From the NCBI GenBank assembly GCA_037576195.1, contig CM075102.1, forward strand, positions 32,298,745 through 32,362,744: DNA of 64,000 bases, written 5' to 3'. Positions 1-64,000 of this stretch are shown one piece after another. The position numbers and the translations under genes are program-made. A model generated the notes under the pieces. That model saw only the letters and a program-made list of their open reading frames with translations. It did not search any database and was not told the origin of the DNA. This DNA comes from Phytoseiulus persimilis (Eukaryota; Arthropoda; Arachnida; Mesostigmata; Phytoseiidae). Each line of letters opens with the position of its first letter. Within the stretch, counting starts at the first letter, position 1.

Positions 1-2111
1 GCTTTTCCTTCGTCGCGTTGCCTCCAGAAAATGACTGCGACGCTTATCTACAAAACTCCAACGAAATTATTGGAAGTCAATAACGTGTGCGAAGAAGCAT
101 CGCTATCGTTCGCGAGTCGCTATTGCAGTTGGCGCCGTCGTTGTTCCTGTCGCCGCTGTTGGTGCCGCTTATATGCTTCAAACGTTGTTGTTGTTGTTGT
201 AGACATCGTTGCCCCAGCTGATGCTGCCTCAAAAGTTTGTTGTTTCGATGAGATATCGCTGAAAACTCGACGAGCAAATACAACACCCAACTGGCCGGAA
301 GCATCCAGGTGCTTGCCAGAAAATTCAACCGAGGACGAGAGGAACCAGAACAAACTTGGGCAACGTTCGAATCGGCTGTTCAGTCGAACCGTCTCTACAG
401 AATCACAACTTTAACGAGTGAGGTCTTTTGTGTAGGATCATTCCTGAGGTACCCTCGGAAACGGCATTCTGGAGTCGTATGAACTGCTAGCTGAAAAAAG
501 AACGTGATCAAACCGAAACCCCAATGCTCCGCTGTGTGTGCCCTCAGGATCTTCAGTCAGTGTCTCTCTGCATCATGAACTAATCAGTTGTTAGGGACTG
601 AGCCACCAATTGACCGGCCTTATGATAGCCTATTGATCGTCTGAGGTATAAACTGCTAAACCAGGCCAGTTCTATCTCAGTTTTGTGCGCGGGAAACTGT
701 GAGATAGACTATAAACCGACGTGCATCATCACGACGACTGACGAAGACAGCACGAGAATCACGACCGGACCCCTAAGGTCAGTCAATTCAGGAAGTTCCC
801 CAGAGCTTGCATATTTCAACGCTTGACTTGCTCGAATCTCGCATCACAAGTAGAAGCGCTTCGTTTGGAGGCATGTTTTTGGCGGGCAATTTGAAGCGCA
901 GTGGAAGATTCGTCTCCGATTCAGAGTCAGACGCCCGGATGGATCCAAGAGACGCTCGTTACGATTTATCATGGAGCTTGATCCGAGACATGAGTCGTGC
1001 ATTCATGTGCTCTATCTCGTAAGCTTATTCACTAACGAGCTAGACCTTACCAGAATATCATTGAATCTGAGCTTTCGGTCGTATTTTCGTGTTTGGGTCC
1101 TATCCCTTGACTGTTCGTCAGTGCAAACGGCCAAGAGAGTTGACGGGGGTTTGCTCGTGTAAGAATAGAGCCGGATCGACGAGTTAACCGCCGAAAGGCT
1201 AAACCGAACGACCGCCTCGTTTGTGCGCTTATCATATCGCAGAAGAGGCGCGTCGTGGCACCATCAATGCAATTACCAGCGGTTCCCCTGGAAGCACAAC
1301 GAATTCCTGGAATATTGTGAGAAAAAAAAAACACTTCCATCAAATAAGATTCCCTGGAGAGGAATCGAATAGTGGGATATCTGAAGATTTGCCGCCAGGC
1401 GAATCTCCGTCGCCGTCGGCTGTCATATCCAGCCTATTCATAGATCCGGCTCTGGGCATGATTCATTTGGGTTTGAGAAAGTTCGATGATTTCGGGATTC
1501 CCTGCGGTGAAATCACGAGACAACGGTCGATAATAGGCCTGCCAGAACAGTCCGAGCTTTCGACTCGATGCTCGACTGCCGGATGCCAGGGGGAATGTCG
1601 AAGAGTGCGCAGCGCTCTTTTCTTCAACTACAAAGATTGTCTTCTGCAGTCTCGGAGCTGGCACTCTCCGTTCCTCAGCAAGTTTCACGATTGCCCGTCG
1701 CCAACGCTCTGATGTAGATCCGCGTCCTGCAGGGGTCTGTCAAAGAACCCGAATCGACCGGACGATATTTACCCTCAGATTCTACAACTGGAAATCCCCA
1801 AGGATTCTTGCTGCCTCTGGGGATCCATCGCATGGCACTGCGTGCTCTATGTGGTCGCGAGCCCGAGTTCTAACACCTTCGTCGAGAGTTAGGTAGTATG
1901 GATGAATATACGAGACGCAAACGAGGGCCATCCAGCTCAAACGGTGTCCACTTATCCGTTTCTACAACGTTGTTCGCCGTGGACTGTTCCTTTTATAGCA
2001 GTATCGATCCGTGGTGGAAGAACAGATCATTCCTCGTCCGAGCTCTCTTGAATGAACCTGAGCGGAGCCCGATACGCAGCAACAATCACTCAATTGAGCT
2101 CTTGATTCCAG
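1..2111. other. No gene recognised; region upstream of the Gln-rich zinc-finger gene
   Basis: I see no open frame with a recognisable product or a convincing splice structure. A short GTT/CAA triplet run lies near 180-202. The stretch probably holds the promoter and 5' untranslated exons of the gene starting at 2112, but no TATA box or start site can be assigned. Confidence 0.4.
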
Positions 2112-5100
2112 ATGAATACCAGCGGTCCGGGTGGGGGCACCACTCCGGGGCCCGTGGTGCCCGTGATGGCTTCAGCCGATGGAACTGCCTCACAACTGTG
2201 CGGCACGTGGTCGGCGCTGAGTCGAAAGCAGGCCAGCAACGAATCTATTCTGTTCACGATGTATATAAAAGTACTGGTCACGAGTCTGAAGGTGAGCAAA
2301 CGGGCAATCTACGGGAAACGATTAGTAGGCACCGATTCGTCTTTCATTCCTCCCCTGGCATGAGTCAGCAACATCCCTCCGACTCACTGCCAAAGTCTAA
2401 CTCTCGCCTGTCATGTGCGTCTTCAGGTTTTCCGGCAGTACAACTGGAGAATCAACCCCGCGGTGCGGAGCGAGCTCATAGATAGGATGAAATGTTGCCA
2501 TCAAGCACTGGGTGTGAGATTTCCAATGATATGTGAAATATTCCGCTCACTGGAGACGATTCTCGATTGCACAGATGTAAGTCCACTCGACTTGTTGGGC
2601 CTTTTCTGCCTTCTAGTTCCGTCGCATGATTATGCAGTTCGTCGGGTATTCTAACACTTGATCCGGTCCATAGCGCGACATGTTCCGGGATCAGATAAAC
2701 GCGCTCGATCGAAGTGTACAAGTTATGGCGAGGGAAAGGATGGAACAGAAACAGAGGAACGTCGTTCCGCAGTCGACGAATCCGAGTTCGCCACAAGAAA
2801 CAGCGTTGGCGAGATCCCATTCTGTTGTGCCCTCTCAAGAGACTCCCGTAGTCAAGTGCGAACCCGAAGAAGGTCGGAATGTTGAGGGCGATCCCAGTGA
2901 GTCACCTGCGCCCACTGTTCAGCAGAGCGATCAGCAAATTTCTCGGGCTGTTCCTCCGTCGGAAGAAGTCGCCCATCCGCGCCCTTGTCCGGTCCAGCCA
3001 TGGCTGGCAAGCCAGGAGCAGGTCAGTTTGACAGCGTCTGTCCATCCAGGCAGCCTGCAGGGGCTCGAAACCTATGGGGAACCAGTGGGAGTTGACTTTC
3101 CGTGTTTGATGCAGGTTGTGCCGGAACGACCTCCTATCGACGACGCAATCGTTGGTGATAGTACGCTGGAGCAGTTGAACCTCGTGTACGTTGCTGCACT
3201 GAGAGACAATGCTCTTCCGAACTTCTGCAAGACGATAGCCGAGCTGACTTGTCATCGGGGAGTGCAACTCGGATGGCAGTGCTTCAGGATGGCGAGCGGT
3301 GAGTTCTCCCGGACTTCGAGAGATCGGACGCGAAAATTAAACCCACGGTTGTCCGGTTCCGGATTCGTCGGATCGAGATCGCGACGTCATCGCACTGAAA
3401 AAAATACCCCGCTCAGGACCTTCTGAATCCCTATTCCAGGTCCTCCCCCGTGCACCGAAGCTCTGATATCCACGTTCCTCGTCAAAGATCTAATGAATGA
3501 TAGTTCAACGCACTGCTGCACACGCGACCTGATGTTGCTCTGGTGCAGAGTTCTCAAGAGTCGCCAGATGTCCCCTCATCAGATTACCCGACTCGCAGCG
3601 AGTTTTTTAGCGGAACGAACGGACATTTCAGCCCATTTTTACCTCATGTTTGATGTGCTGTTCGAGGAGTGCGGACCGGTGAACGTTCCAGTTCTCATTG
3701 AATTGATGCTGCGGGGTATGGGAGTGGATCTCAACGGAATCGAGGAGGCCAAACTGCTCGGCGACAACTCGTTACGTGAAGATATCGAAGTGAATCTCGG
3801 CAAGATGATGCTTAAGATGGCCGCAATCTTCGAAGATCATCCTCTTGTGATGCGCGAGTGTGTCTTCTCGTCGTTCACCGTTCATCCCACGCGAGAAGCA
3901 CTTCAGATGCTGCGAGCGTTATCTCTGCGCATTTGTGGCGATAAGGACTGCCGCTGTAACGGCGCGCACGGGGCGGACCAGGTCGAGCCGGAACCCCAGC
4001 AAGTGGGACGACCGAAGTTCGAAGTTCTGCCTGGAGACCACATGTTTTTCTATGAACCGATTCTCGACTCCCGAATTGAGGGCGTGGACTACGAGATGCT
4101 TGAAGATATAGTGACAGTGCTCCACGCCGTTCGGACGCCGTGTTTCTCATTGAAAGATGACTGGGAAGCGTACTTCGCGGAATTTTACAGCACAGGACGG
4201 TGAGAATCTGTTCCCCACCTGTCAACGGCTGTTTCATAGCTGATGAACTGGCCCTGCTCCCATCTGATCTACCTTTCACTCAGTCACCTTCCTACCTTGC
4301 AGGGGATCAACATTTAGAACCGAGGTGCGTCGCATTTCGGAAGCACCCATTGCCAATAGCGACGCAGATTGTTCCGAAGACTCCGAGAGTGATTCGGACA
4401 GCTCGGCTGGGAGCTCCGAGTTCCTCAGACGGTATCGAGAACAGCAGAAAAAAGCTGCGCAGCACATAAAAAACGGCCGGAAAGCGGCTGGCGCGTGTCA
4501 TAAGCTCAAAACGAAAGAAAAAACGAGACCGACAGCTGCGCGAAGATCTGCTCGTCAGTTAGAAAAGGAAAAGCAGATGCAGGTCGACGACGAACCTGAC
4601 AGCCGCAGTGATCTCGACACAAATGAAAGCATTTTGATGAGCAGTCCAAACAACCCTACGTTAAGTCCATCGATCCAAAGTGGGCAAGCGGTCTCTGTCG
4701 TCATACCTCAAGGTAGTCCTAAGGTTGTGATGGTCTCACCACAACACCTGCAGCGTGTTCCAATCATCACTAGCGGTCAAAAGGTGAGCCTCTTTCATTC
4801 CTCTTTCGTTCTCGAGGAGGGTCCGAAGCGGACCACTCGAAGGGTCACCTCTAGATCTTCAAGAGCCTCGAATCAAAACTTGGCATCAAAACTAGGGTTG
4901 AGCTCGTACAAGAGTTGTGCACAAGCTTCCGTGCTTCTTAGATCAAATTTGCAAAAATTCCACGCATTTTTTTAGGTTGTCATGAATGGGCCAAAAGTGC
5001 AGGTGGCTGTTGCGGCTCCTGTCGCAGCTGCCATTCCGCAGTCGTCCGTACCTCAAACTACGAATATGACACCAGTAGCCATAAAGACAGCGCTTAGCGC

Positions 5101-8100
5101 ATTACACGTTCCCGGTCAACGCCAACAAACTGGTCGTGAAGTGAAACTCATATCTCCCCTAACGAACCTACCACCGAAAACGCAGGTAGTGAACGGACCT
5201 TTGCAACAAATGAACTCGATTCAGCAAACTGTGGTGGTATCGTCAACTTTGGCAACTTCGGTTCCTACGACGTTTGCGACGGCGAGGACAGTGTCCACGA
5301 TTCAGCAGGCGGCATCTTCGCCGACGGCGCCGTGTATTCAGCAGCGAACCGTGGTGTCAGTGTCAGCGACCAGTGCTCCGGTGACGGCGACTATGGTCAG
5401 TTCATCAACTCCAGCGAGTACTCCTAAGTCGTCCCCGACGGCAACGGCAGCTTCAAACGCGTCGCAGAACAAGACTCCGAATTTCCGGGCTATCCTCGAC
5501 CGTTTTGACAATCTATCAGGAGTTTCCCTGAATCCACCGTCTTTCCAAGATTGTCCTATGAAGTTTCACGTAATCGACGGGCCGCTCAAGCCACCGAACG
5601 TTCTCATAAGGAATCCGAAGAAACTTCCGGCAGCTCCTTCTGTACCATCGATTACTCCAAGTCCGAGGAAATCAAATTTTTCCTCGATGCCTCCAGATCC
5701 CACGCGAGGGAAGATCAGCTCAGATCTTCTCCGCAGACTCAAAGAGGAGGTCGACAACAGGTGCGTCATGCCTTTCGATTGCGACGGCACAGCCATGCTC
5801 GAGCTCTCTCGACATCTGCTTGCAGTTCCTCTGCACGATGATTGTCAGCAACAGATTCCTCGGTCTGATCGACCTTTGTTCACACGACCCTGTATTTGCA
5901 GGTGCATCAGCGCTCCCATAACGCAGTTCTTCAAGCACCAACAGCGTAAGCCGATATTCACGAACAAGAAGGAGGTAGCCGTCAAGTTTAGCATCCGCAA
6001 GCAGGGCCCGGCCACGCCAACCGCCCCCGGAAATCAAACTCCCACTGTTATCCAAGCAGCTAAGGTGAATACGATTGCCGTTAGCGTTCCGTCAACGATG
6101 GTCAATAGCAGTGCAAGTAGTGCGGCGGTGACGGTTCTATCTGCTGGCAGTCAGGGGGCTTCGGTGGGCGGTGGTGGTGGGGTCAAGCCGGAGGTCAAAG
6201 TTGAAGGGGGAGCTCAAACCAGGACGGCAGTCCTGGCGCCCCCAGGGCCTACCATAAATATCGTGCACGCGAGGCCTCAGGTGCAGCAATCCGTGCAGCA
6301 ACAATTGCCAGTATCTGTGAGTAAACTTTTTTTAAGCATGCGAAACCGCTTCGGAGCTTCGTTTGATTTGTCCTGTTGTAATCTGTGATTGCTACCTGCG
6401 CCAGCGAGAAATACTATCCACTGACGCACAATCGAACGCTACTAACAATACTAGAAACACTAACTCAACGTCCTCGTGGTGGTCCAGACTCCCCGTCCAA
6501 GTCCCGTCGTGGTGACTACGACTCCTCAAATCGCCGCAACGGCGATCAAGGCTCCAACGTCGCAGGTTCTGCGACATGTCACGCAGGTTCCTGCTTCGAT
6601 GGCTGTGACCACTATCAAAGATGGTCAGGGAACGCCGCAGAATGTGTTGATGAAGATTCTCACCAATCAGACCCTACAGAACAAGACGACAGCGAGCCCT
6701 GCCACAATTGAAATGACTCCAGCGGGTACTATAACGTCGATTTCGCAGGCTGCTGCCGTTCCCGGCCACGCGCCTGGCGGGTCTTCGTCTGCCTCCCCGG
6801 TGGTCCAGTGTCAGCAGATCCAACAGACAGGTAAACATTGAGCTCGTTGACAGTGAGCTCCAAGAAGCCGAATTGCAAGGATCTTGCACTGTTCGAGTTT
6901 GAGTAAAGAAAACGAAGAATCTATGGCTGTCGTCGGTATCCGGCCTTCGCGAGATTGAGTAGCGCGAGTGAGAATCACAGGGAACGTGACATCTTTTGCA
7001 GTTGTTTCGGCACCTCAAACGTCCGTCATGGTATCAGGACCTCAGCAGGTCATGAGTACGATGACGGCGAATGCCGATTCGTTGAAACTGGTCCAATCGG
7101 CGGTTCAGCGGGTTCTTTCCGGCCAAAGGTTGGGTACGGGTCCTGGGGGTCCTAACGGTCAACCAGTCCAGGTCCGGGTGAGTGGACGACTAACCGCAGT
7201 GTATCTGCTCGAACTCTCTGTTCCGTCAGTCGAATGGATTTTAGAGTAGAAAATTAACGCTGATTAACCTGGCGCACAGGCTCTTGATGCTTCGGTAGAT
7301 TCAATGTTGGTTGGCTTGCGGTGATGGCTGCAATCCTTGCTATGTATCATGTCGTTGGTGTCGTTGCAGCGTCTTTTTCTCCTCCAATGGCTCAATCGTC
7401 CCTGACCCTGTCACCCCTTGTTCCGATTGCGAGCGGTTTCTCTTATAGGTCCGGTTCAACCCTCCGAACACTGGTAATGCACCGATGGGCACCGTGAATC
7501 AACTGAGTCTCCAGGTACCTGCCTCTTCTCAGGGTGCGGCGACTCAACCCAATCAACAGCAGCGCATCGTTGCCGGGAAGATCATGCTCCTCCAGCAAGG
7601 AACTATAGCGACGTCTGTGAACGGAGTGCCCGTCATCATTTTGAAGAACCAGGCTGGCGCACAACAGTTCGTCCAAGTACAACAAGTGCAGCCGGGGGGT
7701 AACACGGGCGCGATGACCACTGCAGCCGTACAAACCGTACAGGTTGTTCAGCGGCCAGTGACGCCCAGCCAGACCCCTCCGCCGCAGAGCCCCCAGACCG
7801 TTCACATCAAGCAGAACGCTTCGGGGACTCCCCCTCCGATGGGCGCCGTGGTCATCAAGCAACCGGTCGGAACACCACTAACGCAGGTTTTGAAATCCGG
7901 GGCGAAGCAAACGGTTGTTGTGAGTCAGCCTGGACAGTCCGGCTTGAATCGATTACCAATTCAGGTGGGCGAACAGCATCGGCTATTCAGCAAATAGCGG
8001 TGTGACTATGAAAACTCGACATGTACGGAAACTTTGGCCTGTCAGAAGGATTTCCCCCCTCAACTCACAGGTTCTGTCCCTGCACAGGTCACCGTACCGG

Positions 8101-10451
8101 TATCGGCATCTCAGAGTGGACAGCAAATCACGATGGCTCCCGCGGGTGGCTCGATGGTTGTTGGAAACGCAATAGCAGCGCAACCCCAGCAAATCGCCGT
8201 GAGCCAGGCGTCAACAATTAGTTACGCTTTGAACTCGAATCAAAGCGGTGACCTATTCTCGGCAGGTGGACAGTCGACAGCAGTTGGCGTCATCAACGCC
8301 GCTGGCAACATTCAACAGCTACCAGCGTCTCTATCGCAGGGAACTCAGCAGCTACAGCAGGTTCGTACCTCCAGCGATTGTTCCCGGACCGGTTGGGGAC
8401 GAGATCGATTCTCATTCACGCTTCTCTTGACACAGGTGGTTCAGATAGCCAACGCATCGACAGGAGGTCAAGCAATAACGTCGCAGGCCATCGTGGTCAG
8501 CCAAGCCGGACAGAGGCTCGTGACAGTCTCGCCGGATGTCCTGCAAGCAGCTGTTAAATCTGGTCAGACCAAGATCATCACTTACAAACCAGCATTACAA
8601 CAGCCGCTCGCAGGTGGGAAGGCCAAGGTGGTCGCCGCGGAGGTTGTGGCAACCCAACAGCAACAGCAGCAGTTGCAGCAGCAAGGGACAACAACGACAG
8701 CGACCATGACAGTTTCTCAGCCATCTGTAACGTCAGCCAAAACGTCGGTGATCTCAAGTTCGCCATCTGCGCAAACTCAGGCAACCGGTGGTGCCATAAT
8801 AATCTCGGCAGGCCAGCAAACGCTGCAGCAGCAGCAGCAGCAGCAGCAACACCAGCAAACGACTCAGCAAATCATTCGTGTGCAGACTCCTGTGCAAGTT
8901 AAACGAATCGTGCCTTCGGTGGGGCTCAACAGCGTTAGTGGTAACTTCAACAACAATAACATCAGCAACAGCAACAACAATAATGGCAACGTTACGAATA
9001 ACTCCGCGACCACGACGACGACGCCGCACACGGCGACGACGGTGGTTGCCGTGAGCAAATCGAGTACTGTGGCTCATGTGTTGAAGGCTCCCATCGTTGC
9101 TCGCCAACTGTCCGAGAAAGAGCGACTTCGAGAGATTACGCCAGTTCTCGATGAAGACGCCCTCATGGAACAGATTATGGCCGCTGAAGTCAAGGAACAA
9201 ATGCAAGCGTTCAAGCGTTCACCGTTCCAACAGGTCAAAGACGATCGATTGGAAAACGGAGTCGTCCTGGACGATAAGGACGCGGCCAGTCCTCAGAGAA
9301 AACGACGACGGCTTAGTGACGACGCGGACGACCTGAGATCTGTTTCTGATGCATTGAAGTTCGCAATCATGAGCGAAACGGGCTCTATAATCGGTGAGGA
9401 CGAAGTTGATCCCGAAATCACAATCGAAAACGAAATGTCGATCTCCCTACCGCTCTCGAGTGAAGGCGACCTCACGGATCAAGAGGCCGACGACGAAACA
9501 ACCCTTTCGACAACAACCACTAACGCGACGGCCGATGAAGGTCCTCGACGTAAAAAGCGTCGGAAAGGGAGTCGTAGCGGCATTCTCACCGAGTCGGCTC
9601 TCCACGAGCACAACAAACGAACTCAGCAAACCGCAGCTCAAGCCATCATCGAAGCTGAAGCAGCCAAGATCATGGAATCTGTCAACGGGATGCATCAGCA
9701 GCAGCAGCAAACGACGACTCAGCCGCAACAACAGCAACAGCATCATCCACAATCCGTCCAACAGCAACAGTCTCAAGCTCTGAATCAAGGGAAGCAGTCC
9801 CATCTGGATCAGAGCGCATCTGTTGGCGTGATAGTCACATCTGATCATGCTTCTCACAATGGCAAATCGATAAGTGTTCAAGTCATTAGCGGCCTCCACA
9901 AGTCGAACGACGAAAACCTAGATCGTGCTCGTTCGGGTGGAGTGCAGATGGTGCCCTCCACCGTTATCAGCATGCCAGATGACGACAGCTCGAATGGCAA
10001 CGTTCAGATAATGAAACAAATGGTCATGGTCAGTCCAACTTTAGCAAAGGATGGCCCATCCTCGTCCGCGGCCGCCTCCCCTCTAGCCAAGAAGAAAGGA
10101 CCGTACACGAGTAACAGCAAGGAGGAAACTGGTATTTCGCGCTACAAATGCCAGGAATGTCAGAAAGGATTCTTTTCAGCCTACAACCTACGACGCCACA
10201 TGAAGAATGTCCACAAAATAGAGATGGCTCCGCCGGCGCTCCCTACGACCCCACAGAGAAGAACGGAACAAACCTCGTCGCAACTCATGGCGGCTCTGAA
10301 CGGGGGCATTTCCTCTGGAACGAGTCTCAACGATTCGGATCTCGATGATGGATCTTTGGATCAGTTCATGGTCATGAACCCAAGTCCGGTCCCGAGGAAT
10401 GCCCTCACTGCATTGCTGGAAGCCCCTCCAGTCAATTCGCCAAATCTTTGA
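2112..10451 (+). CDS. Large Gln/Thr/Ser-rich nuclear protein with one C-terminal C2H2 zinc finger
   Basis: Twelve exons join in frame: 2112-2291, 2427-2576, 2674-3298, 3440-4199, 4303-4783, 4976-5760, 5902-6316, 6488-6830, 7002-7177, 7449-7964, 8088-8360 and 8436-10451, giving 2239 residues. The first ~700 residues are the most globular, with a helical stretch (exon 4) and a Cys-rich patch. The basic/acidic segment in exon 5 could carry a nuclear localisation signal. From residue ~800 on it is low-complexity Gln/Thr/Val/Ser sequence like a transactivation region, with polyGln (8640-8850, 9690-9775), an Asn run (8945-9000) and a basic KRRR patch near 9298. One C2H2 finger (YKCQECQKGF, then H..NVH) sits at about residues 2138-2161. 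Likely a DNA- or chromatin-binding transcriptional regulator, but I cannot name the family. The introns at 5761-5901 and 8361-8435 are multiples of three without stops and could be retained. Confidence 0.75.
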
Positions 10452-11534
10452 AACTGAGCTTTTGATCCCAAATTCCCGCAGCAATCGAGCCCCTCTGTAA
10501 TTTTCCCTTGTCACCCCTTATTAACCGAGGCTTTGGAGACCTATCCTGCCGTCCCGAATCGAATAGTGAGAGATGCAGAAATTCATTCAACATCAGGTTG
10601 CCGCACCAAACGATTTGTTGATATCCGCGGGCTTGGCGGAGATGCTACAACTGAACAAGCGGATGAATATCGATGGCGACGAGAGCTGCGCCTACTACGA
10701 CGGACGATCATCAATACTACAGTGCCGTCGACAAATACATGATTTGAGATTATGTAGAGAGTATTTTTAGAGCGGGAAAAACACCGAAAGTCGGATTAAT
10801 CACGGCCGTGAATAATTTGGAACCTGGAACCAACCAACCGACCAACAAACAAACCAGGACTCGGTATGTCAACGATACCACAATGTGTGCAAGTGTTCGA
10901 GTGTGCGTGATTGTGTAAATGCAGAAGAATGTCTTGAATGCGAAATGATCATCGATCACCTGTAGATTCCCGATGGATGTTCTGATGCTGACGTAGATAG
11001 TCGTGATTGAACCCACGGTACCCTGAACTCGCTTGCTAGAGGAGCGAGACAATATTTTGTATGTTCATCAGCAACCGTGCGGGCCCAAAGCAGAATTCCG
11101 TTCTCGTCGTCGATAGCAGAACATAGCAAAGGGCGAGGTCGAAATTCCGAAGTTGGATGTGTACGTTTCTTCGGTTTTTTCCGAGGGTCGATCGTTAGGT
11201 AGGTGCGGATTTTCTCTATTAGGAGCATTTGGAGATTCGTATGTCAGCTTTTTCGTTCAGATTATCACTTGATGAACGTTTGGATTATGAGAGATTGATC
11301 ATCGCGGGGTCGTACCGCAGGATTGTATCTCCATTCTCTTGAGCAGAGAACGAATACAATGATTGATTTAGAGCCGGTCGATACGAAGTCCGGACAAAAC
11401 GACAGAAGACCACTACCCCTTCACTACATGCATCGAGGCGATGCGGATCCTGAATTCTTGAGAACTCGAGATCGTTCTCTCGGACAGAACGAACTCCTAA
11501 TCACGGAATACATAAATATGTAAATATGATCAAC

Positions 11535-11540
11535 AATAAA
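11535..11540 (+). terminator. Poly(A) signal AATAAA of the zinc-finger gene
   Basis: An AATAAA hexamer in AT-rich sequence, about 1.08 kb after the stop codon at 10451. The 10452-11534 stretch between them has no other supported gene and reads as a long 3' untranslated region. Confidence 0.5.
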
Positions 11541-11870
11541 TTATTTAAGTATCCAAAGTTTAGCACTTAGAACGGATATCGAGATTTTTTTCTCTGGATA
11601 TCGTCGCGATCCACGTAACCAAGCGGTCCGCTTTCGAGATGTGCGGGGTCTCGACTTCCTTGCCTTCGATTGATTCCATTGTCGACACTCGTTCCTCAAA
11701 GGATAGACGATTTGGTTTCTTCGGGGGAACATCCTAGCCGCCATGAAGGGGCAGATAGAGTTCCAGATAACACTATTGAGTAGGGTCCCTTCGAATCGAA
11801 GTACTATGTTGCAGCCACGAAGTCACTCGATCTAGTCATTATGTACAGTTTTATTTCACACGGAAATTAT

Positions 11871-12623
11871 TCACATCTGAGAGGTATGACCACATCCGGC
11901 TGCGCCATTGCAGAAGTAGTTCAAGGGAACCAGAATGTTCGCTTGGAAAAAGATGATTGATAACCATAAAGGAGCCAAGACGATTGTCCACGGGAAATTC
12001 GAAAAGTATTCTAAACGGACGCACAGCAAAATTTGGAACGTCGTTTTCAGGAGAACTCCTAGGACGAACAGTAGTTCTCGAGGACACGTCGGTTCCAGTT
12101 GTCTTCGAAAGCCAGTATACACCTGGAAACGAGAAGCTCACTCCGTATTCCACACGCCCTTCCCTTTGCCTCGAATTCACTGCTGGACAGACTACCAGGC
12201 GGAACATGAATCCTCTTACACGCACATCTGCAAGCGGATCCGAGCCCGCCTACTCGGGCCCCGGTGGTCGATTCGCAATCCCGCGAAACTCGGAGCTGCT
12301 TCGACCCGGCAACGCTGTGAGGCTCGCCGACGTACAGCTCCGAGGCTTCGTCGAGAAACAGGCTGGACGAGGCCTGCCCTCCGTAAACTCAGCTCAAGAC
12401 TCAATGGTTCCGTACTTATCAGAAGCGGAATTCGAATATACAGTTGCCTAACGAAACTCACTTCGTAACCCGCTATTGCAAGCAGCTTGAGATCCAGGAC
12501 GAACATTGGACTGAAAACGCTGAACCAGCTCCAGTGATGTCTCTCGTCCAAGCGGGATGCCAACATAGCGATGAATGAAGCGCAGAGGATCCAAATCGCG
12601 ATAGTCATTTGGAGAGTGGTCAT
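11871..12623 (-). CDS. TMEM60-like small multi-pass membrane protein
   Basis: Two exons, 12623-12462 and 12122-11871, joined at GAA|GTGAGT and TTCCAG|GTG, give 137 residues, close to the ~133 of vertebrate TMEM60. The N-terminal half has a hydrophobic helix, then a DERHHWSWFSVFSPMFVLDL block that resembles the TMEM60 'HWNWFLIFIPVW' region. The C-terminal half has two hydrophobic segments including PWTIVLAPLW, like the family's second conserved block. About four membrane segments are expected; the molecular role of the family is unknown to me. The start is the only Met before the first helix. It is divergent from the TBC1D22 gene, with 627 bp between the two start codons. Assignment is from remembered family pattern, without alignment. 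Confidence 0.72.
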
Positions 12624-13250
12624 TTTCGATTTGAAGTTCGCGAGTGAAACAACGGAACCCTGCTCTCGAAGCCCTGCGTTCGCGATTGGTTCACAATGAA
12701 GTATCCTCCGTCATCTCCGAGTCGTACGTGCGGCGATTAACTTCACCCCATGAACTCTCTGCACTTAACATTGACACCGAATCCGCGCTTACGACTTCTA
12801 GTGATCAGCCCGGAGCGGTCTATCTCACCCTGGCCGCTGTTTACATCGTGTCTGCCCAGCTGATGGCTCCCTAACCCACCAAGTCGACGGCCTCGGCCCT
12901 TGCCGGGAATTCGTTCTCCCTTCTGTATCGATGCTTCCGCAGCTGTTGGCACGCACCGAAATCGGGATCGTGCTTTCGAACCCCCGGGGAAGTTTCTCAC
13001 AGAAAATCGAACGCAAATGGAGATAGAATCGGCCACCGCCTGTTCCGCTACTGGCTCAGTGATCCGCCAAATTGGCGGCGGAGCTCAAAGATAGTTTTGA
13101 TCTTCGTGTCAGTTCAGAACATCGAGAGCTGGAGAGGTAGAAAGTTTAGTGTGGCTATTCGAGCTAAATCGTTCACCGCATTTGAGGAACGCTGAGCTCT
13201 TCCGCTGCTCAGCTGCGGACAGCGCAGTCCTGGCGGAATGTCTGCTTGAG
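12624..13250. promoter_or_regulatory. Shared intergenic region between divergent TMEM60-like and TBC1D22-like genes
   Basis: The two start codons point away from each other across 627 bp, so the core promoters of both genes must lie here or in unseen 5' exons. I see no clear TATA box. A 76-residue open frame at 12644-12874 has no recognisable features and was not called. Confidence 0.45.
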
Positions 13251-16200
13251 ATGGAGACAACCAGTGACAAGCGTAATGCAAATACCTGGAAGATGTACTC
13301 CACCAGATCCGTGCCTGGCAGGTGGGTAGTCTGTTCCTTCCGTTCGACCGGCTGTTGCGCCCCGCCGTTCTTCCCTCATTATTTGGCACCTCCTAGGACC
13401 CATTATCGTGATCCCACGTCTGTGGGCATGATGTGCACTGATTCTAACTCTGTCGTCGGTGTGACAATGAGTTTAACGCCTCCTTCTCTCGCAACAACGT
13501 TCGACGTCAGATTTATGGTGGAGAGGAGGCACCCTTGCGGGCGGGTCTTGAGCCCCAGACTTTTCTTTGTATCATCTATTCGTGTTGTGCTAGCCGTGCG
13601 TTTTGTTGGTTTGCTGTTGAACTATCTTCGTCGATCGTTCGTTTGCGTCGTGTCCACGTAGCCGTCCCCGCTCACTTATTTTCCTGAGCACATTCTCGTG
13701 TGTGTCATGGGTCGACAACGCATTGCTCTATGTGGGTCTTCGAGGTCAGTATAGCCGAGAAATCGAAATGAAGAGTTCCCAAGTGAGAGAACACTCTCAA
13801 TCCGGACAGAATCTTCCTCGCAATCCGGGAGCTGATTGCATTGGCGGTGAAACGACGGCAACCTGTAGGTTCTCCTCGATTTCACTAGACGATCGCTGTT
13901 CCTCGGAGAAACATAGGCGTAAACAGAAACTTCAGAACGAATCCATCATCCTTTCGTGTGCTTCACGGGCGCCGGTCGCTACAATCTCTCCAAGGTTTTT
14001 CTCGTCTTCCTGCCGAGCAGAAAAGTACCGGGAACTCGCCTCCACGGATAAGCTGATGTCTTGCGGCGAGAGTCATCTCTCTGGTTTTCACTATTGCTCC
14101 CTCGTTTTTCAAGGCCTTCTCCGCTATTAGCAGCGTCCGCGCGTTTGGAAGCAGCGATGCGAGCTCGCCTCCGAGATCCCACTTTCTGGTATTTACGTTA
14201 GCGGATTTCTGATCAGCACAACCGCATGTTGGGTACTCGCTTCATCGTTATTAAATGGAAGTTGAGTGTCTGTGTCGGAACGCGCCTGATGTATACTGGC
14301 GCAGCGGAAATCCTTCGACTTGATGCCCACTCCGTGTTTGTTCAACGGCAGCTAAAAACGTTCATCGGTGTCGTGGCAACCATTTGTAAGATGATACCGA
14401 CTCGCACAGACAGTGGATTGTTAAAAAATTATGACATTCGAGGCTGAACTTTATGAACGCCCATCTGAGAAAGTTTCCAGTTTCGAAAATGGGATCTAGG
14501 TCGACCCTTGCTTCATACGATTCCGGCGCGAACCTTCAAGGGCTCTACTGGCGAAACTGTGCAAGTTCGTGTTTCGAACTAAGGCAGTGTACCTCATACC
14601 GACACCAATCTCGGCCTCCCGATACGAAGGCTACGACCACCTCGTTTCTTCCTCGATATATTTCCGTCATCTATCGTCGAGCGCTTCATGATGGCGGTCT
14701 CATCAAACGTGATCGTCCACAGCGAAATTTTAAGAAAGCTGTTACCACAGACGTTCAATCGTGGGGTCGAAGACAATGGCAGAACCAAATGTTTCCGTGG
14801 CCGCCAGTTACGAAGGCTGACCCCCTTGTTTCTAGCTAAGTGAAATCTCCTGAAACTTTCAGAACGATTCCTCTGAACGAGAGGGCGATGCCGACCAAAC
14901 CTACAAGCCAAAGCGCCCACAGCTCATTCCAAAACTTCCAGGATGCTACAGAGGATGCCTGGGATGTGGGAGACGACGAATTTTGCCACATATCAGGTTC
15001 GCAAACCGCAAATCTTGACCGGTAGCAACCGCGAAATCCGATCGGTTCTCGTCGGTGTTTCCGTTAGCGAGCCGTGAGTAGTGGCTCCCGGCTTCCGCCG
15101 CCTGCCCGTCGTTCAACGACTTCAAGGGTTGACTCGTTTCAGATAAAAAAGTTCTCAGTGTATCTCCTCCAAGCTCAAAACCGCCGTCAATGATTGTGAA
15201 AAATATTGTTGATCGAGACATGTGTATCGCACTGCCAACTGTAACGGGGACCCGACGACCAGGGATCGCCGTCAGAAGAGGCGCTGATGGCTGGAAGCCT
15301 TCGGTGAAAGCCTTCGAGCCGCCTCAACGGAAGGGACTTGAGCACAAATTCTGGGAGATTCTGCAATCCGAAGCGCCGGATCTTGGTGAGTGTTTCCGTG
15401 TGAGACTCCTCTAATCCATCCTCCTTGCGCATGCTCTGTTTGATACTTCTCCGCTTACTGTCTCGTTGTTCGATCCTCACGGGGCTCCCTAGCCTCATCT
15501 TGCGGGACACATGGGCACATGTATCGAGCTAAATTTTTAGGGTTTACGTGAGTGGAGTCTGATTCGGTCCTGAATGATTGATGTTGAGGTCTCGATACTT
15601 GGAATGTGATATTATTCCGCCTTATGAACTCTGGAAATCCACCGTGCTCTCCGTCGTTTCCTTTTTGGTGGTTGCCGCGGCAGTCGTAGTTCTTCCGTTT
15701 CAGACTGAAGAACAGACGAAGACTACGAACGCAACTGCGTCGATGAAAACGCCGAGAGCATCCGAGTTTCATATGATAAACAACTTCGTTGTGAGCCGCT
15801 CGACTCATTCTGCATGTTTGGTTCACGGCAAAAAAAATGAATGCATGAAAGTTACTGGCTGATCGGGGAGCTGTCCCCAAGCGGCTCGCCCACAGTCGCC
15901 TGCGCTGACCTCGAGGAAACATTACGTTCCTCAACCCCATAGCTCGTATGATCAATATGCGATGGGGTTCACAAATGGTGGCTGGGTTGCCCCACTGATG
16001 CTTCAGCTTCCGAGGATACTTTCCGGTCGACTAGGGGCTAAGTGACCGGACAGCGAATAGAGTTTGGGTCCAAAGGGGGTTGGAAGTGGTGGGCATTGTT
16101 GTTTCCAAGCGCCTCTTGGCTTGACACCATGACAGACCTGCGTTCTGGCTCGACGTCGAACCGAATCACTGCAAAGGATGTGACCCGAAGAACAACGCGG

Positions 16201-18277
16201 AAGCCAGCGGTCCAAGACGCGATTGATTCAGAGCGAAAACTGGCGATAAGCCGTTGGGACGTTTTTCGATTGCAGGGGGATCCTCACGAAATCATCACAA
16301 CTATTTCGATAGCTACTCGGGGGGAAGATTGACGAGAATAAACTTTCCGCGGTCATTTAGATATGTAGGACATAGTGGACCATAGTGCTATGTCCTGGAA
16401 TTTGTTGCCATACTGGTGTCTCTCATGCGTCGTTGACTGCTTTCAGAGAAACTCCGTACGCTCAGCTGGAAAGGAATACCTACACAAGTCAGACCACTTG
16501 TTTGGAAAATTTTGTCGGTGAGTTGCGATTGTTCGGTGGATTCTTCGCTCTCAATTCGACATGACGTCCGCTCGCCGCAGCGACCGCTGTCGTTCTGTTC
16601 TGTGAATGCCGAATGCTCGTTTGTGGTGGGCTCGGCAGAATTTGCTTTGAGCCTCGAGAATTCTTCCGAATCACTGATATGTGAGCCCCCATTTCAACGC
16701 CCGTATTCCAACGCCAGCTGAGCTTGGATAGGTTCCAGTCAAACAATTTCAGTGTTAATCCAACAGCTGGTCATTCGATATAGGTCGGCCGAAATCGAAT
16801 TCACACTCTGTATCTTAAGATATCTTTCTAAATGAAAGTTTTCGGGCGAGCTGACGCCGATAACGTCGGTATGACCGTCTAGTCTGTGAGGATCGAGATT
16901 GTTGTGCGATTCAATTTCATCTCGAAGACCATTAACGCAAATCCGGTCGAGCATGCTCGCTCGCTTCAACATGTTAGACCCTCTGCAAAAACTGCTCATT
17001 CGCTCCGGTTGTGGTGACTGGAGAGTGATACAGAATCATTTGATTCAAGGATGCATTGGGTAGTCGTACCGCTTCCTGCTAAATAGGCTCGTGCGCATTT
17101 CTAGCCGAGATCATTACCACCTTCGAAGCTTACGTTGAATCGATGTGGTTTTAGTGCCTTTTCTCCGCTCCACAGGGATATCTTCCGGTCAATGCGGATC
17201 GTCGACGACCAGTTCTGGATCGAAAACGCGAAGAATATTTCAGTTATGTTCGGCAATATTACGACAACAGATCTGAAGATCAGATGCACCAGGAGACATA
17301 CAGACAAATCCATATCGACATACCGAGAATGTCTCCCCTTGTTCCTCTCTTCCAACAGCCAGCCGTGAGTTGAGATTCATTTACGAAGCACACCAATAAG
17401 AGCAGGAGGAGCAAAAGCCAGGAAATAGCGATGAGTCGAGTGCGTTGGATGGAGTCTCAAATTGTTCATCTCGATCCCTTACAGGTCCAGCTAATTTTCG
17501 AGCGGATTCTGTATATTTGGAGTATACGGCATCCAGCATCGGGCTACGTGCAGGGTATGAATGACCTCGTGACTCCGTTTTTCGTTGTGTTCCTATGTGA
17601 GCTCACCTCTCCGAATGAAGACGTGGAAGTGTTCGATGTTGCACAACTGAGTCAATCCGATCTGCACCAGATTGAGGCAGACTCATATTGGTGTATGTCG
17701 AAACTGTTGGATGGTATTCAGGACAACTACACGTTCGCGCAGCCCGGCATTCAAGCGAAAGTCAACACACTCAGGATTCTGATGCAGCGCGTAGACAGTG
17801 AGTGATTGCGACTCGAGCCTTGAGCTCGATGTCAACGATCGCAGGTTATCAATCAGTAACTCTAGCCTCGCCCGTAGAGCGCATCGTCTAATGAACATGG
17901 AAATTTTCACAGAGCCCCTCTTCGACCACCTCGAAGCGCACGGTATTGAGTTTTTGCAATTCACCTTCCGGTGGATGAACAATCTCTTGATGCGTGAGCT
18001 ACCGCTGAGGTGCACGGTGCGGTTGTGGGACACATACCTCTCCGAGGGCGATACCGGTTTCTCAGTTTTCCACCTTTACGTGTGTGCTGCGTTCCTGAAA
18101 CATTTCTCCAAGAACCTGAAGATGGAGCGAGATTTCCAGGGTCTAATGCTCCTCCTCCAGAATTTACCCACGACGAAGTGGGGCGACGCGGAAATCACTT
18201 TGTTGGTTGCCGAGGCCTATAATTTGAAGTACATGTTCAACGACGCGCCCAACCACCTCGTCACGGGATCAATTTGA
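13251..18277 (+). CDS. TBC1D22: TBC1D22-type Rab GTPase-activating protein
   Basis: Seven exons, 13251-13321, 14863-14996, 15263-15385, 16447-16517, 17176-17364, 17485-17797 and 17913-18277, join in frame to 421 residues (human homologues ~505-517, the difference being N-terminal). The N-terminus keeps the family motif SSFQNFQDATEDAWDVGDDE. The TBC domain starts at about residue 110 and runs to the end: LSWKGIPTQVRPLVWK, then the arginine-finger motif IHIDIPR, the glutamine-finger motif GYVQG, FRWMNNLLMREL and RLWDTY. These IxxDxxR and YxQG fingers stimulate GTP hydrolysis by Rab proteins, and both are intact. The family acts at the Golgi. Exon 1 is the least certain: its NTWKMYSTRSVPG resembles the family's FWKK..PGS start, and an extra exon could hide in the 1541-bp intron 1. 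Phases fix the exon 2 donor at CAG|GTTCGC. Confidence 0.9.
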
Positions 18278-18529
18278 GATCCGAGAGCCGTCCAGTGGCA
18301 GTAGTGTTGACAGAATCAAACTCGGTTATTGTACATAAAGGAACAGTGCTCTATCTACAAGTTCATGCATACATTTTACCGACAACATTGGTGACGCTGG
18401 AAGGCTGCATACTGGTGATGGAAGATCATCAACGAACGAATGCTCCGTTTTGTACATTACTTGCGAGCACTCCGAATGCGCTATGCAATGCCGCTTTTGA
18501 AATTTGATGAATTCAGTGGAGCAGCTGAC

Positions 18530-18535
18530 AATAAA
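18530..18535 (+). terminator. Poly(A) signal of the TBC1D22-like gene
   Basis: AATAAA about 250 bases after the stop codon at 18277. Spacing and strand fit the end of this transcript. Confidence 0.6.
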
Positions 18536-18596
18536 TACGGGAATGTGATACATTGCTCTATCTAGTGTGTTTTAGTTCGGAAGTATCAGTCGTGAC

Positions 18597-18660
18597 CAGT
18601 GGCGTAGCCAGGATTTTCCCTGCAACTGGGATTTTCCCTGCTGGGAAGGGGCTGAATTTT
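18597..18660 (+). mobile_element. Solo left end of a hAT-like element
   Basis: CAGTGGCGTAGCCAGG at 18597 is the classic start of hAT-type terminal inverted repeats and is close to the start of the complete element at 55252. No matching right end was found in the following kilobases, so this is a fragment of unknown length. Confidence 0.45.
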
Positions 18661-19174
18661 TTCTTCTGTCCGCCTACCTTCCACACGTTCTTTGAAACCC
18701 TGGAGAAATCTCTGCTTCATCCTCTGCCGAACCATTCTTAGAGAATCTATGGAATCTACCCATCTATGGATTCCAATGAGAACGGTGGGATCGCCCTGTC
18801 AACAACAACAGGAAAGCTTGCGTTCAAGTAGCTCAGAAGCGAGGCGTTGAGGTTTTTGTTCCTCATGTAATTCAGCATCGATGGTCTCCATTGATCGCCT
18901 CCTTATACAAGCCGACCTCCAGCCGACTGGAGCCGGCCGCGGTCGGACTCCGGTTCCTGGTGTACTCCACTTTCCTCTCCCTAAATTGGGCCAGCATCGT
19001 TTCTAAAGCCATCTTTGGCTTATTGATACATGTTGTCAATTCACTGTGTAGCAGCCTGCTCTATACTTATCGAAAATTCTGACGGAAATCAAGGGATATT
19101 GTCGCAGATTGGAAAATGTCTCCAGCTTTCTCTGGAGTTTCTCTCGTTAGATTTGCTCCAGCTTCATGAATATA

Positions 19175-19695
19175 CCAGCCGGCCTTCGGCCGACTGGAGT
19201 CGGCCACGCTGTGCGCGGTTGGGCGGCGTTCCGTGGCATCGAAGCACTTTTCACTTTCTTCACTGAATCAGCATCATGGTTTTGAAAAGTATGGTTGAAT
19301 TGGTCTCGTGATCGTTCCTCCAGATTCGGAGAAGTATGGTCAGATTGGTCTCGAAATCACCTCTCCAGACTTGGAAAAGTATGGTCAGATTGGTCTCGGA
19401 ATCACCCCTCCAAAGTTGGAAAGTAATGGTCAGATTGGTCCCGGAATCACCCCTCCAGAGTTGGAAAGTAATGCTCAGATTGGTCCCGGAATCAGCCCTC
19501 CAGAGTTGGAAAGTAATGGCCAGATTGGTCCCAGAATCACCCCTCCAAAAAGAATAGTCAGACTCGTACCGGAATCACCTCTCCAGACTCGGGAGAGTAT
19601 GTTCAGATTGGTCCCGGAATCACCTTCGTGTCTTCCAGAAAAAGTGCGGACAAACTGACAAACTGACAGACTAAGCCGATTATATATAGTAAGGA
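19175..19695 (-). mobile_element. Non-autonomous Helitron-like element, copy 1 (short)
   Basis: Read on the minus strand, it starts TCCTTACTATATATAATCGG (19695 downward) and ends with an 8-bp-stem hairpin (GGCCGACT/AGTCGGCC, 19188-19205), a 9-nt spacer and CTGG followed by T at 19174. This is the Helitron pattern: 5' TC, 3' hairpin, then CTRR, inserted before T. The inside is a short array of diverged 45-bp units (about 19308-19640). The same two ends bound copy 2 at 39415-42282. No replication-initiator or helicase coding is present. The expected host A before the 5' TC is a T here. Confidence 0.7.
19308..19640 (-). repeat. Diverged 45-bp minisatellite in Helitron copy 1
   Basis: About seven units of the type CTCCAGA.TTGGAAAGTAATGG (first 20 bases of a 45-bp period as read on the plus strand). 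Units differ from each other at many positions, unlike the homogeneous array in copy 2, which suggests this array is older or has not been recently amplified. Confidence 0.75.
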
Positions 19696-22600
19696 AATTT
19701 GGAGCGCTTCATCGTGCTTGGAAAGAGCTCGTGTTGTGGTTTGCACTTCAGGTCCTCGAAACCGACGTTTGATCGTTGAATCCTTCCTCCGGATGCTTCT
19801 GAAGCCCTTCTCGTGGATTGGGTATCAGCTTCTCGAAACTGACTCTGAAGTGCGTCTTGTCTTGCAGACGGTCCTGTACGCTCCAGACACTCGAAAAAGG
19901 TCTTGTGGATTCTCGAAGACGGTCTCGTAGGCGCTCAAGAACACTCGTATGCGTCAAATCATCTCTATAGACTCCAAAAATTATGGTCGAATTGACGCCG
20001 AAATCAGCCCCTTAGGCTCCGGAAAGAATTACCATATCGATGCCGGAATCTCCTCTGTAGACTCCTAAGAATGTGGTCAGATCGACCTCGAAATTCCCTC
20101 CTGAGCAGGCTCCAGCCCCTCATTCCCCCGAAGAGCGTTCCGCGTTATCCACGCTTTGTCCTCGGGAAACAGAGCGACTGATCTGATCGGCAGTCCACGT
20201 TCCCGCCTCGAGGGAGGGCGTGGGAATTTTCTTGCCCGCCACTCAATCGATTTTCTCACGCGATTGCGGGAGAACTTGCCGTGATTCTTCCATGGATATG
20301 ATCGTATCAGCCGTCGTTTTTGTCACGATCTCCAAATCGTGAAGTCGACTTATGAATTGGAGATCAGAGTTAGGGCTGCGTCTTTCAAGTCCATGTATTT
20401 TCATCCCGCCAATACTCATGAATCTGAAATACATTGTTATCATACATCATCTGTGATGCGATCTTTGTCACGGTCCGCTCAGGCTTCTCAGAGCCTCGTT
20501 CCGGAGACGGAGTGATCCTGACTTCGTTTCTAGAATGACGCTGGGCGCGAGAATCACTGGAAACTCCAGTGCTGTTGCGGTAGCCGCTAGCGTGGCGGCA
20601 GCGCCCTTATACCAGCCGCCAGCGCTGGCGAACGGATGGCTGAGTTGACGAGCTCGCTGGCTTCTGGTTTCTTGTTGTCCACCGGAGCCGGACGCAACAG
20701 TACCGAAACCCCGTACGTGGGTGGAGGATCTTGTTTGTTGTTGTGTGCATTTTTATTCAGTTACAAGTTATTGACCGAGCGCCTCGCACTGTGACGATAT
20801 GACAGGAAATTAGGACCCAAAGCGACTTCTACAAAATTCCGACATCAAATTAAAACACATCGGCTGCAACAAATACTCCTCCAACCCTGCAATTAATACT
20901 CGTCAGTACTGCGTAAAACCACGAAGCGGCAGGGGGGAGCTACGAGAATCACAACGTTTCACATGGAAAATCTACGAAGTGTCATGATGGAACAATATAC
21001 CTGTAGACTTCGATTTGCAGTCGAGATTTTTTGGAGGCGATTCCCATCCTCTTTGTTATCTTTCTGTTTCTTCTGCTTCATCTGTATTTTGTGTTCCTCG
21101 CTCTTTTTAACACCTCTCATCTTGACTACCTTCATCTGAGTTTTTTTAGCGACAGCCTCATCTCCCTTCCCTCGGCGTCGAGTATTCCCTCGTCTAGGGG
21201 TCCTAGTTTTTGATGTCCGAAGCTCCACAATGTCGGATATCGCAATGGCGATGTCATCGTCAAGTTGTATCGATGTGATTCCATCGCGGGGAGAATCAGC
21301 TGCGTTATATGCCAAGAAGAAATCAGTGTCTGAGTTTCATGTGAACTTTCGGCGCGAATTCGAGGAGCCATGCCGGGTTGGCGAGGAGGGAATACTTATT
21401 GGAGGCGAAGGGAACGAGATCTACAGCCGACGGTTCACGAAGCGTCGATCAGGTCAGCTCACCTCCAGGCGAAGATGGTCTTCTCGAGCTGTCCCCGCTT
21501 CTGCGACTTATTTTCTGAGATCTTCCGTTTAATATCGTGCGACCAAAGAGCGACTCATGCTCGCTGCTGTCATCAGTCGTCGTGCCTGTATTGTCTGAAT
21601 AACCCCTTCGTCTCTTGCGAGTCAGGGTATTACTCTTCCCGAGCATTAGCTGCCATTCATCCCTATGCTTCATTGTTGAGTTGGAAAAAATGTCTACTTC
21701 CTAGTGAAACTGACGGAGATTCCCGCCCAGAAGAGCGAGCTTTGTCATTGCGGCTGGGGATTCTCGCTCTAGCAACGAACGATGGAGCTGGCTCAGCTGT
21801 TGATCGATATCCCTCAGCAGGATGCTTCTGACAAAACGCCGTCCTCATTCTCTAGATTCTCCTCCGGAAGTCTCTCACCGTCTCACACGTCTGTTTTCCA
21901 GGTTATCGAGACGACTCTCGGCATCGGTTTTCTTCGTCTCATCTTCAAAAAAAAAAACACGAATAGAAACGGCAGCTTCGGTGGAAGGCATTTCGCTCGA
22001 ACTTCCCAATGATCCCCAGAAAACGAGGGATCCATTTTCCAGAAGTCATAGCTCTGACTCACTGCAGACCGATTTAAGGGATCACGGGGCGGGGAATATT
22101 CTGCACGCGCCTGCAGCAGAATCATACTTCGAGGATCCCATCTTGTGCCTTCATTGAGTCGGAATTTCGGCAGGCAGTATGGGCGTTACTTGCGAGGCAT
22201 GAGATTGCTTGCTAATCTGGTCGCAGATGGACATCCACTCTGGCGCAGTTGGTTACGTCAAGAATGAACCAGCAAAATTTCAGCTGAATCGTACTAATCG
22301 TTCCCCCGTTCCACCCACTTGAACCAGTCTCCGATGCCCGTGATCGTGTGGACTAGCACACTGAACGATCTCTTCCAGTCTCAGATATCCGATGTCCGTG
22401 ATCGTGCAGTGGGCGAGTCCACAAGGTCGAACGATCAGAATTAGTCTGATTCTGTAGGAATTCCTCCGAAAAATGCCTTCAGAGTATCCGACCTTGATGA
22501 CCCTTGCCTGATTCCGAGACCTTTTTTTTCTAGCGTGACACACGTTGCGAAGCTGGAATTGTCGACGCGCTTGTCTGATCGCGAAACACCGGAAGGGGCG

Positions 22601-23000
22601 TAGCTGGGCGTAGTTCCGCCTGCGGCGGAACTCCGAGATTCCGAGTGTGCAATGCCCGTGAAATTGGCCCGCGTATTCGCCCATTCCGCTAAATGAGGAC
22701 CTCCTCTCTCATGGGGGAGGTCCTCATGGATCACGATCTCGTCCAAAGCTCTTGAAGTCGACGTCCGAGGAGTGCACCAAACAGAAAGAGGTCTCGGGAT
22801 CCAGATTCGGGGAAAGAAAAGTGGAGGACAGGACAGGCTAGCCAAATACAATACATCTTTGAAAGCTCAAACTTAGCGCGAAAATGCGAGGCCTCAAGCT
22901 CAACTCCACCATCATGGTGTCTCGAACGAACATGGTCACTGACGTCGGAGATCGATGAATAACTTAGAAGCGCACCAGGAAGACGGCAGGAAAGATACTT
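19696..23000. other. Gene-poor repeat-derived region
   Basis: No supported gene. Further decayed units like the 45-bp minisatellite are visible at about 19965-20102 ('gactcc.aa.a.t.tggtc.gat'). A GC-rich palindromic patch lies at 20580-20660 (GCCGCCAGCGCTGGCG). A 118-residue Lys/Arg-rich open frame at 21315-20959 (-) lacks splice or homology support. Two imperfect ~75-bp repeats around 22320-22425 share CCGTGATCGTG. Confidence 0.4.
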
Positions 23001-23004
23001 TTGA

Positions 23005-24060
23005 GTGCAACAGAGAATAGAAACAAAATCAGGGGAAAGAACAGCCTTGATCCGACTGTCAAAATCCAACGCTGAAAGGCTGCCCAAGACAGGAAGGATA
23101 AAGATCGGATGGAAACTCTGCAGCGTGGCAAATGGTACGACGTCCCTATCTGCGAGGATTGTAGAGCGACAGAGGCTTTCAGTTCACGCTGTGAAGTAAG
23201 CGGACATCCGGCATACTCATCACTGTGTCCAAAGTATCCACCGATGATCCAGGCGATGCGAGATCGGTCGCGAAACGGAGGACAGCCAACTGAGTGTGTC
23301 GAGAATGTCGAGAACCGCGGGCCAGCAATCGGAAAGCCTACTGAAGCTAAGCTGCAAGAGAAGAATACAGGAAACAGGAGAAAGAAGTCTGAAGGATGGA
23401 TCACAACTCAAAACGGGAAGAAGATGCCGTCAGGAGACCTACAATGAAGATGAACATGAAGATAATACAGATCGATCTCAACAGGTTTAGAGCAGCACAC
23501 GCTCTCCTGGAAGACAAAGTCAGCCAGGAAAATATCAGTGTCTATATACTGAGCGAAGTTAACCGTCGAATATCCCGAAGAGAAGTTGGAAGAGACCAAG
23601 GATGGACTGCCGAAGAGTAAGGGGATACATCCATATGGATCACCCGTAACTGCTAAGAAGGTGTCAAGGAGCGGAAGACAGCTGGAGGTACTAACGAGGT
23701 GGCTCTCACCGAGACAACACACGCATCCTCAGCTGCTACTCCCCACCGAATCAAAATACAGGAGAATTCACTGAATGTATCGAAGCACTGGAGAATGTCG
23801 TGGAGGGAACAAGCGGAGAGCTTTTCGTCGCGGGAGACTCCAATGCGGCATAACCCGCCTAGGGAAGTGCTCGCAACACAAACAGGCAATGCACTGGAGG
23901 AGCTAATGGCACGGGTCGCACGTACTCAATGACAGCAGGACCCCCACATTCCGAAGAGGTGCACAGGACGCCTTCATCGATATCACAGCAGCGATAATCC
24001 CGTCCGGCATGTCAGGATGGACAATCACTGATGGACTCGAGTAGCTCAGCGACCATCTGT
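23005..24060 (+). mobile_element. Relic of an R1-like LINE (endonuclease region)
   Basis: Broken frames contain hallmarks of the apurinic-type endonuclease of R1-clade LINEs in order: KIIQIDLNRFRAAHALLE (about 23457), LFVAGDSNAA (about 23820), PTFRRGAQDAFIDIT (about 23945) and LSDH (about 24047). Stops and frame changes separate them, and no reverse transcriptase follows, so the element is dead and 3'-truncated or interrupted. A Cys-containing segment at 23109-23220 may be the remains of the preceding gag-like zinc knuckles. Confidence 0.6.
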
Positions 24061-25301
24061 CATCCCCATAGACTCAGGGAAATATGATCAGATCGATCTC
24101 GGGATCACCTCCTCAGACCCAGAAAAGTATGTTTCAACGATCACTGACATCACGTGGGGTTCTAGGCCACCCATTATATCCTCTCCTCGCCGCGTTGGAA
24201 GAATTCGTTGACCTGCGGGTCGAACAACGGCGTATGAGGGCAGACCCCCTTCCCTCTCGAAGCGAGTCACAAGCGCAAAGCAGCGCCGGTTACGAGATCG
24301 CAGCCGGGGAGCACACGGCGAGGGCTCCTACGGATGACAATTACATACCTACGACCCAAAAAGCTTCCGGAGACACAAGTTCATTTATTATTAAAAACCA
24401 TTACTCCTCGCATTTCAATCTCCTCATCTGCATGAAGTTTTCTTTGCTTCACTTGACCCGTATCGTGCTTTACGTATCGCTATGTACAATAGGGAAGCTC
24501 GCGGCTTTCACTGGCCGTCAGGAATTTGTAGAGCCTCAATTAATACAGCTTCGACTCTCTCGAACAGGTTCCTCATAGATGATGACTCCATAGACTTCTC
24601 CGAAATAACTTAATACTTTCCACTGTGTTTGGTTTTTGAAACCCATCCAATACGAGATGTCTTCAAAGGAGGAACCGTGGTGACTCCGCGACTGTGCAGA
24701 TATCTGCGCTATACTATGATCTTCCAGAGATGATTTGGGATCCAGAAGACGGCTCAATTGCAACGTGGTTCAGTCTAAGAGACCAAGAGCTCTTAGAAGG
24801 GCTAGTCCCGATCCGACCTTCGAAGTTGCTCCTTGTATTCCGGCTGTAATAATCGGAAATGACATTGTAGCTGATCTGCTAAGATGTGTCACAGCTTACG
24901 TCTCCGGCATCACTCGAAGGAGACTCAGTCCAGAGATCCAGAGTCGCTGCCCTTGACCGAAGCGTCCGTTTTGGGCGATGACGTCGTTTTCGTATCCTGC
25001 GATTCCATGGATCTGCAATTCGACTGCGTCAGAAATGACGGGTAGCCTGTTCTCGCTGCCCGAAAAGGGTTGGAATCTTCTGCTCGAAGGAAACCTCAAA
25101 GGCTAGTGAACAGAGTGAATGATTACCCGCTCTCTTCGACGTGATCGCTGTCGGCTGTGAGGTCTTTTGGCAGGAAGAAATGATACCTTTGGAAGAGACG
25201 AAGACCGCCAACGCTTCGAATTAGAAAACTCCCTTATACTCAGGACCCTCTATCAGAGAGGAGAACGAAGAATTAAGGCGTATTCATAAACTTCTCTGAA
25301 C
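24061..25301. other. No gene recognised; one decayed 45-bp-type repeat unit
   Basis: The bases at 24065-24135 resemble two decayed units of the minisatellite found in the Helitron-like elements (GACTCAGGGAAATATGATCA, then GACCCAGAAAAGTATG). The rest shows no supported open frame, RNA gene or repeat. The distal part probably includes the 3' untranslated region of GOPC, whose stop is at 25302. Confidence 0.35.
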
Positions 25302-28300
25302 TCACTTCAGACGAGCATTCTCTTTCTCGCGATCTACTTCTTTGTCGTCGTGCTTCTCCTCGTCGATCCAAAGGACTTCGAGCTCTACACTACCGTCTTG
25401 GCGACACAACACGTCAACGGCCTCGTCGTGAAGGGCATTCCGGATATCAACGTCGTTCACGGCTAGAATCGCGTCTCCAACGAAAAGTTGACCGGAACGC
25501 CAAGCAGCCATGTGCGGATGAACCTCACTCACCAATATGGGAACCCCGTGTTCTTTCCCTCCCTGGTGAATTTAATTATTGTTGAAGTACTCGTTTTTCA
25601 CTTCTCGAAGTATACTGCTAGAACCCAGTCCGAAATCCCCTGGAAATGCACGAGTAAGTTGAAGGGGCGATTCATACCGTGATCGAAATCCCGAGGCCTT
25701 CGTTGTGGGTCTTGTAGACGACAACTCTTCGAACCTCCCCAGAGGGAGGCATCCTAGCTGATCTCGCTCTTTCCTGTTCCAAAGCGTAGTGGTCGAGACG
25801 GGCTCTGCGGGAAATCATTGTTCAGTCATGAGATCCGTTCTGTGGCCTCGCCGCATCGGGTCCTCAACAACTCGAGCTGAAAAAGCGGCTTACCTGCAGG
25901 CCATTATAACGGTTTTGTGACGATGAAGACGAATTTCCGACTGGAGTTGGCACCATAGTCGATCTTGTTCCGCAGGTTTAAGATTCCCATTGAGGAGCTG
26001 GATTTGTTGGATCCTGCACACGAGAATTCACAAACCATCATCCGTGTCCTGCATTTGCATCGAATCCGAACCGACGGATGGAGCAGCGAGTTAGGTAAGA
26101 GCGGTGGTGACTCACCTGCCAGCCAATTCTTTGTCGAGGTACTTGGCCGCTAACTTGGCCCCCACAAGTTCACTCTCTGCGTTGATGAGGTTCTTCCTGA
26201 GTCTTTCGTTTTCTTGCCTCAGATAGTTGAGTTCTGACTTCAACCTTGCGTCCCGTTCCACTTCATCGAGAATCGACCTCATCTCCTCCTCTAATCGAGA
26301 CTGGATAGCTTGAGCGTCCTCGTCTGTGGACACTTTTCTCTGCCGGGACGCTTCAAGCTGTGCAGCCTGCAACCTGGAGATCAACGCCCGGGTCTCTTTC
26401 TCTGCGACGACTAGGGAAGATTCGGAGGAGAACAGCTGGGATTTGGTTTCGTCGAACTGCTCCTGGAACAGTATATAGAACAGATTATCACCGCTCTTCG
26501 TTAGACCTGCCGGTCAACAATCAATGATGTCCTCCGGCGGTTTTTCCCCTTTCTCGTGTTCATCGTGTCGGCTCTGTCGGATCTTTCTTTCATCGCCAAA
26601 ACGTTAATTGGTGTTTCCACATCCTGTAGAACATTTCATGATCCGTTTCGATCCGCTTACATTCTCCACTTCACAATGCTGTCTGTTGGAGCTCTCACGA
26701 TTCTTTTAATATCAGTGTCCGTTCTAGTAGCCGAGACCCGGGCTATGGCGGGTGCGTTCAACTTCAACACTCGGCTTGGATCTAAGCAAGATGAAGAAGA
26801 AACTCAACAAGCAGCCGTGCAGTTCAAGGCTGCCGGATACCCCCGTCAAGAAGTTTCCCAATTCGTAAGTGACCTTTAATTCTCACTCAGAGACAATGAT
26901 CTGATAGAGCTAAGGCCCTAGGGGTTGTGCATCATCGGTCGACGTAGAAAGTTCGAGCAGAGATGAAAACGATGATTCCGGCGCTCCATGAGTTCGCCAG
27001 TCTACCTCTACCGACGTTTTAAATGATGTGGCCCTCGAGTAATGCAATACGATGCAGAGGAAATAGTCCAGACCCTTAGTAATAGAGGACGCGTAACCAG
27101 TACAACGTGTTCATCTGTCCCCGAAAGTTCACTTGGAGGGCGTGCATGCTGGTGAGTTTGTTCTCGAATGAGTGTGCGGCTGGATGGGGAGATGGAGACG
27201 GTCAATAGGTGACAGATCCGGAACAAATCAAACCTGATGAACACGCCGCTTCAGAACCGCTACACTCAGCTACCATCATTCCAGCCAGTAATAGACCGCA
27301 CAGCCGGATTCGAAGACAAACTGAAGACGCTAGATCTTTCAATTTCGAAATTCCAAACCTCGGTTGAGTATATCACTCAACAGTTGGGGAGGCGACTCGA
27401 AAGTATCGAAAACAAATTGGCGAGGATAGAAGCCACAACGGATGTCCAGCGTATCGCGAAGCAGGTAATCCAGAATTCGACTCCCAGAACTCCTTCCAAC
27501 TTGGAATATTCTGACGGTCTCTATTACGAGCGGAAGAACGTTTTCGGATTTCAGCAAGACCAGTCAACGCATCTGAACACAAAGCTGGACGTGATCAACG
27601 AGAAATTATCAACACGACTCTCGACCATCGATGGTAAAATTGACGCCAAACTCGAGAGATCTTGGACTAAACTGGATATGCTAAGCCACGGCTATGACAA
27701 GCAATTCGAAGATCTCATGGGCCGGGTGATGAAGCAGGACACGAAACGAGACACTGAGTATCAGAGGTGAAGAACTTGACAGACACAGAATTTGTCGGGT
27801 GTCCTTGTCGCGGGAATGCACCAAAGAAAACTCTTTCGGCACCACCAACAGATCGATCCAGAAGCTTGAAGTCGTCGAGACCCTGGTGCGATCGATGGGG
27901 AAAATGATTGTGGACTCATTCGGAGAAGGGCGTAAAATGCGTCTCCATCAGCAACAGAGCTCGTCTGATTCCGAGCCCGACTACGCGATCGTGGAAGGAA
28001 TTTACACTCGGCTCGACAGGTACAGGTCTTCCGAATCGATTCGGAAATTTCTTTGCGAGATCTTGTAGATTCTACAACGGGTTATCCAGCCGAGCGCAAT
28101 CTATGTTGAAGACTCGAAATTATTGCAGAATCATAAACGATACTGTGGTCAACAAGGCCAAATGCGAAGTTGCGAATGTGACCGAAGAAGTTGAGACTCA
28201 ATTCCGCGCGTATTTTACAAAACTCATGGCTGCCATGCAGGACATCCGAGATGAGGTCGGGAACAGTACGATCAGAATCGATGTGAGTCAGCCGGTCGTT

Positions 28301-31059
28301 TTGATTCTCATTTGGAATATCAAGTCAAGGATGCGCGATCGGCTCATGTTCACGGTTCCAGGGCGATGACAGATGCGCGACAAAAGGAAACGAATCGTAC
28401 AAGGAAGAGCTTGCCAAACTGCGACGCGACCTTGAGGCCATCCTGAGTAGCTCCGAACAGCAGAACAGGTTTCACTTGAAAACAAAAGCCTCCCTAGCTC
28501 GAACCCGAATTTATTGATCCAGATTCTCGTCGGCTTCAAGAAAGTCGTAACTTGAATGGATTCCAGGGATATGGGCGAAGCGCTTTCGGTCGTCGGACGA
28601 ACATTCGAACAGAAGCTGCAGCACCTCTATCAAAATGTGGCACAGGCCTTCAAGGTCCTCCAGGAATCTCAAGGGAAACTCATGGAATCCTGTTCACTCC
28701 AGGTGGTGGGTGTCAACAAATGTTCATTTGAAGCGAGAACGGTCCAATCCACTGAGCTTAGCCCCGGATTTTTGCAACTACTTCCGGGCTTATTACACGA
28801 ATAGGAATTCTCGTAGATTCAACAAGTCAAAACTCTTTCTCAAGCAGGCCGATCGGCAACAGAGTGACTCGACTCCGGTTATTCAGCAGGCGGAGTTATT
28901 GGCGGCTCTGAGGAATACAACTTCAGACATATCAACTTCCTTTGAAAAGAGTCTCACTCAACTCAAAGACTACGTCGACGGTGTCATCAACCATGGAGCA
29001 ATGAGCAACTCAAACTCTAACCACAACAGCAATCATAATAGCAACGGCAACAGCAACAGTCACAACCTCAACTTTGAAGGACCATTTGCCCACAGCAGCA
29101 AATCCATCGAGTATGGATCTAGGTACCACAGACGGTTTTAAAGAAAGCCCACTCCTGTCCTTAGTGTAAGACATGTTCATTCGCGATTCGCACTTGTAGG
29201 TAAGCGAAGGTCGCAATCGTCGAGAGCTCTCCAATGTCCTCGGAAGCGTCGCTCGCGGCCAGTTCCGAAACGAGCGCGCAGAGGACCGCTTAGAGTGAAG
29301 CAGGTCTCACGCGAATTCCTGCCTACAATTGATTTTCTATTCCACAGCTCGGCTCGGTCGGGCTTGAACAGCCCTGGGAGAGAGATCAGCGACGAGCTCC
29401 ACGAGCTTCATGATCTGCCTCAGACCGAGGACCCGAAAGCAGATTTCAATCCGCGCCCACCGATGAGGTACGGTTAGATGCGGGTTCACATCAGCGAACG
29501 AGCGACAGCCTGTGTCATTCAACAACCAAGGCGTTGATATTCCCCGCTCGAGTTTTCATACCCAAACTTACGTAAACAGCATAATTTTTCGAAAGAAGAT
29601 TTTTAGTAACAACAACCTTCCAAAGTTCACTCCGAACATGAGTGAGCCGCTCGAGAGGTGCACGACGTCGAGCATCGTCACCATCGCTACTTTTTGAACA
29701 ATGGTTCAACACTAATGAAATATGATATGATCCCAAGTACCCAAACATCGACAGAATTACGACGACGTCGACTGATTTTTGTGACGAGAAAGAGTTTAAT
29801 AAAGCTTATTCGTTTATTTTCCCAAATTTAACCCCAGATATTGATCGATCACAGACTCGATAGAGATATCGATCGATCACAGACTCGATAGAGATACTGC
29901 CGTGGCAACCTAGAGATTTTAGCCTTCAACTGGGACAAACCTGCAGTTTCACGTTGAGGTCACAAACGACTAGCGTTTTATGCACGAGTTGACCGAATGC
30001 GGCGCTCAAGGCGGTCAATTTTTCTCTCCCTTGGAAACAAAGAGGCTGGTGTTCTTCTTCGAGATCTCCGAGCATCGAATCTAGCTCGATATACACCTGG
30101 AATTTGAATGCTGGAGGTAAGTTAGCTGTGAAGAGGTCTTAGTGATCTTCAGCTATTCCAAAAAAAATTTAGCCGCGTACACGACAGGTAGTGCGGTAGA
30201 ATATTCGTTCGTTGAACCCCGAGAAGGTCAACGATCTCATCATCTGGTGCATCGTGTACTCATATGAGTACGAGCATCTCGAGATAACGACACTTTCCTG
30301 AATCCGGTCAAAACCCTGGTGGCACTCCACAGGAAATCCTCGAGTCCTCGAGACTAGGCGGACTAGCTCTGACGAGCTATTTGGAAGGGAGTCGGCCAGA
30401 TTCAAGAAGCAATCCCGACAGCTGGATAGCCCAGTCGAATAAGATCGACGCAGAGCACACTCTAAACGGACTTTCTATGCTACAATGTCGATTTGACAAA
30501 GATGATAGGGCAGGTATCAACCTCTAGGAGTCGGCTAACAGGAGAACACAGCAGGCTTTCCCGTTAGAATGGCTCGTCGGGAAGGACGGACCTAGTGGCT
30601 CATGCGGATAGCTTGACAGAAAGAGAAGTTGCATGAGGGTCGTTTCTGGGAGTGAGTGTCCCTTCCGATAAAAAAAAAACACTCTCCCGAGTAGTGATTG
30701 AAAGCGAGGAAATCCAGTGATCGGTCCATTCAACTGGATGCGTGAGAACTCCAAAGCCTTCTTGACGGAGGATTCGAATACCATAGCGAGCTCTGTTATA
30801 GTCTGCAGTGTTGTCGCAGGTTATCTCAGTCACTCAATCTGTGTTCCAGCAAGCTATGAGCCGGATCATACTCTCCTTCCCCAGCTCCAAATCTGCCTTA
30901 GATGTTTCCAGAGAAGATCCGGCTTTCGTTACGATTGAATCCAATGAGCATCCTCGCTTTCTGGAAAATCAAACCCACCTTGTCGAATTCCTTCTCTAGT
31001 AGCTGGACCCATTTTAGCGCAACAGGGCCCGGAGTGGCTGTTATTTCTGGCGATCCCAT
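25302..31059 (-). CDS. GOPC: GOPC (Golgi-associated PDZ and coiled-coil protein) orthologue
   Basis: Six exons, 31059-30979, 30096-29941, 26462-26116, 26013-25894, 25804-25678 and 25562-25302, sum to 1092 nt or 363 residues (human ~454-462). In order: [11 protein letters not shown] at the N-terminus; a segment like '[18 protein letters not shown]' (exon 2); a coiled coil at about residues 80-195 ending [16 protein letters not shown], a near-diagnostic GOPC string; RIQQIQLL and [20 protein letters not shown]; then a PDZ domain at about 259-341 whose ligand-binding loop GLGISIT|GG is split by an intron. The family tethers membrane cargo at the trans-Golgi, the coiled coil binding Golgi partners and the PDZ binding C-terminal tails. 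The C-terminus ends Glu/Lys/Asp-rich. Exon phases all agree. Intron 2 (26463-29940) contains another gene on the plus strand. Confidence 0.92.
26676..29477 (+). CDS. Unrecognised secreted coiled-coil protein nested in GOPC intron 2
   Basis: Proposed exons: 26676-26864, about 27274-27766, 27789-28019, 28129-28282, 28362-28468, 28567-28702, 28848-29122 and 29348-29477, about 565 residues. Residues 1-23 are a signal peptide ([20 protein letters not shown]). The middle is helical and rich in charged heptad-like sequence (for example [20 protein letters not shown]), so probably oligomeric coiled coil. N-glycosylation sites and four or so scattered Cys occur, and an Asn/Ser-rich tract lies at 29005-29065. 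The stalk resembles those before fibrinogen-like domains, but no such domain is present. It lies entirely inside an intron of GOPC on the opposite strand. Weak points: the exon 2 acceptor (27273 or 27291) and the 22-nt intron at 27767-27788, which is too short for normal splicing. Confidence 0.6.
29839..29898. repeat. Two-copy ~30-bp direct repeat
   Basis: GATCGATCACAGACTCGATA occurs twice about 33 bp apart within GOPC intron 2, close to the GOPC exon 2 donor. A simple tandem duplication with no evident function. Confidence 0.7.
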
Positions 31060-31483
31060 TCTCAGAGCATCGTGGAGTCGGGCCTCACGACAATTTGAAA
31101 CACCTCGACTCCTACACAGGGAAATGCTACTTATGATACACAGCTGTACAAGCCCAAACGCCAACACCACCTGATCAACAGAATTGTGTCGACACGGCCG
31201 TGAGAAATCGAGTGCTGTGTGGTACCTTAACAGTTGGAAGAAAATGCGGAGCGCGGAGGGTATGAGCTCATCGGATGAAGTCTTGCGCGGCGCCAACCCA
31301 TCTGAAGTCAGAAGCCTTCTCGGAAGATCGACTTAGTAATTTCCCGTGGATTTTTCCCAAGAACAGCTGGAGGAAGTCCCACGTTGCCATCGTAACGATT
31401 CGGGCACAGATCCTTGGCTCGTTGAGCGACATCTTTCGAGACCACCACCTGTGATTGGAGTAAACTAACGTTGTGATCCGAGT
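31060..31483. promoter_or_regulatory. Compact head-to-head promoter region of GOPC and the NSE2-like gene
   Basis: The GOPC start codon (31059, minus) and the NSE2-like start codon (31484, plus) are 424 bp apart and divergent. Both promoters must share this space unless upstream untranslated exons exist. No TATA box is obvious, as expected for housekeeping promoters. Confidence 0.5.
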
Positions 31484-32580
31484 ATGTCGTCCCGCCGAAA
31501 TGCCTTGCTCACCAAGGAATACACGAATTTGATCGAGTCGATAAGAGAAGACAAGCGTTTGATCCTTGCAACTGCAGAATCCTGCAAGACCATTCTGAAG
31601 GTGAGTCTCAGAAGTGAACAATTGCCGGATCGGTTTGAGTCTGGAGTGGGGTTTGCAAAAGCCCGCATTTTCCGGACCGCGGGCCCGAGCCCGGCGGTCC
31701 CGAAGACCGCGGGCTTGCGGGCTTTGTTGTGGGCTTAATGGTGGAGCTCGCCCCAGGAACCTTGACTATCACTGATAGTCAGCGGAGTTCAATAAAAGTT
31801 ATCTGAATAGTTATAGTAATCATAGTCAGCCCGCACTCCTGACGCAAGAGTAGCGGGCGCCCGCGGGCTTGCGGTCCTGAAAATGCGGGCTTTCGCAAAC
31901 CCTAGTCTAGAGCACTATTACCTGACGTGCAATATCGTATCCGTTCGCCTAACTGTACCGGAACTAGCCGCTCTGATTCGCAGGACACTCCTGAACTGAT
32001 CGACGGAACGTTCAAGGAGAGCTTTGTGGATTCTCTGAAAGTTTTGCACGAAGCTGAGACAGAGCTCGAAGTTGAGCGGTCAGCACTCCGTAACTTCGAC
32101 AGAGATGCTGGAAGTGGTGACATCACCAAAAACTTCTTGGAAGAAATATCCAAAGCGTCATCCAGGCGAAGAGGTGAGGCCCTCCAGCCCGAGCTAATGT
32201 GCAACGCTGGAAGTACTCGGTCGGGGAAAAAAGCAGACCAGAGTGGAACGAATGCCGATCTTGAGGTATGCTTGAACATCCGCTTGCACATGCATCTTTC
32301 GGAATATAAGCTCTCGTTTATGAACCTCAGACATTGAATCTGTGCAGATCTGACTTCCAAATATTCACAGGTCGTGGAGGTGGAGGAGAACCAGGACGTC
32401 CGAATGGATCCCATATCTCTACGTCCGATCAAAGTTCTGGTACAGAACAGACGCTGCAAGCATTTCTATTGCTTTGAAACCATCATCGCTCACATCGAAT
32501 CGGGTCCTTACCCTCGATGTCCCATAGCGGGATGCCGTCTTCCTCACATTCGGAGGGGGGACATCGAATTCGTTAATTGA
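31484..32580 (+). CDS. NSMCE2: NSE2/MMS21-like SP-RING SUMO E3 ligase
   Basis: Three exons, 31484-31600, 31984-32265 and 32371-32580, give 202 residues (human 247). The N-terminal two thirds are helical and charged, as in the part of NSE2 that binds the SMC5 coiled coil. The C-terminus is an SP-RING: MDPISLRPIKVLVQNRRCKH, with candidate zinc ligands Cys162, His164, Cys183 and Cys188 (PRCPIAGC), the Cys-His-Cys-Cys set of the NSE2 family. The protein would attach SUMO as part of the SMC5/6 DNA-repair complex in the nucleus. Only the SP-RING is recognisable, so a PIAS-type ligase is a conceivable alternative, but the short size and the CPIAGC spacing favour NSE2. A MITE sits in intron 1. Confidence 0.72.
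31639..31912. mobile_element. hAT-like MITE with GC-rich inverted repeats and 8-bp target duplication
   Basis: The element spans 31647-31904 (258 bp). The left end TGGGGTTTGCAAAAGCCCGC and the right end, read inverted, TAGGGTTTGCGAAAGCCCGC match at 18 of 20 bases; the similarity continues into CATTTTC.GGACCGC. It is flanked by GTCTGGAG (31639-31646) and GTCTAGAG (31905-31912), an 8-bp duplication with one mismatch, as hAT elements make. It carries no coding sequence and lies in intron 1 of the NSE2-like gene. Confidence 0.78.
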
Positions 32581-33420
32581 TCTCATGGAATGTTCCTTGT
32601 GACATGGACTAGCGTATGGTACATAAATTCAGAAGAATATCTTGTTGACAGGATCGAATTCTGACATTCTGACTGCTACGCATTCTGACCCAGCAGCGGA
32701 ACATTGGAACTTTACAGAAAGCCAAAGTACTGAGGTGGAGTGGACCGAGTTTGTCATTACGGGGCATTGAAACTGTATGCGGCGTACAACTTCGAAGAAG
32801 TCAACTCTCGACGGAGTTTTCAGACAGCGTGTCGTGTTTCAGAAAGTCAATGAGTCCCGCAACGAAACAAGGCGTGGAGAAGTTTATTGTTTTCGAGTTT
32901 GCCTTGTTATTTGAAGTCCAGATTAATCGGTGTACTTACAGAGATCCCGCACGGGATTCGTCGAATAGAGCGTCCGAAAGGAGGAGTTCCACACTCAAGT
33001 TTTCATGTTCTTGTCGAAGTGAGATGCTGATCTTAGGCCTCGGAGTCGGGAATGAGCCAGTTGAGGAGATTTTCCAGAGCGGTGAGCGTTTGAACATTAC
33101 GAGAGGGGCCTCGTCAAGTTGGAGGCCGCGCAGGGCGGAACTCGGAGATTCCGAGGATGCCGCTCCCTCCCTCTCCCCTCAAGGGACTGCATAAGCTCTT
33201 GTGCTTGGCCTCCTACAGCCAACCGACTATACGGGAAATATTCCAGACTATAGGTATGGGGTGTTGAGAGTTTATTATTATATCTCCACCGCGTTTTCAG
33301 GCTTCGTGATGTACTTTAGAGTTCAACCCTCCGAAATTTGAGGATCGCAGTTTCATGTAACCCTCCATGTGAATGCTACTGGATCGTTCGTTCTCAGTGG
33401 AGAAACTCTCAAGATTTGGC
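32581..33420. other. No gene recognised
   Basis: A 147-residue open frame (32751-33194, +) has no recognisable motif. The string GGCGGAACTCGGAGATTCCG (33134) also occurs nearly unchanged at 22624, so at least part of this stretch is a dispersed repeat. Confidence 0.35.
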
Positions 33421-33437
33421 ACGCGCAACTGACTCAC

Positions 33438-33612
33438 ACTTGAGAACACATAGTACACGGAGAGCTCGAGCTCCGGGAAACTCCTCTGAGAACTGGTACA
33501 GCTCATCGTCAGCGTCGTGAGATCCGCGAGCAGAAGACTGTGCTCCCACGCAGGTATCCAGCATGAGCTGCAGAAGCTCAAGCGGATATCCTTCGACGAG
33601 TGCACCCATCTC
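33438..33612 (-). CDS. Possible single exon of an unidentified minus-strand gene
   Basis: An open stretch bounded by a good acceptor (AACGCAG|GAGATG) and donor (AAGT|GTGAGT) encodes a residue string beginning EMGALVEGYPLELLQLMLDT and ending ARALRVLCVLK, which looks protein-like rather than random. I cannot name the family and could not find convincing neighbouring exons; a LINE relic lies immediately upstream. It may be an orphan exon or chance. Confidence 0.25.
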
Positions 33613-33649
33613 CTGCGTTGAACAGCCACCAGAGGAACCACCTCAAATA

Positions 33650-34233
33650 GAGGATTACTCATTCCACGGAAGCAATCGAATCGGTCTCTCAGGCACAAAA
33701 TCATCGGGCGGAACCGTGATACTTATTCGGTCCGACCTGGGTGAACCGCGCTGGATGGAAAAAGATAACAATTTTATTGCGGTCTACGTGGCTATAGCCC
33801 ACCTCCGGGTGAATAATGAACAAGTCAACGAGATTTGTAACTTTATTCAGAGCCGGAAAACGGGAACAGCAGAATTCTGGTGGGAGGCGACATGAACGCC
33901 CGCCTACCAGAACTAGACGGGAGAATGGATGGGCGTGGTAAACTCCTCAGAGAGCTTGCCAGCGAAAACAACCCAACTATTCTGAACCTAACGAAGAAAT
34001 GTCGCGGCAAGATCACCCGAAGATAGGGAGGAATCGCCTCAACAATCGACTATTTGTTGTACAATTCTATAGCCTTCAAAGGAGTGGAGAACATGCACGT
34101 AGACGAGAAAAGAGAAATCTTCCACTGGAGTGACCACAACCTGATAACCATACAAATGGGGAAACAAAAAGGTGGAGGTTCACCCAAGAAGGTATGAGTG
34201 CGTACTCTGAGACCGAGAAAAACTGCAACTTGC

Positions 34234-34271
<38 letters not shown>

Positions 34272-36690
34272 AGGGGGCCATGGCCCCCACCCAAAACTCT
34301 TCGATGATATTAGGGAGGGTGGATTATACCCTACTTTGATGGACGAAAAAGTTCCACAAAGATTCAGTCTTATCAGGAAAATTCTCACAGGTTTGAGAAC
34401 CATGTTGATTGCGTCATGAAAATCTCGAGACGATGATCATCATCATCATCGGCATCATCATCACATCCTTGCCCCCCCCCCCCCCCCCCCCCCCCCAAAA
34501 AAAAAGCTGGGTACGCCCCTGTGACAGATATCCTTGCAGCCAAAGGCGAGCTGAGAAGACTCCCCAGCTATAAGTATCTGCTAAGCACCCTTCAGGATGC
34601 AATGGCACAGAACACTAAACTCGTAACTCTAAGCCCGGGAGAGAAATTGTTCACACCAGAGCTATCGAAACTAACGAGGCTCAGGAATGAACGGAATCGG
34701 GAATGGAGAAGAGCGAGGAAAATCAAACTCGACGACAGAGAAGCGGAAACACGATTCCGGCTGGCATAGGATGCTGTACGGAACGAGGTGACACGCTAGC
34801 TCGAAATTGAAGACCATAAAGTTTACGATCGAATCATGGATGCACTTAGACAAGCGTGATCCAAAGCTTTCTGGGACCACATCGAGAGAGGGGAAAGGAA
34901 ACCCCCGAACGGAGCCCAGCTGATAGATGAGAGTGACAACATCTTTCAAACACCAGAGATCGCGTCTTATCTCACTCTAGTAGCAAAAAGCCTGTTAGGC
35001 GCTAGGGAGCAATCACAAGGAGATGCAACCCGCCCCCTAACCAGGCAACCGGTAGAACTGACCATGACGGGGGATATGATGAAGGCGACCTTCATGTCGA
35101 TTCCAGCCTCCTCCGCTACTGGCCCAGACGAAATACCTGCCAAAGTCCTCAAATCGGTGGACGAGGTTGGATATGAATACATATCAAGCACCTCCAATGC
35201 GATTCTAGAAGGCAGACACGAACTCCCTGGGAAAGGGAGGGAAGGAAGAGCATCCTTGATAGAAAAACCAAACTCTACCAAAGGGAAACGCACAACATAC
35301 AGACCCATTACAGTGTCGGACGTCCTGTACAGGGTTTTCGCCAAAATTTTGAATGAACACACCGCTGCTCGAACTCCTCAAATGCATGTACGAGGACACA
35401 CAGGTGACCTTCCGATGAGGTGAGTCCGATGAAGTATCCGTACCAGTTGTGTTTCGCCAGGGCTGTCCGCTCTTCGTACCTCTCTTCTGTCTATACATCG
35501 CGAACCTGGAACGCGAACTTCTTGCTACAGAGATCGGATTCAGAGTTCCGACTGGAAAGAAGGGGGCAACAAGCCCCTCAGAATCCCAGGATTGCTATTC
35601 GCTGATGATATTATCTCAATGGCGAATAACTCAACAGATATGGAAAGACTCCTCGAGGTAACAACGAATTTCGGGGACAAAATGTCCATCAAATTCAACC
35701 CTCAGAAGAGCGGCGTGATGATATTCTCTCGACCACACGACGACCATATCGATGGTAGAGACCTCAAAATACGAGGAAATTCAAAACGAATGGTAGAATT
35801 CTACAAATATCTTGGGCTCGATCTATCGGCAGGGGAATACTATCTCACCAAACACTGGGAGAATATGTTCACCAAAGCCAACCTAGCTAGCCAAAGACTC
35901 AATTCGAGAACCCATTGGAGCTTCAATAGATTGGAAGTGACAAAAACTCTCTGGAAAGCCACAGCAGTCCCTCAACTCACATATTGCAACTTAGTGATAA
36001 CCATGCCAAAGAGGCTAGGAAACCCCATCGAGGTCAGGCAAAGAGAGGCGGGACGGTGGGCCCTTGGCATACCACACTCCACCGTAGCCAACGTAGCGAA
36101 CGGAAGGTGAATTAGGCTGGAGCTCGTTCGATGCCAGGGAGACCACAAGTGAACTGATGTACTTCGAGAGGATAAAACGAATGGACCCACACAGATGGCG
36201 GAAGCTTTTCCTCCAGTCTACCGAAACAACGAACACCAGGTTCGAAGCGACGGAGAGACTCAGAAAACTGAGAGCGCAATTCGACCTGAGTGACTTCGGA
36301 ATCGCCAGAAACACATCAGGACAGCCAATGTGGAACACATTCCGCAAAGACCTTAGGAAAAAGGTGCAAGATAAACTGGACTCTACATGGAAACAAGCCG
36401 CGCATTCCAAGTCCACATTGGCGTGTTGTCGTCAACACAAGGAGTCCAGAGGTCTCCAACAAAGGCTGTACGACAACACGCGCGGAAGCCAGATTCTAAC
36501 GCCAGATCTAACGAGAGCAGGGATGTTAACCATCCTGAAGAAGCACCGGAACCGCGACCCTTCCATCGACATAAAATGCCCAAGGTGCGGCAGAATCGAA
36601 ACGGACAGACACGTGGTCCTGCGATGCTAGGAAGATTCTTTCTCGGAAACTTCTCTAATAAACTGGGAGAGACAAGATCTGTGATTACAA
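33650..36690 (+). mobile_element. Decayed non-LTR retrotransposon (LINE), endonuclease to C-terminal zinc motif
   Basis: In order: endonuclease remains (GDMNARL at ~33890, ASTIDYLL at ~34037, HWSDHNLITIQ at ~34121); a linker; reverse transcriptase (SATGPDEIPAKVLK at ~35116, YRPITVSDVLYRVFAKIL, VVFRQGCPL, catalytic LFADDI at ~35595, KSGVMIFS, YKYLGLDL); then RWALGIPHSTVA, WSSFDARE, and a terminal CPRCGR..TDRHVVLRC zinc motif (~36578-36628). Multiple stops and frame changes (for example TGA at 36107) make it inactive. The 'GWSSF.ARE' block is what I remember from LINEs of ticks and other chelicerates. A foreign insert interrupts it at about 34239-34523. Confidence 0.85.
34236..34523. mobile_element. 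hAT-like fragment with poly-G and poly-C runs, inserted in the LINE
   Basis: The LINE reading frame (...ETEKNCNLP) stops at a ~31-base G run (34239-34269) and resumes (TDILAAKGEL) after the sequence CTGGGTACGCCCCTG, whose complement CAGGGGCGTACCCAG is a typical hAT terminus (34508-34522). A ~22-base C run lies at 34475-34496. GGGGCAAGG just inside the G run is the inverted copy of CCTTGCCCC before the C run, so the homopolymers are part of the inverted repeats. The left terminus is missing, perhaps through assembly collapse at the G run, and no target duplication is visible. Confidence 0.6.
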
Positions 36691-38334
36691 TTCAACTAAC
36701 CTCTGTAATAAAAATGGTTCATATGATGTATATGAAAGATCAAATATATCCAATCCAACTTCCGAAAAACTGAAGCCGTTTCTGCTCGACTCCGATCTCT
36801 CCCTTGTTGATGTGAGGTGGTGCATTTTCAAGATCGCGCGTCGACTTCCCATCAGGGAGCTGCATTGGCATTAAGAGACCCCGACTTGATTTTTCGGATG
36901 ATTTTCCATTCGGTCGAGACACATGTACACTTTTTATACAGTTCTCTTGCCGTGTGTTAGATCTGCGGCCTCCGATCCACCTTTAGCAAACTTCTTACGT
37001 TCCAAGCTCTTCAGATTCAGTTTATTTGAGCTCCATGAAAACGAAGCCGTCTCGAGTCTCACAGAGCCGTGTGTCCAAGCAGCGGAGTTCTATAACTCTC
37101 TAATTCACAGTGGACTCCGCTAAACGGGAACCCCGCATAATCGGATCATCCGCTCATGCGGATCGGATGTTCGATTTCCCGATTTTCCGCATAGAAATCG
37201 CTCCGGTTAGGATCATTACGTGCCGCGACGTTGACGACATTCCGCCGCAGAACATTCATCAGTAGGGGAGGATCGTGTTGTCTGCGATTTCCACGGAACC
37301 TCTGTGAAGGAAGTATCGTATGCTCGTTTCTCAGCAGCCATTCACTCGAGTTCGCATTTGATCAGGACATTGGAAGGGGGTGGAAAACCTAAGCTGATGT
37401 CACTATGCGCTTGATTCTTATGTTGGCGTACGGATTTCATCGACTTCATAGTCGAAAACTGAGGCGAATACTACTCAGTCGCAAAACAGGAATCCGGAGT
37501 AAAAAGTCGGACGGCGGCAAGCACGCATCGCTTTCGCGAGGGCCACAGGGAAACCAAGGAATTCTCCACCTGTGGAGAATGTCAGGCATGCCTCAGCGCT
37601 GTACTGATTGTATTCAAAATACAGTATTTCCTTCTTTTTCGCTCCAGCTCCGATGGGATGGCCGCACTCAAGTGGATGTTCTCGCAGAACCCGAATCATG
37701 CCGCTTCCAAAATACTAATCATGAAAGATTCTCAGAGCTGTTTTCGCCACCGGGACCGTTTCCCGACCCCCGCAGGTTTGATCACAATCCACCAGGCACG
37801 GGAAGTTTCGCGGTGAGAGTCCTTTTGCTTGAATTTTTCAGAGCTTCCGGATCTCGACCCGTCTCGTTCGGCTAAATATTTTCGTTTTCCGAGCATCCAC
37901 GGCTTCGAAATAGAATATTGCATACGAATAATGGTTTCCGAGCGACTACGTCGTTTCGCGATTCTAAACGGGATCAATCTTGCGAGCAACTTGAACTTAG
38001 TGAGAAACAGTTTACTCATATTTCTTGAGGCTGCAACATGGTCAATCGGGGTGTCTGATAGTTCTACCATCAAACCGACTCCTCAATGACAAGGATTTGT
38101 ATTCAACTGGAGAGATCAAATTTGAAAAGCGCGCAATTCCATTGGAATGGTGGCGCTGTGGCAAGCTAGAAAAGTCCAGAAAGTTTCTAGCCGGTAGCAT
38201 AAAAGTGTTGGGCGCCAGCCTATCGTGACCAATCGCGTGCGAGCACTCTGCGGTCTCGGTGAGCTTTGAATTTGAAAAATTTGATTCGGGTTCCGGGGCT
38301 TCCATAAAAATTCACGGTTGTCGGTGTGAAAAAG
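36691..38334. other. No gene supported
   Basis: Several open frames of 60-156 residues occur on both strands (for example 37405-37875 +, 37829-38089 +), none with recognisable motifs. The last part must hold the promoter of the small heat-shock protein gene; I saw no unambiguous heat-shock element there. Confidence 0.35.
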
Positions 38335-39009
38335 ATGGGTGGAGGCAATGCGGAGAAAGATGCTACCGGGGGAAACTCAGGCCAACGACACGAACAAGGA
38401 GGTCAAGAAAGTAAGTCTTCGAGCGAGCGAGAGAGACAAGACAATCAGCAGGACCGGCAAGACGGCCGTCATGTCCAACAAGAGCATTCCTCGTGTCCTC
38501 CGATGCACCGAGAACCGGAATCGTTGTATCCTTTCATTGTTTGGTTCGATGTTCGAACGCGGAACATGCAAGATGACCTCCTCCGTAGACGTTTTTTCGA
38601 CGTTCCACAAGTGGCACACTTCAACCCGAACACAAGATCAAGATTCTTAGATGCGTTGATCCCTGCTGACGAGGCGGGCTCAAGCTTCGTGTTTCATGTG
38701 AACCCGGATAAGAATCGAGTTGAGTGTGAGCTGAACTTGGGACGTGAGGGATTCTTCAGGCCTGAGGACGTGGAGTTGAATGTGATGGACCGCAACGTCG
38801 AGCTGGTAGCTCGCAGAGAGATGAAATCGGAAGACAAGTACACTCTGAGAGAAGTTCGTCGCATCCTCACCGTTCCCCAAACTGCAGATATAGAGAAACT
38901 GAATGCTGAAATGAATCCTAATGGGAGGATAATTCTGTCAGCTCCTCTGTTGGAACCTCTCGAGAAGAGATCGAACGGACCCGCAGAGATCAAAATAAAC
39001 AAGAAGTGA
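38335..39009 (+). CDS. Small heat-shock protein (alpha-crystallin family), intronless
   Basis: A single open frame of 224 residues starting MGGGNAEKD. The first ~60 residues are Gly/Ser/Gln/Glu-rich and disordered. The middle SLYPFIVWFDVRTRNMQDDL resembles a family N-terminal region. The alpha-crystallin domain runs at about residues 118-205: VECELNLGREGFFRPEDVEL, NVELVARREMKSED.Y.LREV, then the terminal ILSAPLLEP, which matches the family's GxLxIxxP-like end. Such proteins form oligomers that hold unfolding proteins until Hsp70 refolds them. The 26-residue C-terminal tail is basic and lacks a clear IXI motif, unless LLEP substitutes. An upstream in-frame start two codons earlier (GTG/AAA) is not used in animals, so the ATG at 38335 is chosen. 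Five kilobases from the Hsp70 gene. Confidence 0.8.
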   Translation: MGGGNAEKDATGGNSGQRHEQGGQESKSSSERERQDNQQDRQDGRHVQQEHSSCPPMHREPESLYPFIVWFDVRTRNMQDDLLRRRFFDVPQVAHFNPNTRSRFLDALIPADEAGSSFVFHVNPDKNRVECELNLGREGFFRPEDVELNVMDRNVELVARREMKSEDKYTLREVRRILTVPQTADIEKLNAEMNPNGRIILSAPLLEPLEKRSNGPAEIKINKK

Positions 39010-39414
39010 GCTCCGACTTCTATTGTGTAAGACAGCCATTTATCAAGGTTATTGAAACGCAGCATCCGATCTTTGATGTAACTCTGCAGGGGTGCCATCG
39101 CGAAGACAGAGTCCATATCCTTGAGGTGGTGCTACAAGGGTAAACTATACGGGTTGAACGGCGAACAGCTTCATGGGCTTATACATTCAACGTTTCTAAC
39201 CAAAGAAAAGTCTCAGAATCACATGTTACTAGCATTCGCTGGAACGATCTCAGGCCGACGGCACGCGGCCGGATAGAATTCCGGGAGCTCCGATTTCACG
39301 CGGCGAGATTCGCCTCAATATTTGGGAGTAGGGATCGCAAGAAAAAACGGCGAGGGGAACCGTGGTTACGACGCGAACCCGCAGGTGCCCGCCACTGCGG
39401 CGGGTACCGCTTAA
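39010..39414. other. Spacer between the small heat-shock gene and Helitron copy 2
   Basis: No open frame of note. Contains GC-rich patches at 39256-39300 and 39395-39405 (GCGGCGGGTACCGC). It probably includes the 3' untranslated region of the heat-shock gene, though no AATAAA was seen. Confidence 0.35.
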
Positions 39415-42282
39415 TCCTTACTATATATAATCGGCTTAGTCTGTCAGTTTGTCAGTTTGTCCGCACTTTTTCTGAAAGACATGAAGGTGATTCTGGGACC
39501 AATCTGAACATATTCTCCCGAGTCTGGAGAGGTGATTCCGGTACGAGTCTGACTATACTTTTCAAAAGCTGGAGGGGTGATTCTAGAACCAATCTGACCA
39601 TACTTTTCAAAACGTGGAGGGGTGAATCTAGAACCAATCTGACCATACTTTTCAAAACGTGGAGGGGTGAATCTAGAACCAATCTGACCATACTTTTCAA
39701 AACGTGGAGGGGTGATTCTAGAACCAATCTGACCATAGTTTTCAAAACGTGGAGGGGTGATTCCGAGACCAATCTGAGCATTACTTCCCAACTCTGGAGG
39801 GGTGATTCCGAGACCAATCTGAGCATTACTTCCCAACTCTGGAGGGGTGATTCCGAGACCAATCTGAGCATTACTTCCCAACTCTGGAGGGGTGATTCCG
39901 AGACCAATCTGAGCATTACTTCTCAACTCTGGAGGGGTGATTCCGAGACCAATCTGAGCATTACTTCTCAACTCTGGAGGGGTGATTCCGAGACCAATCT
40001 GAGCATTACTTCCCAACTCTGGAGGGGTGATCCCGAGACAAATCTGAGCATTACTTTCCGACTCTGGAGGGGTGATTCCGAGACCAATCTGAGCATTACT
40101 TCTCAACTCTGGAGGGGTGATTCCGAGACCAATCTGAGCATTACTTCCCAACTCTGGAGGGGTGATTCCGAGACCAATCTGAGCATTACTTCCCAACTCT
40201 GGAGGGGTGATTCCGAGACCAATCTGAGCATTACTTCTCAACTCTGGAGCGGTGATTCCGAGACCAATCTGAGCATTACTTTCCAACTCTGGAGGGCTGA
40301 TTCCGAGACCAATCTGAGCATTACTTCCCAACTCTGGAGGGGTGATTCCGAGACCAATCTAAGCATTACTTCTCAACTCTGGAGGGGTGATTCCGAGACC
40401 AATCTGAGCATTACTTCTCAACTCTGGAGGGGTGATTCCGAGACCAATCTGAGCATTACTTCTCAACTCTGGAGGGGTGATTCCGAGACCAATCTGAGCA
40501 TTACTTCCCAACTCTGGAGGGGTGATTCCTGGCTCAATCTGAGCATTACTTCCCAACTCTGGAGGGGTGATTCCGGGCTCAATCTGAGCATTACTTTCCA
40601 ACTCTGGAGGGGTGATTCCGAGACCAATCTGAGCATTACTTCTCAACTCTGGAGGGGTGATTCCGAGACCAATCTGAGCATTACTTCTCAACTCTGGAGG
40701 GGTGATTCCGAGACCAATCTGAGCATTACTTCCCAACTCTGGAGGGGTGATTCCTGGCTCAATCTGAGCATTACTTCCCAACTCTGGAGGGGTGATTCCG
40801 AGACCAATCTGAGCATTACTTCTCAACTCTGGAGGGGTGATTCCGAGACCAATCTGAGCATTACTTCTCAACTCTGGAGGGGTGATTCCGAGACCAATCT
40901 GAGCATTACTTCTCAACTCTGGAGGGGTGATTCCGAGACCAATCTGAGCATTACTTCTCAACTCTGGAGGGGTGATTCCGAGACCAATCTGAGCATTACT
41001 TCCCAACTCTGGAGGGGTGATTCCGGGCTCAATCTGAGCATTACTTTCCAACTCTGGAGGGGTGATTCCGGGGTCAATCTGAGCATTACTTTCCAACTCT
41101 GGAGGGGTGATTCCGGGCTCAATCTGAGCATTACTTTCCAACTCTGGAGGGGTGATTCCGGGGTCAATCTGAGCATTACTTTCCAGCTCTGGAGAGGTGA
41201 TTCCGGGGTCAATCTGAGCATTACTTTCCAACTCTGGAGGGGTGATTCCGAGACCAATCTGAGCATTACTTCCCAACTCTGGAGGGGTGATTCCGGGGTC
41301 AATCTGAGCATTACTTTCCAACTCTGGAGAGGTGATTCCGGGGTCAATCTGAGCATTACTTTCCAACTCTGGAGGGGTGATTCCGAGACCAATCTGAGCA
41401 TTACTTCCCAACTCTGGAGGGGTGATTCCGGGCTCAATCTGAGCATTACTTTCCAACTCTGGAGGGCTGATTCCGAGACCAATCTGAGCATTACTTCCCA
41501 ACTCTGGAGGGGTGATTCCGAGACCAATCTAAGCATTACTTCTCAACTCTGGAGGGGTGATTCCGAGACCAATCTGAGCATTACTTCTCAACTCTGGAGG
41601 GGTGATTCCGAGACCAATCTGAGCATTACTTCCCAACTCTGGAGGGGTGATTCCTGGCTCAATCTGAGCATTACTTCCCAACTCTGGAGGGGTGATTCCG
41701 GGCTCAATCTGAGCATTACTTTCCAACTCTGGAGGGGTGATTCCGAGACCAATCTGAGCATTACTTCTCAACTCTGGAGGGGTGATTCCGAGACCAATCT
41801 GAGCATTACTTCCCAACTCTGGAGGGGTGATTCCTGGCTCAATCTGAGCATTACTTCCCAACTCTGGAGGGGTGATTCCTGGCTCAATCTGAGCATTACT
41901 TCTCAACTCTGGAGGGGTGATTCCGAGACCAATCTGAGCATTACTTCTCAACTCTGGAGGGGTGATTCCGAGACCAATCTGAGCATTACTTCCCAACTCT
42001 GGAGGGGTGATTCCTGGCTCAATCTGAGCATTACTTCCCAACTCTGGAGGGGTGATTCCGGGCTCAATCTGAGCATTACTTTCCAACTCTGGAGGGGTGA
42101 TTCCGAGACCAATCTGAGCATTACTTCTCAACTCTGGAGGGGTGATTCCGAGACCAATCTGAGCATATATTTCAAAATCAGAATGCTGAACCAGTGAAGG
42201 GAGAGAAAAGTGCCTCTATGGCAGAGAGCGCCGTCCAACCGCGCGCAGCGCGGCCGACTCCAGTCGGCCGAAGGCCGGCTGG
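39415..42282 (+). mobile_element. Non-autonomous Helitron-like element, copy 2, expanded by minisatellite
   Basis: Starts after a host A with TCCTTACTATATATAATCGG and shares about 50 bases here with copy 1. Ends with the hairpin GGCCGACT-CC-AGTCGGCC (42252-42269), a 9-nt spacer and CTGG at 42279-42282, followed by T. These are Helitron hallmarks (A|TC...hairpin...CTRR|T). The middle is almost entirely a 45-bp tandem array. Compared with copy 1 (521 bp, opposite strand), all the extra length is repeats. It has no transposase of its own and would need an autonomous partner elsewhere. Family name cannot be given without a database comparison. Confidence 0.78.
39500..42165 (-). repeat. 45-bp minisatellite, about 59 units, with higher-order structure
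   Basis: Unit on the plus strand: GGAGGGGTGATTCCGAGACC, then AATCTGAGCATTACTT and CCCAACTCT (45 bp). Read on the minus strand it encodes 15-residue repeats of the form GSNAQIGLGITPPEL, open across most of the array because 45 is a multiple of three. A second frame is open too (MLRLVSESPLQSWEV type), so openness is not evidence of a protein. Variant units (GAGACC, GGCTC, GGGTC at the same place) recur in patterns: 41641-41800 equals 42001-42160 (8-unit shift), and rare variants at 40291 and 40361 recur exactly 1170 bp (26 units) later. Confidence 0.95.
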
Positions 42283-43352
42283 TCTATTATGTTCGAGTCG
42301 CGGAATTGGATCGAGCAAAACGAAGTTCTAATTCAATACAATATTGCCTCAAGGTTTCAGTGGCCTTGCAAAATCCTTTTGTAGTCGGAGGCTTCCACTA
42401 AGACGGAGATCTCATCTTAAGTCGACTGCCTCAGTCGTGTGCGGTTTTTGCCGATGACGAAGCTTACCGATTGATTTCTCGTTCTGGCTGTATTGAGGTC
42501 GGTGGAACTGTTCGAAGGACATCCTAGCTCCTTTGAGTAGTGAGCAACGAAGTCCGCCATTTCGATACGAGTTGAGCTCGCTGATAAAGCTCACACGGAT
42601 GCCCGAGTCCTGCCGGAAGAGAGTAGGAGCGGTGCCTCCGATAATATTGACGCAAACACACTCCGAACAACGACGCGCTTGTCGATCTCAGCTCTTGGAG
42701 AGAGCGTCCATTGCAGTGGCGGATCCAGGGGGCTAGATTTTTTTTGAGCGACATACAGAGTGGCCCCTTCAACTAGAGACTCTCCTTTGTCGATTCTGTC
42801 ACGGCTGAGGAGCTCCCCAACGTTCGATTAAAGTGTACGCTCCCTCAGTTTTTGAGTCGGAAACTAATTTTCCCAGTTATTATCACCGAGAGCAAGGGCG
42901 AAAAGTCATAAATTCCATCAAAGATCTGTATTGGTTGTGGTACCTCAGGAAACTTCTGAAAAAGATGGACATGGAAGAAACCGCCTGTCGTCGGCGATTG
43001 CCAAGTTCGGCACGTGCTCTTCAAGTAGCAGGTCTGTTGAGGTTACTTGCGGAGCGCGTTCGCGTATTAGAGATATGATCTGGCTGTACCATCACTATGC
43101 TACAGACTTAGCTGCTGGACAAGAGAAATCCGTCATTGGTCAATAATACTGAGAACAAGCAGTCAGTTGTTCAATGTTCCCCAACAAACGGGAACCTGAA
43201 AACCGCGGTCCGCGGTCGTGGGTAGCCCCTCGTTACCGCGGGCAGACCACGGGTACCCACCAGGACCCGCGGGTAACCGGGCAGCTCTGCATCCGCGGCC
43301 CGCTTGGCTTTCTTCTTGCGATCCCTAATTGGGATTACCCTAAAATCCCGCA
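42283..43352. other. No gene; hAT-like terminus at 42714
   Basis: CAGTGGCGGATCCAGGGGG at 42714 is a typical hAT-type terminus; no matching right end was found. A GC-rich patch with several CCGCGG/ACCCGCGG palindromes lies at 43195-43310. A 81-residue open frame at 42833-43078 has no recognisable motif. Confidence 0.4.
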
Positions 43353-43516
43353 GATAAAGAACTTAACAGATAACGAACTTTTTGCATAACGAACTTGACA
43401 GATAACGAACTTGGCAGAAAACGAACTTCTCAGATAACGAACTTGGCAGAAAACGAACTTATCAGATAACGAACCTGGCAGATAACGAACTCATCGGATA
43501 ACGAACATGGCAGATC
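43353..43516 (+). repeat. 16-bp minisatellite, about ten units
   Basis: Units of the form GATAACGAACTTGGCA and GAAAACGAACTTCTCA repeat every 16 bases, with alternating variants. It ends directly at ATCCTTACTATTTATG (43512 on), which resembles the 5' end of the Helitron-like elements. Confidence 0.85.
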
Positions 43517-44179
43517 CTTACTATTTATGTTCGTTCGTTCGGAAGTTTGGAATGGTTCTCTGAAACGCTCGCAGACTCGTGCCTGCCCGTACTCTGATAT
43601 CACGTACAGAAGCAGGGACAACCCGAAAAGCGCGGAACTGAGGGAGCGCGAACTCGGGTCTCAAGTAGCTGTGCTACCTCAGACTTCGACAGGACGAGAA
43701 AGCGGAAACGGAGCGAAACGGGCGGAGATGAGCCTCTCATTGAAAACTTCGCTCGAATGGAAGTTCGGTGCCAGCGTCCCACCAGTTTTTCGCGCAACAC
43801 TCGTAATGTGTGACACGATCAGCCTTGAGTGCACAATCGAATGAGCCAAATGGATACCACCTTGCTGTCCCTGTTTATTCCCTTCAATTCCGGGACCGAT
43901 GGATGCTTTATCCCAGTCTCTGACGTCAGACTCACGCCTCGTCATGCGATCTGAGAGTGATCGAGACCACTTAACTGACACCACATACTCCTGCCCTTCC
44001 TCAAGAATCAACGACACCAAGGATTCTATGTACAACGGGTTCCACAATTTTATTCCCCATGTGTTGAAGAATGAGCGAAGCGTCCCCGTTTTGCAACCCA
44101 ATCAAGACCTGCGGGTGAGCTTCTCACATGATCGGTTGATCAAAATGTTTCGCGGAGACTGTAAGACAACCAGGAACAT
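43517..44179. other. Spacer before the Hsp70 3' end; no gene recognised
   Basis: Open frames here (up to 140 residues) lack motifs and overlap on both strands. Nothing else seen. Confidence 0.35.
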
Positions 44180-44185
44180 TTTATT
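44180..44185 (-). terminator. Poly(A) signal of Hsp70
   Basis: AATAAA on the minus strand about 146 bases after the Hsp70 stop codon. Confidence 0.6.
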
Positions 44186-44330
44186 CAAATCATATAGCGC
44201 ACTTCTTGATGATCAGCACACCAGCTTTCAAACTGAGTGGCGTCCATTGTTGGTCAGCTCCGCAGTGCGATTTCAACCGCGTTCGCTCAAACACAGTATA
44301 ACCCTCTCCACGACCACACAACTCTCCAGC

Positions 44331-46229
44331 CTAATCAACTTCTTCAACCGTTGGTCCGCCTCCACCTTGCGCGCCCTTGGAATCCCGGTACAATTTCGTA
44401 ATGAATGGTCGGCAGAACTGTTCCAGGTCTTTCTTGCGGCTTTCGAACTCAACGGTCTCTGCAAGTTGGTTCGAATCCAACCATTGGAGTGTATCTCGAA
44501 CTTTGCTCAACACCGAATTCCGATCTGACTCAGAAATTTTGTCCTTGATCTTGTCATAATCACCGTCAAATGTGCTCTTGACACCAAAGCAGTAGCTTTC
44601 CAGGGCGTTCTTCGCAGAAATTCTCGCTTTTTGTTTATCGTCTTCAACCTTGAACTTCTCAGCGTCCCGCACCATCTTTTCGATTTCTTCTTTGCTCAGA
44701 CGTCCTTTGTCGTTCGTGATGGTAATTTTGTTCTGTCTCCCACTGGATTTATCCGCTGCGGACACGCTCAGGATCCCGTTGACATCGATTTCAAACGAAA
44801 CCTCAATCTGGGGGATCCCTCGAGGAGCGGGGGGAATGCCGGTCAGGTCGAATTTTCCGAGGAGATTGTTGTCTTTCGTCATCGCTCGTTCGCCCTCGTA
44901 GACTTGGATTGTGACCGCGGGCTGATTATCGGAAAAAGTCGTGAATACCTGCGTTTGCTTCGTTGGAAGGGTGCTGTTCCGATGGATCAGCGTCGTCATG
45001 ACTCCCCCGGCCGTCTCTAGACCTAGAGAAAGGGGCGTTACGTCCAAAAGCAACAAATCCTGCACTACTTTCGAGGTGTCTCCGCTGATGATGGCCGCCT
45101 GGACCGCGGCACCGTACGCGACGGCTTCGTCTGGATTGATCGATTTATTCAATTCCTTCCCATTGAAGAAATCCTGCAGAAGTTTCTGGATCTTCGGAAT
45201 GCGCGTGGAGCCGCCCACCAGCACGACGTCGTTGATTTTGTTCTTGTCCATCTTCGCATCCCGCAGAGCTTTTTCCACCGGCTCAAGCGTCGAACGGAAC
45301 AGATCCGAGCAGAGCTCTTCGAAACGAGCTCGTGTGAGTGTTGAATAGAAGTCGACTCCCTCGTAAAGCGAGTCGATCTCGATCGAGGCTTGCGTTGAAG
45401 ACGAGAGCGTTCGCTTAGCTTTCTCACACGCCGTTCGGAGTCGGCGGAGGGCTCTTTTATTCGACGACGGATCGTTTTTGTGTTTTCGTTTGAATTCTTC
45501 GACGAAATGGTTGACCATGCGATTATCGAAGTCCTCGCCGCCGAGATGGGTGTTTCCGGCCGTGGATTTGACTTCGAAAACACCTTCGTCAATTGAGAGA
45601 ATCGAGACATCAAAGGTTCCACCGCCGAGATCAAATATTAACACGTTCCGCTCTCCGGCATGAGTGCCTTTTTTGTCCAAACCGTAGGCTATAGCTGCAG
45701 CCGTAGGCTCGTTGATTATGCGTAACACGTTCAGGCCGGCTATGGCTCCAGCGTCTTTGGTGGCCTGTCGCTGGGAATCGTTGAAGTAAGCGGGAACAGT
45801 GATCACCGCGTCTTTGACAGCACCTCCGAGGTAGGCCTCGGCGGTTTCCTTCATCTTGACGAGCACCATCGAACTGATCTCCTCAGGATTGAACATTTTA
45901 CGCTCACCTTTGAAGTTGACTTGTATTTTCGGTTTGTTGCCCTCCTTGACCACTCTGAACGACCAGTGTTTCATGTCGCTTTGAACTGAAGCATCGTCGA
46001 ATCGTCGACCAATCAAGCGCTTCGCATCGAACACAGTATTCTCGGGATTCATGGCGACCTGGTTGATAGCAGCATCGCCGATGAGTCGCTCGGTGTCGGT
46101 GAAGGCAACATAAGAAGGAGTCGTTCGGTTTCCTTGATCATTGGCGATGATTTCAACTTTTCCGTGCCGGAAGACTCCTACGCAGGAGAAAGTGGTGCCC
46201 AAGTCTATACCGATCGCGGGAATTTTCAT
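44331..46229 (-). CDS. Hsp70: Heat-shock protein 70, cytosolic, intronless
   Basis: One uninterrupted frame of 632 residues (family ~640). All three Hsp70 signatures are present: [10 protein letters not shown] (8-17), [14 protein letters not shown] (198-211) and [14 protein letters not shown] (335-348). The ATPase domain occupies about 1-385, the linker DLLLLDV follows, then the substrate-binding domain and helical lid. The C-terminus ends [15 protein letters not shown] marks the cytosolic/nuclear forms that bind TPR co-chaperones. It refolds proteins in an ATP-driven cycle with J-proteins. The lack of introns, the short Gly-rich tail, and the TATA box and heat-shock element upstream suggest the stress-inducible type rather than constitutive Hsc70. 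The start is the first Met, just ahead of the conserved AIGIDLG. Confidence 0.98.
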
Positions 46230-46339
46230 GGTGATGATGATGATGAGAGTTCGGGAGCAGCCCTCCGAACTTGCACACGTTTCGTTAGTTCACTGCTCGC
46301 GCTGCTCGCACGTTTCGCGACGATAGACAGTTGCAATAC

Positions 46340-46345
46340 TTTATA
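46340..46345 (-). promoter_or_regulatory. TATA box of Hsp70
   Basis: TATAAA on the minus strand, 111 bases upstream of the start codon at 46229. This leaves room for an ~80-base leader, which includes an ATC-repeat just before the start codon (46231-46250). Confidence 0.65.
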
Positions 46346-46404
46346 TGCGGAGAGCAGCGCCACCTGGTCAGTGCGAGCAGGGTGGAGAATACTCGCTGCG
46401 GTTC

Positions 46405-46424
46405 AGAATGTTCTGCCGAGTTCT
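46405..46424 (-). promoter_or_regulatory. Heat-shock element upstream of Hsp70
   Basis: Four 5-bp units in register on the plus strand: aGAAt gTTCt gccga gTTCt. Three of four match the alternating nGAAn/nTTCn pattern bound by heat-shock factor; the third is degenerate. It lies about 60 bases upstream of the TATA box, a typical position. Confidence 0.65.
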
Positions 46425-49322
46425 GTACGCTCGCGCGCCCGGCAGTCACCAGCGACAGCAAAGTGTCGTGTAGGCGGATGAAGTCACTCGCTGTTCTATT
46501 TGGTGGCCACTCACGACTCATGGTACACGCCGCTTCGATGACTCACGCACCAGATGACTATTGTTCTCGGGTTCCCTGCAAGCGATCACCGACTCGTTAA
46601 CCCTGTCAGATGCGACCGTTCCCGGTCCCGAGATGTCATCCGTACATGAACTCTGACGACGGGCGCTCTGTGAAACATGGAATATTGAGTTGAAAACGGT
46701 TCCCCTTCCTCAAATGGATGGTTCAAAGAGTCAAGGCTTGCTCGGGGTGTATCTCGACGGAAGCTTGGCGTTTGATCGCGAATAATGGCTGGGATGGATC
46801 AAGCGGAGAACGAGCTCTTTTTCTCACAAAGTCAGCGGATATCTAGCGTAATTAGGCTATGGTTTCCAGCACTTCTTGGAGTCGGATTCCGTTGAAGAAC
46901 CCCGTCCATCGAGAGACTACTCCGGATCGCACAATACGTGTGTCTCTCGCCGCGCTCAATCAGAATGTTCCAGATGCGACCTTCCGTAACTACGGATCTC
47001 TCGTTCCGACCACTGTCAGACTGATAAATACTTTCTCCTGATTGATAGTATTCATGGGACCGAGTGAGTTTATCTGGCCAACGACTAAACCGACTCCGGC
47101 AAGGGGAGCCCGAGCCGGCGCTTCATTACCCCTCTGCACATCGAACGGAATACTATGCAACAAGAACTTATCAATCGTTCTCGAACCAGCGCGTGCCCCT
47201 ACTTCTCAACACACGGAATCTGCCGTCCGGTGGATAAGACCGATTTGGTTGGAGGAACAGCGTACGTGCTGAGCGTTGACCTTTCGGATGACCACCGTTC
47301 GAAGTTTCCGAAGGATCTAGCCGGATGAGCAGTACTTGACGGCTCCTCGTCGATGGAGATCTGCTCGAGAACAACCGAATCCTTTTCCGGAATGGAATAT
47401 GACGCTGGAGCTGGTCTCACCTCATTTCACAGCTTTTAGGGGTATCGATTGGTCGGGAGATCGGCAGGGATGGCCAGCACTCCAGTACCCAATCATTGAG
47501 GACACTCCGAGGCATCTGAATCGGCAGCGAACTATTCATCTATAGAGGACAGTGGTGAAAAGTGAGGGTCCACACCAGGGGCGAGACTAGACAAAGTACC
47601 GCTTGGGAACCCTGAAGCATAACACCCTATACAACAATGAGGGGCTTCGGAAATCGCATCTCCTGGAGATTTGAAGGAGAGGAAATATCACACTGCCATG
47701 AGCACCAAACATGAACTTCGCTCCTTCTTCAACTCATCAACCGATGGCTTTGTTCGATTATGCGATATCCGTTTGGAGACAGGTTTAAAAAAGTCGTCCA
47801 CGAAATAGCCGCGCCTCCGAAAGTGCCAAAAGTCATGATCCGAGCATAGACGTCAATCTGAGTGTTGGACATACATTCTTCTCGTCCCGATCTTTCTTAT
47901 GTAAACCATCTGTGATTACGATCACCGATCGTAAGATCATGGCATCGTTCCGTTCCGGCGTAAGGGGTAGATAATGGAGAAAAGGCCCAGATGCTCCCAG
48001 GTTCCCAACCTTTTGTGTCCCATGGCCCCTCCACCTTTTATTGTCATGTCCCGTGGCCCTCTTGCTCGAATATGTTGTAAGATGATCTTTGCGTTGTGAC
48101 TTATTTCTCTGAATGGGTAAGGGGGACGGTCCGAAGAAGGCCATCCGATGCTCCAATTATTATGGATGAATCGGATGGATGATGTAAATATTTCACGATC
48201 AAGATTGGGCACTTTCCAAAATGGAGGAGGCAGGATATTCCTCTGGGGTCGCGGGCCCCATGCAGATCGCTGTAGCCCACGTCGGGAATCACTGCTCTAG
48301 ACCCTCTCCCGATCCCGGCGGCCGTCGGGCGAACCGCAGTCTGCTTCGCTCGAGCCCTCAGTAGCGCCGCGCGGGGCGAATAACCCCGTCGATGCAAGCA
48401 GCCCCGTGGACGTTAGCTGGTCCCATAGTCGAGAGCTTGGCTGAAAATTGACCCTAGAGTGTAAAGGGACAGTACTCCCCACGCGTACTCCGGGACTTCT
48501 CATAGGGGAGGAAGAGAATGAGCGTGAGAACCGTATTCCAACTAGGTGCTCCGATGACCAAACTCGAGATGACAAGTTGAACTTCTGATGGCAAATGTCA
48601 ATGCCTATTTTGTATCAGTATTAGATGGGACTCGAGTGGAAACCTATCATGCACTGCACTCGACGACTTTTTTTTTCCAGAGAATCTACGGGAGTTGTCC
48701 GGTATCTATTGGAAATCCTGTTCTGTAAATTTTCCTCAAGAAGCTCGTTCAACCAAAGAAACTCGGCATTCCAAATCGAAATCAATGTATGCGGTCTATG
48801 ACTTGACCGTTGTGACGGGCGAACAGCATGATTTTCGGCGAAAATTTGAAATCTTTCAACTCAGAATGCCAAATACACATTATTGGTTGATAATGTGCAC
48901 CGCCATCGGACATGAGGATGGGACACGACGGGATTCTGGGGAAAAAAAAAAACGATTTTTGGTTTGGAGTTCTTTGTATTTTCGTTTTCATCTATGTAAG
49001 GGAAAAATATCATTCCAGTGAGTGGAGAGAACAATGTTGGGTCACCTAAGGATGGCTGCGCATTCTTCTTCCATCACTTCAGGACGTGTGTACACTTCGC
49101 CTCTCATGAATACAGCAAGACCTATGCCCATAGTGAAATTGGGATTTTATGTTCTGCCCCAAACCGATGTTAAAACGCGCAGACATCATCAGCTAGCTTC
49201 GACAGAGTTTCGCTTGAAGTTCATTTCTAATATTCCAGATCGAAGCTGTAAGGTTTGACAGAGAGACATCGATGTGATAGCTCAGTAATTCTCCTGCGAG
49301 CTGTATCTGGAGCCAGTTTCCC
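46425..49322. other. Long intergenic stretch between Hsp70 and Ran; no gene recognised
   Basis: Scattered open frames below 110 residues, none with motifs. A degenerate hAT-like element is listed separately at 47998-48294. The portion nearest 49322 includes the end of the Ran transcript. Confidence 0.35.
47998..48294. mobile_element. Degenerate hAT (Charlie-like) MITE
   Basis: Left end CAGGTTCCCAACCTTTTGTG and right end, read inverted, CAGTGATTCCCGACGTGGGC, both resemble the CAGTGGTTCCCAACCTGGGG type of terminus found in hAT-Charlie elements. The flanking octamers do not match, so the insertion is old or one end is misplaced. Confidence 0.4.
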
Positions 49323-49328
49323 TTTATT
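49323..49328 (-). terminator. Poly(A) signal of Ran
   Basis: AATAAA on the minus strand, about 134 bases after the Ran stop codon. Confidence 0.6.
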
Positions 49329-49461
49329 AACAACATTTCGCGTCCCTAAATACATCAGCTCGTAGTTGCTCGCCTTCCCATCACAAATATCAATGCCGCA
49401 TATCGATCGATATTGTTTCTCCCCGTGAAGTTGGTGGTGGTGGTGATTTTGTTATAGATAT

Positions 49462-50115
49462 TTACAAATCATCATCCTCGTCGTCGGGTAGAGAAGTATT
49501 CTGAGCGTCCTTCATGTCGTTCTCTAACTTGGACTGCCATTCCGGATCCATTTGGACCTCGGGCGGGGCTAATGCCGGCATGGCGACGAACTCGAGGTTG
49601 GGATCTCCGATGAGCTTTCGAGCCAGCCACAAGAATGGCTTCTCGAAGTTGTAGTTGGACTTCGCCGAAATGTCGTAGTATTGCAGATTCTTCTTGCGAT
49701 GGAAGACTATCGCCTTAGCCTTGACCTTGCGGTCCTTGACGTCGACCTTGTTTCCGACGAGCACAATGGGAATGTTCTCACATACACGAACGAGATCACG
49801 GTGCCAGTTAGGAACGTTTTTGTAGGTGATTCGAGCTGTGACGTCGAACATCATGATAGCGCAATGCGCTTGAATGTAGTAGCCGTCGCGAAGTCCACCG
49901 AACTTCTCTTGACCAGCAGTATCCCACACATTGAACCGAATGGCGCCTCGGTTGGTATGGAACACGATGGGGTGAACTTCAACACCGAGAGTAGCGACGT
50001 ACTTCTTCTCGAACTCTCCGGTCAAATGCCTCTTGACGAACGTTGTTTTCCCAGTACCTCCATCACCGACGAGGACACACTTGAAGGTTGGAACATTGTC
50101 TTCACCGGAAGCCAT
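49462..50115 (-). CDS. Ran: GTP-binding nuclear protein Ran
   Basis: A single coding exon of 217 residues from [11 protein letters not shown] (family 215-216). P-loop GDGGTGKT at 17-24, switch [12 protein letters not shown], switch [20 protein letters not shown] with the catalytic Gln69, base-recognition NKVD and ISAK motifs, and the acidic C-terminal DEDDDL that defines Ran among small GTPases. There is no C-terminal prenylation Cys, as expected. Ran powers nuclear import and export and spindle assembly. The frame is open 15 codons further upstream, but CTCCCCAG immediately before the ATG looks like a splice acceptor, so a 5' untranslated exon probably lies upstream and the Met at 50115 is the start. 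Confidence 0.97.
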
Positions 50116-52787
50116 CTGGGGAGAGTAAGAATGTTTTGAGCTAGTATTTCGATGACACATCGGGATCGTTCCTCAGAATCACTGCCAGCTTTCGAACCCC
50201 CGAATGTCCTCCCACGAGGCTGCCCGAGTTTTCTCGGTGTGGTTCCCTTGGCTGAACAGTGCGCTACACCGCATCAATGGATGATTCAAATCTCTCAATA
50301 GGACAGTAACCATTGACTAGAAAAGCGAAACTAACAACCAGTCTCGGGAAGTCCAGAAGAGGGGCGGTTGGAACCAGCTGCAGCAGCAGACGACTTGCGA
50401 ATGGCCGTTAGGCTCGGAAGGGGGTTTTGGCGCCACAATTGAGACGCGGAGCGCATGGGAACAGGTCATCAACAAACATGGTGCCTCTCGGAATTCCGAC
50501 TGAGCACGGCGAGCGAATTCCAAGGAACATGGGTAGAATGTTCTCGATTAACTCTTTGCACAAAATCCTCTGTAAATTGGGATTCCTTCGAACTTTCGAG
50601 AATCAGGAACCGGCCGCAGCCGGTTCGACTGCGGCTGAGGACCCGAAGTCAGTGAGTCATTGCCATCGCCTCGGTCTATACTCCGGCTTCCTCGACAACG
50701 CTCAGACGGTATAACGCCGAATACCCATCACCGTGAAATCTTGGCTAGAGGTGAATTCCTCGCCACAATCTATCGGGCAACTGGGGAGACGCTGATGACG
50801 CCTCACTTTCGAATAACCGCGGCAGCCATGCCGGTCGCGGTCAGCATCTACAAAACGAAATTCGTCGAGAATGTCTCCGAAAAATCACTCAGGTTTCTCC
50901 GAAAAGGCATGCTCGCCAATACCAGATGCCAAAATAGCATCCACTCATTGGTGGCCGCATCGCTGTCTCGAAAGTTCTCGACAACGCTTTTCGATCAACG
51001 GCTGCTTTCAGGCTGGCCACAAGCAGGGGCGGAAAGCGCGATCAGACCTGCTAACATCCGGAAATGGGTGTTTTTCGAAAGTTCCGATGACGCCACCCAC
51101 AACGTCGGAAGGTGAGGACCCGAACTCCGATAGTCTACTCACCTCAGAAACCTTCAGCGATCGAACTTTAGCAGAGAATCAACTTCGACGAGTTTTGGTT
51201 GTAGCACAGCACAGCAACGCTCGCTCCCTCACAGCAGCACCAGCTTAAACCACACGTGCCCTCGAGAACAACAGAGCACAACAGCTATCGTCTGCTTCAA
51301 ATTTCTACGCGCGCTCTCCCATTCGGAAAGAATGCGCGAGGATTCGAGGATGAGGAGGACCCCGAAAACTAGGAGGAACCACATAGCGTGTTGAGTCCTA
51401 TAGGTGGTTACCCAAACCGCCAGCATCCGCATAACCAGGGTCGTCCATGCAGGGAACGCAAGTAGGCGGTGATTGCCCCGAAACGCGCGGTAACACCGGT
51501 ATCATGGAGATTCACCCGACTGCATAATTCTCGGGCGAAATCACCGCGTTTGGATCGCCTCATAAGGACCTCACGAGGCAGGCTAGGATTTGTCGACTCG
51601 ACTATCCTGCCGGCCTTCCGAGCGGGGAAATAGAGTCGACTTACTCTTTATTCGGCTAACATGCTGCATCTACTGCAACGGGAGCCCCTCCCGATCAACG
51701 GAACATCCTGATATTTCTGTCGATGTCATCGCCGACTTCGTTGGTTGGACCCAAAAAGAAAGAAAGAACATTGATGAAGATCCCTCATAGCGTGGAGGAC
51801 GCCGGAATCTGTGCAGTTTGGTTCTTGGTAGGGCGGGCAATGCAATCTCGAATTAGAGTTCTGAGCAATTTCGATGCACAGAGCACAGTGCAACAGCTGA
51901 CGTCGCGTGCAATCCAGTCTGAGAGTTTCGTGAGAGTCAAGTGAATGCAGAGATTGACCCCAATCTGAATCTCTCACAGGTGGCGCCATAACCACGGAAA
52001 GTTCTGTTAGCTGACTCTGAACTGTTTGAAGTTCAGCCACGAAGTCTCGAGATCAGTGAGCTGAACGTCGCCCGAGCGAGACCAAGCACGTTCCTTATTG
52101 CAAGCTTCCTTATTGTTGTAACAACTTGAATCCGTGGAACATATACTTCAGCGTTGGATATTTGCGGTTGATATCGCGGGTTTCAGGAAGCTATCTTCTT
52201 ATATTTCGGAATATATGAGACATCAGCACTGGAATATTTACACAGCGACGCCACTGCACGAGGTAGAGAGTTCGTCCTGATCGACAACCGGGAGAAAGCC
52301 GGGAATTTGGAGAAGGTTCCCACTTTTCGAATTGGATCTCTCAAAGCGCTCTGGAAGAATCTCACCGCATCTGGCGAAACCGCGATGGCGCAGATTCTAA
52401 CAATTAGTCCATTGTCCTTGGAGCGTCGCTCAAAGCCTAGCTGATTGACCCGGGAAGAGGAAGCGAGATAGCGGGCTGGGACAAAACTCGAATTTCGTTT
52501 CGGACTCGATGTTTGAACCGCTCACAAGATGTTCGACTAGATAACGTCACATTGTGCGGCAGATCCTATAAATCAGAGAGAACTATGTCGATTTGGGGAA
52601 GGAAAAATCCCTTTCTTGCGCCGCTGTGGATCCGGAATCCGCGAGCCATCGAACGGCGAACGATCAAGGGATCACTCTGACAGGGAAGATCATCCAAACC
52701 GCATAAGCAAGCCTCAACGAAAACCGTTTCCGCTCGTGCTATATCGCGGATATTCACTGTTGAATCGGCTCAGTGAAACCTCATCCA
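50116..52787. other. Intergenic region between Ran and the GMC oxidoreductase; no gene recognised
   Basis: Ran and the GMC gene diverge across 2.67 kb. Open frames up to 151 residues (50660-51115 +) have no motif. The promoter and any untranslated exons of both genes must be here. Confidence 0.35.
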
Positions 52788-55700
52788 ATGGCGACGGAGG
52801 GACTGCAAGTACTCCAAGAAGTTTTCAGTAGCCCCCAGGTAGTTCAACATTTTGTCGACGCTCCAGAAGCCTGGATTTGGTCTCTACTGAACAGTATTGT
52901 GTCAGCAGTGCCATCTTACAAGCTCGAAATAGTGCCCTCCACGATTGTCACTGTGGTGACAGCTTTGTTCGCGATATTCAATCCCGGATACATCGAAAAC
53001 CATTTCAAGGGGCCGGAATTCTACGCTACTCCTAGGAGTAACATACGCGCGCAGTATGATTTTGTGATCGGTGAGTACCTCTTCGACTGGCATTTAGGGA
53101 GGCAGCTCGCATTTCTGAACGGCTCGGGCTCATTTAAATTGGTCAATCGTTCGTTGACGCGGAACATAGAGACGGGGAGTTATCAATACGGGGGGGTCAG
53201 CCGCTGCGCCGTCCATGGTATCCACCCGCGTCTGGAAAGCAACCGGCAGCTCAGGAAAATGGATAACTCAGCCGTGAATCTCATCGACTGAGCTCGAATC
53301 CCTGAGAGACTCGCCAATGGCATGAGCCAAGAGGACACACTTCGCTTTCTCGCCGAGAGGTTTTCATATTTCGTCTAACTCCTCACCGAAATCACTGCCG
53401 GGCATCTGCAGCACATTCACCGAAATTCGAATGTCGGTACAGTGAGGGAACAACGTCTCTTCTGGTCAGCACTCGACGAGGACGACCTATTCTAGCTGAG
53501 GAGTCGCTCACTCCAACGACAAGTAACATTCACGGAAGAGCATCCACAAAGTAGATTTCGCTTCCTAATCTGATATTTCCAGTTGGCGGCGGCACAGCGG
53601 GTTGCCTACTTGCAAACCGTTTGTCAGCGCAGCATTCAGTTTTGCTGATTGAGGCTGGGAGTACGACGAACATACTGAACCACATTCCTTTGCTGAACAG
53701 CGTGAACTTCAGAGAGCCTTCCCTCGGGTTAGATTGGATGTATCACTCAGTCGAACAGAAATACGCTTTCCAGAGGATTCGAGACCGAGTGAGTTAATTG
53801 CATCGCTGCATCGGGAGCATCGAATGTAAGACAGTCTAGATAGTTTCGTTTGGATCACCTCAGTTTTCATCCGAAGTCCTCGTTTTCAGAGAGCACACAT
53901 GGGTGGCGGCAGAGGAATCGGGGGATCCTCTCACATAAATTTCCAGATTTATTCAAGAGGCTGGGACGAGAACTACGATCGTTGGGAGAAGGTTTACGGC
54001 GCAACCGGCTGGAACTCAACAGAGATGTTGCACTTTATGAAGCTACATGAAAACGTTCACGGCGAGCCCCTGCTAAAAAGCGGTTTGTATGAAAGTTCGA
54101 AACTACAAGAGCGCTAGGGACCGGCGGCAGCACCACGGAAGTAACCTTAGCGCCAATATATCGTTCTGCAGACCGACACGGTAACGACGGTGAGCTTTCT
54201 GTGATGTTCAGCCCCTTGGGCGAACGTCGACAACCGGTACTCGATGCCTGGTTCAGAGCAGGAGCGAGAGTAACATCGTCAGCGGTTTGTGTAATTTCGG
54301 TGCTAAGCAGTACTTGATAAGTGGACCCGGAATTCAAAACAACTTCCAATTAATGGCTACACTGAACATTTGTTTCGAAATCGAAGGTCGTCGAGGATCA
54401 TAACGGCAATCAAGGTGCCGGATTTTCGATGGCACAAACAACCACGGATCCAGAACGCGGCTCCAGTTCTCACTCGGGACGCGCGTTCATCGATCCCATC
54501 AGAGAACAGCGGAAAGATGAACTCCATATTCTCCTGAATTCTATGGTGGAGAAGGCAAGTATAGCTTTCATAGGAACGTGTACGCATTCTCGCTTGGTGC
54601 CTCTAGTGTGAACATTGCTCTTGGCTTGGAAGAAATCCCGCTACATGGAATTCGCATGAGATTCCTCGCCGAAAAGAAGTGAATTCAAGGAGGCGGAGCT
54701 CAGCGAACTGCGTGGAGAAACAGAGAACAGACAATCATTCCGTGACTGCATTCGTCTCATCCGGCTGGATTTTTGGGGAGCTAGGTAAATTCCTGTGCCC
54801 ATGTTTCTCTCTAGCTCCCATTCTCGTTTAGTAGCGTCCCTAGGCAGACAGCCGAAACACAGATCACTTGTTCTTCAAGTGATATGAAATGGCAAAATTC
54901 GAGTTCCATGTCCGTTACCAGCATTTTCATGGAGCCATCAATAGGTAAAGAGGAGGCATCGACTAATCAGAGACGGAAGATACGAGACTCGAGGTTTACC
55001 CATGCTTGATACGTCGATTTCACTTTGCGAGATACATGATCTATGTATAATGCCGATCAGAATGCAGAGCAAGAGCGAGAAGTTCTCCCGGAATTCGAGC
55101 ATTTGACGAATCCTCTACACATGGAGCTTATGTTCTCCGTATACTGACTGAGTGTTCCGTCAAACGGCCGCCGCTGCCCGTCGAAATTTCTAAGGACCGC
55201 TTCTTGAGAGAAGATGCCCGGGATAAACATGAGAATTGTGTCTCACCCAGCCAGTGGCGTAACAAGGCTGTCTGATGCCCGGGGCGGTCAATGAAAATGG
55301 CGCCTCCCTCTCATCCTCCCAACGAGTCAGAAAACATCAGCTAAAATCACATGAGTGGAAACATCGAATGTACTCATTCGGTCCTGGGAATTCGTCCAGA
55401 CGGATTCAAGCTCCAGAACTGAATCTTGTGGGCTCCCATAATCCCGAATTCTTCGATCGCATCGCTAATATCGATGTTCAAAGAGATCAGGCTAGATCCA
55501 CAGGACTGCCAGGTTTGAGAGTCGCAATTGGCTCAAACTGGAGCGAACATATGACTTGATAAACTTCCAAGAGCCTTTCACGTTTGCCGAACTCGTGGCT
55601 CAGGTCATACGGCGGCGGAGAGAAATTACGATGTTTGGGACGCCGATGCCTGTATTGTACTTCTTGATGAAGTTCAGAAGCTGCATAGTCAAACTGGAAA

Positions 55701-58032
55701 CGGGGCCTCCGGTCAGGTGTCTGCTTCTCCGCCCCCCCCCCCTTGTTACGCAACTGCACCCAGCTCTTCACTAGTCAGTCGCATCAGACGAACGAAATCG
55801 CAGAATGATTGTCTCTCTTTATGCTTCCCGACAAAATAATACAGGATCGGATCGAGACCAGCTCGATTCGGCCTACCTGACGGAATCTTTGGGCCTCGAT
55901 TCTCATTCTCGCACAGTTAATGCCGATTTTGATAGTCGACTTGACACGACCAGGAGCTCTGCGTTTCCGCGAATCCTGAAGTTCATTCTCCTTCGAGGAG
56001 AGATCCGATGCGCACCTTGAGGAGCGGCACTTCTTGTCTTGCCGTGTTCGATGTTTAGGATTTATTTGTACAGGGCTTGAATCGATGTTCCCATTCTTAT
56101 AGGTTCTTCTCGATGAGGAAAAAGTTGCCACTGGCGTTGAACTTTTGATTTCGGACTCAACTCCCGAATCTGAAGAACGAAAAAGACTCCAGATAAGAGC
56201 CGCAAAAGAAGTCATCCTATCTGCAGGTTCCGCGAGATCTCCTCAAATTCTGCTGCTGTCCGGCATAGGTCCAAAAGACGATCTCCAGAAGCATGGAGTA
56301 TGTAAAGATCACAATAGGAGCCAATGTATGGAGGTTCTGGAGCCCTTATCGACAACTCATACTTCACAGATTCCGGTCGAGGTTGATCTGCCCGCCGTTG
56401 GGGCCAATCTTCATGATCACGTGCTCTCGTTCGGTCCATCAGTTTCTTTCAAACCGCGCAAAGACGGAAGACCTGGCAAAGGATGGTTCGATTTGGAGCT
56501 TGGAGAGCTCACGAAATTCTTCACGAACCGCACTGGAATGTTCATGTCATCTTCCGGTGTGCTGGGTTTATCTTTTGTTCAGTGAGTCGAGCCAGCAGCT
56601 TTGAGAGTGGGCAACAGGAGAGCTCAGTTCATGCAGGGTGTGGAATTGGACGCAAGTTATTCCGTTCAAGTGTAGCCCTTCTCTTCTCACCGGACCATGA
56701 GTCATTAACCTCGATGCTTGTATGCATGCAGCTCGTGATGAACCGCGCTGCGAACTCTCCCGAATTCTTGCGGGGGCTTCCCCCTCCTCTTTTGGTTTTC
56801 GTTGACAAGCGAGATTCTCCGATAACCCCGAGGTCTGCCACGCACGGCACCTAGGATAGACGCGCAAGCGGTAGGATTAAGTTCTCAGCTTGACTGACCA
56901 CCTTTGAAATCTCGGAAACTTTTCCAAGCTCGTCGATTTCCGACAACCCAAAATTACCCGACATCGAAATGGTCGCTGTGGATCAATCCTTCGGTGCACC
57001 GCTCAACAACGGAGCCATGTTCAGGTTCGGCCTGAGGCCAGAAGTAAGTTCTGAGAATCAATCATTCATCCCCTGTTTGACCGGCTCAGTGTCCGGGTTT
57101 TCGCTGCTTCAAGTTGAAGTCGGACAAAGCAGTCACTTATGACTCTGATCGACCATCTCTTCGCAAGGATATCGCGAACTACACCAGAGGTAGCGAAGCT
57201 CATGGAAATCAAAACGGCTTCATGATATCGAGTATCTTGGAGCGTAGCAAATCTCGTGGAAAGGCAAGAGCACAACAATTTCCTGTCGTCGAGTGGCAGG
57301 TCACAGTTTATTCTGGAAGCGATTCATATTGACTGTGAACCCATTGTGAAGGTGTATCTACAATCTCGGAGTATCCACGACCACCCAATATTGGACTTGC
57401 AATACCTGAGTGATCCCCACGACGTCGACGTTCTCGTCGAAGCCTACAAACTTATGGAGAAATCTATTTCCGTAAGTTACCCCGATTTACTGAGTGAGTC
57501 CCGAGCGCTTTCGGAAGCCGACAATCAAACCCCCTCCCCCCCGCCTCATGAATCAAACGCCGATTTCTCGAGGCTGCGATACACTTGACGACTCGGCGAG
57601 ATGTGCTCTTTTGACTCTACAGCCGCTGTCCGAGTTCGGAGCAGAGTTCGTTCTGACGAGGGTTCCCGGCTGTGATCATGGCGCTCTGGATTCGGACGAA
57701 TATTTGCGTTGCCATGTGAAGAGTTTCACAATGAGCCTCTGGCATATGGCCGGAACATGCCGCATGGGTAGAGCTGATGATCCCACCAGCGTCGTAGACC
57801 CCGAGCTGAGGTAAAGTTTATTTCTGACCCCTGGAAGTGCAGGCAAACAGAACCGTTCGGTGAGCTTTCATTGCCTTTTCTCAGAGTTCGAGGAGTTCGA
57901 AACCTACGGGTCGTTGACGCGTCAGTGATGCCCGAGGAAACCAGTGGTCATATGGTCGCAAGCGTTTATGGCATAGCTGAGAAGGCAGCCCACATGATCC
58001 TCAATCAGAAGCCGCCCAGAGATGAGCTGTAG
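52788..58032 (+). CDS. GMC (glucose-methanol-choline) family FAD oxidoreductase
   Basis: Twelve exons, 52788-53070, 53583-53788, 53890-54082, 54172-54269, 54387-54554, 56103-56297, 56370-56581, 56929-57043, 57114-57263, 57352-57471, 57623-57810 and 57885-58032, sum to 2076 nt or 691 residues. The FAD-binding motif [20 protein letters not shown] spans the exon 1-2 junction, followed by VLLIEAG; the GMC signature [13 protein letters not shown] begins exon 3; then [10 protein letters not shown], a [18 protein letters not shown] block (exon 6) and the catalytic [11 protein letters not shown] with His ~621. The second active-site residue is His ~665 ([10 protein letters not shown]) where many insect members have Asn. 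The family oxidises alcohols, sugars or ecdysone; substrate cannot be told. The ~90-residue N-terminus has a hydrophobic segment and may be a membrane anchor. Introns 5 and 9 begin GC, not GT. Confidence 0.92.
55244..55764. mobile_element. Complete hAT-type MITE with perfect 8-bp target duplication
   Basis: The element spans 55252-55756 (505 bp) in intron 5 of the GMC gene. It begins CAGTGGCGTAACAAGG and ends CCTTGTTACGCAACTG, an inverted repeat with one mismatch. It is flanked on both sides by CACCCAGC (55244-55251 and 55757-55764). A run of C (55731-55742) lies just inside the right end. The length, ends and 8-bp duplication identify a non-autonomous hAT element that moved fairly recently. 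Confidence 0.9.
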
Positions 58033-58058
58033 GGATACATTGAAGTCATCAAGATTCG

Positions 58059-58064
58059 AATAAA
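58059..58064 (+). terminator. Poly(A) signal of the GMC oxidoreductase
   Basis: AATAAA 27 bases after the stop codon, implying a very short 3' untranslated region. Confidence 0.6.
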
Positions 58065-58562
58065 AGCGGGAACATGTTTCTCCGAGGACTTCATTGAGTT
58101 TTATTCAGGCGTTTCTAGAACTTAGTCATTTACCATCACACCGCAGACGATCGCTAAAGAAACTCATTTGAGATCATTCCCCACCCGCGAGTTCACAAGT
58201 CTGACGAATGACTGAATCACCTCTCTCAACTACCAGTGCGTTTCTCTCCTTCAGCATGCGAAGTCCTATTGCTCCTCGTATAATCACGAATACTTTTGAT
58301 CAATGGAACCCGCAAATGTTTTCGATNTCGATCCGTCGTACGTCATTCACTTCGGTTTGCTACTCACTTCAGCGAGGAGAGCCTTCTGTGCTTCGTCATT
58401 ATCATGGGGGCTCCTAGTTATCGCGTCGATTCCCGGTTAAAAACGCGATACATCTTGTGACTTCCCTTCCGATACATGGAAATTCGGTGCTGCTCTTGAG
58501 CGATTGTCCTCGCATCCAATAAACAACGATTCTCACAAGTACTGTTCCCGGGATCGGTCATT

Positions 58563-58816
58563 ATGGTCTTCGAAGTCAGCGCGGAGGAGGAGGAAGGCGT
58601 ATGCGAATCTTCGAATGATGTTGGAGTGCCACCACTATCGGACTCGATTCCCGTGACACGTTCGAGAATGTCGACTGCAGATGAGTTATTACTAAGGAGA
58701 CTGCTTCAGAGAAAAAGCGTTCAAGACGAAACTTTCCGAGAAAGTGTACAGATTCCCTATTTCGGGCCCCCCAAATTTGAGCGGAGGCCCCCCTCTTACG
58801 CTACTTTGAATCAGGT
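58563..58816 (+). CDS. Possible first exon of an unidentified gene
   Basis: A frame starting MVFEVSAEEEEGVCE and ending PPSYATLNQ, followed by GTGATG as a weak donor. It is acidic, then basic with RLLQRKS, and has a PPSY motif that could bind WW domains. No second exon was found before 60457, so this is tentative. If no splice occurs, the frame ends at 58829 (88 residues). Confidence 0.3.
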
Positions 58817-58829
58817 GATGGTTCGCTAG

Positions 58830-60457
58830 TGAGCTATATGTGGACCTGGCGCTCGTTGCTCCTACCGATTGGCTTCCCTTCAAGCATGGTCATGGGTACG
58901 GGGTATGGGATCCTGGGCGGAGGGTTCCGTTAACGCTCCGGAATTTTCACTTGGTGTCGAGGTAATTCTCGATTCGTCCTGAAAACTTCCAGCTAAACAA
59001 ATTTCTATAGTTCGTTGATGATCCGCGTGGAATGTGCTCGAGTGGCTTCATGACGGCGGGGAAGATCAACTTGAAGGCACGGTCTGTTCATTGACTCCTC
59101 CCGCCTGACCTCCTCATAATCGTGGGGTACGGGAATCTTATTAACATCAACCCAAGTCGCAAGGTAGTCTTCGTCTTTTGTGTAAGGGGAGAGACGGCCA
59201 AGCGCTGTACTGGGGAAGCGTCTTCTCCCCCCTCCCAGGCTTTTTAAGATGCAGGTCTAAACCCATAAGGGGTCACGGCGTATTCGTGGGCGGCCATGGG
59301 AGACTTCCTTGGGTCACGTCATAGTGAGTATGTTATTCACGAACGAGCATTCAGGACGATCACTCAAAATTGTGGAGAATTCTGTGTGAAATATGGTCAT
59401 CAAAAATCTTTATAATATTCCGGAGATTGTAGTGATCTTCATCATATTTTCGTCTCCTCATCCGGAATTCGTGACGGGGTCCAGGGGGCAACGACGTCCT
59501 TTCTCCAGCGTTGGGAGGGCCACGGGACCGAAAAAGTAGAGAATTTTGGGTCTAGAAACCCGATGATCAGCGTTCACGCCGGTCTCCAGTATCCCATTTG
59601 AACGGAATTCGTTTCTTCCGTTGATTCCGTCGAGTCCGAATGTTGATTGGGGATCTGTGGTCGGATGCTTGATTCGATCACTGAAGAACACAGGGGAGAT
59701 CTCATCCTGTGATTTTTCTTCGTGTTCAGGACTCTCAATTTGTTATACGGACTGGGCAGCGATGAGAATTGGATGCAATAATGCTCTTTCGATTCCAGGA
59801 GAAAGTGGATCTAGCAGAGCCTGAAACTTTGAAGATCAGCAAAGAGATGCTAGATTCCTCTGTCCTCTCTATTCTAACAGCCCTTGTGCTGTGGTGGATC
59901 TACTTAGCGAGCTCAACTCCGCCAATCATGAAAGTATGATGAGGAAGCTGACCCATGTCTCGGAGACGTACAATCCGACGGCAATCGAAAGGTTGACGAA
60001 GGAGAAAAGCTTCTCACTTTCGATTCAATGACTCGGTTTCTGGTGGGCCTGGATACATTGATGGAAGAAACATGTGCTTGAAACGTTCAGCCCTGAATCT
60101 CGGCAACTGCGAATTTTCTGTTGGAGATATTTTCGGTGACCGTGAGTTCTCGGACAAATGATTTCTGGTTCCAGAAGTAGAGCGAGGTATTAATTCTCGT
60201 CAGTCCGTCAATCTTACGCATGCCTGCATATAAAGATGGAGGACGCGGTCGCAATGAGCGTTTCCTGTTTGGTAGCTCCTGTGGTTTTTCAAACGCCACT
60301 TTTATTGCCTTGCCCCGATAAACGCCCAGTGAGTGATTCTCCCAAACATTTCTGCCGGGAACCGTTCCTCATCCCGGAAAATTCAATGGTTCCAACCTTA
60401 TTTTCAATCGAAACTGATTCACTCGAACAGAAAACGCGATCGCGGCTTTCGGGGGTA
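58830..60457. other. No gene recognised
   Basis: Short open frames only; the 77-residue minus-strand frame at 59691-59458 has no motif. A single ambiguous base (N) occurs upstream at 58327. Confidence 0.35.
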
Positions 60458-61335
60458 CCAGGGGTGTAAACATGAAACCGCCGTTCTTTCTCGAAATGGA
60501 TTTCCATGTATTTTCTTTAGCGTAGCAAGTATCTCATTCAAAGTAGTTGCCGTCCTTAGCTACACACTTGGACCATCTATCGGGCAGATTATGGGGAGTA
60601 TGGCGAATGGCCGAGAGTTTCCCAGCCTAGTCTTTTTACGGTTTCCACAACGCTTTTGGTCTTGTGAGGCGATCCGTTGTCATGGAGGAGAATGTTTCGT
60701 TCGTGGCGTGAAGCGAAATGCGGCCGTTTTTGTCGAATGGCGCGATCTAAAGTGATGAGTTGGGCCTCATATCGACTTCCGGTGACCGTTTCGCCAGGTT
60801 TGAGCAGCTCAAAGTAGAGCACGCCGTCCTGATCCCACCAAATGCTCAACATTGCCTTTCTCCCGAAGCGATTCGGCCTTGCTGACTCCGGGGAACTTTG
60901 AGTGGGGTCCACCCACCCTCTCTGACGCTTGGGGTTCTCGTAAAAAATCCACTTTTCACCTCCAGTGACTATCCGGTGCAGAAAACCCTTCCTTTCGAAC
61001 CTGGCAAGCAGGATCTGGCACACCGTTTTTCGCCGTTCCTGTTGCCTCTCTGACAGCTCGGGAGGCACCCACTTTCCAACCTTCAAATTTTTTCCGAGAC
61101 CCTTCAGACGAATGGATATGCACTCACGGGTCACTCCCAACCTCTCCGCCAACATTTTTTGACTCTGTGTGCAGTCTTCTGCCAACAAAGCCTCGAGCTC
61201 CTCGTCTTCGAACTTTTTGAGAGGTTTACCGCGTGCTTTGTTCTCGATGTCGAAATCACCGGCCTTGAACTTCGCAAACCATTCTCGAGACTGTCTCTCA
61301 CTCAGAGCGCGGTCACCATGAGCTTCTACAACCGT
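60458..61335 (-). mobile_element. Broken mariner-family transposon
   Basis: The left edge TACCAGGGGTGTAAACATGA has the TA target and a mariner-like inverted repeat. Coding runs on the minus strand from about 61335: ALSERQSREWFAKFKAGDFD (helix-turn-helix region), WVPPELSE (the mariner WVPHEL motif), WIFYENPKRQRGWVDP, IWWDQDGVLYFELLKPGETV and ILLHDN..PH, ending PYSP at the stop at 60586. The following bases encode RWSKCVAKDGNYFE, the normal family C-terminus, so the ~40 residues between, with the third catalytic Asp, are deleted. The first catalytic Asp (GDEKW) reads GGEKW. The right end is lost where the Tc1-like gene begins. It is dead. Confidence 0.88.
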
Positions 61336-62249
61336 AAAAAGAAGCGCGGAGTAAAGTCCAAGCTTTTGCCGGCCGATAAGAGGCGCATTTGCCGCGCTGC
61401 GTCAAACTCATCACGTTCGAGTACGCAGATCAGACGAGATCTTGAACTTAATGTGACTCCGAGGCGCATTCGTCAGGTCATCAATGAGCAAGAACACCTC
61501 CAATTGGCGAGAATGAGGTGCGCGCCGACCTTGAAACCTTCTCATGTTGATGCTCGGCTGATTTTTGCGAAAGAAAATATGACACGAAGGTGGAAAACGG
61601 TAGGATCGTTTATAGAGAATCCTGTCGAATCATATGGAGTTTCTTTGCTTGCATTTGAGACACTCCACTTCCATAGGTTCTCTTGAGCGATGAAAAAAAG
61701 TTCTCCCTCGACGGCCCGGACGGCTCCAATCACTACTGGAGAGATTTAAGGAAGGAACCAATGATCTTTTCACGACGCAATTTCGGGGGAGGATCGGTCA
61801 TGTGTTGGGGTTGCTTTGGGTCCGTGGGGAAAGTGAAACTAGCGTTTCCCTCATCAAGAATGGATTCCATAGAATATCAAGGGGTGCTAGATTCTCATCT
61901 TTTACCTTTTTTGAGGAGGTTCCGCCCCCTCAAACTGATATTGCAACATGATAATGCATCTGTGCATGCCAGCTCGAGTACAAATCGATGGTTGAAGTCC
62001 AACAGGATCAAGGTTCTCAAGTGGCCAGCGTGCAGCCCTGACTTGAATCTCATGGAGAACCTCTGGGGCATCGTCGCTCGGCGGTTATACACGGAAAACA
62101 GGCGATTCGAAAATGTGGATGAACTGAAAAGAGGCATAGTGAATGCTTGGAGCAGTATTGGGCAAGAAACAATTGATAATCTCATCTCTTCCATGCCAGA
62201 TCGCGTGTTCCAGGTCATATCGAGAAAGGGGAAACAGATAAACTATTGA
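61318..62249 (+). CDS. Tc1-like DD34E transposase with an intron, N-terminally short
   Basis: Two exons, 61318-61599 and 61677-62249, split by a 77-nt GT-AG intron, encode 284 residues (Tc1 transposases ~340). The second DNA-binding subdomain is present (SSTQIRRDLELNVTPRRIRQ). The catalytic triad is intact: Asp in LLSDEKKFSL (reconstituted across the splice), Asp in LILQHDNASVHA and Glu in LNLMENLWG, with 34 residues between the last two. The first ~50 residues, with the first helix-turn-helix, are missing. The start overlaps the mariner relic, so the 5' part was lost or the mariner sits in an upstream intron. The body has no stops or frameshifts, suggesting recent activity or purifying selection. 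No clear terminal repeat pair was found; GGGGGTCACTCCAAAGC at 62362 is a weak candidate right end. Confidence 0.85.
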
Positions 62250-64000
62250 GAAGCCTTTGATGTGTCTCCCGATCAGATAGAGTAATCGAAAATCGATTTG
62301 ATTCTTAAAGCATTTCCGGCCGATTTTCGCTGTTCATGCATCTTCCTCGTTGAGAAGAATCTGGGGGTCACTCCAAAGCCTTGAGACATCTTTCTCCTCT
62401 CGACTTGACTCCCACACGAGGTTTGATCCGAGGGTTTCCCATGTGGTGTATAAACTCGTAGAAATTTCCGCCTGATTCTAAAAGCATTTCCTTCAGTCTA
62501 TATCAGCTCGGGCTTCGAATGTGTTTGCTTGATAACGATTAACTCACCACAAAGTGAGTTGACGCTACCGACAGACGCTGCCCCCGCTAGGGAAACCGTA
62601 AAGAAATCAGCCGGAGTCCTGAAGCTGGAGCCAAATCCGTACGGGGGTTCAAGGGCACCATCTCGTGGTCCATTCTAGGGTAGTTTGAGGCCGGCGCCCA
62701 TGGCAAACAAGAGCCAGCTTATCCGGAATCACCTCCGGAACGGTTTGGCCGCAATCCGATCGTCCGAAACAAGCTCCAAGCGAGGAGTGGAGCTGACTAG
62801 AACACGGACTCGTCACCGCCGTGCGCTGCTTCAACCGCCGCTGCCGTTGCTCAACGAGGGCACTCCATTACGGCGTAAGCCTTCCATATTGAGGCCGTGA
62901 TGTCGACCTAGGGTGACGCATAACGTGGAACAAACGAACTCCTCGTCCATCAGGGCAAACTTTCGTCCCACAATGAGGAATGCTACGAGAGTGCAAGTCA
63001 TCCCCAACCTCGAGGATCGAGTGTCACGCCGCGTGACTTCACTCGTCTAGGCGATCGCTCCGGTGAGAGAGAACTGATACGAAGCGAAGAATCCCACGTT
63101 TTCGCACAGAGGCATCGTCACTCCCCCTCTGCTGTCACCACGCTGTTGAGAGATATCAATTCATGCGCTTCGAAATCAAGGCAAAGTGGGTTGTATGGAG
63201 CTCGTATCGGGATCAAGACACGACCGAGTACTTCATTCCTAGACAGCCATCTGACCTCTGCGTGCTGGAGTATATGTCTACCTTGAGCTTCCAACTTGTC
63301 GCGAAGAGCCTCAATTACGCGTGAGCTCAGTGCTCCTGCTCGGATCTTGTTGACCGTATCAATTACTTCAGTATGTAGTTCGTTCAGGTCGATGAATCAA
63401 ACAGGGTGGGGGAAGACGGGTTGCGATGGTCGACTATCATCAAACGCGCAACATTTGAAGCGCAATGGTAGATATGTACCCTGGTTTGACGCAAGGCCTA
63501 TGAACTGCATGAGTCGTGATTGACACACCACTCAGACCCGCATGTGAGCCTGGGACCCATGTGGGTCATTTTGACGCAAAAACTCTGAGAAATGCGTTTC
63601 CTCACAGAAAAAAATTATATTGTGGTAATATCCCCGCTCGGGGAGTTTCCCGAGGCTTCGATCGGCTCTTTTATGAATACATCGATAAATTCCTCACGAA
63701 TAGCCTGTGAGAGGGAAGGTGCGAATTTTTCTCAGCTTCTCTCCAATGCGAAACCAATCCCCCCGGTCAGCCGCAATCGTCTGTGCACTTCTCCCGGTTT
63801 CTCTGCCTTGAGAGGTTATCGGGGTTCGCCATACCTCCAAAAGTTGTCTCTCCGACACGCTCCGATTCCCATATAAAACTCAGGAAAAGCGGTCGGGCCG
63901 CTCAAAAGTTATGATTTTCCGAGATCTCCGTCAGCAGTGGGCCGCCGGGCTGGCCTGGGAGGAGGCGGTTTGGTATTAGGACGATCCACCGCCGGAGATC
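62250..64000. other. No gene recognised to the end of the window
   Basis: Open frames up to 94 residues on the plus strand (for example 62685-62900 and 63592-63876) have no motif and no supporting splice structure. Nothing repetitive stands out. Confidence 0.35.

Follow-up and report, generated by a model that had tools for sequence, protein, structure and literature searches.

We found that two repeat-bearing elements in the genome of the mite Phytoseiulus persimilis are very probably non-autonomous canonical Helitrons, mobilised by the RepHel protein of relatives like the gene-bearing locus L029, that carry a fast-changing minisatellite array as a passenger. Both lie in the window, the 64,000-nucleotide stretch of DNA that we analysed (assembly GCA_037576195.1, contig CM075102.1, positions 32,298,745 to 32,362,744, forward strand). 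A preliminary description of the window had proposed a Helitron identity, and this is upheld by the termini, by insertion at A^T, by empty sites free of target duplication (10 of 24 copies) and by a RepHel element with the same ends. The junctions, empty sites, same-ended partner and target motif were all observed directly. The family is represented in the window by the following features (a slash marks an element boundary).

39415-42282, plus strand: long non-autonomous Helitron copy (A/TC...CTGG/T), 2868 bp, exact end matches, flanked by A and T
39415-39485, plus strand: 5' end of the long copy ahead of the array, which begins at element base 72
39486-42173, plus strand: 45-bp minisatellite array of the long copy, 59.7 repeats by wrap-around alignment
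42174-42282, plus strand: 3' region of the long copy with hairpin-forming sequence and CTGG terminus (3' 30-mer matches; fold)
19175-19695, minus strand: short non-autonomous Helitron copy, 521 bp, exact end matches, T before TC and T after CTGG
19625-19695, minus strand: 5' end of the short copy ahead of the array, which begins at element base 72
19241-19624, minus strand: 45-bp minisatellite array of the short copy, 8.7 repeats by wrap-around alignment and 7.4 by Tandem Repeats Finder
19175-19240, minus strand: 3' region of the short copy with hairpin-forming sequence and CTGG terminus (3' 30-mer matches; fold)
19957-20102, minus strand: decayed units of the 45-bp repeat, no recognisable ends, score 66 (maximum of 34 across 6 window shuffles)
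24060-24135, minus strand: decayed unit or units of the 45-bp repeat, no recognisable ends, score 54 (maximum of 34 across 6 window shuffles)

The two elements were recovered in opposite orientation at the coordinates first given for them. Their common 5' end, put at about 50 bp, proved longer, with 126 of 130 aligned columns identical between the long and short copies, and their final 31 bases are identical. The interiors are built of the 45-bp repeat, initially counted as about 7 and about 59 units; Tandem Repeats Finder gave 59.6 copies of the unit at 39486-42166 in the long copy. The isolated decayed units noticed near 19965-20102 and 24065-24135 also scored above the shuffle maximum.

The long copy sits between an HSP20-like frame (38326-39009, plus strand) and an uninterrupted HSP70 frame (44331-46229, minus strand), beyond which lies a Ras-family frame (49462-50160, minus strand). 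A degenerate 3'-end-like stretch with 5 mismatches to the family 3' end (18907-18936, minus strand) adjoins the short copy. The window also holds a run of 34 G (34236-34269), a run of 25 C (34472-34496) and a separate 16/32-bp tandem repeat (43350-43515).

We searched the 181-Mb assembly (127 contigs, four of 28 to 55 Mb) with both end sequences, a check that the preliminary description had suggested. The same assembly yields 112 matches to the cuticle domain PF00379, whereas 14 control genomes yield none, in keeping with an arthropod source. The 5' 24-mer matched at 402 places when up to 2 mismatches were allowed; for the 3' 30-mer, with up to 3 allowed, there were 355 matches. Both reversed controls gave 0 matches, so the repeats of the window are not due to chance. 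Nearest-end pairing on the same strand used the 100 of 402 5' places and 99 of 355 3' places among the matches listed, and it yielded 36 rows with 31 distinct 3' ends. These 31 paired elements among the matches listed measure 510 to 11,030 bp (median 2,786), lengths that are approximate because each end was paired with the nearest one on its strand; the longest may have mispaired ends or a gene inside. At L005/L006 (C2, about 7.67 Mb), element copies lie in tandem with a 536-bp period, and the sequence after CTGG, TAGTAAGGA, is that of the first nine 5'-end bases in reverse complement. L064/L065 and L066/L067, 6 kb apart on C1 (32.70-32.71 Mb), have a common 70-base 3' flank and differing 5' flanks.

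The junction scan left out loci L009-L020, removed repeats of one flank, included the inner starts of tandem 5' ends and accepted 3' ends with up to 4 mismatches. Of 50 distinct 5' ends, 49 have A directly before TC, and the one that departs is the short window copy, with T. Of 43 distinct 3' ends, 41 continue after CTGG with T and 2 with C. Seven members of a narrower set of 34 5' ends bear one extra TCCTTA; once this was stripped, the preceding base was A in 32 of the 34 and T in 2.

We joined 70 + 70 flanking bases for 24 copies and searched the genome for empty counterparts in two packed queries, scoring 40 of 518 candidates in one and 40 of 267 in the other. An uninterrupted site spanning the junction was recovered for 10 copies (L002, L047, L049, L051, L052, L062, L064, L072, L080 and L082), and none showed a target-site duplication, which answers a check raised in the preliminary description. 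Among the candidates scored, the remaining 14 copies, including both window copies, had no junction-spanning empty site. Seven of the sites restore A^T directly (L064 and L082 at 84% and 82% identity). The empty sites of L051, L062 and L080 (L098/L105, L100 and L099, respectively) lack six bases, the extra TCCTTA. The additional hexamer is thus element DNA, and the 5' terminus varies in hexamer number. With TCCTTA assigned to the element, two of these three sites are A^T and that of L051 is T^T, giving 9 of 10 A^T and one T^T overall. Another member of the family carries the copy L044 within its 5' end (TAAGCCGA^TTATATATAG).

The insertion sites share a downstream motif. ATA occurs within +5 to +12 in 32 of 38 distinct 3' flanks, whereas of the 7,937 A^T sites that the window contains only 6.1% show it. 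It begins at +7 in 24 of the 38 flanks; the interval +15 to +22 gives 2. Among the loci left out of this set were the L031/L032/L034/L037 group and the tandem loci L005, L006 and L084-L087. Helraiser likewise prefers AT-rich targets, most strongly on the 3' side of the site (accessible text of PMC4778049), but the register is sharper in the mite family, with ATA from +7. As a property of the Rep protein, the motif A^T(n5)ATA lends itself to testing.

The 3' terminus had been described as an 8-bp stem, a 9-nt spacer and CTGG/T. These parts exist as sequence in the window 3' ends, with a 2-nt loop, but folding instead predicts a 10-bp stem with a 3-nt loop that ends flush on CTGG, plus a 6-bp stem upstream. 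The predicted 10-bp stem and the 8-bp stem are mutually exclusive, and each is complete in 39 of 45 ends, which leaves conservation neutral between them. Covariation does not choose either, since the 3' ends hardly vary. The hairpin of Helraiser is placed 11 nt upstream of the 3' end (PMC4778049, in the part available), whereas the predicted stem of the mite family ends on CTGG.

A candidate autonomous partner, of the Rep/helicase kind that the preliminary description had proposed to look for, was identified from its sequence at L029 (C3:24444400-24454300). This locus has the family 5' end, about 55 array units, an open RepHel frame and the family 3' end. The frame is 1951 residues from stop to stop, with the first methionine at 80, and contains Helitron_like_N (PF14214), PIF1 (PF05970) and Pif1_2B (PF21530) in one frame. 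The protein aligns with Helraiser (PDB 7lcc) at 1126 bits over L029 residues 488-1940. In this alignment, PHCH and KYLYKYVYKG of L029 stand opposite PHAH and KYLFKYIYKG of Helraiser. We take these to be the HUH and tyrosine motifs. Compared with the long window copy, L029 matches at 124 of 142 aligned 5' columns and at 47 of 48 bases of the 3' end, falling to 89 of 117 columns over the last 110 bases. L029 need not be the direct parent, as the 3' parts diverge beyond the last 48 or so bases.

The PF14214 profile matched 101 times in the genome, and among the 13 regions fetched, L029 alone combines both ends, the array and a long open frame. Two loci resemble its 3' portion (the 3' part of the gene and the 3' end): L030, 96% identical over 3.7 kb with a frame of 704 residues, and L035, 91% over 5.4 kb with a frame of 467 residues. 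At L039, the 5' end is closely followed by the leader with, by eye, a few decayed unit-like stretches, and we found no recognisable 3' end there. The array may therefore have grown from, or been lost from, an L039-like leader. A second RepHel group (L031, L032, L034 and L037) also bears the 45-bp unit. All four have a window-type 3' end upstream of the gene, followed by the same sequence, and L032 has another end of CTAG type after the gene. We considered TCATAAAAATACAG as the 5' terminus of a second tandem family and rejected this, as the pattern search returned only 4 places. These are the four loci where TCATAAAAATACAG follows the common internal 3' end, and we take it as internal to this RepHel group.

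The unit core of the repeat matched at 55,418 places when up to 3 mismatches were tolerated, with 0 in the control. These places add up to about 2.49 Mb, or some 1.4% of the assembly, and are more than 402 5' ends would be expected to supply. We also inspected four array loci on C1 (4.03, 9.0, 12.07 and 12.29 Mb), picked among the first 100 unit-core places listed. At the edges reached, which did not include every edge, none had a clean family end, and one degenerate 5' end with 5 mismatches was seen. Much of the 45-bp repeat may thus lie in other Helitron families or in arrays stripped of their ends. Both observations would suit ordinary minisatellites in duplicated, immobile DNA. For the window elements we regard this reading as extremely improbable, because flanks vary from copy to copy, ends are exact to the base and empty sites were recovered for 10 of 24 copies. 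It is rejected for copies with both ends and can hold for arrays without them.

The central tandem repeats themselves could point to Helentron-associated elements of the HINE/DINE-1 kind, in which such repeats are best documented (accessible parts of PMC7492417 and PMC4067079). However, the same sources give TT or T-rich targets for Helentrons, and the mite family has A/TC at 49 of 50 and CTGG/T at 41 of 43 junctions. The Pfam matches to the L029 frame (E up to 0.001) include no endonuclease domain, and the protein aligns with a canonical Helitron, Helraiser. We therefore reject a Helentron or HINE assignment, which is very improbable given the A^T junctions, the A^T empty sites (9 of 10) and the partner protein. 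A terminal-inverted-repeat transposon or MITE with target duplication is also rejected, as no duplication was found in 10 empty sites.

Unit counts per copy, another check suggested at the outset, ranged from 8.3 to 59.7 repeats in 18 sequenced copies (wrap-around alignment). Copies with identical ends can differ strongly inside. L043 and L048 show no difference over 70 + 105 end bases, yet they have 34 and 38 unit rows and only 10 of 34 aligned units are identical; L049 and L053, again identical over 70 + 105 end bases, have 37 and 46 rows with 9 of 34 aligned units identical. The array thus changes fast. In 6 of 18 copies the first 5' unit types follow a common order, and the interiors differ. 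Exactly repeated blocks of 10, 8 and 6 units occur in L052, L049 and L053, whose best block lags are 14, 8 and 3 units, respectively. The mean unit distance is 0.065 within copies, against 0.080 between them. Of 349 central units, a fraction of 0.378 have their nearest unit in their own copy, compared with 0.092 under permutation. We rejected a higher average conservation of edge units relative to central ones, as the mean distance at the first four 5' positions was 0.13-0.16, against 0.080 for central units of different copies. Unit blocks are therefore gained, lost or exchanged at a higher rate than the ends accumulate mutations.

Several same-direction 5' ends stand in series at five loci (L029 with L088, L084, L085, L086 and L087), the L088 chain with L029 running from C3 24444287. 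An A precedes all 10 inner 5' starts in these loci. Neighbouring same-strand 5' ends at most 1.2 kb apart form 7 pairs among the 100 exact ends listed, and random placement predicts 0.04. Random placement is therefore rejected as the source of the tandem 5' ends, leaving aside clustering in repeat-rich DNA. The tandem ends look like re-initiated rolling-circle replication. Plant Helitrons with multiple 5' ends and a single 3' end have been attributed to aberrant rolling-circle replication (PMC12628747, in the part accessible).

These tandem ends, their close same-strand pairs, the plant precedent and the end-identical copies with different arrays all suit a reading in which arrays are rebuilt during transposition, by re-initiation and single-strand template switching, and not by exchange or slippage after insertion. 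However, exchange or slippage after insertion would produce copy-specific block duplications just as readily. In addition, 3 of the 10 inner starts come after repeated TCCTTA, and 3 of the remaining 7 have T as the reference base that follows the A; such starts could have arisen by ordinary A^T insertion. We consider such rebuilding possible, though on the unlikely side. A broader proposal would have transposition re-deal the array through re-initiation at A/TC and template switching, each jump receiving a new array and the A-preceded tandem 5' ends being the footprint. Since several RepHel groups carry the 45-bp unit, the array would also serve as a place where Helitron families exchange ends. 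This broader proposal is tentative, and we think it rather unlikely.

We favour the passenger reading. By analogy with Helraiser, RepHel from gene-bearing relatives such as L029 would nick at A/TC, peel off one strand and halt at the hairpin and CTGG end. The strand would then be joined into an A^T site, preferably one with ATA about 7 bases downstream, the enzymatic joining being modelled on Helraiser. Non-autonomous copies retain the L029-type 5' end and array without the gene, and within the element unit blocks are gained, lost or exchanged at a rate well above that of mutation in the ends. We infer that the array most likely rides along as a passenger, because copies with 8 to 60 units are all complete elements. 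The preliminary description had the element seeding minisatellites that expand after insertion. Its mobility stands, but in L029 the array follows the 5' end and precedes the RepHel frame. An insertion therefore brings the array along and does not seed it anew. As for expansion, end-identical copies do differ strongly in their arrays, but gain is not separable from loss here, nor is change after insertion from change during transposition.

DINE-TR1 reportedly belongs with the Drosophila rolling-circle elements that bear tandem repeats. Tandem repeats in the Helitron superfamily are already known, chiefly in Helentron-type elements, and some have become abundant (accessible parts of PMC7492417, PMC4067079 and PMC3833285 for the former, and of the latter two for the abundance). 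DINE-1/HINE elements are rolling-circle elements with tandem repeats, as in the mite family, but have TT targets, Helentron partners and other unit lengths (PMC4067079, in part), and the Helitron-derived tandem repeat of Drosophila virilis has a unit of 154 bp (PMC3833285, in part). Like the mite elements, Cg_HINE of the Pacific oyster is non-autonomous, rolling-circle, dispersed in the genome and built around a central tandem array. It is, however, of Helentron type with oligo-T targets, and its units are 140-180 bp, mostly in arrays of five or fewer with a maximum of 29, compared with 8 to 60 units of 45 bp in 18 copies of the canonical mite family (available text of PMC7492417). The bat element Helraiser/Helibat1 resembles the mite family in its 5'-TC, CTRR-3', A^T insertion, 3' hairpin (differently placed in the predicted fold) and alignable RepHel; the accessible portion of PMC4778049 mentions no minisatellite for it. 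The tandem truncated Helitrons of plants (Xiong et al. 2016, as cited in the accessible part of PMC12628747) have 5' ends in series and a single 3' end, like the L029 chain, but there the truncated element is itself the tandem unit, whereas the 45-bp unit of the mite is a separate internal repeat.

A canonical Helitron that has an open RepHel frame and also contains a minisatellite of tens of units is less usual, and we found no account of one in the literature covered, which consisted of titles and abstract openings with few subscription journals. The authors of the oyster study were unable to link Cg_HINE to autonomous elements (PMC7492417, in the part available), whereas the mite family includes a gene-bearing copy that shares its ends and array, tying a tandem repeat to a gene-bearing canonical Helitron. 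The scale of the repeat is given by its unit core, about 1.4% of the genome. Base-exact ends and empty sites date the copies, and the minisatellite records the rate and block pattern of tandem-repeat change, which makes the long-standing question of how a transposon gives rise to satellite DNA testable in this family.
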